A DNA stretch of 64,000 nt from Diadema setosum (Eukaryota > Echinodermata > Echinoidea > Diadematoida > Diadematidae). Positions 1 through 64,000 of this stretch are shown here, piece by piece. The DNA is taken from assembly GCF_964275005.1 (NCBI RefSeq), contig NC_092692.1, positions 14,329,584-14,393,583 on the forward strand. Direction: 5' to 3'. A program made the position numbers and the translations under genes. The notes below the pieces were generated by a model. That model made no database searches and had not been told where the DNA came from. It saw only the letters and a program-made list of their open reading frames with translations. Positions within the stretch are counted from its first letter, which is position 1. The number at the start of each line of letters is the position of its first letter.

Positions 1-3000
1 GATATACAGCCAGGAAGACATTTACTGGCATGCACGTGCCTATGGTATTTTGACATGATATACTACATATTTCCTATAATAAGATGGTTGGAGAAGATGT
101 ATTTCTGAAATTGCAATCTATGCTGATTCAGCCGCCATTTTGCATACACAATTATGATTTTATGATTTGGTATACTAATTTTGGGCAGAAGAGACTGTTT
201 CCCCAAGTTATCTTTACAAGATTGAAATGTCATTATGACCTTAATGCAAGCCTTTTTCAAGAAATCCCACTTGGTAGAATAATGCATTATAATATATATA
301 CTTGGAGAACTGATGTCTCCATCCAGAATGATTATGTGACATAATGTGACCATGCATCACAAAACCAACAAAACGTTGCCAGACATTGATTTTAGTTAAG
401 GGCAGATTCTTAAAGAGCGGACTCTAAGCTTTAAAATGATGTATCACACAATTCAAATGGACTCCCCTAACCTATCTAAATACTAGAACGAAAACACACA
501 CTCTGGAAAAGTGTGAATTGAGAAAAGAGGGTCTATTCAAGCACTTAATCTTTACCAAGCCGTGCTAGCTGTGCAATGAATGTAAACCACTGGAGCTACC
601 ACAATGAAGGGATTATCAGATTAAGCTGAAATTGAGCATGCTCCTTTAACATATTCTATGCATGTTTAATGTCAACTTTCAAGTCAGTAGACTTATCGTT
701 TCAAAAGTTATTAGACTTAAAAGTAAAGAGTGTGTAAATAATTTCAAGAAATGAAAAGGGGACATACCTGATCGTTCTACTCTCCCTCCAAAAAGGTTGA
801 AGAAAAACTGCTGAAAACACAATTTCACATTCATGTTATGATCCCAAACTAAAGAATTATGTAGAAGGATAGCTCTTTCAGCAAATATGAAACACACAAG
901 ATTGACTCAGTTGACCCATTTCCCCTTTCAAGAGTCCTCACGTAAAATCAAGTGTATGACTTTTTTTTTTTTGTGATGCACGGTCACATGTGGAAGATGG
1001 TCCTCTATATTCACCTACTCATACTGTGCCTTACACACAGGGCATACAAAGTCACCCTTTGGAGGTCTGCAGATGTCAACAAATATGGGGTGACACCACC
1101 TCCCACACACCTCACTTGGCTCACAACAAACCCAGTCTGCTGGCAGAGGGGGCTTGCTGCACCCCACAGCATCACAGATTCGTCTTTGCTTGGGTGGTTT
1201 CACTGCTGCTGCCAGTAATGCCCTTAGTACATATCCCTCATTTTTCTTGCATGTACCTGACCAAGGCTAGCTGGATTCAGACCTCTTGTGATCGCTAATG
1301 CGTTCTAAAGACAAAGACAAATAATAATAATATTAATAACAATAATGATAATAAAAATAATAATGATAATAATTAATGAACATAACTATGTATGTATATA
1401 TGTTTGTTTGTTTGTGTGTTTATAGATATATACACACACATATACACATATATACGTACATTCATTAACACTTATGTGAGTAAAGAAATACGTAACCAAT
1501 CACGTGTACTATTACATCTAATTAGGAAATACAATCATAAACATATTCCTAAAAAAGAGTCAGGAGACTGGCTCAACAAATGTGATAATATCAATAAGCA
1601 AACTTGGAACATCAACATGCTGAAACATGTAAAATTCAGATTCTAGTGTATGAAATCTATATGTGAATGTCTTATTATAGTAAACTAGTATTGATAAGAT
1701 ATCAACATGAAATCATCAAGCTCGTCTACCTGGTTTTAAAGGACCATTAACAAAGCTGTTGTAAGTAAAAGATGAAGTGGATCTGTAATTGACGTTGTCA
1801 AAGTAATAAATGTCATTACTGCAGACACATAACACTAAGATTTCATGTTCTAGACTGACCTTGTAAGAAAATAGCAACACAGCATTCAGAGGAAATATTC
1901 ATTTCAACTCCCAAAAGACAGGTCAGTTCAACTGTCACACAGACAGAAAGACAGACAAAAGGACAGACAGAAGGACAACCTGAAAATATATAATGCCTCA
2001 GGTGACACTTTATGGCGTATCTGAGGCATAAGAACTTCCTGAGAAAATTATTGTCAGTCAGTACAACCATATGAGTATAGTGCCTACAGTTTCATGAAGA
2101 TAAACCTTTAGCCATTTCTGAAATATGGTGAGAATTCAGTTCTACTCTTTTCTATGATTAACCCCATGATTTTAAATGCGTGTAGGCCCTATTCTTTTTG
2201 TTAACTGTAGTACTAGCATAACTATCTATACAATACACATCAAACCTTTGATCTTGAGAGATTTAGCCCTAGACTAGTCTCTGTAGCAGATACCATGGTC
2301 AGCCAACATAAAAGCCTGTTTGTTGTTGTTGTTTTTGTTTTCTCTAAACTTGCAATTAAGTGTTATGGGATGGACAAATAAACAACCTGAAAGCATGCAG
2401 TACCTCTTCACTTTTACATGATGGGCACAAGGAAAGAATATATTAGTACATGTTCTTGTTCACAGAATATTTGAAATAAAGAAGAATGCTAGTCCTGTTT
2501 AATTACCAGCATTACAAAGGCACCACACGAACTTCCATCCTTCTGCAGTGCAGACGTCAGGGACTCATCATGGCTCCACTCACCTTGGAGCTCCCCTGTT
2601 TCTTGGGCCCTCTGTGCCATGGAGTGCCTTTACCAACATACAGAAACAGATAAAGGTAAAGGTAAAGGTTTACTGAAGAGCTACAGCCAAAATGCAAAAA
2701 AGGAGATAAGATTGAGGTGGTGGGGATGAGGGCTTGACTCTCATTAGCTTCAAAATGAAGTCAACTTGTTGGCATTACTTAAGTAATTGGATCTATTAAT
2801 AGATGACAACACTCTATTTGTAATTCATAAAAAAAAATATCAGCGTTGATCTAGACACACACATAGAACATCTTTCTTATGGACGATAAAATGTACTTGA
2901 TTTTTTTTTTTTTTTTTTTGTCCTGGCTTATGTTGAGGTTAACCAAATACCCTATTGGAGATCACAAGTATAATATGTGACCCGCTACAACAAAAAGATC

Positions 3001-3734
3001 CAAAGGTCGGGGGAGGACAATCTTCTGAAAATGGCATGACATCATTCCCTTACTCTTCTACTCTAATGTCATATTTAGTACAACTCGTAAAAGTACTCAA
3101 TTGCGGAGATGTCAGTGATTATATTAGCGCATGTCAAGTGGTTGAGGAAATCAGAGTTTCGAGAAAAACACCTTCAAAGTTTTCCTTCCGACGATAACAT
3201 GATCAAATGGTGGCGAGACAGTTTTCATTGCTTGACAATAGAAGGCACGCTCCCAGCATTAACAAACTCATGAACCTTAATTGAGAAAGTATCAATTAAG
3301 TGACAATGCAATAAGAAATTTAAAACAAAGCTTTTTTTATATGTATTTTCTAGTGCATTTCAGGATTCGGTGTCATTTGCCACTCCTTCGCCATTCATTC
3401 CATTTTGTCCAAATTTGGTGACTTTTCCTCAAATCTTATTACAGACATTTTGATATATAATTTAGCTATCTTTGCTATTGCTGGTTGCAATGGCAACTAT
3501 AAACTGACAACCGTGTCAGTCAGACTTTGCATCTTTTTTATGTTCCAATTTCAATTAACAATATTACACTGTATGAAATTAGTGTTTCTTCGCTGAAACT
3601 TTCTGAAGAAGCCAAATGTGATGTAATAATCTTTTTTAATGAAAATGTAATGTTGCCATGGTTATGCGTTATGATATCCTGACTACAAAACACTCTTGTG
3701 GTCTGTACCTCTACCTATGAAAGCAATTGAAACT

Positions 3735-4232
3735 CGGGTCAATTGAAAAAAAAAAAACTGAGGGAGTTAGGTCAATAAACATATTCTCCTTTGATTTGTA
3801 GAACTGTGAAAAAGAAATGTATGTACGTACATGACAATGTACTCACTATAACATTAATGGTTCATTAAACACCACTGAAATGGAGGGAATAAAAGTTTGA
3901 TATCAAAACATAACATAAAATCCATTGGCACTCTGTATATTATCTTTGAAGAGATAAGGGGGTTTGTTCTTCTCCTATGATAGTAGTTGCACATGTCAAG
4001 TCTGGGGTCAATTGTTAAAAACCTGAGGGAATATAGGTCAATACACATAATAAATGTTCCTTTGATTTGCAGAACTGTGAGTGAAAAATTGAATGTACAT
4101 GTTTATATACTCACTGTAATAATTTCATTGAATGGCGTACTAAACACCATTGAAATTAATATTCTAAGAATAAAAGATCGATATCAAAACATAACATATG
4201 TCTATTGGCATTCTGCACATTATCTTTGAAAA
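3735..4232. repeat. Diverged tandem pair, ~230-bp units (left arm)
   Basis: Units at 3,735-3,957 and 4,003-4,232 share the order GTCAATTG, CTGAGGGA, GGTCAATA, CTTTGATTTG, AGAACTGTGA, TACTCACT, AAACACCA, GATATCAAAACATAACAT and TTATCTTTGAA. The mirror pair is near 23,600-24,105. It sits directly downstream of exon C of the C48 gene and has no coding potential that I can support. Confidence 0.75.
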
Positions 4233-5554
4233 GCTGATCTGAACTTGTCCACGTATATATAGATGGTGTGATCAGATCCCGAAGGGAGTCAGGAACAGAC
4301 ATTTTCATTTCTGGAACATTTGCCACAAGAAGGATCTAGTGGCTCTGTCTAATGTTGATTGGCATAAATGCCCACTTGAATTTTGAAAGGGTCACCTACA
4401 GGTAAATAAACCAATACTTTCATTTTAAAGTGAATGACAACTTTTCGTCATTCGTTACAATGTCTAGTATTTCAAGGAGGTATATGTGGGTTTTCTCATA
4501 CATCATTTCAACGATTTGAGGATCGATGTATGTGGGCATTTTATATTTTATGATTTTTTTTTTCAAAGCGTGGAATTGGTTCTTTTGACAGATTTCGATC
4601 TGCTCAAGCAGTTGATAAGCTTTATCTTCTCATATTTTTTTAATTGCCAACAATTCTTTGTTACTACACAAACCCACTCTTGCTACTTTAACTTGCTTCA
4701 TTAGAAAAGTGGCATTCACTTGCTGTTCCTAAACTTTACATAAATTTACGTTCAAAATTAAACTCTTGATGATTAGCTTGTAGTTAAGTGCCGTGTGAGT
4801 GCATCACTCAAAAGCTAGCAAATCTTAAAGATTAGTTGATGATTAGAAACACATCATCAGTGAGTACACAGAATAATGTTAGTAATTTTTTATTATTACT
4901 ATTAAGCACCTTTATCTAACAAATCATTGAACACAGCCAGAGGCTGAATTAAAATTGATTTTACAAAAATGAAGAAACAATATTTATATGCAATATAACA
5001 TGAATATAAAAATGTGAAATTACTACAGGCTCATACAAAACAAGAAAAAAAAAAACCCGCATACATAGTAGGGAAATAATGAAAGCTTGAATTGACCTTG
5101 GCCATTGACCCTTGACCTTTGACCATAACATTTTCGCAACAATCACTGCCAATCAGTATTTGCATATTCACTAAGTTCCATGAATGATGTATAGGCCTGC
5201 CTTGAACCATTTTCGAGATACGAGGAAATATAAAATTTTCACGTTTTCACTCAACGCTTTACATTTAATTTTTGACCTTATTGCCCAAAATATTCTTTCT
5301 CTTTCTCTCGCTCTAAACCCCCCCCCCCATAATATTATGAGTGCTGATACTCACTCATCTGAGTACAAACCCAAAGATTGTTACACAATATACACACCAG
5401 TGCCCAACATCACCTCACAACAATAATCAACGAACTTGTGAGTTTGCGTCTTATGGGTCAACCTCCAGCTGCGCTATTTTGCATGGGTATATTAAAGGTT
5501 ATGTGACAAGATTCTGCAATTCCTGTACAAAAATTGAGTAGGATTCACTCTTAA

Positions 5555-6114
5555 AGGGACAAGTATACCTTCATATACATAAGGATTGAGAGAGTGCAGC
5601 AATATTAGTAGAACACATCAGTGAAAGTTTGGGGAAAATTGGACAATCCGTTCAAAAGTTACGAATATTTTAAGTATCTGCGCAGTCACTGCTGGAAGAG
5701 AAGACTACTACAGTGTATGATGTCACATGCGTACAACTACATAAGGAAAATAAAAAGAGAATTTCACAAAACTTTACTTTTTGAATAAAGTGCACATTTC
5801 TTCGACTTGCTACTGACGTATGTTAAGGGTAATATTATTCCCCCTGCCTTCTGAAAGAGAGAAGTCCAGTGTTCTTTTGTTATGCGAGAAAAATGGAAAT
5901 ATGTTGAATTTTCTTTATTCTTTCTTTATATAGTTGTACTCATGTGACATCACAAGCTATAGTAGTCTTTTCATCCAGCCGTGACTGAGTAGAAACTTAA
6001 AAAATTCATAACTTTTGAACAGATTGTCCGATTTTCCTCAAACTCTCACTGATGTGTTCTACTAATATTGCTGCATTCACTCAACCCACATGTCTATGAA
6101 GGTGAACTTGTCCT
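5555..6114. mobile_element. Foldback MITE with TTAA target sites (left arm)
   Basis: The element is flanked by TTAA at 5,551 and 6,115. Its ends are inverted: AGGGACAAG plus ACCTTCATA on the left and AGGACAAG plus ACCTTCATA on the reverse complement of the right. Inverted similarity extends inward for most of the length (ATTAGTAGAACACATCAGTG in both halves). It has no coding capacity. TTAA targets fit piggyBac- or Kolobok-type mobilisation. The counterpart is at 21,173-21,731, so this insertion predates the palindrome. Confidence 0.85.
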
Positions 6115-7715
6115 TTAAGTTTTATCTTAAAGTTTTGTGCACATGTGAACATGCGTTGTGAGGTCAAGACTGGAGCTAATCATCAACTGCTATACGTAAG
6201 TTTCATATTTAGCAACTGCGTATGAAAGTAACTAAAGTCTTTTGTGTTGATAATAACACAACTGCTTTACAGTAGAAAAACATTGCCTGCAAAACTCGTG
6301 ACCATACCTTCTTAAACTGCCATTCCACGGACATTCCACTGTACAGCAACATACGAGGGTATGATGAACACATGTCCATAGTCCTGTACATTGATTTCAT
6401 TTCGAAGAAGATGGAGGTACTCATTTATGACCTAACAAAATATAATCCAAGAAAGAAACAAAACCTTCCGGTTATCACTTCTAAACAAAATCTTGTATTC
6501 ACAAAATCAAGAAATTATTAAAAATGTATTACAAATTAAGGAGGAACTACAATCATCAGGACTCTGCCCCAGGGTACATAAAGAACAAAGTAAAAAAGTC
6601 ACCTATTGAAAGTAAAATGGATGGCACTGGTTCATATACCACTTTCCTATCTTCTTCTGAGGCTTTGGTTGTCAACATGCCCATGTACTTATCTACTTTT
6701 TGTTTTGCAGTAAAATAATGCACAAAAAATGGAGAATTCCTTAATTAAACTGTCCAGCAAATAGCTCAATATTTCCTTCATTTTTAAGACCTTGAGATCT
6801 AATCTGGTGGGAACATTCATTTGTATACTTTGTTTTGTAATGTCATCTTCTCAAGGGAATGTGTAATGCTATGGCATGGCACACACAGAAGCAAAAAAGA
6901 AATACATTGTATGTATATATCAATAGACATAATTGTTCTCACAGTCCCATTTTTGTGACTGTCATCACCATCATTGCCACACATACTGTATATTCCAACA
7001 TAGGGAGATTTCAACAATTGGTGTGTAGTTCGGATCTGACCTCGGCAGCTTTTTTTCTGTAACCAAAGTTACATAGATCTATCAAAGTGTCACAAGATAT
7101 TTCAGACTTCGAAGACTATACACTCGGACTGACTGATGATGAGCAGCAGGCTATAATCATCATTTTCAGAAAATGTTCTTCCCCTATATACATAGCTTTA
7201 CCGTAGGTCTGTATACTCGGCGAGATCTAAAATTCAGCTCCCCTTCTCACACTTAAAAAGCTAACCTCCACAGCTAAGGACAAAGGACCCTCAAATACAA
7301 TGTCTTCCACAATTTCCCAAGTTAAACGTAGACCTAATTAAAAGTTCATTCAAGGTGGCCAACTTAATTCCCTAACAAAACAGCTATTAAGTTTCTTGGC
7401 TGTTATTTTATTGTATTTTGCACAACTGCAGGATATTATGCAGCTCGGGTTCATCATTTAGTTTACTCTCAAGTCGGGTATCATTGTACTCAGACTGTTT
7501 AGGACGGCTGTATATCCACTTAAATTTGTACTTGCCGATCGTACCCTTCCATATCATATAAAACACGTGCCGCTGTCCATTCGTTTACTGCATAGCTGCT
7601 GTAAACATGATATTCATAAGATGAGCGGACGTGGGGAAAAACCTAGATTGGCGATTGCCTATTTTTGAAGTTACAAGTGGAAATGAAATGGGTGGTTCTT
7701 ATTATGGTCCATAAA

Positions 7716-8536
7716 ACCAAGTTTTGGTGATAAAAATTAAAAAAAGAGGGAGCAATGAAGACAAAAAAAAATCTTCTTTCTCCCATAACATGGGAAAAGA
7801 AATACCAATTACGAGGCCCTGAGACCCATGGATTCCCACGGGTGATTACTTATTAAACCTAATGACTATGATCCCCCTCCCAAAATAACAATAATAATTA
7901 TAATAACAATATAACAATATTAAGAAGAATAATAATTATGATAATAATAATGATGATGTATAGTCTGAAGCAGATAAACGGATGATTCTATGATCCATCA
8001 AACCAAGTTTTGGTGATTGAAAACAAAAAGGAGGAAGCAATTGAAGACGAAAATATAATATTTTTCTCCCATAACGGCGGAAAACAAATAGGAATGCCTT
8101 GACACCAGCCGTGGATTCCCTCGGGTGCCTGCATGGATGCAAGAGCAGGGGGTATAGGAATATGTTATATTAATATCAAAGTCATAGTGTCAATAGTATC
8201 TCCCCGTTTTGACGGGAAGAATCTGTGGGCAGAACTTTCGGAGAATCTCATAAGCGCTTTTGGTAATGTTTCTCTGAATGTTTGTTTTTGTTTGTTTGTT
8301 TGTTTGTTTGCTTGTTTTTTCTGCGGGGGAGAAAATGTGTGTGTGTGTTTGGGGATTGAACGGTGGTCATGGGTAGAAGAGAGCACAAGTAACGAAAGAA
8401 TGAGAAAACTTTTCTCTTTATTTCATGTTCTTTATCATCATTCTTTATCTATATAATTCTTTATTTTATGTGCAAAATCGTATATATGAGAAAAAATGAA
8501 ACCTCTCAGACCCGTGGATTCCCACGGGTGCTGCTA

Positions 8537-8537
<1 letters not shown>
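7716..8537 (+). mobile_element. Helitron-like 3' ends, three in tandem (left arm)
   Basis: At 8,510-8,529 ACCCGTGGATTCCCACGGGT forms an 8-bp stem with a 4-base loop, followed 4 bases later by CTAG at 8,534-8,537 and then T of a TA tract. This is the textbook Helitron 3' terminus (hairpin, CTRR, insertion between A and T). Related but degraded hairpins lie at 7,824-7,843 and 8,107-8,127, each preceded by the shared block AAACCAAGTTTTGGTGAT. No Rep/helicase is seen and the 5' end is not located. Confidence 0.6.

Positions 8538-8606
<69 letters not shown>
8538..8606. repeat. (TA)n microsatellite, left arm
   Basis: Uninterrupted TA dinucleotides directly after the Helitron-like CTAG end. The mirror tract at 18,543-18,599 is shorter. 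Confidence 0.98.
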
Positions 8607-8608
<2 letters not shown>

Positions 8609-9057
8609 CTCAGTACTACACTCACCTCACACATTCACATCAACACACATTGCATTCATACATCTAACAATGCATGCTGGCACATACCTTACTGTTCAAC
8701 CAATTGGGATGTATGAGGGTTTCAAAGTCTCGGTATTCCAATACATCACCACACGTGGTACCGAGCTTTCTTATGCATGGGCAAGGTGACATTCTCCACA
8801 TCAATCTCTTGGAGAAGTTTTCTGATGGCACCTGCAACGATTGATCCAAGCAGAGTGAGTAAAAACTGTATTATGTGTTAAAGCTGTGAACCTGATATTT
8901 CATACTTGATGCTGTATAAATCTTACTTATACATCTTCACGAAGTAATACTGGAATAAACTACAAATGTATCATGAGGGGTGTCGACCATAGTGATGCAC
9001 TCTTTTTTTTTAACAAAGGCAAATGCCAAAATGTGTCTCGCCCTTACGCGTAGAAGA

Positions 9058-9915
9058 AACTAGAATTATCACTGAAGGTGATTAATACCCCCGCCCCTAG
9101 TGTTGCTTTATAGTATGTGATGTCATGAGGGCATTGACGTTAATACCAAGTTTGTGCACTTTATAGTTTTAGTTTTATAGTTTTAGTTTACTGTACAATT
9201 ACACGAGTTCCACAAGGTTTGGGTAAAAAGTGAGGTTACCATGGCAATGCATTGTCTGATACAAACACAAGGGACATTTTGCATAACTATACTTAAAGAC
9301 CATCATACACACCAAATTTCACCTTCATAGACTAAATGGTTCAATTTGATACAAAAATGAGTGGTTACCATGGCAACAAATTTTTCTTATATTAACACAT
9401 TGGTGTCTTGCATAACCTTTAACAAAAACCCAGGTTCCTGATTGGTTGTTGCTATGGGAAGTTGCCATTCCAGCAATAGTTGCCATCCTAACATCTTTTA
9501 TTAAATGGGGCCCATACAGGTGTCACAAGTTGATTTTCATGCAGTGGCAGACTTGCAATCCAAGTGTTGGCCTGAAATATCCTAAATATGTTCAGGTAGA
9601 CAATTGCATCTTCTATTTCCCACACTGAAAGCCAAACAACAAGACTTTCAGCAGCAGCAGCAACAACAACAACAAACAGCAACAACGCCACCACCACCAA
9701 CAACAACAATAACAAACCTTGTGCAGGTCTCTGTCTTGGTATTTCCGGGGGTGCACTCTTGTCGATATTCGCTGAGGTTTCTTTTGGGTAAAAATGGAAG
9801 AAGAATTCATGATAAGCACAAACTAGAATTATCACTGAATGTGATTAATACCCCCGCCCCTAGTGTTGCTTTATAGTATGTGAAGTTATGAGGGCAATGA
9901 CGATAATACCAAGTC
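9058..9915. repeat. Cassette flanked by ~95-bp direct repeats (left arm)
   Basis: Near-identical blocks at 9,058-9,165 and 9,823-9,915 (starting ACTAGAATTATCACTGAA and containing ACCCCCGCCCCTAGTG) flank about 660 bp that hold the candidate upstream exons. The right arm has the same pair near 17,215-17,310 and 18,000-18,090. The repeats are short and lack recognisable LTR features. A tandem duplication or paired insertions of one small element would also explain them. Confidence 0.6.
9520..9780 (-). other. Candidate upstream exons of the left-arm C48 gene (unrecognised)
   Basis: Mirror of 17,345-17,580: blocks 9,780-9,718 and from 9,624 downward, with the same donor, acceptor and phase. The frame after VWEIEDAIVYLNIFRI continues differently from the right arm (FQANTWIASLPL), because a small indel changes the frame there. 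Confidence 0.28.
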
Positions 9916-10499
9916 TAACAACTAGAACAATCTGAGTATCTAAATTAGATCTAAACTTGTCATTATAAAACACATTTTTTTTTGTTACAAAATACAAGGC
10001 CACGAAAGTATTATCAAAGAAGTATTTATCACTTGCACCATTCAGATATTAATATTTGATTACCAAATTACCAAATCTGATGTTACAAAAGGAGAAACAA
10101 AGAATTTTTTTTACGGGAGGGCCTATACTCAAGGTACATCTCCATAGTTTACAACACGCACGTTACTAACCACTGCAACAACCAACACATGCAATCTACA
10201 ATATCAAGATTTGTTTTTCCTTTCGAGGACCATCAGACTAATGCCAAAACTTCCATTTCCTTATATTTATTCTTCTTCCTCGATTAGCACTTTCTTTGTC
10301 TGCACATGGTTACATCAACTGAGTAAAACAATAAAACAAACAAGTATGTGGAGTTTTCCATGCTTGCGTCCACATAATATTATAATGGCTGTGTAAGGAA
10401 AATGATAGCAAAACGCACAAGGACCTGAATTTCTTAATATTTTTTTCAACTTTATCACTGCAATATTGTGACATATTTTTAGTTATCTGCTTAACAACG

Positions 10500-11425
10500 C
10501 ATAGTCATTAGAAGAGCAATTAATACTAAGATGTTGTCATTTTCAAGCGTCGAATCACATCAAAAGACATGAGTTTCGGCTCCAAGGGCTTTGTTTGTCA
10601 CTCTACTAAAAATAATTTAAGTTAAAAATTGAAGTTCATCGGTAAATTCAACAACATGACCAAACCGCACTCTACTGTCGCCTCACCACACTCTACTGTC
10701 GCCTCGTTTTATGTGTATAACGCATAGGCATTAGAAGAGCACGTAATACTATAGATGTTGTCACTTTTAACGGTCGAATCGCATCAAAAGACATGGGTTT
10801 CGGCTCCAGGGGCTTTGTTTGTCACTCTACTAAAAAATAATTTAAGCTAAAAATTGAAGTTCATCGGTAAATTCACCAATATGACCAAACCGCACTCTAC
10901 TGTCGCCTCACCACACTCTACTGTCGCCTCGTTTTATGTGTATAACGCATAGGCATTAGCAGAGCATTTGATACTAAGATGTTGTCACTTTTAACGGTCG
11001 AATCGCTTCAAAAGACATGAGTTTCGGCTCCAGGGGCTTTATTTGTCACTCTACTAAAAATAATCAATGTTAAAAATGCAAGTTCATCGGTAAATTCACC
11101 AATATGACCAAACCGCACTCTACTGTCGCCTCACCACACTCTACTGTCGCCTCGTTTTATGTGTATAACGCATAGGCATTAGAAGAGCATTTGATAATAA
11201 GATGTTGTCACTTTTAACGGTCGAATCGCTTCAAAAGACATGAGTTTCAGCTCCAGGGGCTTTATTTGTCACTCTACTAAAAATAGTCAGTGTTAAAAAT
11301 GCAAGTTCATCGGTAAATTCACCAATATGACCAAACCGCACTCTACTGTCGCCTCACCACACTCTACTGTCGCCTCGTTTCATGTGTATAACGCATAGGC
11401 ATTAGAAGAGCATGTATTACTATAG
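10500..11425 (+). repeat. ~223-bp satellite, left-arm array (4 periods)
   Basis: The anchor CGCATAGGCATTAGAAGAGC recurs at 10,721, 10,946 (one mismatch), 11,169 and 11,392, after a diverged start at about 10,500. Each full monomer contains CTCTACTGTCGCCTC twice, 20 bp apart. This is the smallest of the three arrays. Confidence 0.95.
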
Positions 11426-11597
11426 ACGTTGTCATTTTTAACGGTTGATTGAGATGAACTTCGATTCAATTAGAACTTAAGAGAATGACTGATTTCATTA
11501 AGTGTACTTTTCTGTGTTTTCTGACCCAGCCCGTTTTACCCACACCCCCCCCCCCCAACAAAAAAAAAAAAAATAAAAAAATAACAACTAGGCCATA

Positions 11598-12370
11598 GGG
11601 TAACATCCCCAGTATTCGGTCACTTAAGCTTTTTTGCAATATTTTTCAAACTAAAATAATACATACATACATCATATCTACAGCAATGTATGTGAAATAT
11701 ATCAAATTTCTTTAATCTCAACTTTCATTTCGTTAAATATCTCACAGAATTGCACAAAATCGCGAAATATTTCACCTTGAAAATTCCCCAGTATACGGTC
11801 ATCGGCTCCAGTATTCGGTCACGCGATGTGCGCGTTCAAAGTCAATGCGTGTTCAAGGCAGCTGAAAAACGCGCGCGCGCGCTACCTTGTTGGCGCAGAA
11901 TTGCATCGGGGACGTTGCGGCGACCGTTGGTGACCGAATACTGGGTCCTCGGCACTTGCATTCAACCCTTGTACATTGGGACACTGTATCGGCACGTACG
12001 GACATTTTGTTTTTCTTTTGCGTTTTTGAGGATACCATTACACTCCAAGCTTGCGATAAGCGAAAAATCCCGCGAGAGAACGGCGTAATTTCTCGATTTT
12101 TAGCGCTTTTTCGGCGACCCGTACTCTTATAACTGGGCCTTATCCGCGCGCGCTTTTGGAAAGTAGCGCCGATTCTGCACTTTTGACGGTAAAATTTGGG
12201 ATTTTGGATGGATTTTTGGAGGGGGCTAAGGGAGTTTCCTATTGTGAATGAGTGTGGAAGTATGTGAATTAATGTGATTTGCGTGTGTTGTGACAGTTGA
12301 ACTTACTGGCTGGTGACTAGTGATAAGTGACCGAATACCGGGGGCTGACCGAATACTGGTGCCCTTACCC
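11598..12370. mobile_element. 773-bp TIR element, left-arm-specific, TA target duplication
   Basis: The ends are inverted repeats beginning GGGTAA and sharing CCAGTATTCGGTCA, flanked by TA at 11,596 and 12,371. The right arm (near 13,565) and the NDUFA6 upstream copy (near 39,248) read straight through the empty site GGCCCTACTAAAAG. The CAGTATTCGGTCA word recurs inside near 11,809 and inverted near 11,930. TA duplication suggests a Tc1/mariner-like non-autonomous element, but no transposase is visible. The interior is CpG rich near 11,860-12,150. Confidence 0.9.
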
Positions 12371-12538
12371 TACTAAAAGTATTTATTTGAAGAATCTTCT
12401 CACCCCCCTTCAAACGCACTTACCACAATGACGATCAAACTCATTGTCAAACCATGTTTGTACAGAATCTTCGGGATGTCAGCAAGGGTGAGTCGTCGAT
12501 GGACATCCCTCGAGTGAGTGACAGACAGACGGAAAAAT

Positions 12539-12575
<37 letters not shown>

Positions 12576-12580
12576 CACAT
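12539..12580. repeat. (CA)n microsatellite, left copy of the shared module
   Basis: CA repeat interrupted by AAAC, also found at 13,363-13,412 (as GT) and 39,417-39,462. All three copies of the NDUFA6-upstream module carry it. Confidence 0.95.
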
Positions 12581-12818
12581 ACTGTTGCAACTGTGCAAGC
12601 AAAATGTGTTTACATGACGTACACTCGGTAGTGTACGTTTATAACGCAGGGGAACAGGGAATTTCCCACCTCATACATATTCAATAAGGCTTCGGCAGTC
12701 AGCGAGCCAGCTCATGAATAATTAATATCTGTGACCTTTGGTGAAACTACTTCCCGCAGAGCATTCTCGCCTCAAAAGTGCCTACCCACCGAACTAAAAC
12801 ATAGTGGAATGCGTGTCC

Positions 12819-12880
12819 CTATTCCCAACATACACGAGACCGTGCAGCCAAATTACCGTGTTGCGTCGCCATCTTGTTCC
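12819..12880 (-). promoter_or_regulatory. Candidate first-exon start of left-arm gene copy
   Basis: Mirror of the right-arm start: CCGGAACAAGATGGCG with ATG at 12,872 on the minus strand. It opens a 17-codon frame (MATQHGNLAARSRVCWE) that differs completely from the right-arm frame after MA, although flanking DNA on both sides is shared. The region just after the start codon is therefore replaced or hypervariable between arms. Confidence 0.3.
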
Positions 12881-12890
12881 GGCAATTTTT

Positions 12891-12900
12891 CCTTATATGG
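12891..12900 (-). promoter_or_regulatory. CArG-box-like site, left of palindrome centre
   Basis: CCTTATATGG is a perfect match to the SRF/MADS CArG consensus CC(A/T)6GG. It lies between the centre and the CCGGAA/ATGGCG of the outward-reading left copy. The core could equally act as a TATA-like element. Function is inferred from sequence only. Confidence 0.45.
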
Positions 12901-12905
12901 AGTGC

Positions 12906-13040
12906 ACGCTTAAGCGCGGTCAGACTGGGCCACTGGTACGCGCGCAAGCAAGAGTACGCCGTCCAGTGGCTAGTGATTATGACGTAACAATGCACGTTTG
13001 TACAATATGACAATGGTCTTGCGCTTCGGAGACACAGCCC
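12906..13040. other. Asymmetric centre (spacer) of the giant palindrome
   Basis: This 135-bp stretch lies between the last paired bases of the two arms (GGAGTGC ending at 12,905 and GCACTCC starting at 13,041) and has no partner in the other arm. It is richer in G+C and CpG than the surroundings (several CGCG and GCGC words) and contains a TGACGTAA CRE-like word. It could be the ancestral single-copy promoter core or the remnant of the inversion breakpoint. Confidence 0.8.
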
Positions 13041-13045
13041 GCACT

Positions 13046-13055
13046 CCATATAAGG
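13046..13055 (+). promoter_or_regulatory. CArG-box-like site, right of palindrome centre
   Basis: CCATATAAGG matches CC(A/T)6GG and is the mirror partner of the left site. It is followed at 13,063 by CCGGAA (ETS core) and at 13,074 by ATGGCG, the usual order for a TATA-like or SRF site, an activator site and a start codon. Confidence 0.45.
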
Positions 13056-13062
13056 AAAAATT

Positions 13063-13118
13063 GCCGGAACAAAATGGCGGTGGTAGCAAGTTTTGGTGGT
13101 TGCGTATTTCCTGGGTGA
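13063..13118 (+). promoter_or_regulatory. Candidate first-exon start of right-arm gene copy
   Basis: CCGGAACAAAATGGCGG combines an ETS-type core with a YY1-like ATGGCGG start-codon context. The ATG at 13,074 opens a 14-codon frame (MAVVASFGGCVFPG) before TGA at 13,116. A GTGAAC donor-like sequence lies near the end, so this may be a first exon. No link to the downstream C48 exons can be shown without transcripts. Confidence 0.3.
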
Positions 13119-13362
13119 ACACGCATTCCACTATGTTTTAGTTCGGTGTGCCTACCGCACTTTTTGAGGCGAGAATGCTCTGCGGGAAGTAGTTTCACCA
13201 AAGGTCACAGATATTAATTATTCATGAGCTGGCGCGCTGACTGCCGAAGCCTTATTGAATATGTATGAGGTGGGAAATTCCCTGTTCCCTTGCGTTATAA
13301 ACGTACACCACCGATACGAGTGTACGTCATGTAAACACATTTGCTTGCACAGTTGCAACAGT

Positions 13363-13363
13363 A

Positions 13364-13412
<49 letters not shown>
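13363..13412. repeat. (GT)n microsatellite, right copy of the shared module
   Basis: Reverse complement of the CA tract in the other two module copies. Confidence 0.95.
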
Positions 13413-13414
<2 letters not shown>

Positions 13415-13734
13415 TTGTCCGTCTGTCTGTCACTCACTCGAGGGATGTCCATCGACGAACTCACCCTTGCCGACATCCCGAAGATTCTGTACAAACATGA
13501 GTTTGATCGTCATTGTGGTAAGTGCGTTTGAAGGGGGGTGAGAAGATTCTTCAAATGAATACTTTTAGTAGGGCCTAGTTGTTATTTTTTATTTTTTTTT
13601 GTTCGTGGGGGGGGGGGTGGGTAAAATGGGCTGGGTCAGAAAACACAGAAAAAAATACACTTAATGAAATCAGTCATTCTCTTAAGTTCTAATTGAATCG
13701 AAGTTCATCTCAATCAACCGTTAAAAATGACAAC

Positions 13735-16640
13735 GTCTATAGTAATACATGCTCTTCTAATGCCTATGCGTTATACACATGAAACGAGGCGACAGTAGAG
13801 TGCGGTTTGGTCATATTGGTGAATTTGCCGATGAACTTCAATTTTTAACATTAATTATTTTTAGTAGAGTGACAAATAAAGCCCCTGGAGCCGAAACTCA
13901 TGTCTTTTGGAGCGATTCGACCGTTAAAAGTGACAACATCTTAGTATTAAAATGCTCTTCTAATGCCTATGCGTTATACACATAAAACGAGGCGACAGTA
14001 GAGTGTGGTGAGGCGACAGTAGAGTGCGGTTTGGTCATATTGGTGAATTTACCGATGAACTTGCATTTTTAACATTGATTATTTTTAGTAGAGTGACAAA
14101 TAAAGCCCCTGGAGCCGAAACTCATGCCTTTTGAAGCGATTCGACCGTTAAAAGTAACAACATCTTAGTATCAAATGCTCTTCTAATGCCTATGCGTTAT
14201 AGGCCTACACATGAGGCGACAGTAGAGTGTGGTGAGGCGACAGTAGAGTGTGGTTTGGTCATATTGGTGAATTTACCGATGAACTTGAATTTTTAACTTA
14301 AGTTATTTTTAGTAGAGTGACAAACAAAGCCCCTGGAGCCGAAACTCATGTCTTTTGATGCGATTCGACCGTTAAAAATGACAACATCTATAGTATTACG
14401 TGCTCTTCTAATGCCTATGCGTTATAGTACACATAAAACGAGGCGACAGTAGAGTGTGGTGAGGCGACAGTAGAGTGCGGTTTGGTCATATTGGTGAATT
14501 TACCGATGAACTTCAATTTTTAACATTAATTACTTTTAGTAGAGCGACAAATAAAGCCCCTGGAGCCGAAACTCATGTCTTTTGGAGCAATTCGACCGTT
14601 AAAAGTGACAACATCTTAGTATTAAATGCTCTTCTAATGCCTATGTGTTATACACATAAAACGAGGCGACAGTAGAGTGTGGTGAGGCGACAGTAGAGTA
14701 CGGTTTGGTCATATTGGTGAATTTACCGATGAACTTGCATTTTTAACTTAAATTATTTTTAGTAGAGTGACAAACAGAGCCCCTGGAGCCGAAACTCATG
14801 TCTTTTGATGCGATTCGACGCTTGAAAATGACAATATCTGAGTATTACGTGCTCTTCTAATGCCTATGCGTTATACACATAAAACGAGGCGACAGTAGAG
14901 TGTGGTGAGGCGACAGTAGAGTGCAGTTTGGTCATATTGGTGAATTTATTGATGAACTTGAATTTTTCACTTAAATTATTTTTAGTAGAGTGACAAACAG
15001 AGCCCCTGGAGCCGAAACTCATGTCTTTTGATGCGATTCGACCGTTGAAAATGACAACATCTATATAATTACATGCTCTTCTAATGCCTATGCGTTATAC
15101 ACATAAAACGAGGCGACAGTAGAGTGCGCTTTGGTCATATTGGTGAATTTACCGATGAACTTCAATTTTTAACATTAATTATTTTTAGTAGAGTGACAAA
15201 TAAAGCCACTGGAGCCGAAACTCATGTCTTTTGGAGCGATTCGACCGTTAGATGTGACAACATCTTAGTATTAAATGCTCTTCTAATGCCTATGCGTTAT
15301 ACACATAAAACGAGGCGACAGTATAAGAGTGTGGTGAGGCGACAGTAGAGTGCGGTTTGGTCATATTGGTGAATTTACCGATGAACTTGCATTTTTAACA
15401 CTGATTATTTTTAGTAGAGTGACAAATAAAGCGCCTGGAGCCGAAACTCATGTCTTTTGAAGCGATTCGACCGTTAAAAGTGACAACATCTTAGTATCAA
15501 ATGCTCTTCTAATGCCTATGCGTTATACACATAAAACGAGGCGACAGTAGAGTGTGGTGAGGCGACAGTAGAGTACGGTTTGGTCATATTGGTGAATTTA
15601 CCAATGAACTTGCATTTTTCACTTAAATTATTTTTAGTAGAGTGACAAACAGAGCCCCTGGAGCCGAAACTCATGTCTTTTGATGCGATTCGACCGTTAA
15701 AAATGACAACATCTATAGTATTACATGCTCTTCTGTCATGCCTATGCGTTATACACATAAAACGAGGCGACAGTTGTGGTGAGGCGACAGTAGAGTGCGC
15801 TTTGGTCATATTGGTGAATTTACCGATGAACTTGCATTTTTAACACTGATTATTTTTAGTAGAGTGACAAATAAAGCGCCTGGAGCCGAAACTCATGTCT
15901 TTTGAAGCGATTCGACCGTTAAAAGTGACAACATCTTAGTATCAAATGCTCTTCTAATGCCTATGCGTTATACACATAAAACGAGGCGACAGTAGAGTGT
16001 GGTGAGGCGACAGTAGAGTACGGTTTGGTCATATTGGTGAATTTACCAATGAACTTGCATTTTTAACTTAAATTATTTTTAGTAGAGTGACAAACAGAGC
16101 CCCTGGAGCCGAAACTCATGTCTTTTGATGCGATTCGACGCTTGAAAATGACAATATCTGAGTATTACGTGCTCTTCTAATGCCTATGCGTTATACACAT
16201 AAAACGAGGCGACAGTAGAGTGTTGTGAGGCGACAGTAGAGTTCGGTTTGGTCATATTGGTGAATTTACTGATGAACTTGAATTTTTAACATTAGTTATT
16301 TTTAGTAGAGTGACAAACAAAGCCCTTGGAGCCGAAACTCATGTCTTTTGATGTGATTCGACGCTTGAAAATGACAACATCTTAGTATTAATTGCTCTTC
16401 TAATGACTATGCGTTATACACATACGAGGCGACAGTAGAGTGTGGTGAGGCGACAGTAGAGTTCGGTTTGGTCATATTGGTGAATTTACTGATGAACTTG
16501 AATTTTTAACATTAGTTATTTTTAGTAGAGTGACAAACAAAGCCCTTGGAGCCGAAACTCATGTCTTTTGATGTGATTCGACGCTTGAAAATGACAACAT
16601 CTTAGTATTAATTGCTCTTTTAATGACTATGCGTTGTTAA
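13735..16640 (-). repeat. ~223-bp satellite, right-arm array (13 periods)
   Basis: Reverse-complement orientation of the same satellite, with GCCTATGCGTTATA recurring about every 220 bp from 13,761 to 16,627. The first monomer and the one near 15,100 carry a single GAGGCGACAGTAGAGTG instead of the doublet and are about 23 bp shorter. The array occupies the same place in the arm as the 4-period left array, so copy number changed after duplication. Confidence 0.95.
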
Positions 16641-17344
16641 GCAGATAACTAAAAATATGTGATAAAGTTGAAAAATATTAAGAAATTCAGGTCCTTGTGC
16701 GTTTTTGCTATCATTTCCCTTACACAGCCATTATAATATTATGTGGACGCAAGCATGGAGAACTCCACATGCTTGTTTGTTTGTTTTATTGTTTTACTCA
16801 GTTGATGTAACCATGTGCAGACAAAGAAAGTGCTAATCGAGGAAGAAGATTAAATATAAGGAAATGGAAGTTTTGGCATTAGTCTGATGGTCCTCGAAAG
16901 GAAAAACAAATCTTGATATTGTAGATTGCATGTGTTGGTTGTTGCAGTGGTTAGTAACGGGCGTGTTGTAAACTATGGAGATGTACATTGAGTATAGGCC
17001 CTCCCGTAAAAAAAATTCTTTGTTTCTCCTTTTGTAACATCAGATTTGGTAATCAAATATCAATATCTGAATGGTGCAAGTGATAAATACTTCTTTGATA
17101 ATACTGTCGTGGCCTTGTATTTTGTAACAAAAAAAAAATGTATTTTATAATGACAAGTTTAGATCTAATTTAGATTTTAACAGAGATACTCAGATTGTTC
17201 TAGTTGTTAGACTTGGTATTATCGTCGTTGCCCTCATAACTTCACATACTATAAAGCAACACTAGGGGCGGGGGTATTAATCACATTCAGTGATAATTCT
17301 AGTTTGTGCTTATCATGAATTCTTCTTCCATTTTTACCCAAAAG

Positions 17345-17580
17345 AAACCTCTGCGAATATCGACAAGAGTGCACCCCCGGAAATACCAAGACAGAGACCT
17401 ACACAAGGTTTGTTATTGTTGTTGTTGGTGGTGGTGGCGTTGTTGCTGTTTGTTGTTGTTGTTGCTGCTGCTGCTGAAAGTCTTGTTGTTTGGCTTTCAG
17501 TGTGGGAAATAGAAGATGCAATTGTCTACCTGAACATATTTAGGATATTATCAGGCCAACACTTGGATTGCAAGTCTGCC
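17345..17580 (+). other. Candidate upstream exons of the right-arm C48 gene (unrecognised)
   Basis: A 63-base block at 17,345-17,407 ends at ACACAAG|GTTTGT in phase 1. A second block starts after TTTGGCTTTCAG at 17,501 in the matching phase and reads VWEIEDAIVYLNIFRI. The reading frame stays open across the 93-bp interval, which is a GTT/GCT-repeat tract encoding Leu, Val and Ala if not removed. The same arrangement is conserved in the left arm. I do not recognise the encoded protein. It lies upstream of exon A on the same strand and may belong to the same gene, or may be chance. Confidence 0.3.
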
Positions 17581-18540
17581 ACTGCATGAAAATCAACTTG
17601 TGACACCTGTATGGGCCCCATTTAATAAAAGATGTTAGGATGGCAACTATTGCTGGAATGGCAACTTCCCATAGCAACAACCAATCATGAACCTGGATTT
17701 TTGTTAAAGGTTATGCAAGACACCAATGTGTTAATATTAGAAAAATGTGTTGCCATGGCCACACACACTCATTTTTGTATCAAATTGAACCATTTAATCT
17801 ATGAAGGTGAAATTTGGTGTGTATGATGGTCTTTAAGTGTAGTTATGCAAAATGTCCCTTTTGTTTGTATCAGACAATGCATTGCCATGGTAACCTCACT
17901 TTTTACCCAAACCTTGTGGAACTCATTGTCAACTCTGTAATTATTGTACAGTAAACTAAAATTATTCTGTTTCCAATTCGACAAGTGCACAAACTTGTAA
18001 CGTCAATGCCCTCATGACATCACATACTATAAAGCAACACTAGGGGCGGGGGTATTAATCACCTGCCTTCAGTGATAATTCTAGTTTCTTCTACGCTTAA
18101 GGGCGAGATACATTTTGGCATTTGCCTTTGTAAAAAAAAAAAGAGTCCATCACTATGGTCGACACCCCTCATGATACATTTGTAGTTTATTCCAGTATTA
18201 CTTCGTGAAGATGTATAAATAAGATTTATACAGCATCAAGTATGAAATATCAGGTTCACAGCTTTAACACATAATATAGTTTTTACTCGCTCTGCTTGGA
18301 TCAATCGTTGCAGGTGCCATCAGAAAACTTCTCCAAAAGATTGATGTGGAGAATGTCACCTTGCCCATGCATAAGAAAGCTCGGTACCACGTGTGATGAT
18401 GTATTGGAATACCGGGACTTTGAAACCCTCATACATCCCAATTGGTTGAACGGTAAGGTATGTGCCAGCATGCATTGTTAGATGTATGAATGCAATGTGT
18501 GTTGATGTGAATGTGTGAGGTGAGTGTATATAGTACTGAG

Positions 18541-18542
<2 letters not shown>

Positions 18543-18599
<57 letters not shown>
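18543..18599. repeat. (TA)n microsatellite, right arm
   Basis: Mirror of 8,538-8,606, of different length. Confidence 0.98.
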
Positions 18600-18600
<1 letters not shown>

Positions 18601-19450
18601 TAGCAGCACCTGTGGGAATCCACGGGTCTGAGGGGTTTCATTTTTTCTCATATATACGATTTTGCACATAAAATAAAGAATTATATAGATAAAGAATGAT
18701 GATAAAGAACATGAAATAAAGAGAAAAGTTTTCTCATTCTTTCGTTACTTGTACTCTCTTCTACCCATGACCACCGTCCAACCCCCAAACACACACACAC
18801 ACATTTTCTAACCCGCAGAAAAAACAAGCAAGCAAACAAACAAACAAACAAACAAAAACAAACATTCAGAGAAACATTACCAAAAGCGCTTATGAGATTC
18901 TCCGAAAGTTCTGCCCACAGATACTTCCCGTCAAAACGGGGAGATACTATTGACACTATGACTTTGATATTAATATAACATATTCCTATACCCCCTGCTC
19001 TTGCATCCATGCAGGCACCCGAGGGAATCCACGGCTGGTGTCAAGGCCTAACATTTTTCTTCATTCCTATTTGTTTTCCGCCGTTACGGGATAAAAATAT
19101 TATATTTTCGTCTTCAATTGCTTCCTCCTTTTTGTTTTCAATCACCAAAACTTGGTTTGATAGATCATAGAATCATCCGTTTATCTGCTTCAGACTATAC
19201 ATCATCATTATTATTATCATATTATTCTTCTTATTAGGCCCCTATTGTTATATTGTTATTATAATTATTATTGTTATTTTGGGAGGGGGATCATAGTCAT
19301 TAGGTTTAATGAGTAATCACCCGTGGGAATCCATGGGTCTCAGGGCCTCGTAATTTTTCTTTAATATTTCTTTTCCCACGTTATGGGAGAAAGAAGATTT
19401 TTTTTTTTGTCTTCATTTGCTCCCTCTTTTTTAAATTTTTATCACCAAAA
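18600..19450 (-). mobile_element. Helitron-like 3' ends, three in tandem (right arm)
   Basis: Mirror of the left-arm set: CTAG at 18,600-18,603 next to a TA tract, hairpins at about 18,608, 19,018 and 19,319. Presence in both arms dates them before the duplication. Confidence 0.58.
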
Positions 19451-20238
19451 CTTGGTTTGATGGACCATAATAAGAACCACCCATTTCATTTCCACTTGTA
19501 ACTTCAAAAATAGGCGATCGCCAATCTAGGTTTTTCCCCACGTCCGCTCATCTTATGAATATCATGTTTACGGCAGCGATCGAATGGACAGCGGCACGTG
19601 TTTTATCTGATATGGAAGGGTACGATCGGCAAGTACAAATTTAAGTGGATATATAGCCGTCCTAAACAGTCTGAGTACAATGATACCCGACTAGAGAGTA
19701 AACTAAATGATGAAAACGAGCTGCATAATATCCTGCAGTTGTGCAAAATACACTGAAATAACAGCCAAGAAACTTAATAGCTGTTTTGTTAGGGAATTAA
19801 GTTGGCCACCTTGAATGAACTTTTAATTAGGTCTACGTTTAACTTGGGAAATTGTGGAAGACATTGTATTTGAGGGTCCTTTGTCCTTAGCTGTGGAGGT
19901 TAGCTTTTTAAGTGTGAGAAGGGGAGCTGAATTTTAGATCTCGCCGAGTATACAGACGTACGGTAAAGCTATGTATATAGGGGAAGAACATTTTCTGAAA
20001 ATGATGATTATAGCCTGCTGCTCATCATCAGTCAGTCCAAGTGTATAGTCTTCGAAGTCTGAAAAAGCTTGTGACACTTTGATAGATCTGGTGAATATGT
20101 AACTTTGGGTACAGAAAAAAAGCTGCCGAGGTCAGATCCGAACTACACACCAATTGTTGAAATCTCCCTATGTTGGAATATACAGTATGTGTGGCAATGG
20201 TGGTGATGACAGTCACAAAAATGGGACTGTGAGAACAA

Positions 20239-20275
20239 GCCCACAGGAGTGCAATTTGGTGATGCCTTCCCCGCG

Positions 20276-20345
<70 letters not shown>

Positions 20346-20352
20346 GGCATAT
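20239..20352. mobile_element. Right-arm-specific ~113-bp microsatellite cassette with GCCCACA ends
   Basis: Between GAGAACAA and ATTATG, which are contiguous in the left arm near 6,925, the right arm has GCCCACAGGAG..., a (TC)n-(TA)n-(TG)n tract and TGTGGGCATATA. The GCCCACA/TGTGGGC ends are inverted. It may be a microsatellite-carrying mini-element or a local expansion. Confidence 0.6.
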
Positions 20353-21172
20353 AATTATGTATATTGATATATACATACAATGTATTTCTTTTTTGCTTCT
20401 GTGTGTGCCATGCCGTAGCATTACACATTCCCTTGAGAAGATGACATTACAAAACAAAGTATACAAATGAATGTTCCCACCAGATTAGATCTCAAGGTCT
20501 TAAAAATGAAGGAAATATTGAGCTATTTGCTGGACAGTTTAATTAAGGAATTCTCCATTTTTTGTGCATTATTTTACTGCAAAACAAAAAGTAGATAAGT
20601 ACATGGGCATGTTGACAACCAAAGCCTCAGAAGAAGATAGGAAAGTGGTATATGAACCAGTGCCATCCATTTTACTTTCAATAGGTGACTTTTTTACTTT
20701 GTTCTTTATGTACCCTGGGGCAGAGTGCTGATGATTGTAGTTCCTCCTTAATTTGTAATACATTTTTAATAATTTCTTGATTTTGTGAATACAAGATTTT
20801 GTTTAAAAGTGATAACCGGAAGGTTTTGTTTCTTTCTTGGATTATATTTTGTTAGGTCATAAATGAGTACCTCCATCTTCTTCGAAATGAAATCAATGTA
20901 CAGGACTATGGACATGTGTTCATCATACCCTCGTATGTTGCTGTACAGTGGAATGTCCGTGGAATGGCAGTTCAAGAAGGTATGGTCACGAGTTTTGCAG
21001 GCAATGTTTTTCTACTGTAAAGCAGTTGTGTTATTACCAACACAAAAGACTTAAGTTACTTTCATACGCAGTTGCTAAATATGAAACTTACGTAGAGCAG
21101 TTGATGATTAGCTCCAGTCTTGACCTCACAATGCATGTTCACATGTGCACAAAACTTTAAGATAAAACTTAA

Positions 21173-21731
21173 AGGACAAGTTCACCTTCATAGACATGTG
21201 GGTTGAGTGAATGCCGCAATATTAGTAGAACACATCAGTGAGAGTTTGAGGAAAATCGGACAATCTGTTCAAAAAGTTATGAATTTTTTAAGTTTCTGCT
21301 CAGTCACGGCTGGATGAAAAGACTACTATAGCTTGTGATGTCACATGAGTACAACTATATAAAGAAAGAATAAAGAAAATTCAACATATTTCCATTTTTC
21401 TCGCATAACAAAAGAACACTGGACTTCTCTCTTTCAGAAGGCAGGGGGAATAATATTATCCTTAACATACGTCAGTAGCAAGTCGAAGAAATGTGCACTT
21501 TATTCAAAAAGTAAAGTTTTGTGAAATTCTCTTTTTATTTTCCTTATGTAGTTGTACGCATGTGACATCATACACTGTAGTAGTCTTCTCTTCCAGCAGT
21601 GACTGCGCAGATACTTAAAATATTCGTAACTTTTGAATGGATTGTCCAATTTTCCCAAACTTTCACTGATGTGTTCTACTAATATTGCTGCACTCTCTCA
21701 ATCCTTATGTATATGAAGGTGTACTTGTCCT
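21173..21731. mobile_element. Foldback MITE with TTAA target sites (right arm, shared copy)
   Basis: Mirror copy of the 5,555-6,114 element, flanked by TTAA at 21,169 and 21,732. It is present at the same place in both arms, just downstream of exon B of the C48 gene. Confidence 0.85.
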
Positions 21732-22455
21732 TTAAGAGTGAATCCTGCTCAATTTTTGTACAGGAATTGCAGAATCTTGTCACTTAACCTTTAATATACC
21801 CATGCAAAATAGCGCAGCTGGAGGTTGACCCAGACGCAAACTCACAAGTTCGTTGATTATTGTTGTGAGGTGATGTTGGGCACTGGTGTGTAATTGTGTA
21901 ACAATCTTTGGGTTTGTACTCAGATGAATGAGTATCAGCACTCATAATATTGTGGGGTTTTTTTTAGAGCGAGAGAAAGAGAAAGAATATTTTGGGCAAT
22001 AAGGTCAAAAATCAAATGTAAAGCGTTGAGTGAAAACGTGAAAATTTTATATTTCCTCATATCTCGAAAATGGTTCAAGGTAGGCCTTTACATCATTCAT
22101 GGAACTTAGTGAATATGCAAATACTGATTGGCAGTGATTGTTGCGAAAATGTTATGGTCAAAGGTCAAGGGTCAATGGCCAATTAAAAGGTCAACTCAAG
22201 CTTTCATTATTTCCCTAGTATGCGGGTTTTTTTTTCTTGTTTTGTATGAGCCTGTAGTAATTTCACATTTTTATATTCATGTTATATTGCATATAAATAT
22301 TGTTTCTTCATTTTTGTAAAATAAATTTTAATTCAGCCTCTGGCTGTGTTCAATGATTTGTTAGATAAAGGTGCTTAATAGTAATAATAAAAAATTACTA
22401 ACATTATTCTGTGTACTCACTGATGATGTGTTTCTAATCATCAACTAATCTTTAA

Positions 22456-23013
22456 AGGGAAGGTAAACCCAATGAGCAATGTGGATTGAGTGAAAGCAGC
22501 AACAGTAGTAGAACACATCAGTGAAAGTTTGAGGAAAATCGGACAATCGATGCAAAAGTTATGAATTTTTAAAGTTTTGGTGTTGGAACCGCTGGATGAG
22601 GAGACTACTACAGGATATGACGTATTAGTGGACAACAATACAAAGAAAATATAAAGGAAATTCAACAAAAATTCACTTTTCTAGAATTATGAAAGAGCAA
22701 TGGACCAACCTCTTTCAGAAAGCAGGGGGAATAATTGCTACCCTTAACATATGTCAATATCAAGTTGATGGAATTTGTAATTTTTATGAAAAATGGATTT
22801 TTGTAGCATTTTCTTTATGTTTTCTTGGTATTGCTGTCCACTCATACGTCATAACCTCAAGTAGTGTCCTCATCCAGCGGTTCCACAACCAAAACTTTAA
22901 AAATTCATAACTTTTGCATCGATTGTCCGATTTTCTTCAAACTTTCACTGATGTGTTCTACTAATGTTGCTGCTTTCACTCAATCCACATTGCTCTTGGG
23001 GTTTATCTTCCCT
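22456..23013. mobile_element. Foldback MITE, right-arm-specific insertion with TTAA duplication
   Basis: A second family member starting AGGGAAGGTAAACCC and ending with the inverted counterpart, flanked by TTAA at 22,452 and 23,014. The left arm carries the empty site: a single TTAA at 4,825-4,828 in otherwise matching flanks. The two halves pair with each other (GTAGAACACATCAGTGAAAG present in both orientations). Insertion therefore followed divergence of the two arms. Confidence 0.92.
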
Positions 23014-26000
23014 TTAAGATTGCTAGCTTTTGAGTGCACTCACACGGCACTTAACTACAAGCTAATCATCAAGAGTTTAATTTTGAACGTAAATTTATGT
23101 AAAGTTTAGGAACAGCAAGTGAATGCCACTTTTCTAATGAAGCAAGTTAAAGTAGCAAGAGTGGGTTTGTGTAGTAACAAAGAATTGTTGGCAATTAAAA
23201 AAATATTAGAAGATAAAGCTTATCAACTGCTTGAGCAGATCGAAATCTGTCAAAAGAACCAATTCCACGCTTTGAAAAAAAAATCATAAAATATAAAATG
23301 CCCACATACATCGATCCTCAAATCGTTGAAATGATGTATGAAAAAAACCCACATATACCTCCTTGAACTACTAGACATTGTAACGAATTACGAAAAGTTG
23401 TCATTCACTTTAAAATGAGAGTATTGGTTTATTTACCTGTAGGTGACCCTTTCAAAGTTCAAGTGGGCATTTATGCCAATCAACATTAGACAGAGCCACT
23501 AGATCCTTCTTGTGGCAAATGTTCCAGAAATGAAAATGTCTGTTCCTGACTCCCTTCGGGATCTGATCACACCATCTATATGTGGACAAGTTCAGGTCAG
23601 CTTTTCAAAGATAATGTGCAGAATGCCAATAGACATATGTTATGTTTTGATATCGATCTTTTATTCTTAGAATATTAATTTCAATGGTGTTTAGTACGCC
23701 ATTCAATGAATTTATTATAGTGAGTATATAAACATGTACATTCAATTTTTCACTCACAGTTCTGCAAATCAAAGGAACATTTATTATGTGTATTGACCTA
23801 TTCCCTCAGGTTTTTAACAATTGACCCCAGACTTGACATGTGCAACTACTATCATAGGAGAAGAACAAACCCCCCTTGTCTCTTCAAAGATAATTTACAG
23901 AATGCCAATGGACATATATGTTATGTTTTGATATCAAACTTTTATTCCCTCCATTTCAGTGGTGTTTAATGAACCATTAAATGAATATGTTATAGTGAGT
24001 ACATTGTCATGTACGTACATACATTTCTTTTTCACAGTTCTACAAATCAAAGGACAATATGTTTATTGACCTAACTCCCTCAGTTTTGTTTGTTTGTTTT
24101 TTTTTTTACATTTGACCCGAGTTTCAATTGCTTTGATAGGTAGAGGTACAGACCACAAGAGTGTTTTGTAGTCAGGATATCATAACGCATAACCATGGCA
24201 ACATTACATTTTCATTAAAAAAGATTATTACTTCATATTTGGCTTCTTCAGAAAGTTTCAGCGAAGAAACACTAACTAATATTGTTAATTGAAATTGGAA
24301 CATAAAAAAAAAATGCAAAGTCTGACTGACACGGTTGTCAGTTTATAGTTGCCATTGCAACCAGCAATAGCAAAGATAGCTAAATTATATATCAAAATGT
24401 CTGTAATAAGATTTGACGAAAAGTCACCAAATTTGGACAAAATGGAATGAATGGCGAAGGAGTGGCAAATGACACCGAATCCTGAAATGCACTAGAAAAT
24501 ATATCAAAAAAGGCTTTGTTTTAAATTTCTTATTGCTTTGTCACTTGATACTTTCTAAATTAAGGTTCATGAGTTTGTTAATGCTGGGAGCGTGCCTTCT
24601 ATTGTCAAGCAATGAAAACTGTCTCGCCACCCCTTGATCATGTTATCGTCGGAAGGAAAACTTTGAAGGTGTTTTTCTCGAAACTCTGATTTCCTCAACC
24701 ACTTGACATGCGCTAATATAATCACTGACATCACCGCAATTGAGTACTTTTACGAGTTGTACTAAATATGACATTAGAGTAGAAGAGTAAGGGAATGATG
24801 TCATGCCATTTTCAGAAGATTGTCCTCCCCCGACCTTCGGATCCTTTTGTTGTAGCGGGTCACATATTATACTTGTGATCTCCAATTATAGGGTATTTGG
24901 TTAACCTCAACATAAGCCAGGACAAAAAAAAATAAAATCAAATACATTTTTTCGTCCATAAGAAAGATGTTCTATGTGTGTGTCTAGATCAACGCTGATA
25001 TTTTTTTTATGAATTACAAATAGAGTGTTGTCATCTATTAATAGATCCAATTACTTAAGTAATGCCAACAAGTTGACTTCATTTTGAAGCTAATGAGAGT
25101 CAAGCCCTCATCCCCACCACCTCAATCTTATCTCCTTTTTTGCATTTTGGCTGTAGCTCTTCAGTAAACCTTTACCTTTACCTTTATCTGTTTCTGTATG
25201 TTGGTAAAGGCACTCCATGGCACAGAGGGCCCAAGAAACAGGGGAGCTCCAAGGTGAGTGGAGCCATGATGAGCCCCTGACGTCTGCACTGCAGAAGGAT
25301 GGAAGTTCGTGTGGTGCCTTCGTAATGCTTAAACAGGACTAGCATTCTTCTTTATTTCAAATATTCTGTGAACAAGAACATGTACTAATATATTCTTTTC
25401 TTGTGCCCATCATGTAAAAGTGAAGAGGTACTGCATGCTTTCAGGTTGTTTATTTGTCCATCCCATAACACTTAATTGCAAGTTTAGAGAAAACAAAAAC
25501 AACAACAACAAACAGGCTTTTATGTTGGCTGACCATGGTATCTGCTACAGAGACTAACAACTAGTCTAGGGCTAAATCTCTCAAGATCAAAGGTTTGATG
25601 TGAATTGTATAGATAGGTATGCTAGTACTACAGTTAACAAAAAGAATAGGGCCTACACGCATTTAAAATCATGGGGTTAATCATAGAAAAGAGTAGAACT
25701 GAATTCTCACCATATTTCAGAAATGGCTAAAGGTTTATCTTCATGAAACTGTAGGCCTACTCATATGGTTGTACTGACTGACAATAATTTTCTCAGGAAG
25801 TTCTTATGCCTCAGATACGCCATAAAGTGTCACCTGAGGCATTATATATTTTCAGGTTGTCCTTCTGTCTGTCCTTTCGTCTGTCTTTCTGTCTGTGTGA
25901 CAGTTGAACTGACCTGTCTTTTGGGAGTTGAAATGAATATTTCCTCTGAATGCTGTGTTGCTATTTTCTTACAAGGTCAGTCTAGAACATGAAATCTTAG

Positions 26001-26402
26001 TGTTATGTGTCTGCAGTAATGACATTTATTACTTTGACAACGTCAATTACAGATCCACTTCATCTTTTACTTACAACAGCTTTGTTAATGGTCATTTAAA
26101 CCCAGGTAGACGAGCTTGATGATTTCATGTTGATATCTTATCAATACTAGTTGACTATAATAAGACATTCACATATAGATTTCATACGCTAGAATGTGAA
26201 TTTTACATGTTTCAGCATGTTGATGTTCCAAGTTTGCTTATTGATATTATCACATTTGTTGCGCCAGTCTCCTGACTCTTTTTTTTTAGGAACATGTTTA
26301 TGATTGTATTTCCTAATTAGATGTAATAGTACACGTGATTGGTTACGTATTTCTTTACTCACATAAATGTTAATGAATATACGTATATATGTGTATATGT
26401 GT

Positions 26403-26415
26403 GTGTATATATCTA

Positions 26416-26479
<64 letters not shown>

Positions 26480-26482
26480 TTG
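26403..26482. repeat. (TA)n/(TG)n microsatellite
   Basis: TA-rich tract upstream of exon F of the right-arm C48 gene. The corresponding left-arm tract near 1,400-1,460 is much shorter. Confidence 0.95.
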
Positions 26483-27869
26483 TATATATATACACACAAA
26501 CAAACAAACATACATACATACATAGTTATGTTCATTAATTATTATTATTATTATTATTTGTCTTTGTCTTTAGAACGCATTAGCGATCACAAGAGGTCTG
26601 AATCCAGCTAGCCTTGGTCAGGTACATGCAAGAAAAATGAGGGATATGTACTCAGGGCATTACTGGCAGCAGCAGTGAAACCACCCAAGCAAAGACGAAT
26701 CTGTGATGCTGTGGGGTGCAGCAAGCCCCCTCTGCCAGCAGACTGGGTTTGTTGTGAGGTGTGTGGGAGGTGGTGTCACCTCATATTTGTTGACATCTGC
26801 AGACCTCCAAAGGGTGACTTTGTATGCCCTGTGTGTAAGGCACAGTATGAGTAGGTGAATATAAAGGACCATCTTCCATATGTGACCGTGCATCACAAAA
26901 CAAAACAAAAAAGTCATACACTTGATTTTACGTGAGGACTCTTGAAAGGGGAAATGGGTCAACTGAGTCAATCTTGTGTGTTTCATATTTGCTGAAAGAG
27001 CTATCCTTCTACATAATTCTTTAGTTTGGGATCATAACATGAATGTGAAATTGTGTTTTCAGCAGTTTTTCTTCAACCTTTTTGGAGGAAGAGTAGAACG
27101 ATCAGGTATGTCCCCTTTTCATTTCTTGAAATTATTTACACACTCTTTACTTTTAAGTCTAATAACTTTTGAAACGATAAGTCTACTGATTTGAAAGTTG
27201 ACATTAAACATGCATAGAATATGTTAAAGGAGCATGCTCAACTTCAGCTTAATCTGATAATCCCTTCATTGTGGTAGCTCCAGTGGTTTACATTCATTGC
27301 ACAGCTAGCACGGCTTGGTAAAGATTAAGTGCTTGAATAGACCCTCTTTTCTCAATTCACACTTTTCCAGAGTGTGTGCTTTCGTTCTAGTATTTAGATA
27401 GGTTAGGGGAGTCCATTTGAATTGTGTGATACATCATTTTAAAGCTTAGAGTCCGCTCTTTAAGAATCTGCCCTTAACTAAATATCAATGTCTGGCAACG
27501 TTTTGTTGGTTTTGTGATGCATGGTCACATTAGGTCACATAATCATTCTGGATGGAGACATCAGTTCTCCAAGTATATATATCATAATGCATTATTCTAC
27601 CAAGTGGGATTTCTTAAAAAAGGCTTGCATTAAGGTCATAATGACATTTCAATCTTGTAAAGATAACTTGGGGAAACAGTCTCTTCTGCCCAAAATTAGT
27701 ATACCAAATCATAAAATCATAATTGTGTATGCAAAATGGCGGCTGAATCAGCATAGATTGCAATTTCAGAAATACATCTTCTCCAACCATCTTATTATAG
27801 GAAATATGTAGTATATCATGGCAAAATACCATAGGCACATGCCAGTAAATGTTTTCCTGGCTGTATATC

Positions 27870-29285
27870 AAGATCCTTTTATTTTCAGTGAATGTTTAAT
27901 GTAATTGATAGAGACTTTATCCTGATATGAATGCATTTGTACATGCCTTTATACAGTTGTTCATACTCATACTTCCATAAAATGCAATGGAATTGATAAA
28001 GGAGACATGGCCCTAAAGTCTAAGTGAAAATTTTACACATAAATTATGTGCTCAAGCTTAACCCCTCGCTCGCCCAAAGTCCCCATTACACAAAACAGTA
28101 AATGCAAATGCATTTGTTATAAAAGCATAGATGATTTTCATCAAACTATCACTAAATGCCTGTTCTGAAAATGTGCACATATACCATTTAGGACATAACT
28201 TTCTGAAGTTGCTAATTTGCATATTTGGCTGCAACATGCTTGTGAGAAACATGTAATCAGATATTTTCTTGTAACCCTTCATGGTTAGTAAGGAGCACCT
28301 GAACAGTATTTAAGTCAAGTATATAGTATTAGACAAAATAATGAAAACAAAATAAGTAAAAAAGGATGGAGATCCAGTATACAAATGAACAAATGAGATA
28401 AGATAAGTATTAATCATGCTGTTACCTGTTTTCGTGAGATCTTTTAGAAGTTGTAGATTCATTCGTCCCGTTAATGCACGTAGTTAAGATCTTATAAAAT
28501 CTTCAATCAAATCAGTAGTTTACCCTCTCAATTACCCTTATTTACAAACAAATTATTTCATATATTTTATTCACTTATTCATTCATTGACCTTGTACCTT
28601 ATATTCTTTAAACTTTCATCAACACTCAATGAACAGTTTGTCTACACTGAATGTACAGGCCTTCTCATCATGCATGGGATAAAATCTCGTTTGCCTTGCA
28701 ATTTTCAGTTCTTTAAAAGAATTGTTGGTAACGATTCATGAAGATTAAAAAGAAGTATTATTTGGTGGCCATATTGTTTATAAGTGTAAGAAATGGCTTT
28801 CTGGGCACTACTAAGATTGTTTTTAAGAACTGGGTATTTCTCGTGCCCATGTAGCACAAACGATACATAGTAATCATTTTTCCATCATAGCTGCCATTGT
28901 CCTGATCGGTGTCTTTCGCGTACTCTGTCAAAATTTCCATATGGCTTGTAAATGTAAATCAGCTTTCCCTAAGAAGCACAGACGCAAAGTACTGTGGTGT
29001 ACTCGTATTATCTTTCCGCAGATTTGAGCCATATGACCCCCAAAACTGGCACCACAAAATGTCTGTGTCAATGTGCTTGAATTATGTTTAAAGTCTGATT
29101 CCCCTAGTTTTTACTGCCACATGTGCTTGCACGCTATCACATTTTTCAGAAATCTCACTTGAAAGAAATACAACTATGCACTCTTCAACTATAGCACCAA
29201 TTGATTTATCCTAAAACTGTTGCAGCTCAAAGTCATAGAAGAGTGCTAGCTTTGCTGTTATGTAAATTTTATGTCAGATTTTTTT
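27870..29285. other. Intergenic, nothing recognised
   Basis: AT-rich sequence directly beyond the last base of the right arm that can be paired inside this window. Because the left arm is cut by the window edge, part of this may still belong to the palindrome. No coding exon, RNA gene or clear repeat was seen. Confidence 0.6.
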
Positions 29286-31345
29286 TTTCCAATGCAAAAG
29301 TATGAGAGTAGGAATGATGCGTCACCATGGGCCACAAAGCATTAAGAGTGGCACAAGTGCATCACCAGTTTGTTTAGAACATGCTTACCGTACATTCTGT
29401 ATGCAAAGTTGTGCAGTATAGGTCAGATTCTTGTGATTAGCAGACAGTATGCTACCATGGTAAGAGTATATAATGGTGCAAAATCAACAAGGTCTTGCAA
29501 CTTGATATTTGTCTCCAGCTAGTAGACAATTCCGACGAAATATGTTTCATGTGATTATTTTGAAAATAAGATGTGTAAGACTTATTTATGACAAGCCAAA
29601 AGCATGTTAACAGTAACATGATTTCAGTTATTGTTTTCTCCAGTGCAAAAGGATAAAAGCAAGAATGGTTTGCAAGCTTTGACCACAAAGCATTAAGAGT
29701 GGCACAAGTGCATCACCAGTTATGTTTGTATTCAACATGCTTGCATTCCGCAAAGTTGTGCAGTATAGGTCAGATTCTTATGAGTAACAGACAGTATGCT
29801 CCCATGGTAAGAGTATATTATGCTGCAAAATCAACAAGGTCTTCCAGCTTGGTAGTTGTCTCCAGTTACCAGAAAATTCATACGAAGTACACCTGTATGT
29901 TTCATGTGATTATTCGATCCATCTGATCCTTTAAGTGAGGCCTCTACCAGACATAGACTTGAAGCATGTATTAATGATATGACAGCTTGGATGATACGGA
30001 ACAAACTCAAACTGAATGATGACAAAAGTGAATTCATGATAATTGCACCAGAACATCTGCCAGCAAAGATCCGTAGTCAATCATTACGAATTGGACGTGT
30101 CAATGTACAATCTGTATCAAATTGTAGGAATCTGGGAGTTTATTTTGACTATGAAATGTCAATGGCGACGCACATTACAAACACATGTCGATCTGTATAT
30201 TTGCAACTATACGCAATATTCACATAAGTATCAGGAAATCCTTATAAAACAAAGTTGCAGCCTCTGTTATCATTCGTATGTTTTGTCTCGTATTGATTAT
30301 GGAAATGCATTATTGTTCAAGGCTTCATCTTACCAACTGGCCAAACTACATCGTGCTCAGAACTCTGCTGCTCGGGTCCTCAGTGGAACATCTTGCTTCT
30401 CCAGCATTACCCCAGTTCTAAAAAATCTTCACTGGCTATAAGTATCCAAGAGGATAGAGTTTAGAATTTTTCTTCATACATGGAAAGTATTACTTCTTCA
30501 GCTCCAAAATATTTGCAAAACCTTGTTTCAGAATACGTCCCTGACAGAAATCTCCGTTCATGTAAATAATAAACAATTAACGGTTAAAAGAACAATCTCC
30601 ACTCTCGGAGAAAAAGCCTTTGTTGCTGCAGCCCCATCTCTCTGGAACGCTCTTCCACTGAGGATCCGATCAGCAGAGACCATTGAAACATTTAAAAAGC
30701 TTCTGAAATCACATATTATGTTCGCATCTTGTTTTGATTGAATTTTCAACGAATTGGTCATTGGGTGTACATCTCTATCTATCTCTTTCTTCTTTTTCAA
30801 CCTTCTTTTGTACAATTATGACTACGATGTATGTTATTATTTTTGTAATTACGACATTTTGCTCACAACATCTAAAATAAGCCTGTTCTGTCAATGTGGC
30901 CCACAAAGTATTTAGTAGACAATTAAGAGGAAGTATGTTTCAAGTGATTATTGTGAAGTAAAGTTATGTAAGACTTTTTTTTAGACAAGCCAAAGACATG
31001 TACCGAGTAGAATAATTTCAGTTATTTTGTTTTCTGATGCAAAAGTATGAGAGCAAGAATGGTGTGTCAACGTGAGCCACAAAGCATTAAGAGTGGCACA
31101 AGTGCATCACAAGTTTGTATATAACATGCTTCCATTCTGCAAAGTTGTGCAGGTCAGATTATTATGAGTAGCAGACAGTATGCTACCATGGTACGAGTAC
31201 ATTATGGTGCAAATCAACAAGGTCTTGCAACTTCATGTTTTTCTCCAGCTAGTCGACAATTCAGGGGAAATATGTTTCATGTTATTATTGTGAAGTTACG
31301 TTGTGTAAGACTTCTCTATGACAAGCAAAAACTTGTGTCCTGGTA
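29286..31345. repeat. Tandem ~350-bp units, interrupted by a LINE
   Basis: Three copies begin near 29,290, 29,636 and 31,031 with GCAAAAG...(G)AGAGTA/AGCAAGAATG followed by CACAAAGCATTAAGAGTGGC, ACAAGTGCATCAC, AGACAGTATGCT and CAACAAGGTCTT. The second copy breaks off near 29,914 and resumes near 30,900, on either side of the LINE fragment. Confidence 0.8.
29915..30870 (+). mobile_element. 5'-truncated CR1/L2-like LINE, 3' end of reverse transcriptase ORF
   Basis: Three frames in order give the C-terminal part of a non-LTR reverse transcriptase: WMIRNKLKLNDDKSEFMII (29,99x-30,045), then SRIDYGNALLF, LHRAQNSAARVLSG and ITPVLKNLHWL (30,285-30,440), then EKAFVAAAPSLWNALPLRIR with FKKLLKSH (30,600-30,712). 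These blocks are standard for the CR1/L2 group. The frame changes between blocks and stops occur, so it is dead. No poly-A tail is visible. It has inserted into the second unit of a tandem repeat. Confidence 0.85.
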
Positions 31346-31499
31346 ACATTTTAGCTACTTTTTTCTTCTTTTTTTTTTTTTACAAATACAGAAGTCTGAG
31401 GCCTGGTATAAGAAACAGTTGAAACCTTGCTATTGTGTTTGCATTCTATAGTATGAGAGTTCCTAGGGATTTCAGGATCCATTCCAAAAGTAAGTAGTT

Positions 31500-32060
31500 T
31501 GATAAAAAAAAAAAGTAAAGTCTTACAAGTTCAACAGTAGAAATTTGACTGAAAACTGATGAAAAATTAAGAAGTTATGAAATGTTGAAGTTTTGCTAAT
31601 TTCTGCAAAACAGTTCTTGTACAGTGGATATTATGTAAATGAGTTATATAACCATGTTACAACCTCACAGCTTTCTACTGATTGTGTAAAAAAAAAAAAA
31701 AAAAAGAAATTCAATGCTTCCGTCAGTGAAATCTCAAACATGATGTTATTCCGTGTTGAATAACTTCAGAATAGTTATCAGATAGGTATATCAGGATTTC
31801 AGCTTTGGGCATAAATGCGGTTTAAACGGGAAGTTTGTCCATATTTACAAATAATATGGAAAGTTGTGAGGGGAAGGCATGCTCATTTTGCCATTTTGTA
31901 TATTCATAAAGACTGTTCAAGAGCTCTTTCGTGAGAAATTAGCGAAATTTCAAAATGTCACAACTTCATTGTTTTTCTTCCGTTTTGATCAGAATTTTAC
32001 TGTTATACACATAATTTTGTACTCTTTATTCGGAGACTAATGTATATTTCGACTGGATTT
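31500..32060. mobile_element. Foldback element relic
   Basis: The first half (GATGAAAAATTAAGAAGTTATG, GCTAATTTCTGCAAAACAG) and the reverse complement of the second half (GAAGTTGTGACATTTTGAAA, GCTAATTTCTCACGAAAG) are related, so the block folds back. The same family appears at about 52,740-53,300. No target duplication could be fixed. Confidence 0.55.
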
Positions 32061-32249
32061 TCCCTTCAGCCATTGCTTGCACGGAAAGAAATCAGTAACA
32101 GAAGTAGCGTGAAGGGTTGACTGCAAACCATCGATGAGTGTGCATAGAGCAGAATCCACTTCTAAGGCAGTGCATCTTCAATTTTTTCTCAATTTATTTT
32201 TAGTTTTGAAGAAACTCTGAATCATATTTGTTATATGATTCTTATGTAT

Positions 32250-32250
<1 letters not shown>

Positions 32251-32325
<75 letters not shown>
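32251..32325. repeat. (CA)n(TA)n(TG)n microsatellite
   Basis: A self-complementary compound dinucleotide tract directly before the degenerate satellite edge. Confidence 0.98.
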
Positions 32326-32326
<1 letters not shown>

Positions 32327-32339
32327 TTGTGTACAAAAC

Positions 32340-32690
32340 ATTGACATTGGAAGAACAATCTATACAGGATGTTGTCATTTTTCTCTGGGTTCTTTGTCTG
32401 TCATTTTATACATAAAGTAATTCATACAGAAATATCATTTTCATTGGCAATGTCACAAATATTACCAAAATTCTCAGTCTATACAGTCGCCTCAAAGCAC
32501 TCCTATACTGTCGCCTGGTTTTTGAGAGTACAACACAAGCATTGGAAGAACAATTATACTAACATGATAGTCATTTTTTATGCTAAAATCACATCAAAAC
32601 ACCAGAGTTTAGAAGACAGGTAAGTGTATTTAGTTCGTCACTTTATTATCAAAATATTTTGTTGTAAATCCAATTTTAGTGGTCGCCAAT
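32340..32690 (+). repeat. Degenerate satellite monomers at the array edge
   Basis: TTGGAAGAACAATCTATACA with GATGTTGTCATTTTTC near 32,350, and CAGTCGCCTC...CTGTCGCCTGG with CATTGGAAGAACAATTATAC near 32,485-32,560, align with the satellite consensus but are strongly diverged. Old monomers at array edges are typical of satellites that homogenise internally, and they suggest the NDUFA6-side array is the oldest. Confidence 0.7.
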
Positions 32691-35600
32691 ATGACCAAAC
32701 CTCGGTCTACTGTCGCCTTTTTATAACACATATTATATAGGCATTAGAAGAGCACTTAATACTAAGATATTGTTATTTTCAAGGGTCGAATCGCATCAAA
32801 AGACATGAGTTCGGCTCCAGGGGCTCTGTTTGTTACTCTACTAAAAATGATTTAAGTTAAAAATTCAAGTTCATCGGTAAATTCACCAATATGACCAAAC
32901 CGCACTCTACTGTCGCCTCACCACACTCTACTGTCGCCTCGTTTTATGTGTATAACGCATAGGCATTAGAAGAGCATTTAATACTAAGATGTTGTCACTT
33001 TTAACGGTCGAATCGCTCCAAAAGACATGAGTTTCGGCTCCAGAGGCTTTATTTGTCACTCTACTAAAAATAATTAATGTTAAAAATTCAAGTTCATCGG
33101 TAAATTCACCAATATGACCAAACCGCACTCTACTGTCGCCTCACCACACCCTACTGTCGCCTCGTTTTATGTGTATAACGCATAGGCATTAGAAGAGCAT
33201 TTTAATACTAAGATGTTGTCACTTTTAACGGTCGAATCGCTCCAAAAGACATGAGATTCGGCTCCAGGGGCTTTATTTGTCACTCTACTAAAAATAATCA
33301 GTGTTAAAAATGCAAGTTCATCGGTAAATTCACCAATATGACCAAACCGCACTGTACTGTCGCCTCACCACACTCTACTGTCGCCTCGTTTTATGTGTAT
33401 AACGCATAGGCATTAGAAGAGCATTTGATACTAAGATGTTGTCACTTTTAACGGTCGAATCGCTTCAAAACACATGAGTTTCGGCTCCAGGGGCTTTATT
33501 TGTCACTCTACTAAAAATAATCAGTGTTAAAAATGCAAGTTCATCGGTAAATTCACCAATATGACCAAACCGCACTGTACTGTCGCCTCACCACACTCTA
33601 CTGTCGCCTCGTTTTATGTGTATAACGCATAGGCATTAGAAGAGCACGTAATACTATAGATGTTGTCATTTTCAAGCGTCGAATCGCATCAAAAGACATG
33701 AGTTTCGGCTCCAGGGGCTCTGTTTGTCACTCTACTAAAAATAATTTAAGTTGAAAATTCAAGCTCATCGGTAAATTCACCAATATGACCAAACCGCACT
33801 CTACTGTCGCCTCACCACACTCTACTGTCGCCTCGTTTTATGTGTATAACGCATAGGCATTAGAAGAGATATTTTAATACTAAGATGTCACTTTTAACGG
33901 TCGAATCGCTCCAAAAGACATGAGTTTCGGCTCCAGGGGCTTTTTGTCACTCTACTAAAAATAATTAATGTTAAAAATTGAAGTTCATCGGTAAATTCAC
34001 CAATATGACCAAACCGCACTCTACTGTCGCCTCACCACACTCTACTGTCGCCTCGTTTTATGTGTATAACGCATAGGCATTAGAAGAGCATTTGATACTA
34101 AGATGTTGTCATTTTTAACGGTCGAATCGCTTCAAAAGACATGAGTTTCGGCTCCAGGGGCTTTATTTGTCACTCTACTAAAAATAATCAGTGTTAAAAA
34201 TGCAAGTTCATCGGTAAATTCACCAATATGACCAAACCGCACTCTACTGTCGCCTCACCACACTCTACTGTCGCCTCGTTTTATGTGTATAACGCATAGG
34301 CATTAGAAGAGCACGTAATACTATAGATGTTGTCATTTTCAAGCGTTGAATCGCATCAAAAGACATGAGTTTCGGCTCCAGGGGCTCTGTTTGTCACTCT
34401 ACTAAAAATAATTTAAGTTGAAAATTCAAGTTCATCGGTAAATTCACCAATATGACCAAAACGCACTCTACTGTCGCCTCACCACACTCTACTGTCGCCT
34501 CGTTTTATGTGTATAACGCATAGGCATTAGAAGAGCATTTTAATACTAAGATGTTGTCACTTTTAACGGTCGAATCGCTCCAAAAGACATGAGTTTCGGC
34601 TCCAGGGGCTTTATTTGTCACTCTACTAAAAATAATCAGTGTTAAAAATGCAAGTTCATCGGTAAATCCACCAATATGACCAAACCGCACTCTACTGTCG
34701 CCTCACCACACTCTACTGTCGCCTCGTTTTATGTGTATAACGCATAGGCATTAGAAGAGCACGTAATACTATAGATGTTGTCATTTTTAACGGTCGATTC
34801 GCTTCAAAAGACATGAGATTCGGCTGCAGGGGCTTTATTTGTCACTCTACTAAAAATAATCAGTGTTAAAAATTCAAGCTCATCGGTAAATTCACCAATA
34901 TGACCAAACCGCACTGTACTGTCGCCTCACCACACTCTACTGTCGCCTCGTTTTATGTGTATAACGCATAGGCATTAGAGGGCATTTAATACTAAGATGT
35001 TGTCACTCTTAACGGTCGAATCGCTTCAAAAGACATGAGTTTCGGCTCCAGGGGCTTTATTTGTCACTCTACTAAAAATAATCAGTGTTAAAAATGCAAG
35101 TTCATCGGTAAATTCACCAATATGACCAAACCGCACTGTACTGTCGCCTCACCACACTCTACTGTCGCCTCGTTTTATGTGTATAACGCATAGGCATTAG
35201 AAGAGCACGTAATACTATATAGATGTTGTCATTTTTAACGGTCGAATTGCTTCAAAAGACATGAGTTTCGGCTCCAGGGGCTTTATTTGTCACTCTACTA
35301 AAAATAATCAATGTTAAAAATGCAAGTTCATCGGTAAATTCACCAATATGACCAAACCGCACTCTACTGTCGCCTCACCACACTCTACTGTCGCCTCGTT
35401 TTATGTGTATAACGCATAGGCATTAGAAGAGCATTTAATACTAAGATGTTGTCACTTTTAACGGTCGAATTGCTTCAAAAGACATGAGTTTCGGCTCCAG
35501 GGGCTTTATTTGTCACTCTACTAAAAATAATCAATGTTAAAAATGCAAGTTCATCGGTAAATTCACCAATATGACCAAACCGCACTCTACTGTCGCCTCA

Positions 35601-38600
35601 CCACACTCTACTGTCGCCTCGTTTTATGTGTATAACGCATAGGCATTAGAAGAGCATTTAATACTAAGATGTTGTCACTTTTAACGGTCTAATCGCTCCA
35701 AAAGACATGAGTTTCGGCTCCAGGGGCTTTATTTGTCACTCTACTAAAAATAATTAATGTTAAGAATTGAAGTTCATCGGTAAATTCACCAATATGACCA
35801 AACCGCACTCTACTGTCGCCTCACCACACTCTACTGTCGCCTCGTTTTATGTGTATAACGCATAGGCATTAGAAGAGCACGTAATACTATATAGATGTTG
35901 TCATTTTTAACGGTCGAATTGCTTCAAAAGACATGAGTTTCGGCTCCAGGGGCTTTATTTGTCACTCTACTAAAAATAATCAATGTTAAAAATGCAAGTT
36001 CATCGGTAAATTCACCAATATGACCAAACCGCACTCTACTGTCGCCTCACCACACTCTACTGTCGCCTCGTTTTATGTGTATAACGCATAGGCATTAGAA
36101 GAGCATTTTGATACTAAGATGTTGTCACTTTTAACGGTCGAATCGCTCCAAAAGACATGAGTTTCGGCTCCAGGGGCTTTTTGTCACTCTACTAAAAATA
36201 ATTAATGTTAAAAATTGAAGTTCATCGGTAAATTCACCAATATGACCAAACCGCACTCTACTGTCGCCTCACCACACTCTACTGTCGCCTCGTTTTATGT
36301 GTATAACGCATAGGCATTAGAAGAGCACGTAATACTATAGATGTTGTCATTTTCAAGCGTCGAATCGCATCAAAAGACATGAGTTTCTGCTCCAGGGGCT
36401 CTGTTTGTCACTCTACTAAAAATAATTTAAGTTGAAAATTCAAGCTCATCGGTAAATTCACCAATATGACCAAACCGCACTCTACTGTCGCCTCACCACA
36501 CTCTACTGTCGCCTCGTTTTATGTGTATAACGCATAGGCATTAGAAGAGTATTTTAATACTAAGATGTTGTCACTTTTAACGGTCGAATCGCTCCAAAAG
36601 ACATGAGTTTCGGCTCCAGGGGCTTTTTGTCACTCTACTAAAAATAATTAATGTTAAAAATTGAAGTTCATCGGTAAATTCACCAATATGACCAAACCGC
36701 ACTCTACTGTCGCCTCACCACACTCTACTGCCGCCTCGTTTTATGTGTATAACGCATAGGCATTAGAAGAGCATTTGATACTAAGATGTTGTCACTTTTA
36801 ACGGTCGAATCGCTTCAAAACACATGAGTTTCGGCTCCAGGGGCTTTATTTGTCACTCTACTAAAAATAATCAGTGTTAAAAATGCAAGTTCATCGGTAA
36901 ATTCACCAATATGACCAAACCGCACTGTACTGTCGCCTCACCACACTCTACTGTCGCCTCGTTTTATGTGTATAACGCATAGGCATTAGAAGAGCACGTA
37001 ATACTATAGATGTGTCATTTTCAAGCGTCGAATCGCATCAAAAGACATGAGTTTCGGCTCCAGGGGCTCTGTTTGTCACTCTACTAAAAATAATTTAAGT
37101 TGAAAATTCAAGCTCATCGGTAAATTCACCAATATGACCAAACCGCACTCTACTGTCGCCTCACCACACTCTACTGTCGCCTCGTTTTATGTGTATAACG
37201 CATAGGCATTAGAAGAGCACGTAATACTATAGATGTTGTCATTTTCAAGCGTCGAATCGCATCAAAAGACATGAGTTTCGGCTCCAGGGGCTTTATTTGT
37301 CACTCTACTAAAAATAATCAGTGTTAAAAATGCAAGTTCATCGGTAAATCCACCAATATGACCAAACCGCACTCTACTGTCGCCTCACCACACTACTGTC
37401 GCCTCGTTTTATGTGTATAACGCATAGGCATTAGAAGAGCACGTAATACTATAGATGTTGTCATTTTTAACGGTCGATTCGCTTCAAAAGACATGAGATT
37501 CGGCTGCAGGGGCTTTATTTGTCACTCTACTAAAAATAATCAGTGTTAAAAATTCAAGCTCATCGGTAAATTCACCAATATGACCAAACCGCACGGTACT
37601 GTCGCCTCACCACACTCTACTGTCGCCTCGTTTTATGTGTATAACGCATAGGCATTAGAAGAGCATTTAATACTAAGATGTTTTCACTTTTAACGGTCGA
37701 ATCGCTCCAAAAGACATGAGTTTCGGCTCCAGGGGCTTTATTTGTCACTCTACTAAAAACAATCAATGTTAAAAATGCAAGTTCATCGGTAAATTCACCA
37801 ATATGACCAAACCGCACTCTACTGTCGCCTCACCACACTCTACTGTCGCCTCGTTTTATGTGTATAACGCATAGGCATTAGAAGAGCACGTAATACTATA
37901 TAGATGTTGTCATTTTTAACGGTCGAATTGCTTCAAAAGACATGAGTTTCGGCTCCAGGGGCTTTATTTGTCACTCTACTAAAAATAATCAATGTTAAAA
38001 ATGCAAGTTCATCGGTAAATTCACCAATATGACCAAACCGCACTCTACTGTCGCCTCACCACACTCTACTGTCGCCTCGTTTTATGTGTATAACGCATAG
38101 GCATTAGAAGAGCATTTAATACTAAGATGTTGTCACTTTTAACGGTCGAATTGCTTCAAAAGACATGAGTTTCGGCTCCAGGGGCTTTATTTGTCACTCT
38201 ACTAAAAATAATTAACGTTAAAAATTGAAGTTCATCGGTAAATTCACCAATATGACCAAACCGCACTCTACTGTCGCCTCACCACACTCTACTGTCGCCT
38301 CGTTTTATGTGTATAACGCATAGGCATTAGAAGAGCACGTAATACTATAGATGTTGTCATTTTCAAGCGTCGAATCGCATCAAAAGACATGAGTTTCGGC
38401 TCCAGGGGCTCTGTTTGTTACTCTTCTAAAAATAATTTAAGTTAAAAATTCAAGTTCATCTGTAAATTCATCAATATGACCAAACCGCACTCTACTGTCG
38501 CCTCACCACACTCTACTGTCGCCTCGTTTTATGTGTATAACGCATAGGCATTAGAAGAGCATTTGATACTAAGATGTTGTCACTTTTAACGGTCGATTCG

Positions 38601-38790
38601 CTTCAAAAGACATGAGTTTCGGCTCCAGGGGCTTTATTTGTCACTCTACTTAAAATAATCAATGTTAAAAAAGTTCATCGGTAAATTCACCAATATGACC
38701 AAATTTTAAACCGCACTCTATAATGTCGCCTCACCACACTCTACTGTCGCCTCGTTTTATGTGTGTAACGCATAGGCATTAGAAGAGCAT
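32690..38790 (+). repeat. ~223-bp satellite, array upstream of NDUFA6 (about 27 periods)
   Basis: The anchor GGCATTAGAAGAGC recurs from about 32,730 to 38,775 at about 223-bp steps, in the same orientation as the left-arm array. Two flavours alternate irregularly: one with TTTTCAAGCGTCGAATCGC and GGGGCTCTGTTTG, the other with CACTTTTAACGGTCGAATCGC and GGGGCTTTATTTG. Diagnostic variants such as CGGCTGCAGG (34,821 and 37,501) recur 12 monomers apart. Confidence 0.95.
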
Positions 38791-38792
38791 GC

Positions 38793-39037
38793 GAAGAGTT
38801 TGTTTGCAAAAACCGATAAGTCCATTTGTCAAATGGAGATATTTGCAATGAAAGGTCAAGAAAAATAAAGAGAATAATAAGAAATTTTTTGCTTCTTTTG
38901 AACATAACTTCAAAAATATACCTTTATATGTATTGACCAATATATCATTTAAAAGGTATTATTTTGTACTTTATGACAGTGACCGGACTTCAAAATCTTC
39001 AAAAATGGACTTATCGGTTTTTGCAAACAAACTCTTC
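38793..39037. mobile_element. 245-bp MITE with perfect ~35-bp terminal inverted repeats in satellite edge
   Basis: Both ends begin GAAGAGTTTGTTTGCAAAAA and continue CCGATAAGTCCATTT. The element sits inside the last satellite monomer; the left-arm copy at about 11,405 shows the uninterrupted sequence. ATG occurs on both sides (separated by one C on the left), so a 3-bp duplication is possible. Superfamily is not determinable. Confidence 0.85.
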
Positions 39038-39063
39038 ATGTATTACTCATAGAGCTCTAATAC

Positions 39064-39416
39064 AGCTCTTTGGTATTACTATAGACGTTGTCATTTTTAA
39101 CGGTTGATTGAGATGAACTTCGATTCAATTAGAACTTAAGAGAATGACTGATTTCATTAGCTGTACTTTTCTGTGTTCCCTGACCCAGCCCATTTTACCC
39201 ACCCCCCCCCCCCCCACGAACAAAAAAATTAAAAAATAACAACTAGGCCCTACTAAAAGTATTTATTTGAAGAATCTTCTCACTCCCCTTCAAACGCACT
39301 TACCACAATGACGATCAAACTCATCGTCAAACCATGTTTGTACAGAATCTTCGGGATGTCAGCAAGGGTGAGTTGTCGATGGACATCCCTCGAGTGGGTG
39401 ACAGACAGACGGACAA

Positions 39417-39448
<32 letters not shown>

Positions 39449-39668
39449 ACATACATACACATACTGTTGCAACTGTGCAAGCAAAATGTGTTTACATGAC
39501 GTACACTCGGTGGTGTACGTTTATATTACGCAGGGGAACAGGGAATCTCCCACCTCATACATATTCAATAAGGCTTCGGCAGTCAGCGCGCCAGCTCATG
39601 AATAATTAATATCTGTGACCTTTGGTGAAACTACTTCCCGCAGAGCATTCTCGCCTCAAAAGTGCCTA
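39064..39668 (+). repeat. NDUFA6 upstream segment duplicated in both palindrome arms
   Basis: From GACGTTGTCATTTTTAACGG at the satellite edge to AAAAGTGCCTACC at 39,668 this segment matches 11,425-12,787 in the left arm (minus the 773-bp insertion) and the reverse complement of about 13,150-13,740 in the right arm. It includes a poly-C/A tract, a CA microsatellite and ACTACTTCCCGCAGAGC. Homology stops about 28 bp before the NDUFA6 ATG. Confidence 0.93.
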
Positions 39669-39696
39669 CCACCTAGATCGCTCGTATTCTGCGATC
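39500..39696 (+). promoter_or_regulatory. NDUFA6: NDUFA6 proximal upstream region / 5' UTR
   Basis: The last 200 bp before the NDUFA6 start codon. ACTACTTCCCGC resembles an ETS-family site in reverse, common in promoters of nuclear genes for mitochondrial proteins. No TATA box is evident. All but the last 28 bp is shared with both palindrome arms, so the arms may carry copies of this promoter. The transcription start is not determinable. Confidence 0.4.
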
Positions 39697-39835
39697 ATGG
39701 CGTCTCTCAGCCAGGCTGCCCGTGCGGCAGCAGTAGCAAAACAAGTGAAACCATTTATGTCCAAAACTCCCGAAGAAGCCAGGAGGAGAGCGAGACAGCT
39801 GTACAAGGCATGGTGGAGAGAAGTTCCACACGCAA
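39697..39835 (+). CDS. NDUFA6: NDUFA6 exon 1 (coding part)
   Basis: Encodes residues 1-46 plus one base of codon 47. It ends CACGCAA|GTATGC. Includes the LYR-type motif. Confidence 0.93.
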
Positions 39836-42800
39836 GTATGCTTACTTTATTTTGTTTCTTTTTGAATTTTTGATGATTCATTGTGGATTCTACTACCACT
39901 GGCACTGCACGATGACACTGCTTGGGCCGGGGTGTAGGCCCTACATACTACGTACTGTAGTGTAGGGCCTACTATCGATGCTATCCCGACGGCCACGCCG
40001 CACGGCACGGGGTGGCCTTCGTTTGTGCATGGACCTACACTACACTACAGTCCATTGTTTGTGTACTAAGTTACATTTGGTGATGTGTGTAATTTACTGT
40101 AAGAGTGGAAATTTTCGCGGTGTTGAAATTTTCGCGCAACCAGAAACTAGCGCGGAAATGAAAGCATGTGAATATTTTTGCTTGTCATAATGTTCCTGTG
40201 CGTGATGTCTTGATTCCCCGGAATTAAAAACATGCGAAACACTTCTTACCTGGCCAAGCGCAAAAAATTAGTAGCGCGAAAATATCCACTTATACAGTAA
40301 TCAGTATAATAAATTAAAGTGTGGCGCTAGTCTGTGTACTTATGCAGCTGTCATTTGTATGACGCACCTCTTGACCCCCGGGATAGGTGCGTCAAAGTAC
40401 CAATGTGCGTCATACCTTTCAGGTACCAAGACGTACCCTCCGTCACAAAAAGTGACCCACCTCTATGAGACATTGACGCATTAACCAGTCAAAATGGTGA
40501 CGCACCTCTTCGTGAAAATGACTGACCCTTGACGCACATGTTATTCGCAGTACGTGCCAGACTGGAATGCTGCAGAGCTCTGTGTGCGCTCACGCAATTC
40601 GCTGCCTGCGAACTGTGTACACCGAACGGAACTTCGCCCGCGTGAATCCCTGTCGCCTACGGACCCTGGATGTTTACTTCGATCGCCGTGGTACTGTATC
40701 CCCATGTTGTGGGCGGCTGGGGAGCATTAGTATAGTAGCTTAGCTGCACACTGTAGCCAGCTGCCACTACACTCCAGTACCCTGTTTCGATTCGAATCGG
40801 GGTAGAAGCGTTCCGTTGTGCAATGTCTGCTTCTTTTTCTCTTCTTCTTCATCCGCTTGTCCCTTGCCTCTTAAGTATGAAATGATTTTTAGAGTGTTGT
40901 GTGTGTTTTTTGTAACGTTATTGCATCATTTTTCTGCAAGGAAGAGGTGAGTTTCTGTTCGTGTATTGATGTGCACTGCAGTATGTGCAGGTGAAAAGCG
41001 TTCGAACTGTCTTTCCCCGAGTATCGTGGAAGCTCGATGTATTTCTCGGCCTATCAAAGGAGATCTCATACAACAGAATACTTATAACAAACTATTTTCC
41101 GGTCAAAATGAATTGATTTCCTTTGTTTTGTATCGTTTATTGACTTGATCCTAAGGATCTTGTCGCAATACCGAGTTTCCAATGTGTATTTATTTTCACC
41201 TTATTTTCGCGTAGCTTTCGGTGCTGTAAACTGTTGCTAGGGCCTAAGCCTACTACTAAACTTACCGTTCTCCACTGTCGTTTCTCACACATCGTTTGGT
41301 ACGATTTCTTCCATTTTATATCACTTTATCCGTTCCCTTTATACTTTGAAGTATTTGACGTAATTCTTTCAAGTGTCTCGCACTGCTATTTTCGTAACGG
41401 CGATTTCTCCGCTTTGCTGCAATACTTTTTCGAATCGAAGCGACGAAGTTTGATACCAGCCCCTGTAGTGAGCCGTGTGTTGTCTTTTCTAAATATTTGT
41501 GTTGTTGGGAGGTGTTGATACTTTGTATTTGTTATTTATTTTTCTTAATGTTGATAGGAAAAGGCTAAAATGGTCTGAGTGATGTCTGATGGTGATGATG
41601 ATAACTGCTGGTGTAAAAAGACGGCTTACTGTGAATGCTGAGCGTACGTGCCGTTCGTTCCATTTTACTTTCCCTCTTATTCTTCTTTCCCCTTACTCTT
41701 CTTTTCCTTTCCAAGAATGATAAAAAAAAAAGAAATTACATACACCTCACAACAAAATAGAACCACGTGCTACCAACCTTCGTAAAGTTAAATCTAAATG
41801 TTCAATATCAGCAAAGAATAAGGGGAAAGCACGTATGACAATAAATTAGAGCGAAGAGATTGTTTTACATGCAGTCTCTTCGGCTCGAAGAAACTTGACA
41901 CCCCACCCCTCTCCCCTTGTGGAAATTTCCACAAAAGCAGGTGCCACACCCAGATGCGTGCCAGACGGAAGAATGCGCGCACTGGAATAAACAGCGTGTA
42001 AATATCATGGAAATATCGATCGAAGAACCAGCTCATTAGTTGAATTAAAGGAATCATTGCAAAGATATCGTGATTCTATAGCCTTTCTTTTGGCGCATAG
42101 TAGGAAACATCAAACAGTCGAATATAATGTACTTGATCGAATATCTTATGTTCCCTGAACAATAGAAAAAAAAGATCGATTAATCAGTCAATTAAAAATG
42201 CAACTGAGCCAGAAATACTTAAAAGGTCTCGTATGCCCAGAGAAATTCACTACGAGTAGGTTCAATGAGATGCAGTCATCACCTGGTTAGACAACAAAAT
42301 CATGACAATTAATTTCAGTTCACGCTCATGATAACTGCTTATTACTTATCAAAGTTTTGGCTATCAACATTCGTTCATAGGTGTTTTTTGTTTGTTTTGT
42401 ATGTTTTTCCTCGTGAAAGACGTAATGATTTCTTCGTATCAAACGTAGACTGCATGTTTACCGTTTATCCAAACAGTAGGCGCCTAGGCGTACTTTCTGA
42501 ATATCTTCAGAAATTTCTATCAACATTTTAAATATATTACAAGACTCCCAAATACCAGTTGAAAAAAATTAAGAAATCGAATTTTTTAGATATGAACAAC
42601 AACAACAAAAAAAAAAAAATGCGTAGGAAAAAACCACTTCAACCTCGAATGACTTCGAATTTCTAGTTCATGGACATCCCATAGAAACGCGTGTTTTGAT
42701 ATACACGTTGCTATGGCAAACTATCTAGTTTCGCGAAACTACGGCCTGGCCACAGTAATTTTTTCCGTAACCTCCTGCCTCCCCTTCCCCGATTCGAAAA

Positions 42801-45800
42801 CAGCTTGATTGAAGCCCCTGCCTATTTAAACACGAACCTTATTAAACCCAAGTTAGGTACATGGTTTATATGGCTAGTGTTTAAATAGAATTTACTATTT
42901 TAAGTTAATGCAGGTTTTAATAGACTCTCAGTAATGTTAGTTCCATAATCGTTTGTATGTGTTTTGGGGCCTGGCCTCTGCCATGCCTCGCCTTCTGTAT
43001 ACGTATGTACGCGTGTACTGTATGTATACATGTACCACATGGTCGACATCACGCACGTGGTTTTGCTGCAGGTTCCACGGTCGACGGTCGATGCTACACT
43101 ACAGTGAATGCGATTGAAGGATAGCGAGCTTCGCGATGCCGCGGGCTGTATGTGATGATTTTAATCACAAATCGTGTTTGGTAGTGTGGTTTTGGAGCAA
43201 ATTTGTACTCAAACTTTCTGAAAAGACCTTTAGTCTGACATCAGATAGAAAAAGAAGACATACGAGAATGAAGTGAGTATCAGTATGTTATAATAAAACT
43301 GATTAAAAATTGTGTCATTTTCGCGTTTCCAGGAGCCGGTGAATTCGGCCGACTCGCGATCGCGAGTTTGTTTTAGATGTTACGGAGGGATACCATGCCC
43401 CATGCAAGAAGCCTCGCAAAATTACATGACGGTCCCATTAACGAACCTTTTGACACACTCTGGTTAAATGACCGACTATGACGCACATAATGGGTCAGTA
43501 TTGTGACGGACATTTTGCTCCCGTGACGGCACCACGCGTCATCAAATTGGTGGTACTTGACGCGACCATGACGCACATTTCCCGGGGGTCAAGAGGTGCG
43601 TCATACAAATGACAGCTGCATTACGAATTCGCTCCCGTTTGTCAAACGATCTCCAAACACGTAAAATTACAAACTCACCCTTGTTATTCAGTAACCTAAA
43701 ATACTTGTGTCTGAGTCCCCAAAGTCGAATAGAAGTGAAGTTTTAATACTTTTAGTAGACCTATTTGCAAGTTTCAGAAAATCATTGGAAAATTTTGATT
43801 GCTTTTTTTTTTGAAATTCTGGAGATTGCTGCTGTGTACTCAAGCACAGTACGAATACGTTCAGCGCTAACTGCACCAGCGACCCCAACACGTACCATTG
43901 CTTAACACTAAGCGCCCCGCGCTGGGGTTAGTTCAGCGCATGCTCTGTACACAAGCACAGTACGAATACGTTCAGCGCATGCTCTTTGCAATAAAGGTCG
44001 CTCACTTGGTCAGAATGTAGTGACACAGCGTCTTTTTCTTTGGTGTTGCTGAAAAGCTAAAATTTGTTTTTTTCTTTTCCTCGGCCAAGTCTTGCGTTAA
44101 ATAGCGGTTGTACATGTACCCTCAACGTGGTTGAGTGCGTGCACGAATGGGTGCTGCCACTTTCTCTTTCTCTTTAGTATCTTTTCTTCTTTCATTTTCA
44201 GGTAGAATCTATACCATAATTCCCATTTCCTTCCTATCATTCAATCCTTTCTGTGTGGTTTTCCTCTTGTCTAACTTTATCAATTTCATGTGTAGGCCTA
44301 ACTGTAACTGTACTTTCTGCCTGATGATTGTTCATTGTTTCTTCATGCATGGGTTGTTTTTCCCTCCAACTACCAGGGTCTCTCCTTTCTATCCTCTCCA
44401 ATATCTTTTTCTTATGTGTCATTCTACTGCATCATTTTCTTGATTTCCTTTTCAACCTGTATAATTCTTTCTTTCCTTTATATTCATCTTTGCCTTCATC
44501 CAGTTTTGATTCATCTCTCATTCTGTTATTCTACCTAACTGCTTTTCTGTTTTCAATGTATATTTTCTCTTTGCTTTCCTCTTTTCTTTTCAAACATATC
44601 CATTTCTCCCTTGCTTTCCTTTATATTATAAATGCATGTTTATCTTCTTTATTTCCTTCCATTGTCTTTTAGTGTACTCTCTATTTTGTAAACCTTTTGT
44701 TTCATTTTCCAGGGTTTTTTCTTTCTTTCATTTCCTTTTCCCCCTTTTCCTATAGCCTTAAAGTGTATCTGTACACAGAAATTTAGTTTTCTGACATTAT
44801 AGGTTATTGTACTGGTAATATCCCTAAAAGTGGAACGTTACTCACATACAGAGATATAGCAATATATAAAGAGACATAGAGCAATCTCTAAAATGCCCAA
44901 AAATACATGCGCCTTGATCTAACTAAGAGTACTAGTCTTCTGGCCTTATCGACTGCATTCGATTGCTTAGTTGGATTGTACGATCAGTGTACTACAATAC
45001 TCTCAAAACACACAAATGCACGCAAATTTCCATGCCACGTGCGCAGCTAGGTTGGTGCTACCGCGCTGCACCAGGCCACTGACCAGGCAGCCGCAGCAGC
45101 CTCTACTCATGCGGATGCATATGGCTCAATGAGGCAATACCGATAGACAGTATTCGATATAGCTGTGTGCAGACGCAGGCGAACGAAGGAAAGGTGCACA
45201 CACCAATGGTCTACGCGCAGCTACTATTTTCAGATTTGGCTACTATTGCAGCGCACTAGTGCTTGCTGATTTATTAAAATTAGTATTTCACAGTTTTGGA
45301 CATTTTTTGTGATGGGATAGAATTTTCTCCAGAGTTCTTAGGATATGCTCTCACACCTCTCAAATTTTAGGGGCGAGATTTTAGGGGAGAGATTCCCTTT
45401 AAAGCCAGGCTTTATATACTTTCACCCTTGTCTTACATGTATAACCACGTTTTTCACAAATCTTCTTTCACACACACACACAAACACACACAACATGAAC
45501 AACCCCAATCCTCAATCAATCACTACCTCCGCTGGGTACAAGCTGAGAGAAAGGCGGAAAGTATTATCTTTTTAAAGATACCATAAAAGAACTTGCTCTG
45601 ATTGCTATGAGAAAGCTACATTCGGCGCTTGCTGCCTTGAGCGTGTTTTGTACACAGTGCTGCGCTGTCTGCTCCTTTGCAACGCAGTTATTGCTGAGTG
45701 AAGATGCTGCAGTTGACATATTCTGACAAGTGTAAAAGTATCAAAACAGTGAAAATTCCTTTTCTACTGGATTTGAATCTCATGCAGATGCAAATATTTG

Positions 45801-46033
45801 ATGCTTTTGGATAGTTAGAGTGAGTTTGTGAATGTTTGGAGATCGTTTGACAAGCGGGTGTGGAAGTACACTTGTTGTATTGTATTCTTCTCATTCAGCT
45901 CTGGCAGCACCAAAACTTGAAAAATACTTATCTTTAGAACAAATATTCCAATTTAGCTTTACAAATGTATTCTGCTACTAGTAATTTCTGATGATATTGC
46001 TGCATTCACTCATTCCACATATAATACATGTTA

Positions 46034-46075
<42 letters not shown>

Positions 46076-49000
46076 TACATATATATATATATATTTTTTT
46101 TTTTTTGCTCTTTAGTGTTATTGTAAAAAGAGAAATATTCACATCATGAATTTTTTGCAAATTGCCACTGGCATAATTCAATTCATACGGTGTAGACAAA
46201 ATTTTTTATATGCGTTTTAATCCCTGGTTTTACAGTATTTGTGATTATACTTTCATTTAATACACAGTTGTGAGGAACACTAGTGTATTGGAGTGATATG
46301 ATGCTTACTATGTACATACTACCATAGTGCAATGACTACCAGACACTGACACATGCAGTGTAATGGATGTTAGGGGATGTAATGGCTGAATGAACGGGAT
46401 TCTGAAATCTGCTCTATTTAGGGACCAAATTAAGATAATCAATATGTATCAGGACTGATTGATGTTATCTTCCTGGAACCAAGAACAGGTCCAGTTCCTT
46501 GCCCATTCTCAGTACACCAGTTTGTGGTGCACACGCTGTATTTGCTGGATCTGATTTACAGCTTCAACACTCACATTTCCTGCATGTTAGAAAGAGCCTG
46601 TCTGCATCGGTCAATCATGCATTGCACTTTATTTCAAGAATAAACTCCTACATTTTGGACTGTTTAAGCACGGTGCTCAAGCATTTACTGGATAGACCTG
46701 CCTACGTGCAGAGTAGTCAGTGAGGCTATTCTGAGTGTCCTGTCTTTATTCAAATGTTTTTGAGTTTTGATCATGAAACAGTGAAAATCTGTTGATTTTT
46801 TGTTCTTTAGTTCCTTGAGAATCAGTCATGACAGTGGCAGTTATTTTGAAATTGTATCGTATTGACTGATTGTTTTTTCCCCCTCCTATCTCTCCAGTCC
46901 AACAGTACCAGCTTGATATAACTGTGAAGGAAGGAAGGAACAAGGTGCGAGAAATGTTCATGAAGAATGCACACATCACAGATCAGAGAGTAGTTGACAT
47001 GCTGGTCATTAAGGTATGACATCGTCTGTCATTACAGCAAAAAAGGAGTGAACAAGGTTATACTGTATAGTTTTGTTGTAGTTGTTTTATAACAGCACTC
47101 TTCATCTTAAAGTCTATTGCATTCACTCTCTTGACTGCCATGATTTCATTTTTTTTTTTGTATCTTCAGAACAGTTGTGCTTGCAAATGCAAGGAAACAA
47201 CTCCATTTAACAATCAATGTTGAAGACATCATCAATTTTGATGCTGTTTAGATTCTATGGCTGTTTAGATTGTAATTTTCTTGTCGTTTTATGTAGAAAA
47301 GGACATTGTCACATTTCAAATGTCAAAGTTACCAGCAGAAGTAATGATAGTTGTAGAAAAAGTATGATTATATTTATAATTATCTTCATTATTATTATTG
47401 TTATTATTATTATTATTATTATTATCATCATCATCATCATCATCATCATTATTATTATCATCTTCATTCATATCATCATCATCATCATCATCATTTCCCA
47501 TCATGAATGGGGAGCACTGCAGATGGATGAATAAGGAGGCTTCAGCCTTTTAAGTCTGGCATTGTAAAATCTTGCATGATTCAAACATCCTTGGACGGGG
47601 ATGGTTGACCCATAATGTTGTTGTTGTTGTTGTTGTTGTTTTTTTTTTTTTTTTTAGCTCAGTTGTGTAAATAGCTACCAGGTAAGGATTGGTTTGACAA
47701 TGATGCGGCCCCTTAGAAGAGCAGCTCTAATTGTGATAAAATTTCACACATAATGATTTTATTACAACAAACATTGTTGTCATTATCATTGTTGCAGTTA
47801 CTATGACGGCCAATCATTATTGTTAATATTACAGTGCATTCACATTATAGTGAATATGGTTACGACAAAATCTTGTTACAATAATGTATACATTCAGGTT
47901 CCAAAATTATCATATCATTGTATGTACAGTATGTCCCCAAAAAAAATTACAACGGGGCCCTCCGCAATGATATCTTTAAAAATAGTGAATCAATCTAAAT
48001 ACAAATTCAGGGTATGAAACTATAACTCATTGCCCACATCTTACAGAAAACCCCATTCGATTTGCTTCAGTGGTCAAAGAGCTAAAATAGAGCTAAAATG
48101 TTTTATAAAATGGGTTCAAGAATGTAGCCAATTGGAAGCGCTGAAATGAGTCACGTGTGCGTGCATTATTTTCTTCAGGTAAGCACTAAGAAGAGTCTCT
48201 CTTCCACCTCCCTGGCCTGACGTACGTCACAATGTTTTACACTAGCAGTGCGCACTCAATCAGTTGTTACAAGTGCGTCACGCGCTACTATACGAGCTGC
48301 CAATCCTGTAAACAACTTCTAGTTAGGGCCGCGGGCTGCCACAACAGCCGGCGGCCTTTCTTGTGCATAACAGTACGTGGCGTACGTATACGTACGTACA
48401 GTACTAGGTGAGTGTGCGGGATTTCCGAGTGCGACGTGCGTAAATGTTTGGGACGAACATCTTCGGACATCTTGACTTTTGAGCGAGTGCTACATGTAGC
48501 TGACTGGTATTGACCCACAAAGGTACGTGAATAATGCTGTTAGTTTTCGACCCATTTTATAAAACTAATGATGCACAGGATTATTTCGTGGCGTTAGTGA
48601 AGGTGCGGCTCACTCTCGAGTATTGACAACGGTTGCAAACATGCACTCGGCTGCGCCTCGTGCATGTCGCACCATTGTCAATACTCTCGAGCGCGCCGCA
48701 CCTTCACTAACACACTCTATCCTGTGCATCATTAGTATAATATTTCAAGACCCTGAAGTAGCATTTGAAAAATGTAATCATATTGGGCATTATCAATGCG
48801 AAAATCTTATTGTAATTTTTTTGGGGACATACTGCAGTAAGTCGCCCCAAAAATTACAATCAGATTTTCGAATTGATAACACCTATTATGATCAACCTGT
48901 GTACGTGCTACTTCAGACTCTTAAGGTATAACATCTTAGCTCTATTTTGCAGAAAACCCCATTCAATTTGGTTAAGCGGTCACAGAGAAATGTGGATTGT

Positions 49001-49752
49001 TGTAAAGCATGTCATGAATCGGATTCTTCCGAGTTTAGCATTTCGATGATCTTGTGTGTGAACAATAGACAGAACTTGGACAGAAGAGATTCCCGATATC
49101 CTCTACAAAATTCCGTATTTCTCTTTGACCACTGAAGCAAATCGAATGGAGTTTTCTGTAAGATGTTGGCAATGAGTTATAGTCTCATACCCTGAATTTT
49201 TATTAAGATTCATTCACTATTTTTAAAGATACATGTATCATTGCGGAAGGCCGCGTTGTAATTTTTTTCGGGACATACTGTATATCTTCACTGTTCAGCT
49301 ACAATGTATAACAAAATTTTGATGTAACGAAGGAAAATTTCTGGTTCCAAGGATTTCATTAAGATGAGAGTTGGCTGTACCAGGTTTAATTCCCTGGTTT
49401 TTTTTTTTTTTCTTCTTCTTCCATCATTGCGGAAGGCCACGTTGTAATTTTTTTCGGGACATACTGTATATCTTCACTGTTCAGCTACAATGTATAACAA
49501 AATTTTGATGTAACTAAGGAAAATTTCTGGTTCCAAGGATTTCATTAAGATGAGAGTTGGCTGTACCAGGTTTAATTCCCTGTTTGTTTGGTTTTTTTTT
49601 TCTTCTTCTTCCATCCTGTCCAGGGAAAGATGGAGTTGGAAGAAACAATCAGGGTGTGGAAGCAGAAGACACACGTAATGCGCTATTTCAATGAATCGGA
49701 GAGACCTCCTCAAACAGACTTCCTGACGAGGTTCTACGAGGGAAAGAATTGA
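39697..49752 (+). CDS. NDUFA6: NADH dehydrogenase (ubiquinone) 1 alpha subcomplex subunit 6 (complex I B14, LYR protein)
   Basis: Joining 39,697-39,835, 46,898-47,013 and 49,624-49,752 gives a 127-residue protein, against 128 in human. Residues 34-45 ([12 protein letters not shown]) hold the LYR-type motif of the Complex1_LYR family, and [12 protein letters not shown] (64-75) carries the conserved Phe. [17 protein letters not shown] and a C-terminal FYEGKN match human ELEETIKVWKQRTHVMR and FYVGHD. NDUFA6 is an accessory subunit of mitochondrial complex I that binds the acyl carrier protein through the LYR motif. The start is the first ATG of the frame (gatcATGG, Kozak +4 G). An in-frame upstream extension begins only with TTG. 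Phases are 1 and 0, all GT-AG. The gene appears intact. Confidence 0.96.
40095..40299. mobile_element. 205-bp TIR element of TTTTCGCG type, NDUFA6 intron 1
   Basis: The left end TACTGTAAGAGTGGAAATTT pairs with the reverse complement of the right end (TACTGTATAAGTGGATATTT), both running into TTCGCG. Likely TA-targeted MITE. A larger relative lies in CANT1 intron 1. Confidence 0.8.
40343..43620. mobile_element. 3.3-kb TIR element with TTA target duplication, NDUFA6 intron 1
   Basis: The ends TGCAGCTGTCATTTGTATGA, continuing CGCACCTCTTGACCCCCGGG, are inverted at both termini. TTA at 40,340-40,342 and 43,621-43,623 is a 3-bp duplication, as expected for PIF/Harbinger. Subterminal DNA on both sides is crowded with TGACGCAC words in both orientations. 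The 2.8-kb interior has no transposase frame that I recognise, so it is non-autonomous or has captured host DNA. Confidence 0.82.
43835..43995. repeat. Short direct repeat, NDUFA6 intron 1
   Basis: CAAGCACAGTACGAATACGT plus TCAGCGC occurs at about 43,849 and 43,953. The copies flank a GC-rich hairpin-like stretch (AGCGCCCCGCGCTGGGG). Confidence 0.7.
44150..44760 (+). other. Strand-biased pyrimidine-rich block in NDUFA6 intron 1
   Basis: About 600 bp dominated by TTTC, TTCC and CTTT on the plus strand. It yields spurious hydrophobic reading frames but has no family similarity that I recognise. Confidence 0.7.
44761..46897 (+). other. Remainder of NDUFA6 intron 1, no gene seen
   Basis: Contains a CA tract near 45,470, a TA tract at 46,036-46,096, and near 45,980 a short stretch (ATATTGCTGCATTCACTCA) resembling the terminal part of the TTAA foldback family, possibly a relic. 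No further exons. Confidence 0.6.
46036..46096. repeat. (TA)n microsatellite in NDUFA6 intron 1
   Basis: TA tract interrupted once by CTAC. Confidence 0.97.
46898..47013 (+). CDS. NDUFA6: NDUFA6 exon 2
   Basis: Starts after TCTCTCCAG and ends ATTAAG|GTATGA. Encodes [15 protein letters not shown] through VVDMLVIK in phase 1 to 0. Confidence 0.96.
47372..47494. repeat. (ATT)n/(ATC)n trinucleotide tract in NDUFA6 intron 2
   Basis: Runs of ATT then ATC that read as Ile or Asn/Asp homopolymers in spurious frames. Confidence 0.97.
47927..49280. mobile_element. 1.35-kb TIR element with TA target sites, NDUFA6 intron 2
   Basis: The ends CAGTATGTCCC are inverted at both sides and flanked by TA (47,925 and 49,281). 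Inverted similarity continues about 200 bp inward (CAATGATA, GGGTATGA, ACTCATTGCC, CCCATTCGATTTGCTTCAGT). CAGT termini with TA targets fit Tc1/mariner. A second shorter inverted pair (GACATACTGCAG with GCCCCAAAAATTACAAT) near 48,815-48,875 indicates a nested relative. No transposase frame. Confidence 0.85.
48556..48745. repeat. Long imperfect hairpin inside the 1.35-kb element
   Basis: AATGATGCACAGGAT, GTTAGTGAAGGTGCGGC and CTCGAGTATTGACAA on the left recur inverted on the right around a loop with CTCGGCTGCGCC. Arms of roughly 75 bp would form a stable hairpin. Confidence 0.85.
49237..49608 (+). repeat. Recent 186-bp tandem duplication upstream of NDUFA6 exon 3
   Basis: ATCATTGCGGAAGGCC begins both units (49,237 and 49,423) and the units are almost identical through GAGAGTTGGCTGTACCAGGT and a TTTTTCTTCTTCTTCCAT tract. 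Only the second copy is followed by CCTGTCCAG, the exon 3 acceptor. Confidence 0.93.
49624..49752 (+). CDS. NDUFA6: NDUFA6 exon 3 (coding part)
   Basis: Starts after CCATCCTGTCCAG, encodes [10 protein letters not shown] to FYEGKN and stops at TGA 49,750-49,752. Its polypyrimidine tract lies in the second copy of a 186-bp tandem duplication. Confidence 0.96.
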
Positions 49753-50600
49753 ACAGAGATAGATATTGTACATATATACCATGGAACTTTTGAATACTAT
49801 ATATGTCTTATTCTAAAATTCTCCGCCGTGACGTGCATGTGAATAATTGGAAACTGGTTGGATGATGTCTGCTTCTCATTACGCTGACAGTATTCAGGAA
49901 AATTTGGTAAATGTTTTGCAATGATCGGAACTGCTCACTGGCAACAGTTTTTGCAGAAATGAGTCTGTACTTTAAATGGCTCATATCTACATGTTTGTGA
50001 CCAGCTACACACAGTCCTTGGATACACAGTGATATTGTTCAGATGAGATTGAAATGCAATATCTTTTGTTCAGAATAGAAAATGAATCAAAGCCATTACA
50101 GAATTAAAAACACACACACACAAACAACAATTTATTTAACAACATTGCAGAATATAGAAACGTCACAAATAAGGCAAGGAGACAAAAATCTGCTAACTTT
50201 GGCTAACCGTTGCTCCTCTCCTCAGTTGAAAATCTCTTGAAGAGCTGTGAGCTGGACAGCAGAAAACTTTGCCCATATTTCTCTGTACTGTTTACTGCAG
50301 CAAATCCTCATAATTTGTGTTGTATGCTGTGTGTGCATTTGATATGCACTGCTATGTGAGATTTTGCAACATAAACCAACTTGGATTTCAGACTGTGTGA
50401 CCCATGCGCTCTCTTGCTTCAGTCTTGTGGTGTGTTTCGTGTTGAGATTTTTTTATTATGACTTGGGTGACTTGAGACATGTGCATGTATGATGTGAAGT
50501 GTGATAGCTAAGACCAAATACAAGTCAACCACATTTTTTTTTTTTAAAGATTCTCTTCATTTAACAAAATTGTGTTTGCATTCAGTGGATGTTTAGACAC
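49753..50600 (+). other. NDUFA6 3' UTR and downstream DNA
   Basis: No coding sequence or repeat beyond a short CA tract near 50,112. Confidence 0.5.
50103..50108 (+). terminator. Candidate NDUFA6 polyadenylation signal (ATTAAA)
   Basis: ATTAAA about 350 bp after the stop. AATAAA occurs at about 51,105 and 51,332 and would give longer 3' UTRs. Not decidable from sequence. Confidence 0.3.
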
Positions 50601-50606
50601 AACCTG

Positions 50607-50783
50607 CAGTCAACCTTGCGTAAGTCGAATGTATTTAGAGTGAAGAAATAGCTTTGACTTAGTGAAAATTCAACTTGTTAAGGATAAAAATCTACAGAAT
50701 ATAAAAGAGAATAGGACTTGAAAAGACCTTTGACTTAGACGATTATTGGACTTATGCGAGGTCAACTTAAGCAGGGCTCACTG
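50607..50783. mobile_element. CAGTCAACC-type MITE, copy 1
   Basis: Starts CAGTCAACC and ends with a degraded CACTG, followed by TA that it shares with the next copy. The interior alternates TTGACTTA and AAATTCAACTT words. Confidence 0.75.
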
Positions 50784-50785
50784 TA

Positions 50786-50966
50786 CAGTCAACCGTGCCC
50801 AAGTCAAATCTATTTGGACTGAAGAAATAGCTTCGACTTGAGAGAAAATTCGACTTATGAGGGGTTAAAACCAATAGAATATATTAAAAGAGAAGAGGAC
50901 TTGGAAAGAACATCGACTTGGGCAATTATTGGACTTATCCGAGGTCAACTTAAGCAAGGTTGACTG
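50786..50966. mobile_element. CAGTCAACC-type MITE, copy 2
   Basis: CAGTCAACC...GGTTGACTG flanked by TA on both sides. It is head to tail with copy 1, separated only by TA. Tc1/mariner-type ends. Confidence 0.8.
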
Positions 50967-50969
50967 TAT

Positions 50970-52318
50970 TTGTGAACTCTTCACGTTCCTTAGATTCTGC
51001 ACTTATTCTCATCAATATGTAGATGTTGTGTTGCTTTGGTAAAGGTAAAATACATTGTAAATGGATGATTTGTAAAGAATTCATTAAAAATCTACATCAC
51101 CAGCAATAAAACAGCCTGAAATTTCCATACAGTAATATTTGAAGCAACTACATAACACCACCTGTCCATGTAAACAATATTTTAGGTGAACATGTGTAGC
51201 AGTTTTTAGGCTTTTAAGGACAACCTATCCACTCTCCAATAATTTCTTCATCTTGCAGAGTATGCAAATTGTCATGCCCAAAGTACCCTGTCCTTTGTAC
51301 TCTCTCTTTGATCTTGGGGTAATTTTATCAAATAAACAGGATCTTGACCCCCTGTGTTTTTGTGAAGTGTGCAGCTGAAAAAGTAGTCATTTTACTAAGC
51401 CAGTAAACACTGGACTATACCTAAGACTTCACTGAGAATGGGCAAACGGGCGGAATGTTTCTAGCCCACCAGTGCATGTATTCAAGCTTTGTCAAGATAG
51501 GAGAAAAGCCTAACAAAAGTTTTGAACGTTTGATGGTGATTGCAATTGTTGGTGTGCGATGTTCCTTTATTTTAGACACAAGTTGCTGCAGATAGCAGTT
51601 ACCACACTCTCCTAACAAACAGTCTTGCCCACATTCCCTGTAGGAGTCATCTGCACATTTACTCTATCACTACCACATGTATGTACTTCTTTCAAGAACT
51701 TGTGTTGTTGCAATGCCTGTACACAGTCAATCAAATTGGGGACAAAAAATCATCTAAGGATATTTTGGAATATTTTTTTCACAGTTTTTTTTTCTTTATT
51801 TTTTGTTTGTTTTTAATAATTTGCACAGGTGAAACAGTTCAGTGCTGTGTACATTGGTTCGGTCAATGCAGTTTCTTGAATTCCAGAGGATATTGCTTTC
51901 GGGAGCTGGTTTAGCATTTAGGATTGTACATGGGAGACTCAACATCATTGATAGATTGTCATCTCAGAATTACGAAAAATGCACATCGCCATACAAGTTA
52001 CAGTGGATAATGCAGTGTAGGCCTTCACAAATATGCTACCTCTCTTTTTTACAGCTTCCCTTGAAATGCTGTGTTTAAATAGGCGAGGAAGTGATGCGCT
52101 TTGCAGTCACAAACCAGTATTTATGCTTGGCCGAGTTTGTGCGCTCTACAAGGTTTCATTACCAAATGCTACATGTGTAGATAGTGTACAAATACATGTA
52201 GTTAACATTACTGGTAAACATTCAAGGAATGCGTATGCAGGGTAGACATCCCTGCTTTTTTCACCTTAATTAGATTGGCCAGATCGGAGTACAATTCTAT
52301 GTAATTACAGAGACGCCT
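50970..52318. other. Intergenic, nothing recognised
   Basis: AT-rich DNA with scattered short reading frames lacking family motifs or splice-flanked coding blocks. Confidence 0.55.
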
Positions 52319-52322
52319 TTAA

Positions 52323-52722
52323 AGGATGGTACAGTTTGGGTTTAGATGGTGCTGTAGGTTTCTGACTTTGTATGTGTGTGTGTGTGTGTGTTAGTGAAAT
52401 AACGAGAAACCTCTTTATGAAATATGAAATATGTAATTCTTAGAGGAATTCACAGTATATTTGATGAAAATTGGTCTTGAAATAATGGCGGAGATATAAA
52501 AAAAATCCTAATATAATGCTACAGCTCATGACTTTTATTAGGATCTCTTTGTTTCACCTTATTTGGGGATATCTTGGTCATTTCAAGACCAATATTCATC
52601 AAATAAACTTGCAATTCCCCTTGGAATCGTATTCTCTTCAACATTTTGTAATAAAGTTGTTTCTAAATATCTTACGAAACGTTAAAAGCTGAATCCTCGC
52701 CTCGACCAATGCTACCATCCCT
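52323..52722. mobile_element. 400-bp foldback MITE with TTAA sites, ATGGTA family
   Basis: AGGATGGTA on the left and inverted AGGGATGGTA on the right, flanked by TTAA at 52,319 and 52,723. The halves pair via TTGATGAAAATTGGTCTTGA and its inverse. A truncated relative lies at 62,541. Confidence 0.85.
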
Positions 52723-52739
52723 TTAAGGCACCATGAAGT

Positions 52740-53300
52740 GAAAAGTGTAAAAGGTAAATTTGCTGCAGAAATTAACATCCTTCAACAATACATTAATGTC
52801 TTGTCAACATTAAAAGGTAATTCCAGACCAGTTTTTAAGTTAATCTCGTGAGAAAGAATAAAAACTTACAATTACAACAGTCAAAATGTGATCAAAATCG
52901 GATGAAAAATAGGGAAGTAATGAAATTGTGAAGTTTCACCAATTTCTGCACAACTGTTCTTATATTTTACAGTTAAAATGAATATGCAAATGAGTGAGCT
53001 CATAATGTTATCACCTCACCATTTTCCATTGATTGTACACAAAAACATTTTTCAATTTGTTGAGGGTAAAACATAAAATGTTATTCTGGTTGAGTAAGAA
53101 ATTGAAAAACACTTGCCAATATCAGAGAGAAACTGGGACTCTGATCTTCTGAAATGTATTACATATTCAAGAATTGGTCATAGAGTTGGAAATCAAAAGG
53201 ATATTGCAAATTTAGCTACCAAAACATGCACTTACGCATATAAACCAGATCATTGTCCTTTTTTTCTAATCTGCAACATACTGGTATGCAACATTAAGTA
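52740..53300. mobile_element. Relic of the 31,500-type foldback family
   Basis: GATGAAAAATAGGGAAGTAATG, CCAATTTCTGCACAACTG and ACCTCACCATTTTCCATTGA match the family at 31,500-31,690. The ends are not defined. Confidence 0.5.
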
Positions 53301-53360
53301 ATAGTGAAAATTAAAAAAAAAACAACAACAACAAAAGGGATATAGCACCAAAACAGGAAA

Positions 53361-53369
53361 ATGTGTGTT

Positions 53370-53404
<35 letters not shown>

Positions 53405-53415
53405 GCGTGTGTGTG
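53361..53415. repeat. (GT)n microsatellite
   Basis: GT tract interrupted by TTGT and GCGT. Confidence 0.97.
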
Positions 53416-53438
53416 ATTTAATGGGCTAATAGTTGGTA

Positions 53439-53625
53439 CAGTGGACTCCCGTTACAAAGAAGCCCTCAGGACTGGCAGTTATCATTTGTTATACAATTGT
53501 AATTTTGTTATAACCAAACCATTAAACCATAAAAAGACAGAGCAGATAATATTGCAGCCTAAATTTCTACTTTGTTGTATCTGGAATTTCGTTATAACTG
53601 TGTTCATTATAATGGGAGTGCACTG
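53439..53625. mobile_element. 187-bp MITE, CAGTGGACTCCC ends, TA target
   Basis: CAGTGGACTCCCGTTA on the left; the right end AATGGGAGTGCACTG is its approximate inverse; flanked by TA. Ends and target resemble pogo/Tigger-type Tc1/mariner MITEs. A more diverged relative may occupy 54,045-54,255 (Inference). Confidence 0.75.
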
Positions 53626-54252
53626 TACATTCGGTTCATTACAATGAATTTGTTCATTAATAGAAAGGCTGGCACGTCTTACGCGGCAAAAAAAAAAAAA
53701 TACAAATAAGTTGTATTTTTTCATGTACACACACACACACACACAATAATGCTACACACAATTGAGGGAAGGCATGTAGATCAATGAGATGTACACAATA
53801 CTTTAATCAGTTGTTCTGCACTTTTATTTTCAGTACTTTCTTTGTGTGTGTCACAATGTGCGCTTGATTTGTGTTAAAAAACAGTAGCTTACCCTACATA
53901 CCAGGTAGTCATGCACACGCTTTGCTCTGAAACTATGTACAGTGTATATGCACCACAGTATGTACTCATAATGGTCTGCACACACACACATAGTAAACAT
54001 ATCCAACACAGGCCACATGTACCCAAAATAAATTGTGCATATTTATTGTAATTACACGGGAACTGCATAATAACAAGGACCTACACACATCAAGACAATA
54101 CCTTGTTATATCAGGCTTTTCTCTATATCGGGGTACGCAAAAAAAAAAAAGAAGAAAAAAAGAAGAGAATTATGCAAATTTGGGACCTGCAAAATCACCT
54201 TATTATCAGAGGGCTTTGATCCTACTGTCTCTTTATAATGAGGTTAAGCTGT

Positions 54253-54768
54253 ATTATATTTTGGATCAAAAATTTGTCTTCCATTGATTGGTTAAAAGAG
54301 CTTCACGTGATTATAGGTATTTTGAACTATTTTAGAGTGTTGGTGTGTTTGACACTCCATGAAGTACTATTTGCAAAATGACGTCACTTTTATGACGACA
54401 TTTTGCAAATAGTATACTATTTGCAAAATGATGTCACAATCACCCTTCTTTACAATCAAGTGTACGTGGTCCGTCCACGTCCGGTCCCGAATTCTAGTGT
54501 TCAGGTTTGCAGCGGCCATACGAGCGCTTGCATACATGGCGACGGGCAACTCTGGCGGTGCCACGGCTGCTACGTTTTTCAATTTCCGGCCTCTCGCACT
54601 GTTGCGTATTGCAGGCGCTGCGCTGCCGCCGCAGTGCGTAAGCCTAACTGCGACCAACCCCAACACGCAGTGTTGCAGTGTAACTGTGTACACGGAGCGT
54701 CCCGGGGTTAGGCTAAGCCTAAAATGATTTTCGCTTTTTATTCAAATTTTTGATCCAAAATATAAAAC
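54253..54768. mobile_element. ~515-bp TIR element with CRE/POU-like hairpin
   Basis: TATTTTGGATCAAAAATTTG at the left end is inverted at 54,744-54,765. Inside, ATTTGCAAAATGACGTCA and two further copies form a near-perfect dyad at 54,393-54,437. GC-rich CpG-containing sequence at 54,465-54,715 follows. Confidence 0.65.
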
Positions 54769-54774
54769 AAATAT

Positions 54775-54940
54775 ACTTTGCCTAGTTTCGAGTTTCTTGT
54801 TAAAACTATGGGCCTCGGTGATTCCAAACTAGTACTATTCACTTCGGGGCTGCGCCCCTCAGTGAATAGTACTAGTTTGGAGTCACCTCTGCCCATAGTT
54901 TTAACAAGAAACTCTCAAGGCCAAGTATATTTGTATACTA
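54775..54940. repeat. Long hairpin adjoining the 54-kb element
   Basis: GTTTCTTGTTAAAACTATGG and TTCCAAACTAGTACTATTCA on the left are mirrored on the right around GGGGCTGCGCCCC. Arms of about 75-80 bp. Confidence 0.88.
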
Positions 54941-54999
54941 TTCATTATATTAGCACTGTGCATATAGTAAAACACTACTCCTGGACATGTAATGTGTGA

Positions 55000-56820
55000 A
55001 CTTCACAAGCAGGAATGTTCAAATAAAATACAGTGTGCCCATGACTAACCAGCTGAGAAAGATGCAATACACAAGAGACATCATTCAAAATTGTCAGGGC
55101 CAATGCACACTGCTGTGCTGATATGTTGGAATGGTGATTAGCTTTACTATCATCCCATTTGATGAATTCTTAGGCTAGTTTCATTAAAAAAAGCCAGCTC
55201 CATGACTGGTTTTAACCAAATAGAAATCTATCAGTGAGTCAAGTCAAACTACCGAGATATAGCCCAAATATGGTAAGACCTCAGTACAGTATCTCAAAAG
55301 TCATGAATTTTTAGGAGTGAAAAAAAAAATTGCAAAATAAAACTCATTTTGGTGTCAAATAATGCAGAAACAATGTTTTAAATTACTTTAATATCTGTTA
55401 TGGTTTTTAACTCAAATCAGTATTTTCTATACTCAAAATTGAGTTGGAGGTTCTTGAATACAATAGGCTAATTGGGAAACGAGGTTTGTCACCCTAGGGA
55501 CATTAAGGCATGTGCCATAATGCTTAAATATCACCAAACAATCAGACTGTCTATGTAGGTGTACCTGCATGTGTTCATTTATGACATAGATTTACTTTAC
55601 TTTTGTTGATACTGTTTGTTTTAATAAACTTGTAATTCATAAATGCAAATGTGATTATTATCTAATCACAGGGATATACTATCCTAGGCTCAGAATATGT
55701 GATAAATACTGTAGTGGGAATTCATGATGTCATGTACACTTGCACTATTGCCTCAGGAGTACACAATTGTATCTACAGCTGTAATTCATGTTATGCACCT
55801 GCTTCTAATGAATTGCATGGTTGGTTTTGCCACATATCGAATAGAAATAATTCTTAACAAAATCAAAGAAATAAAGACAAAGGAAAAAATATATTGTAAG
55901 ATTATTGCACCTCAATGATACTTGTAGCTTCGAGGCACTTTCTTTTTTCTTTAAAAAAAAATATGGTTTATAAAACTACAGACCATGTACCTCTACGTAC
56001 AATGATATGCACACACATCTACATTGAATTGCCCACAGGCTATTGAACCTAGCTATGCTATAATACAATGTAGGACCCTACGTAGGTTAGTACATAACAA
56101 TTAATTCTCAGTAAACTGGACTGCTGTTAGGGGAACAACAAGTACAGGTAAAGTGTATAACAAAATACACAAATCAAGCAGATTACCAAAATGATAAATG
56201 GTATGCAGTAACAACTAAGACATGCTTCTTACTTTGCAATCATACAATGTCTACTTAATTGAAAGACTCAAATATCTTTAGATGACAATCTTATGTACAA
56301 GAATAGAAAATTTATGATACTGTAGTGATTTTGCCAGACCATTCCATCTTCAGCTCTATAAATACATAAATATGTCAATATTGAAAGGAAACGCATTTAT
56401 GAACATCTATCGTGTGATTTGTTACAAATTGCGAACATAATTTATATATTCCCATAATTAAAAATTAAGTTTGAAACTGCTGTCTATAGTACCAAAACTG
56501 TCAATTCTAAGTCTTATCACTCAATAATTTTGTGCAAAAATATGTTGGCCTATTTTTATTATTTTCTATTTATTTTAATGCAAACAGTAGTGAGGTTTCC
56601 TCATGCTTGCTTTATACAAAGCAGACACATTTTTTTTTCTTTTTTTACTATGGCACTACTTGTATGATTACAAGCATCGGATGTAAGCAATGCTCAAGCA
56701 CCTCTATATATAGAAAACTAATCAACAGTAACCCACCGTTAGTATTCGGTATTAGTATTGCCATTTATATGCTAGGAGAGATATAGTGAGAAATAACAAG
56801 GAAAAGTAGAAATTACGCGG
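55000..56820. other. Intergenic, nothing recognised
   Basis: AT-rich DNA without supported coding exons, RNA genes or clear repeats. Confidence 0.55.
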
Positions 56821-56834
56821 TGCATAATATATGT

Positions 56835-57797
56835 CCCTGCCGGAAGTAGCATTTAGTAGCAAAATGTACAATATAGGTAAAAAGATGAAGGTCAAAGGTC
56901 AAAGAAGTCAAAGGTCAAAATTCTATGTAGAAGTTTTGAAGCCCTCACCTAGTGCCATCACATAAAGCAAACGGAATCGAAATCGGGTTAGAAATGGCGA
57001 AGGAGTAGCATTTTGTAGCCAATGTACAATATAGGTAAAAAAATCAAGGTCAAAGGTCAAAGAAGTCAAAGGTCAAAATTCTGTGTAGAAGTTTTGAAGC
57101 CCTCACCTAGTGCCATCACATAAAGCAAACGGAATCGAAAATCGGGTTAGAAATGGCGAAGGAGTAGCATTTGGTAGCAAAATGTACAATACAGGTCAAA
57201 AATCAAGGTCAAAGGTCAAAGAAGTCAAAGGTCAAAATTCTGTGTAGAAGTTTTGAAGCCCTCACCTAGTGCCATCACTTAAAGCAAACGGAATTGAAAT
57301 CGGGTTACAAATGGCGAAGGAGTAGCATTTTGTAGCAAAATGTACAATATAGGTCAAAAATCAAGGTCAAAGGTCAAAGAAGTCAAAGGTCAAAATTCTG
57401 TGTAGAAGTTTTGAAGCCCTCACCTAGTGCCATCACATAAAGCAAATGGAATCAAAATCGGGTTAGAAATAGTGAAGGAGTAGCATTTTGTAGGCAATGT
57501 ACAATATAGGTCAAAAATCAAGGTCAAAGGTCAAAGAAGTCAAAGGTCAAAATTCTGTGAAGAAGTTTCGAAGCCCTCACCTAGTGCCATCATATAAAGC
57601 AAACGGAATCAAAATCGGGTTAGAAATGGCGAAGGAGTAGCATTTTGAAGCAAAATGTACAATATAGGTCAAAGGTCAAGGTCAAAGGTCACAACTGAAA
57701 TTCTGTATAGAAGTTTCAAAGCTCCCATGTAGTGCTATCATATAAAGCAAACAGAATCAAAATCGGGTTAGAAATGGCGAAGGAGTAGCATTTTGAA
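56835..57797 (+). repeat. 158-bp tandem array with AGGTCA direct-repeat sites (6 units)
   Basis: CTCACCTAGTGCCATCA recurs at 56,944, 57,102, 57,261, 57,419 and 57,576 (steps 158, 159, 158, 157), with a degraded sixth at 57,722. Each unit carries AAGGTCAAAGGTCAAAG followed by GTCAAAGGTCAAA, i.e. DR1-spaced nuclear-receptor half-sites, plus GGCGAAGGAGTAGCATTTTG. Confidence 0.93.
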
Positions 57798-57811
57798 CAT
57801 TTTGATCACAC

Positions 57812-57888
57812 ACGGACGCACACACGGACGGACGGACACACGGACAGACGGACACACGGACAGACGGACACACGGACACACACACCTA
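57812..57888 (+). repeat. CGGACA/CACACGGACG minisatellite ending the 158-bp array
   Basis: Imperfect GGACACACGGACAGAC units directly after the last array unit, followed by a conserved-looking CGGAGCCCGTTTCATAGTCC block. Confidence 0.9.
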
Positions 57889-57899
57889 CGGAGCCCGTT

Positions 57900-58950
57900 T
57901 CATAGTCCCCTGCTCGAACTCGTTTGGCGGGGACAATTATCCCCTCTTCACTGTGGCTGGAATAATATACAGTACAAACCTGTTAATAGTGACCACTCAG
58001 AAGGACATACAGTGTAGTGTATAAGTAGTGGTCTTTATAAACAAGTGAGAATTTGACTTTGTCATGTACCAGTAGCTTCTATGACACATGTCACATTTGT
58101 TACCTCACACATCTAAACATAAAACAAGGTAATACAACATACAATTTAGACATCAGAAAGACAAGTTTTGCTGTTGTTGTTTTCTTTCCTTCTCTAAGAT
58201 CCTTCTCAGCAACAATATGATTTGCTTTATGACAGAAAAGGCCCTTGTGTGAAATGTGGAAACTCCGACGGAGAGAAGAGTACTCAATTTCTGGTATGGT
58301 GCACATAGTACACATATAGACAGAAGTCAACCTACAGACTGCAGCCCATAAACACAACAAACATTGTCCATGACAGACAAAGTAGGTGACCGATGCCACC
58401 AAGCATGCAAGATCTTAAACAAACAAAAAACTTATCACAATAAAGCAGGTGGCCACTATAAACAGGTGCCTGTTTCAAGACAGGTTTGATTGCATTTCAT
58501 TCTCCATTTCCTAAGCTGTCCACATTAGCTGCATTCGCACAATTTGCACAAAGTCAAATGGCATGTTGTGAATGAGGGAAGAGAATAAGAGTGGTTGATG
58601 ACTTGCATGCTCACTTAGTTACATGTTAAAAAGTCAGTTATGAAATACTTTATAACTACTTTACAGCAGCACTATGTCATAAAAAGCCCAAGAGTATACT
58701 ACGAAATTAGCATGATCTTGCAAAATCCACTCACATGAAATGCACACATTCATCTTAATTTAATCCATGTTTAAACAGGGCATCTATATTTGTTAAAAGA
58801 AGAGGTATGACTCATGTGTATAATATTGCAGGACTGTTGGTTGTACCAACAAACTTGACCATGAACATTACACATAATCATAGCAGGATTAATTTCATCA
58901 GGTAGAAAAAAAAAATTAAAAGAATTTTCCCATCCTATAGTAATGAGAGG
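57900..58950. other. Intergenic 3' of CANT1, nothing recognised
   Basis: No coding block or clear repeat. May contain the CANT1 3' UTR. Confidence 0.5.
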
Positions 58951-58956
58951 TTTATT
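58951..58956 (-). terminator. Candidate CANT1 polyadenylation signal (AATAAA)
   Basis: AATAAA on the minus strand about 17 bp after the stop codon. Unusually close, so a more distal signal is possible. Confidence 0.3.
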
Positions 58957-58972
58957 ACCCCATGTGATTATA

Positions 58973-59343
58973 CTATACAAATTCAATTCCCTCATATTTG
59001 ATCTCGGCAAACTTTATGTCTGGCATTAAGATCTTGCCATCTATATTGAATGCTGTAATGTAAGTGGCTATCTTTCCTGCATCCTCCTCGGTCTTAAGGG
59101 CCACAATTACTTGATCGTTGGTCCCCGGAATGAACTTAAATGAGGAGAAGCCTCGGATGTTGTTCAGCGAGCCGATCTTGTTGTAGCGGACGTCGGTGAA
59201 GTCCTCGTTGCATGTGAAGAGAATGTTTGTCGCGCGGTGCTCGTCCGCCGTCTCGTCGTACATCTCGGTGCTTGCCCGACGTGGAAGAAAGAACCACCGT
59301 TTGTGAACGCTACTCCACACTCCAGACTCATGAATCATGTACC
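58973..59343 (-). CDS. CANT1: CANT1 coding exon 3 (terminal)
   Basis: Acceptor TTTTAG|GGTACATG, encodes [11 protein letters not shown] to IKYEGIEFV, stop TAG at 58,973-58,975. Confidence 0.96.
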
Positions 59344-62300
59344 CTAAAAGAATCAAACAACAGCATACCAAAATATCAGCAATATTTCATGACACTGCAG
59401 ACAACTGGTTACCTACTTACTTTTATTCTCCCCTAATATGATACTCATAAAAGAAGCAAATTCATATGGGACAGTCAATCCTGCCTAAGTTGAATCTACC
59501 TGGACTGAAGAAAAAGATTTAACTTTGAGAAAATTCAACTTTTGAGGATTGACATCAATAGAAAACAAAGAGAAGAGGACTTGACAAGACGTGTGACTTG
59601 AGCGATTATTCAACTTATGCAAGGTTGACTGTCAAAGTGAACGAATGTAATCAAAAAAAAAAAAAAAGAAGCAAAATCCTATGAGTTTACAATGAAATAA
59701 CAGGTGTAGAGGTGGAATATCTCCTCATTATCTTTCAACAGTTATGTTTTTTACAGAGCCCTTGGATCCAAAGGCTTTATCAAAGCTACAGCATGAGACC
59801 AAGAGTAGCACTTTTGAAAATGACGCTGAATGTCATAGATGTGACTTATTGACACATAGTTGCTGCATGTATGTTCTCTTCCTTCTAATTTTACTCCATT
59901 TGCTGCTGATCATTGCCTATGAAACTGTTTCACTGGTTTTTATTCAACATTATTCTACGATAGGAGGACAACATTCTCTCTCACAAACATTAGAATGACT
60001 GAAATACATATTTGCTATGATGCAAAAAACAAACAAACAAACAAAACAAAACAATCTTACCTGGATATGGATAGCCAGCTGTATTCCTCATGGCGTTGTA
60101 GTTGCCAACCCAATTCAGGTGATGCACCGCACCAAGATGGTTTACCACCTTCACATATTGAGGGTTGAGATTCTGGAGCACTCCAGTTGTTGTGGTCCAC
60201 TCCTTCCCCAGCCCTCCAACAAAGAGGTGCTGGTCTTTGACAGCCATCCACTCTCCTTTGAACCCTGGGTCAAGGGTAAAAGGTCACATCAGAAGAAGTT
60301 GTAAAAGAAAAAGAAAAAAGGTACTGTAATTCATTCAGCACATAATTATATGCACATACTAGTATCCAAAATTTGTTAACACTGCATGGGGGGGGGGGGG
60401 GTACACACAGGTGCACTTCAAATGACAACTTGTGTGGAAACCCATCATCACATTCCATCTGAAATAAAATGATATAGCTCTTCACTATTTGTCTCATTGA
60501 TTTTTCTTTTCTTTTACCCTCATCACTAAGAAGAGACACATTGGTGCACTCTATCTGATTGTCATGGGAGGAGCACAAGTGAGGACGCTGTAATGTCAAC
60601 TATGGGTTAATGTCAACTATGGGTATACCATTTCAAGGAAGAAACACATTTAAAATGTGACTGTACTAACCCACCTACAGGTTTGAAATCTGGCCTGGCT
60701 AATCTACTGCCTCCTTGCTGATGATGTCTGAAACAAAGGGGCTTTGGCTGGTGAGTCAAGGTCAATCTTTAGAGCAGGGAGTGCTGAATGAGTTTGGCAC
60801 AAATCCCATGGACCTCAGCCAGTGGTTAATTGTCACCGATATACAAAATTCAAATGATGGTACGAAGAGATAATAATTGTCAGAGCATTATGAGCAAAAT
60901 TAGAAAACAACAACAACCAACACTAAAATACAGACTTTTGAAAGCACCATCCATTACATCAGTGTGCTGGGTTTTATGCACAGTTTGTGTAACACAATCA
61001 ATCTGGCTACTCTCCAGAAAATATATCAAATGTCATTGAAAGGTCCTTCACACATTACATCACTTACAAAGGAAAAGTTGGACAAACTACAAGTAGTTGT
61101 TCAACAAGAGTGAATTCATGGTTACGATTCACACCCATATTTTCACATCAGAATTCTTGAGCAGCACACATTTTAATATTTTACAGTATGCTTTTTGCTA
61201 ATGGGCCCCAAACTAACATGGTAAAGTTGATGTGGAAGTCTAAAATATATACAATGTGATCCTAACCTCTTTAAAAAAGAAATCAAATTTTTGGAAAGAT
61301 ATTTTAAGAGATCATATTTTACATGACAAGTGTATATCACCCCCCCCCCAAAAAAAAAAACCAAGGCAGATACACTGTATACGCTATAATTTTCGCGAAT
61401 TGCCGCTGTCACACATTTTCGCGAGTGGTTAAATTCGCAATTGGGGGACCAGAGAAAATATGAAGTGGCAAAGAAGTGTGAATTTTCAACTTACTAGCAA
61501 ATAAGAATGATACTAGTTATACACTGCATGAAAAAATCTTACCAAACTCTGAATTCAACATTTTTTAAGTGGTTAAGTCCATTGCGCTAGATTTCTGACG
61601 AGTGGTACGAGGGGTTGCGATAATGGATTGGCTCTAGGACCTTCAGTATTCGTAAGTAGACGTGGACTAGCCCGACCACCCCAGACACTGTTAATACGCT
61701 GTGCTGTGCAAATGCTACTTACAGCGACTGGGCTGTGTATACTACATTGGTAGTTAGTAGTTAGACGTGGACGTGCCATACATATTAAGCTTAGCCAGTA
61801 TGGTCTGTTCGGTAAGCCGTGACATGGTATATTAGTACTGAAATGTTTGTATCATCAAGGCAAGGGATTCATTTTGGAAGGTAATATTTTCGCGTGAATT
61901 AATTTCGCGAATAGCTCCCGACTCGCGAAAATAAAACCCACGCGAAATATATAGCGTATACAGTATATTTTGACTGAACTAACTTCAAATCAAAATATAA
62001 AATATGGGCATTAAGCATTCATATATGGGAAAATCTTTGTTAAATTATGCTCCCCTCCCTAATATTTTGCCATACCACTCTAAACTACCCTTCCCTTGGC
62101 TTTTATCCTGTTGAGGATGAGTCCCGAGTATACTTGGGCAAGTGTTTATGGGAAATGCGTGTTGTAGCAAAATCAAACCGTCCTCAACGGGTTAAAAGAT
62201 GCACACATGCATGCACACATATTTGTTCTTGTTTTCATGACTTTCAGTGCAGTGTACAAATATCAACTTCAAGTGCTGTGAAACTTTGGCAAAAAAAAAA

Positions 62301-63676
62301 AATCATTAGGGCCTATTATTGTGATATCCATCACCTTCATTGTCAAATGTACTTTGTACAAATCAAAATTATCACGAGTCTGTGAACATTCAGAGGCGTT
62401 TTGTTGTTTAATTGAATGTTCATTATACAGTATTGTAGCATGTCACTGTTTGAAAATTGAAAGTGAAACGGAGTGAAATGATGCTCGTTGCCTAGTACTG
62501 GAAGATATATCAACACACACATTTTTAAGCAATTAATTAAAGAGATGGTATAGTGATTGGTGGATATAATGAATTTGGCTTTTAACTTGTTGCGAGATAC
62601 CAAGAAACCACTTATGAAATAATATCAAGCATACCATTCGAGAAGAATTCAAAGTTTATTCAATGAAAATCAGTTTTGGAATGATTGCAACATCCAAAAA
62701 CAAACTAAATCAAAGCGATCCCAATAAAAGGTGAGCCCCACCTTTTATTACTATTAGTAGGATTGCTCTCTTTTGGATATCTCAGCCATTTCAAAACCAA
62801 TTTTCAAAAAGGCAAAATACTACATGTAGTTGGCCTTAGCTTTGAATCCCTCTTGGCATTTACAAGTAAACTTATAGTAGATCATAAATGCTCTTTCATA
62901 TGATCTATATTGAAGAGGTTTCCCATTTTCTAATCTAAAAAGAAAAAAAAATGTTAGAAACCTGAAGTGACGTCTCAACCCAAACTAAAAACAATCCCTT
63001 TAACATCAAAGAAATGTTCCCAGTTTGTGACTTGACTGAGAATTGCACCTTTTGTATTCTTGCCATCTCCGTCAGCGAGAATGGTCCAGGGGTAAACCTT
63101 GTCCCCGGCCACTTCGTAGATGATTCCCGTGCGGTCGTCCACAGTGTACAGCTTCCCATTGAAAGTGACCAACTCCGAGAGTTCCATGCCCCGCCCACCT
63201 TGGGAGAGCTGAGACTTTAACTTCACAGGAGTCTCCTCTAAGTCTACCGTTATCTTGTCTCCGTACGAGCTGATGGACAATGTTCCTCTTCTCAGGTAGC
63301 TGAGCCACTGGTTTTCTTTGTCCGGATCTTTGTTGGTGGTGTCTGGGTCCGATATGACGGCAATTTTGTATTTTCTGCCGTCGACTGTTCTCTCGACCGC
63401 AGAAATAGGATAAGTTGAATTGTACACCAGCGCTGCTGGAGCGGCTTGGAATGGAAGATGGTTGTCCATATGATATGACGCCTGTGAGCTTGGAAGAAGC
63501 AGATAGACTAGGAACAACAACATGATTACAACAAGGAGAACTGCAAATTTCGGTCGAATAAATGATGTCATGAAGCGTGTCCAAGGAGGAGAAGGAGCGC
63601 CTGACTTGCTACCTGACGAGGAGCGCGAATCGAAGACCGGTGTTCTCACGTAGCTAGCGCTGCTGGCATTCGGCAT
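58973..63676 (-). CDS. CANT1: Soluble calcium-activated nucleotidase 1 (apyrase family)
   Basis: Joining 63,676-63,049, 60,264-60,061 and 59,343-58,973 (minus strand) gives 400 residues, against 401 in human. A short cytosolic N-terminus precedes one membrane segment (about 44-62, [18 protein letters not shown]), a type II signal anchor. The lumenal five-bladed propeller shows [97 protein letters not shown] and KYEGIEF, all close to human CANT1. CANT1 hydrolyses UDP and GDP with calcium in the ER/Golgi and supports proteoglycan synthesis. Met at 63,676 is the first in-frame ATG after an upstream TGA, with A at -3. Introns are GT-AG, both phase 1. The gene looks intact. Confidence 0.96.
59472..59631. 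mobile_element. CAGTCAACC-type MITE, copy 3 (CANT1 intron 2)
   Basis: CAGTCAATCC...AGGTTGACTG with the same interior order (GACTGAAGAAA, AGAGAAGAGGACTTG, GCGATTATTCAACTTATGC). Lies between CANT1 exons 2 and 3. Confidence 0.78.
60061..60264 (-). CDS. CANT1: CANT1 coding exon 2
   Basis: 204 bases, acceptor TTGACCCAG|GGTTC, donor CCATATCCAG|GTAAGA. Encodes [10 protein letters not shown] to AGYPYP. Confidence 0.96.
60265..61373 (-). other. CANT1 intron 1, distal part, nothing recognised
   Basis: Contains a G homopolymer near 60,388 and a C/A homopolymer near 61,340 but no coding block. Confidence 0.55.
61374..61964. mobile_element. 591-bp TIR element of TTTTCGCG type, CANT1 intron 1
   Basis: ACTGTATACGCTATAATTTT on the left pairs with the reverse complement of the right end (ACTGTATACGCTATATATTT); both continue into TTCGCG. 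No coding capacity. Confidence 0.82.
62541..62815. mobile_element. Truncated relative of the ATGGTA foldback MITE, CANT1 intron 1
   Basis: TTAA at 62,537 is followed by AGAGATGGTATAG; internal words TTCAATGAAAATCAGTTTTG and GGATATCTCAGCCATTTC match the 52,323 element. The opposite terminus is not found. Confidence 0.65.
63049..63676 (-). CDS. CANT1: CANT1 coding exon 1
   Basis: Residues 1-209 and one base of codon 210. Ends ACAAAAG|GTGCAA. Contains the membrane anchor and first propeller blades. Confidence 0.94.
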
Positions 63677-64000
63677 GCTGTGTTGTGCCTGTGCCGCTGC
63701 CGAGGGTGAGGTCGAGTTTCTGAACAAATCTCTCGAAATCAGATCTCAGTGGAGATCCACACGTGAAGGCAGATATGCCGGTATTGTGCAAAGATATGTA
63801 ATCTGGCTTGAACTTCGCAGGGCAAAGGTTACTAAGGACGGATAAAGCTATCTCGGTCAGATCCTGCCACGGTCCATGGACTGTTTTCTCACACTCTTGT
63901 ACACCGTAACACGACGCACTGCACTGCAAGCATGCATCAACGAAGGTTGACTACGTGTACGTGTCCATGTGTACCTTTCGGCTTGGAAAGGTATCACTAC
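63677..64000 (-). promoter_or_regulatory. CANT1: CANT1 5' region
   Basis: Upstream of the first in-frame ATG. An open frame continues upstream only as far as a TGA at about 63,760 without another ATG. No TATA box seen. Additional 5' UTR exons may lie outside. Confidence 0.35.

Follow-up and report, generated by a model that had tools for sequence, protein, structure and literature searches.

The head-to-head arms that occupy much of the 64,000-bp stretch of Diadema setosum DNA analysed here (the window) are very probably two independently inserted members of one giant TIR DNA transposon family, and their mirror image very probably arose by insertion. The structure was read from the assembled sequence (ERGA Diadema setosum assembly) after 60 kb of upstream DNA had been added to the window. 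Coordinates are relative to the window, negative values lying upstream of its first base.

Architecture of the inverted structure

Head-to-head symmetry extends from −10,621 to 39,670, about 50.3 kb, and is gap-free, with no N across 144 kb. Arm-to-arm homology ends at −10,607 and at 39,670 (a further 49 kb and 44 kb of flank were searched), and both ends coincide exactly with transposon termini. The arms are therefore 23.4 and 26.5 kb long. An earlier sequence-only reading had correctly recognised diverged, inverted copies in the DNA of a marine animal; within its limits they lie at positions 1–12,905 and 13,041–27,869. Its outer limits of 1 and 27,869 were imposed by the window edge, since 27,869 is merely the position that pairs with window base 1. 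The 135-bp centre that it described is present as a non-matching spacer (12,906–13,040), but this spacer is the middle of a dispersed 362-bp MITE at 12,787–13,148. Comparison of the arms over 10,314 aligned columns shows 165 differences (1.60%; arm A positions 1–10,480, excluding the 223-bp arrays). Each arm starts and finishes with the same type of terminal repeat, about 0.6 kb long, accompanied by a 223-bp tandem array, so that arrays are present at all four termini.

The left arm, copy 1, lies on the minus strand from −10,607 (C8:14,318,976) to 12,786 (23,394 bp; positions 1–12,786 within the window). Its right terminus comprises a plus-strand array of 4.2 units (10,496–11,445) and a plus-strand outer domain (11,449–12,786; approximately 0.56 kb once an insertion is subtracted) that ends in ...AAAAGTGCCTACC. 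The insertion is a 775-bp TIR element private to this copy (11,593–12,367), which has a TA duplication with one adjacent mismatch and is missing from both the right arm and the related terminus at 39.1–39.7 kb. A PHD-finger-like exon is found at 1,018–1,266 on the minus strand.

The right arm, copy 2, lies on the plus strand at 13,157–39,670 (26,514 bp as it stands after the proposed nested insertion), while its first bases form a 14-bp stub outside copy 1, at −10,621 to −10,608. Its left terminus carries 12.8 units of the 223-bp repeat on the minus strand (13,786–16,635) and its right terminus 27.1 units on the plus strand (32,737–38,790), the latter directly preceded by decayed units and followed by a plus-strand outer domain at 39,073–39,670. 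A TIR element of about 560 bp, sitting between two TTAA motifs at 22,456–23,013, is private to copy 2, and the PHD-finger-like exon recurs at 26,612–26,851 on the plus strand. Private insertions with target duplications had been noted previously in both arms, and both are present.

The right end of copy 2, and with it the 50-kb load, lies 26 bp upstream of the start codon of NDUFA6, a complex I (respiratory-chain) gene. The first coding exon of NDUFA6 is contained in a plus-strand open frame at 39,697–39,870, beginning at the start codon (39,697), and a later exon at 46,873–47,016 matches a solved structure.

Junctions and target duplications

The entire head-to-head pair is bracketed by a perfect 9-bp direct repeat, ACCTAGATC, whose right copy is at 39,671–39,679 (plus strand) and whose partner is at −10,630 to −10,622. 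A second 9-bp duplication, GCACTTTTG, is found at the nested site, its right-hand copy carrying one extra T; joining the stubs of copy 2 back together yields a canonical terminus with one additional T. Beyond the junction MITE, at 13,149–13,156 (plus strand), lies TGCCTACC, a repeat of the final 8 bp of copy 1. This flanking repeat is 8 bp long, as against 5 bp in all seven other MITE copies examined. At least 41 other near-full-length matches to the MITE, at 93–100% identity, were found in a genome search in which 40 of 636 candidates were scored.

A dispersed transposon family

Genome-wide, termini of the kind found on the C8 arms make up 17 inverted pairs, spaced 16–38 kb apart in 16 cases and 59 kb apart in one (C3). 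Two termini less than 1 kb apart occur only at C8 among the 40 termini scored in this search, in which the interior of the 59-kb pair was not read. A 9-bp target duplication is exact at six of the 17 pairs and matches at eight of nine bases in two more; it carries an extra T at one pair (copy 1), is displaced by 14 bp at another (C24:23.06 Mb), and is not clear at the remaining seven. The family thus displays the dispersed inverted termini and constant-length target duplication of a cut-and-paste TIR transposon. Sixteen long matches to the interior were found, at 95–100% identity. The 223-bp array is present beside all ten termini examined, two of them on the outside of the C8 nest. A 20-mer from this satellite was found in none of the viral and prokaryote sequence collections. 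These loci reveal a giant sea urchin transposon family whose ends bear satellite arrays.

Copy 1 differs from the copies on C1 and C2 at 8 and 10 columns, respectively, and from copy 2 at 55, across 3,082 columns in nine of the 11 copies (C4_17.13 and C10_39.74 were left out for poor coverage). In all 1,000 bootstraps its distance to copy 2 exceeds its distance to either of the other two. An alignment of all 11 copies (1,207 columns) agrees, with three to four differences between copy 1 and the C1/C2 copies and 20 between copy 1 and copy 2. The family has been recently mobile: two copies on separate chromosomes can be as close as 8 differences in 3,082 columns.

Origin of the head-to-head pair

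The recurrence of the termini across the genome, the flanking duplications, and the fact that copy 1 has closer relatives on C1 and C2 than in copy 2 together identify the arms as independent insertions. Each member consists of an interior of approximately 16 kb between long TIRs, each made up of an outer domain of about 0.6 kb starting with GGTAGGCACTTTTGAGG and a 223-bp array. In the proposed model, copy 2 would have inserted first, upstream of NDUFA6, creating the 9-bp duplication that now brackets the pair. Copy 1 would later have inserted in the opposite orientation, 5 bp within the left terminus of copy 2, duplicating the next 9 bp. This single step would have left the 14-bp stub outside copy 1 and produced the head-to-head palindrome, with the MITE inserting at the junction afterwards. 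Transposase would have been supplied in trans.

An improbable alternative is that the pair formed elsewhere and moved to the NDUFA6 site as a 50-kb composite via its two outermost ends. The 9-bp duplication does bracket the pair as a whole, but the nested duplication accounts for the pair without it, and closely adjacent termini are confined to C8 among those scored (with the interior of the 59-kb C3 pair unread).

Far less probable is the suggestion, made in the sequence-only reading, of a mis-joined haplotype, in which the assembler would have placed two alleles of a heterozygous locus head to head. The divergence of the arms is near the 2.11% heterozygosity that PMC11066563 gives for a different D. 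setosum individual, and alleles can differ by private insertions and array lengths. The dispersion of divergence along the arms (1.1–1.5, assessed with a uniform-rate control) did not discriminate, fitting either a uniform rate or alleles at a rho/theta of at least 5. Alleles should share their flanks, yet the symmetry stops at the termini. Together with the 9-bp duplication flanking the pair, the 17 inverted terminus pairs genome-wide, and the position of copy 1 nearer to the C1 and C2 elements than to its partner arm, this led to rejection of a mis-join. Equally improbable is an inverted duplication in place, with fold-back or template switching having copied a single segment. The arms almost touched before the MITE arrived, as fold-back would leave them, but they are not each other's closest relatives, and each is bounded by termini found at 15 other paired loci; the duplication of a single segment, as originally described, was rejected because copy 1 is closer to the C1 and C2 copies. 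A single-molecule hairpin read, already considered unlikely in the earlier reading, is rejected on account of the large insertions and unequal array lengths that distinguish the arms near the centre.

Nested insertion of this kind is a simple way to build a long, imperfect palindrome: a large TIR transposon inserts into an end of its own kind, and the product can mimic an assembly error as well as an inverted duplication.

Coding content

An intact PHD finger in two family members matches the Pfam PHD profile (E = 5.2e-4; 20.4 bits, below the gathering score of 24) and also solved PHD fingers (E = 4e-4). The exons of copies 1 and 2 differ by 9 bp in frame, and the window copies have lost one ligand, in copy 1 a cysteine as judged by eye. 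A protein search with the intact exon gave no match, and one with the window's exon matched two unnamed proteins. In addition to PHD, Pfam searches of the open frames returned the CANT1 domain, a reverse transcriptase match that stayed below threshold, and further weak matches, the weak ones being taken as chance. Across two complete copies and 30 kb of a third, no transposase domain was found. None of the 27 genome matches to the MULE domain PF10551, a profile not specific to Rehavkus, falls inside a terminus pair, and tblastn with the frames of four MULE loci gave chance hits only. A Ulp1-like motif at 25.2–25.3 kb was dropped, as it had no Pfam support and all 11 Peptidase_C48 matches fall outside the elements. 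Neither a tRNA nor an Rfam family at gathering score was found in the window.

Comparison with known transposons and palindromes

The family resembles Rehavkus, a Mutator-related group, in its 9-bp duplication, its PHD-finger exon, and the satellite arrays at its ends, although membership is unproven because no transposase domain was found. The portions of PMC6446971 available describe Rehavkus as having a 9-bp target duplication (shared here, with seven of 17 pairs unclear), a PHD finger (here a candidate part of a transposase, with a match below gathering score), and tandem satellite in its inverted termini, as in the sea urchin family. They list TIRs of 26–400 bp, a range exceeded by the sea urchin outer terminus (approximately 0.56–0.6 kb), and hosts among arthropods and annelids, in contrast to the echinoderm host of the present family; other MULEs of echinoderms are also mentioned there. 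In the excerpts of PMC10218199, Rehavkus-1_TC is 9.5 kb long with 164-bp repeats within its inverted termini, as against 16–38 kb for 16 of the 17 sea urchin pairs. No sea urchin host is named in the portions of the Rehavkus literature searched; should a transposase confirm the affinity, echinoderms would join the hosts listed in the available text of that review (PMC6446971). One tentative possibility is that sea urchins harbour a giant (16–38 kb), recently mobile Rehavkus-like clade that is moved in trans and whose satellite termini reach about 7 kb. Such elements would insert near gene starts and into their own ends, so building palindromes of tens of kilobases per step.

The Foldback element Tetris of Drosophila virilis, as presented in the accessible parts of PMC4079207, likewise has long TIRs comprising an outer domain followed by tandem repeats (about 220 bp), and target duplications of 8–10 bp. 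Its copies apparently lack a transposase, as may those of the sea urchin family. Its termini reach 1,735 bp, compared with up to approximately 7 kb in the sea urchin family, which also has an interior of about 16 kb. The likeness in unit length, 223 versus about 220 bp, is probably chance, the comparison being one of lengths. The foldback transposon described from Strongylocentrotus purpuratus in 1983 is a further candidate among the closest known systems.

A literature search for inverted segmental duplications in sea urchins found no paper. Plant MULEs can carry several long terminal repeats at one end, and the sections of PMC3310237 consulted report inner TIRs that lack a target duplication and argue against nesting, whereas in the sea urchin the nested duplication is visible. 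Palindromes of mammalian sex chromosomes and Botryllus have similarly long and similar inverted arms, but are described in the available passages (PMC8981503, PMC12448946) as one segment, whereas the sea urchin arms are separate insertions.

Extent and ends of the inverted repeat

The window spans C8:14,329,584-14,393,583 of Diadema setosum, and its inverted repeat pairs positions 1-12,905 with the opposite strand of 27,869-13,041. The sequence-only reading described the 135-bp spacer, the private insertions, and the pairing across 1..27869 correctly; the limit that it set does not hold, as 27,869 is the partner of window base 1 and the true arm end lies further out. With 60 kb of upstream and 20 kb of downstream flank added to the window, the symmetry runs out to -10,607 on the left (negative positions are upstream of window base 1) and to 39,670 on the right, and ends there. 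These 144 kb contain no N. The left arm (copy 1, -10,607..12,786) is 23,394 bp long and the right arm (copy 2, 13,157-39,670, its 14-bp stub not counted) 26,514 bp. Over left-arm positions 1-10,480, with the 223-bp arrays left out, they differ at 165 of 10,314 columns (1.60%).

Both outer and both inner ends carry one type of terminus, an outer domain of ~0.6 kb that starts GGTAGGCACTTTTGAGGCGAG, followed by a 223-bp tandem array. The arrays are unequal, with 4.2, 12.8, and 27.1 units for the three in the window and ~4.9 kb for the one upstream of it. The right arm has its far end in the array at 32.4-38.8 kb, beyond the 27,869 limit. Diverged, partly repeated sequence lies inside the giant element at 29280-31331, and within it a sub-threshold reverse-transcriptase match is found at 29,910-30,224.

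A highly probable nested insertion at C8

The whole nest is flanked by an outer target duplication, ACCTAGATC, found at -10,630..-10,622 on the left and at 39,671-39,679 on the right. The left duplication is separated from copy 1 by the stub GGTAGGCACTTTTG, which corresponds to terminus bases 1-14, and copy 2 picks up again with GCACTTTTTGAGGCGAG past copy 1 and a dispersed 362-bp MITE. If copy 1 duplicated GCACTTTTG on insertion, the rejoined pieces equal the terminus of the C2 copy of the family plus one T. Copy 2 would therefore be the older, inserted first, and copy 1 would have entered later, 5 bp inside the end of copy 2. The apparent inverted duplication resolves as nested transposition.

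The MITE (12,787-13,148) has at least 41 other near-full-length matches at 93-100% identity (best 40 of 636 candidates). Copies measure 360-365 bp and have long inverted repeats; those of the window copy form the innermost section of the palindrome. Flanking repeats are 5 bp in all seven other copies examined and 8 bp (TGCCTACC) in the window copy, 3 bp of which are unaccounted for.

Relationship of the two arms

Distances were compared over 3,082 columns common to nine copies. Copy 1 differs at 8 columns from the C1:24.18 copy, at 10 from the C2:18.07 copy, and at 55 from copy 2, while copy 2 shows 48-61 differences to all other copies. Copy 1 was closer to both the C1 and C2 copies than to copy 2 in 1000/1000 bootstraps, and the nearest relative of copy 2 was other than copy 1 in 990/1000. 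The arms are therefore not sisters, which excludes inverted duplication in place. Mis-joined alleles, the caution attached to the sequence-only reading, are excluded likewise, with 8 and 10 differences between copy 1 and its C1 and C2 relatives vs 55 between the arms. The distances also agree with the proposed order of insertion, copy 1 being the younger element, as it is the nested copy that has very close relatives. Heterozygosity is given as 2.11% in a paper on a different D. setosum assembly (PMC11066563). The ERGA-BGE assembly is described as 912,728,646 bp with a scaffold N50 of 39,828,611 bp, for which hifiasm and purge_dups were run on HiFi reads (PMC13264686); the assembly searched here comprised 912,680,840 bp.

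A dispersed family of giant elements

The outer domain (571 bp) has at least 40 matches in the genome (best 40 of 79 candidates). Among these 40, 34 form 17 pairs in the order minus then plus strand, and six are unpaired. Sixteen of the pairs listed span 16-38 kb and one, on C3, spans 59 kb; they are located on C1, C2, C3, C4, C5, C6, C8, C10, C19, and C24. A 1,101-bp interior stretch gave at least 16 long matches at 95-100% identity (best 40 of 4,772 candidates).

An exact 9-bp target duplication flanks six of the 17 pairs (C1:24.16, C2:18.05, C8 copy 2, C10:12.18, C10:17.12, and C24:22.92 Mb), and two more share 8 of 9 bases (C6:39.50 and C10:39.73). That of C8 copy 1 has one extra T, and at C24:23,057,288-23,081,963 the duplication ATGCAGCGC is displaced 14 bp from the right terminus rather than adjoining it. 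A clear duplication is missing at seven pairs (C1:6.83, C3:32.55, C4:5.26, C4:44.01, C5:10.78, C10:22.66, and C19:26.36). The 59-kb pair (C3:32,550,680-32,609,704) lacks the first terminus bases at its left end, has a copy of the 362-bp MITE ~0.1 kb outside its right end, and is perhaps another nest. The giant family, with its satellite-bearing ends and self-insertion, is of continuing interest.

Coding content, affinity, and mobilisation

A PHD-finger-like exon is present in both arms. Its relative P0121 has 23 matches in the genome: 16 fall inside terminus pairs, three are less than 15 kb from an unpaired terminus, one is less than 5 kb from a match to the interior stretch, and three have no link to any scored match. 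In two family members with an intact finger, Pfam PHD matches at E 5.2e-4, under the gathering score; solved PHD fingers are also matched, at E 4e-4. By eye, the window copies have lost one ligand cysteine and so are probably defective there.

No transposase was found in the elements: none of 27 MULE-domain matches falls inside a listed terminus pair, and tblastn returned chance hits only. It is therefore likely that the giant copies were mobilised in trans. In the most likely mechanism, another copy would supply a DDE transposase, which would bind the termini, perhaps aided by the tandem arrays, as suggested for foldback elements (PMC4079207), and would insert the element with a 9-bp stagger. 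A second copy entering the end of a resident copy in opposite orientation would then create a palindrome in one step.

The family has three traits ascribed to Rehavkus, namely target duplications of 9 bp, a PHD finger, and minisatellite sequence at the termini; the Rehavkus hosts listed are arthropods and annelids (PMC6446971; PMC10218199). In the plan of its terminus it also matches Tetris, a foldback element (PMC4079207). Its outer terminus exceeds the listed Rehavkus range and a DDE domain is at most putative in it, so the family is called Rehavkus-like rather than filed as a member.

Neighbouring genes

The NDUFA6 start codon is at 39,697, just past the right target duplication, and the 50-kb nest stops 26 bp upstream of it. 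The transposon terminus should now lie within the putative NDUFA6 promoter or 5′ UTR. The first exon, without a match in a Pfam search, was assigned by eye; the identity of the gene comes from a later exon, which matches solved NDUFA6 chains in 16/16 of the matches listed (E down to 2e-16). An open frame at 62,978-63,745(-) is 100% identical to a D. setosum CANT1 protein over 82% of its length, and two further window exons fit that protein by eye. Between NDUFA6 and CANT1, at 56845-57795, lies a separate tandem array of about six 158-bp units.
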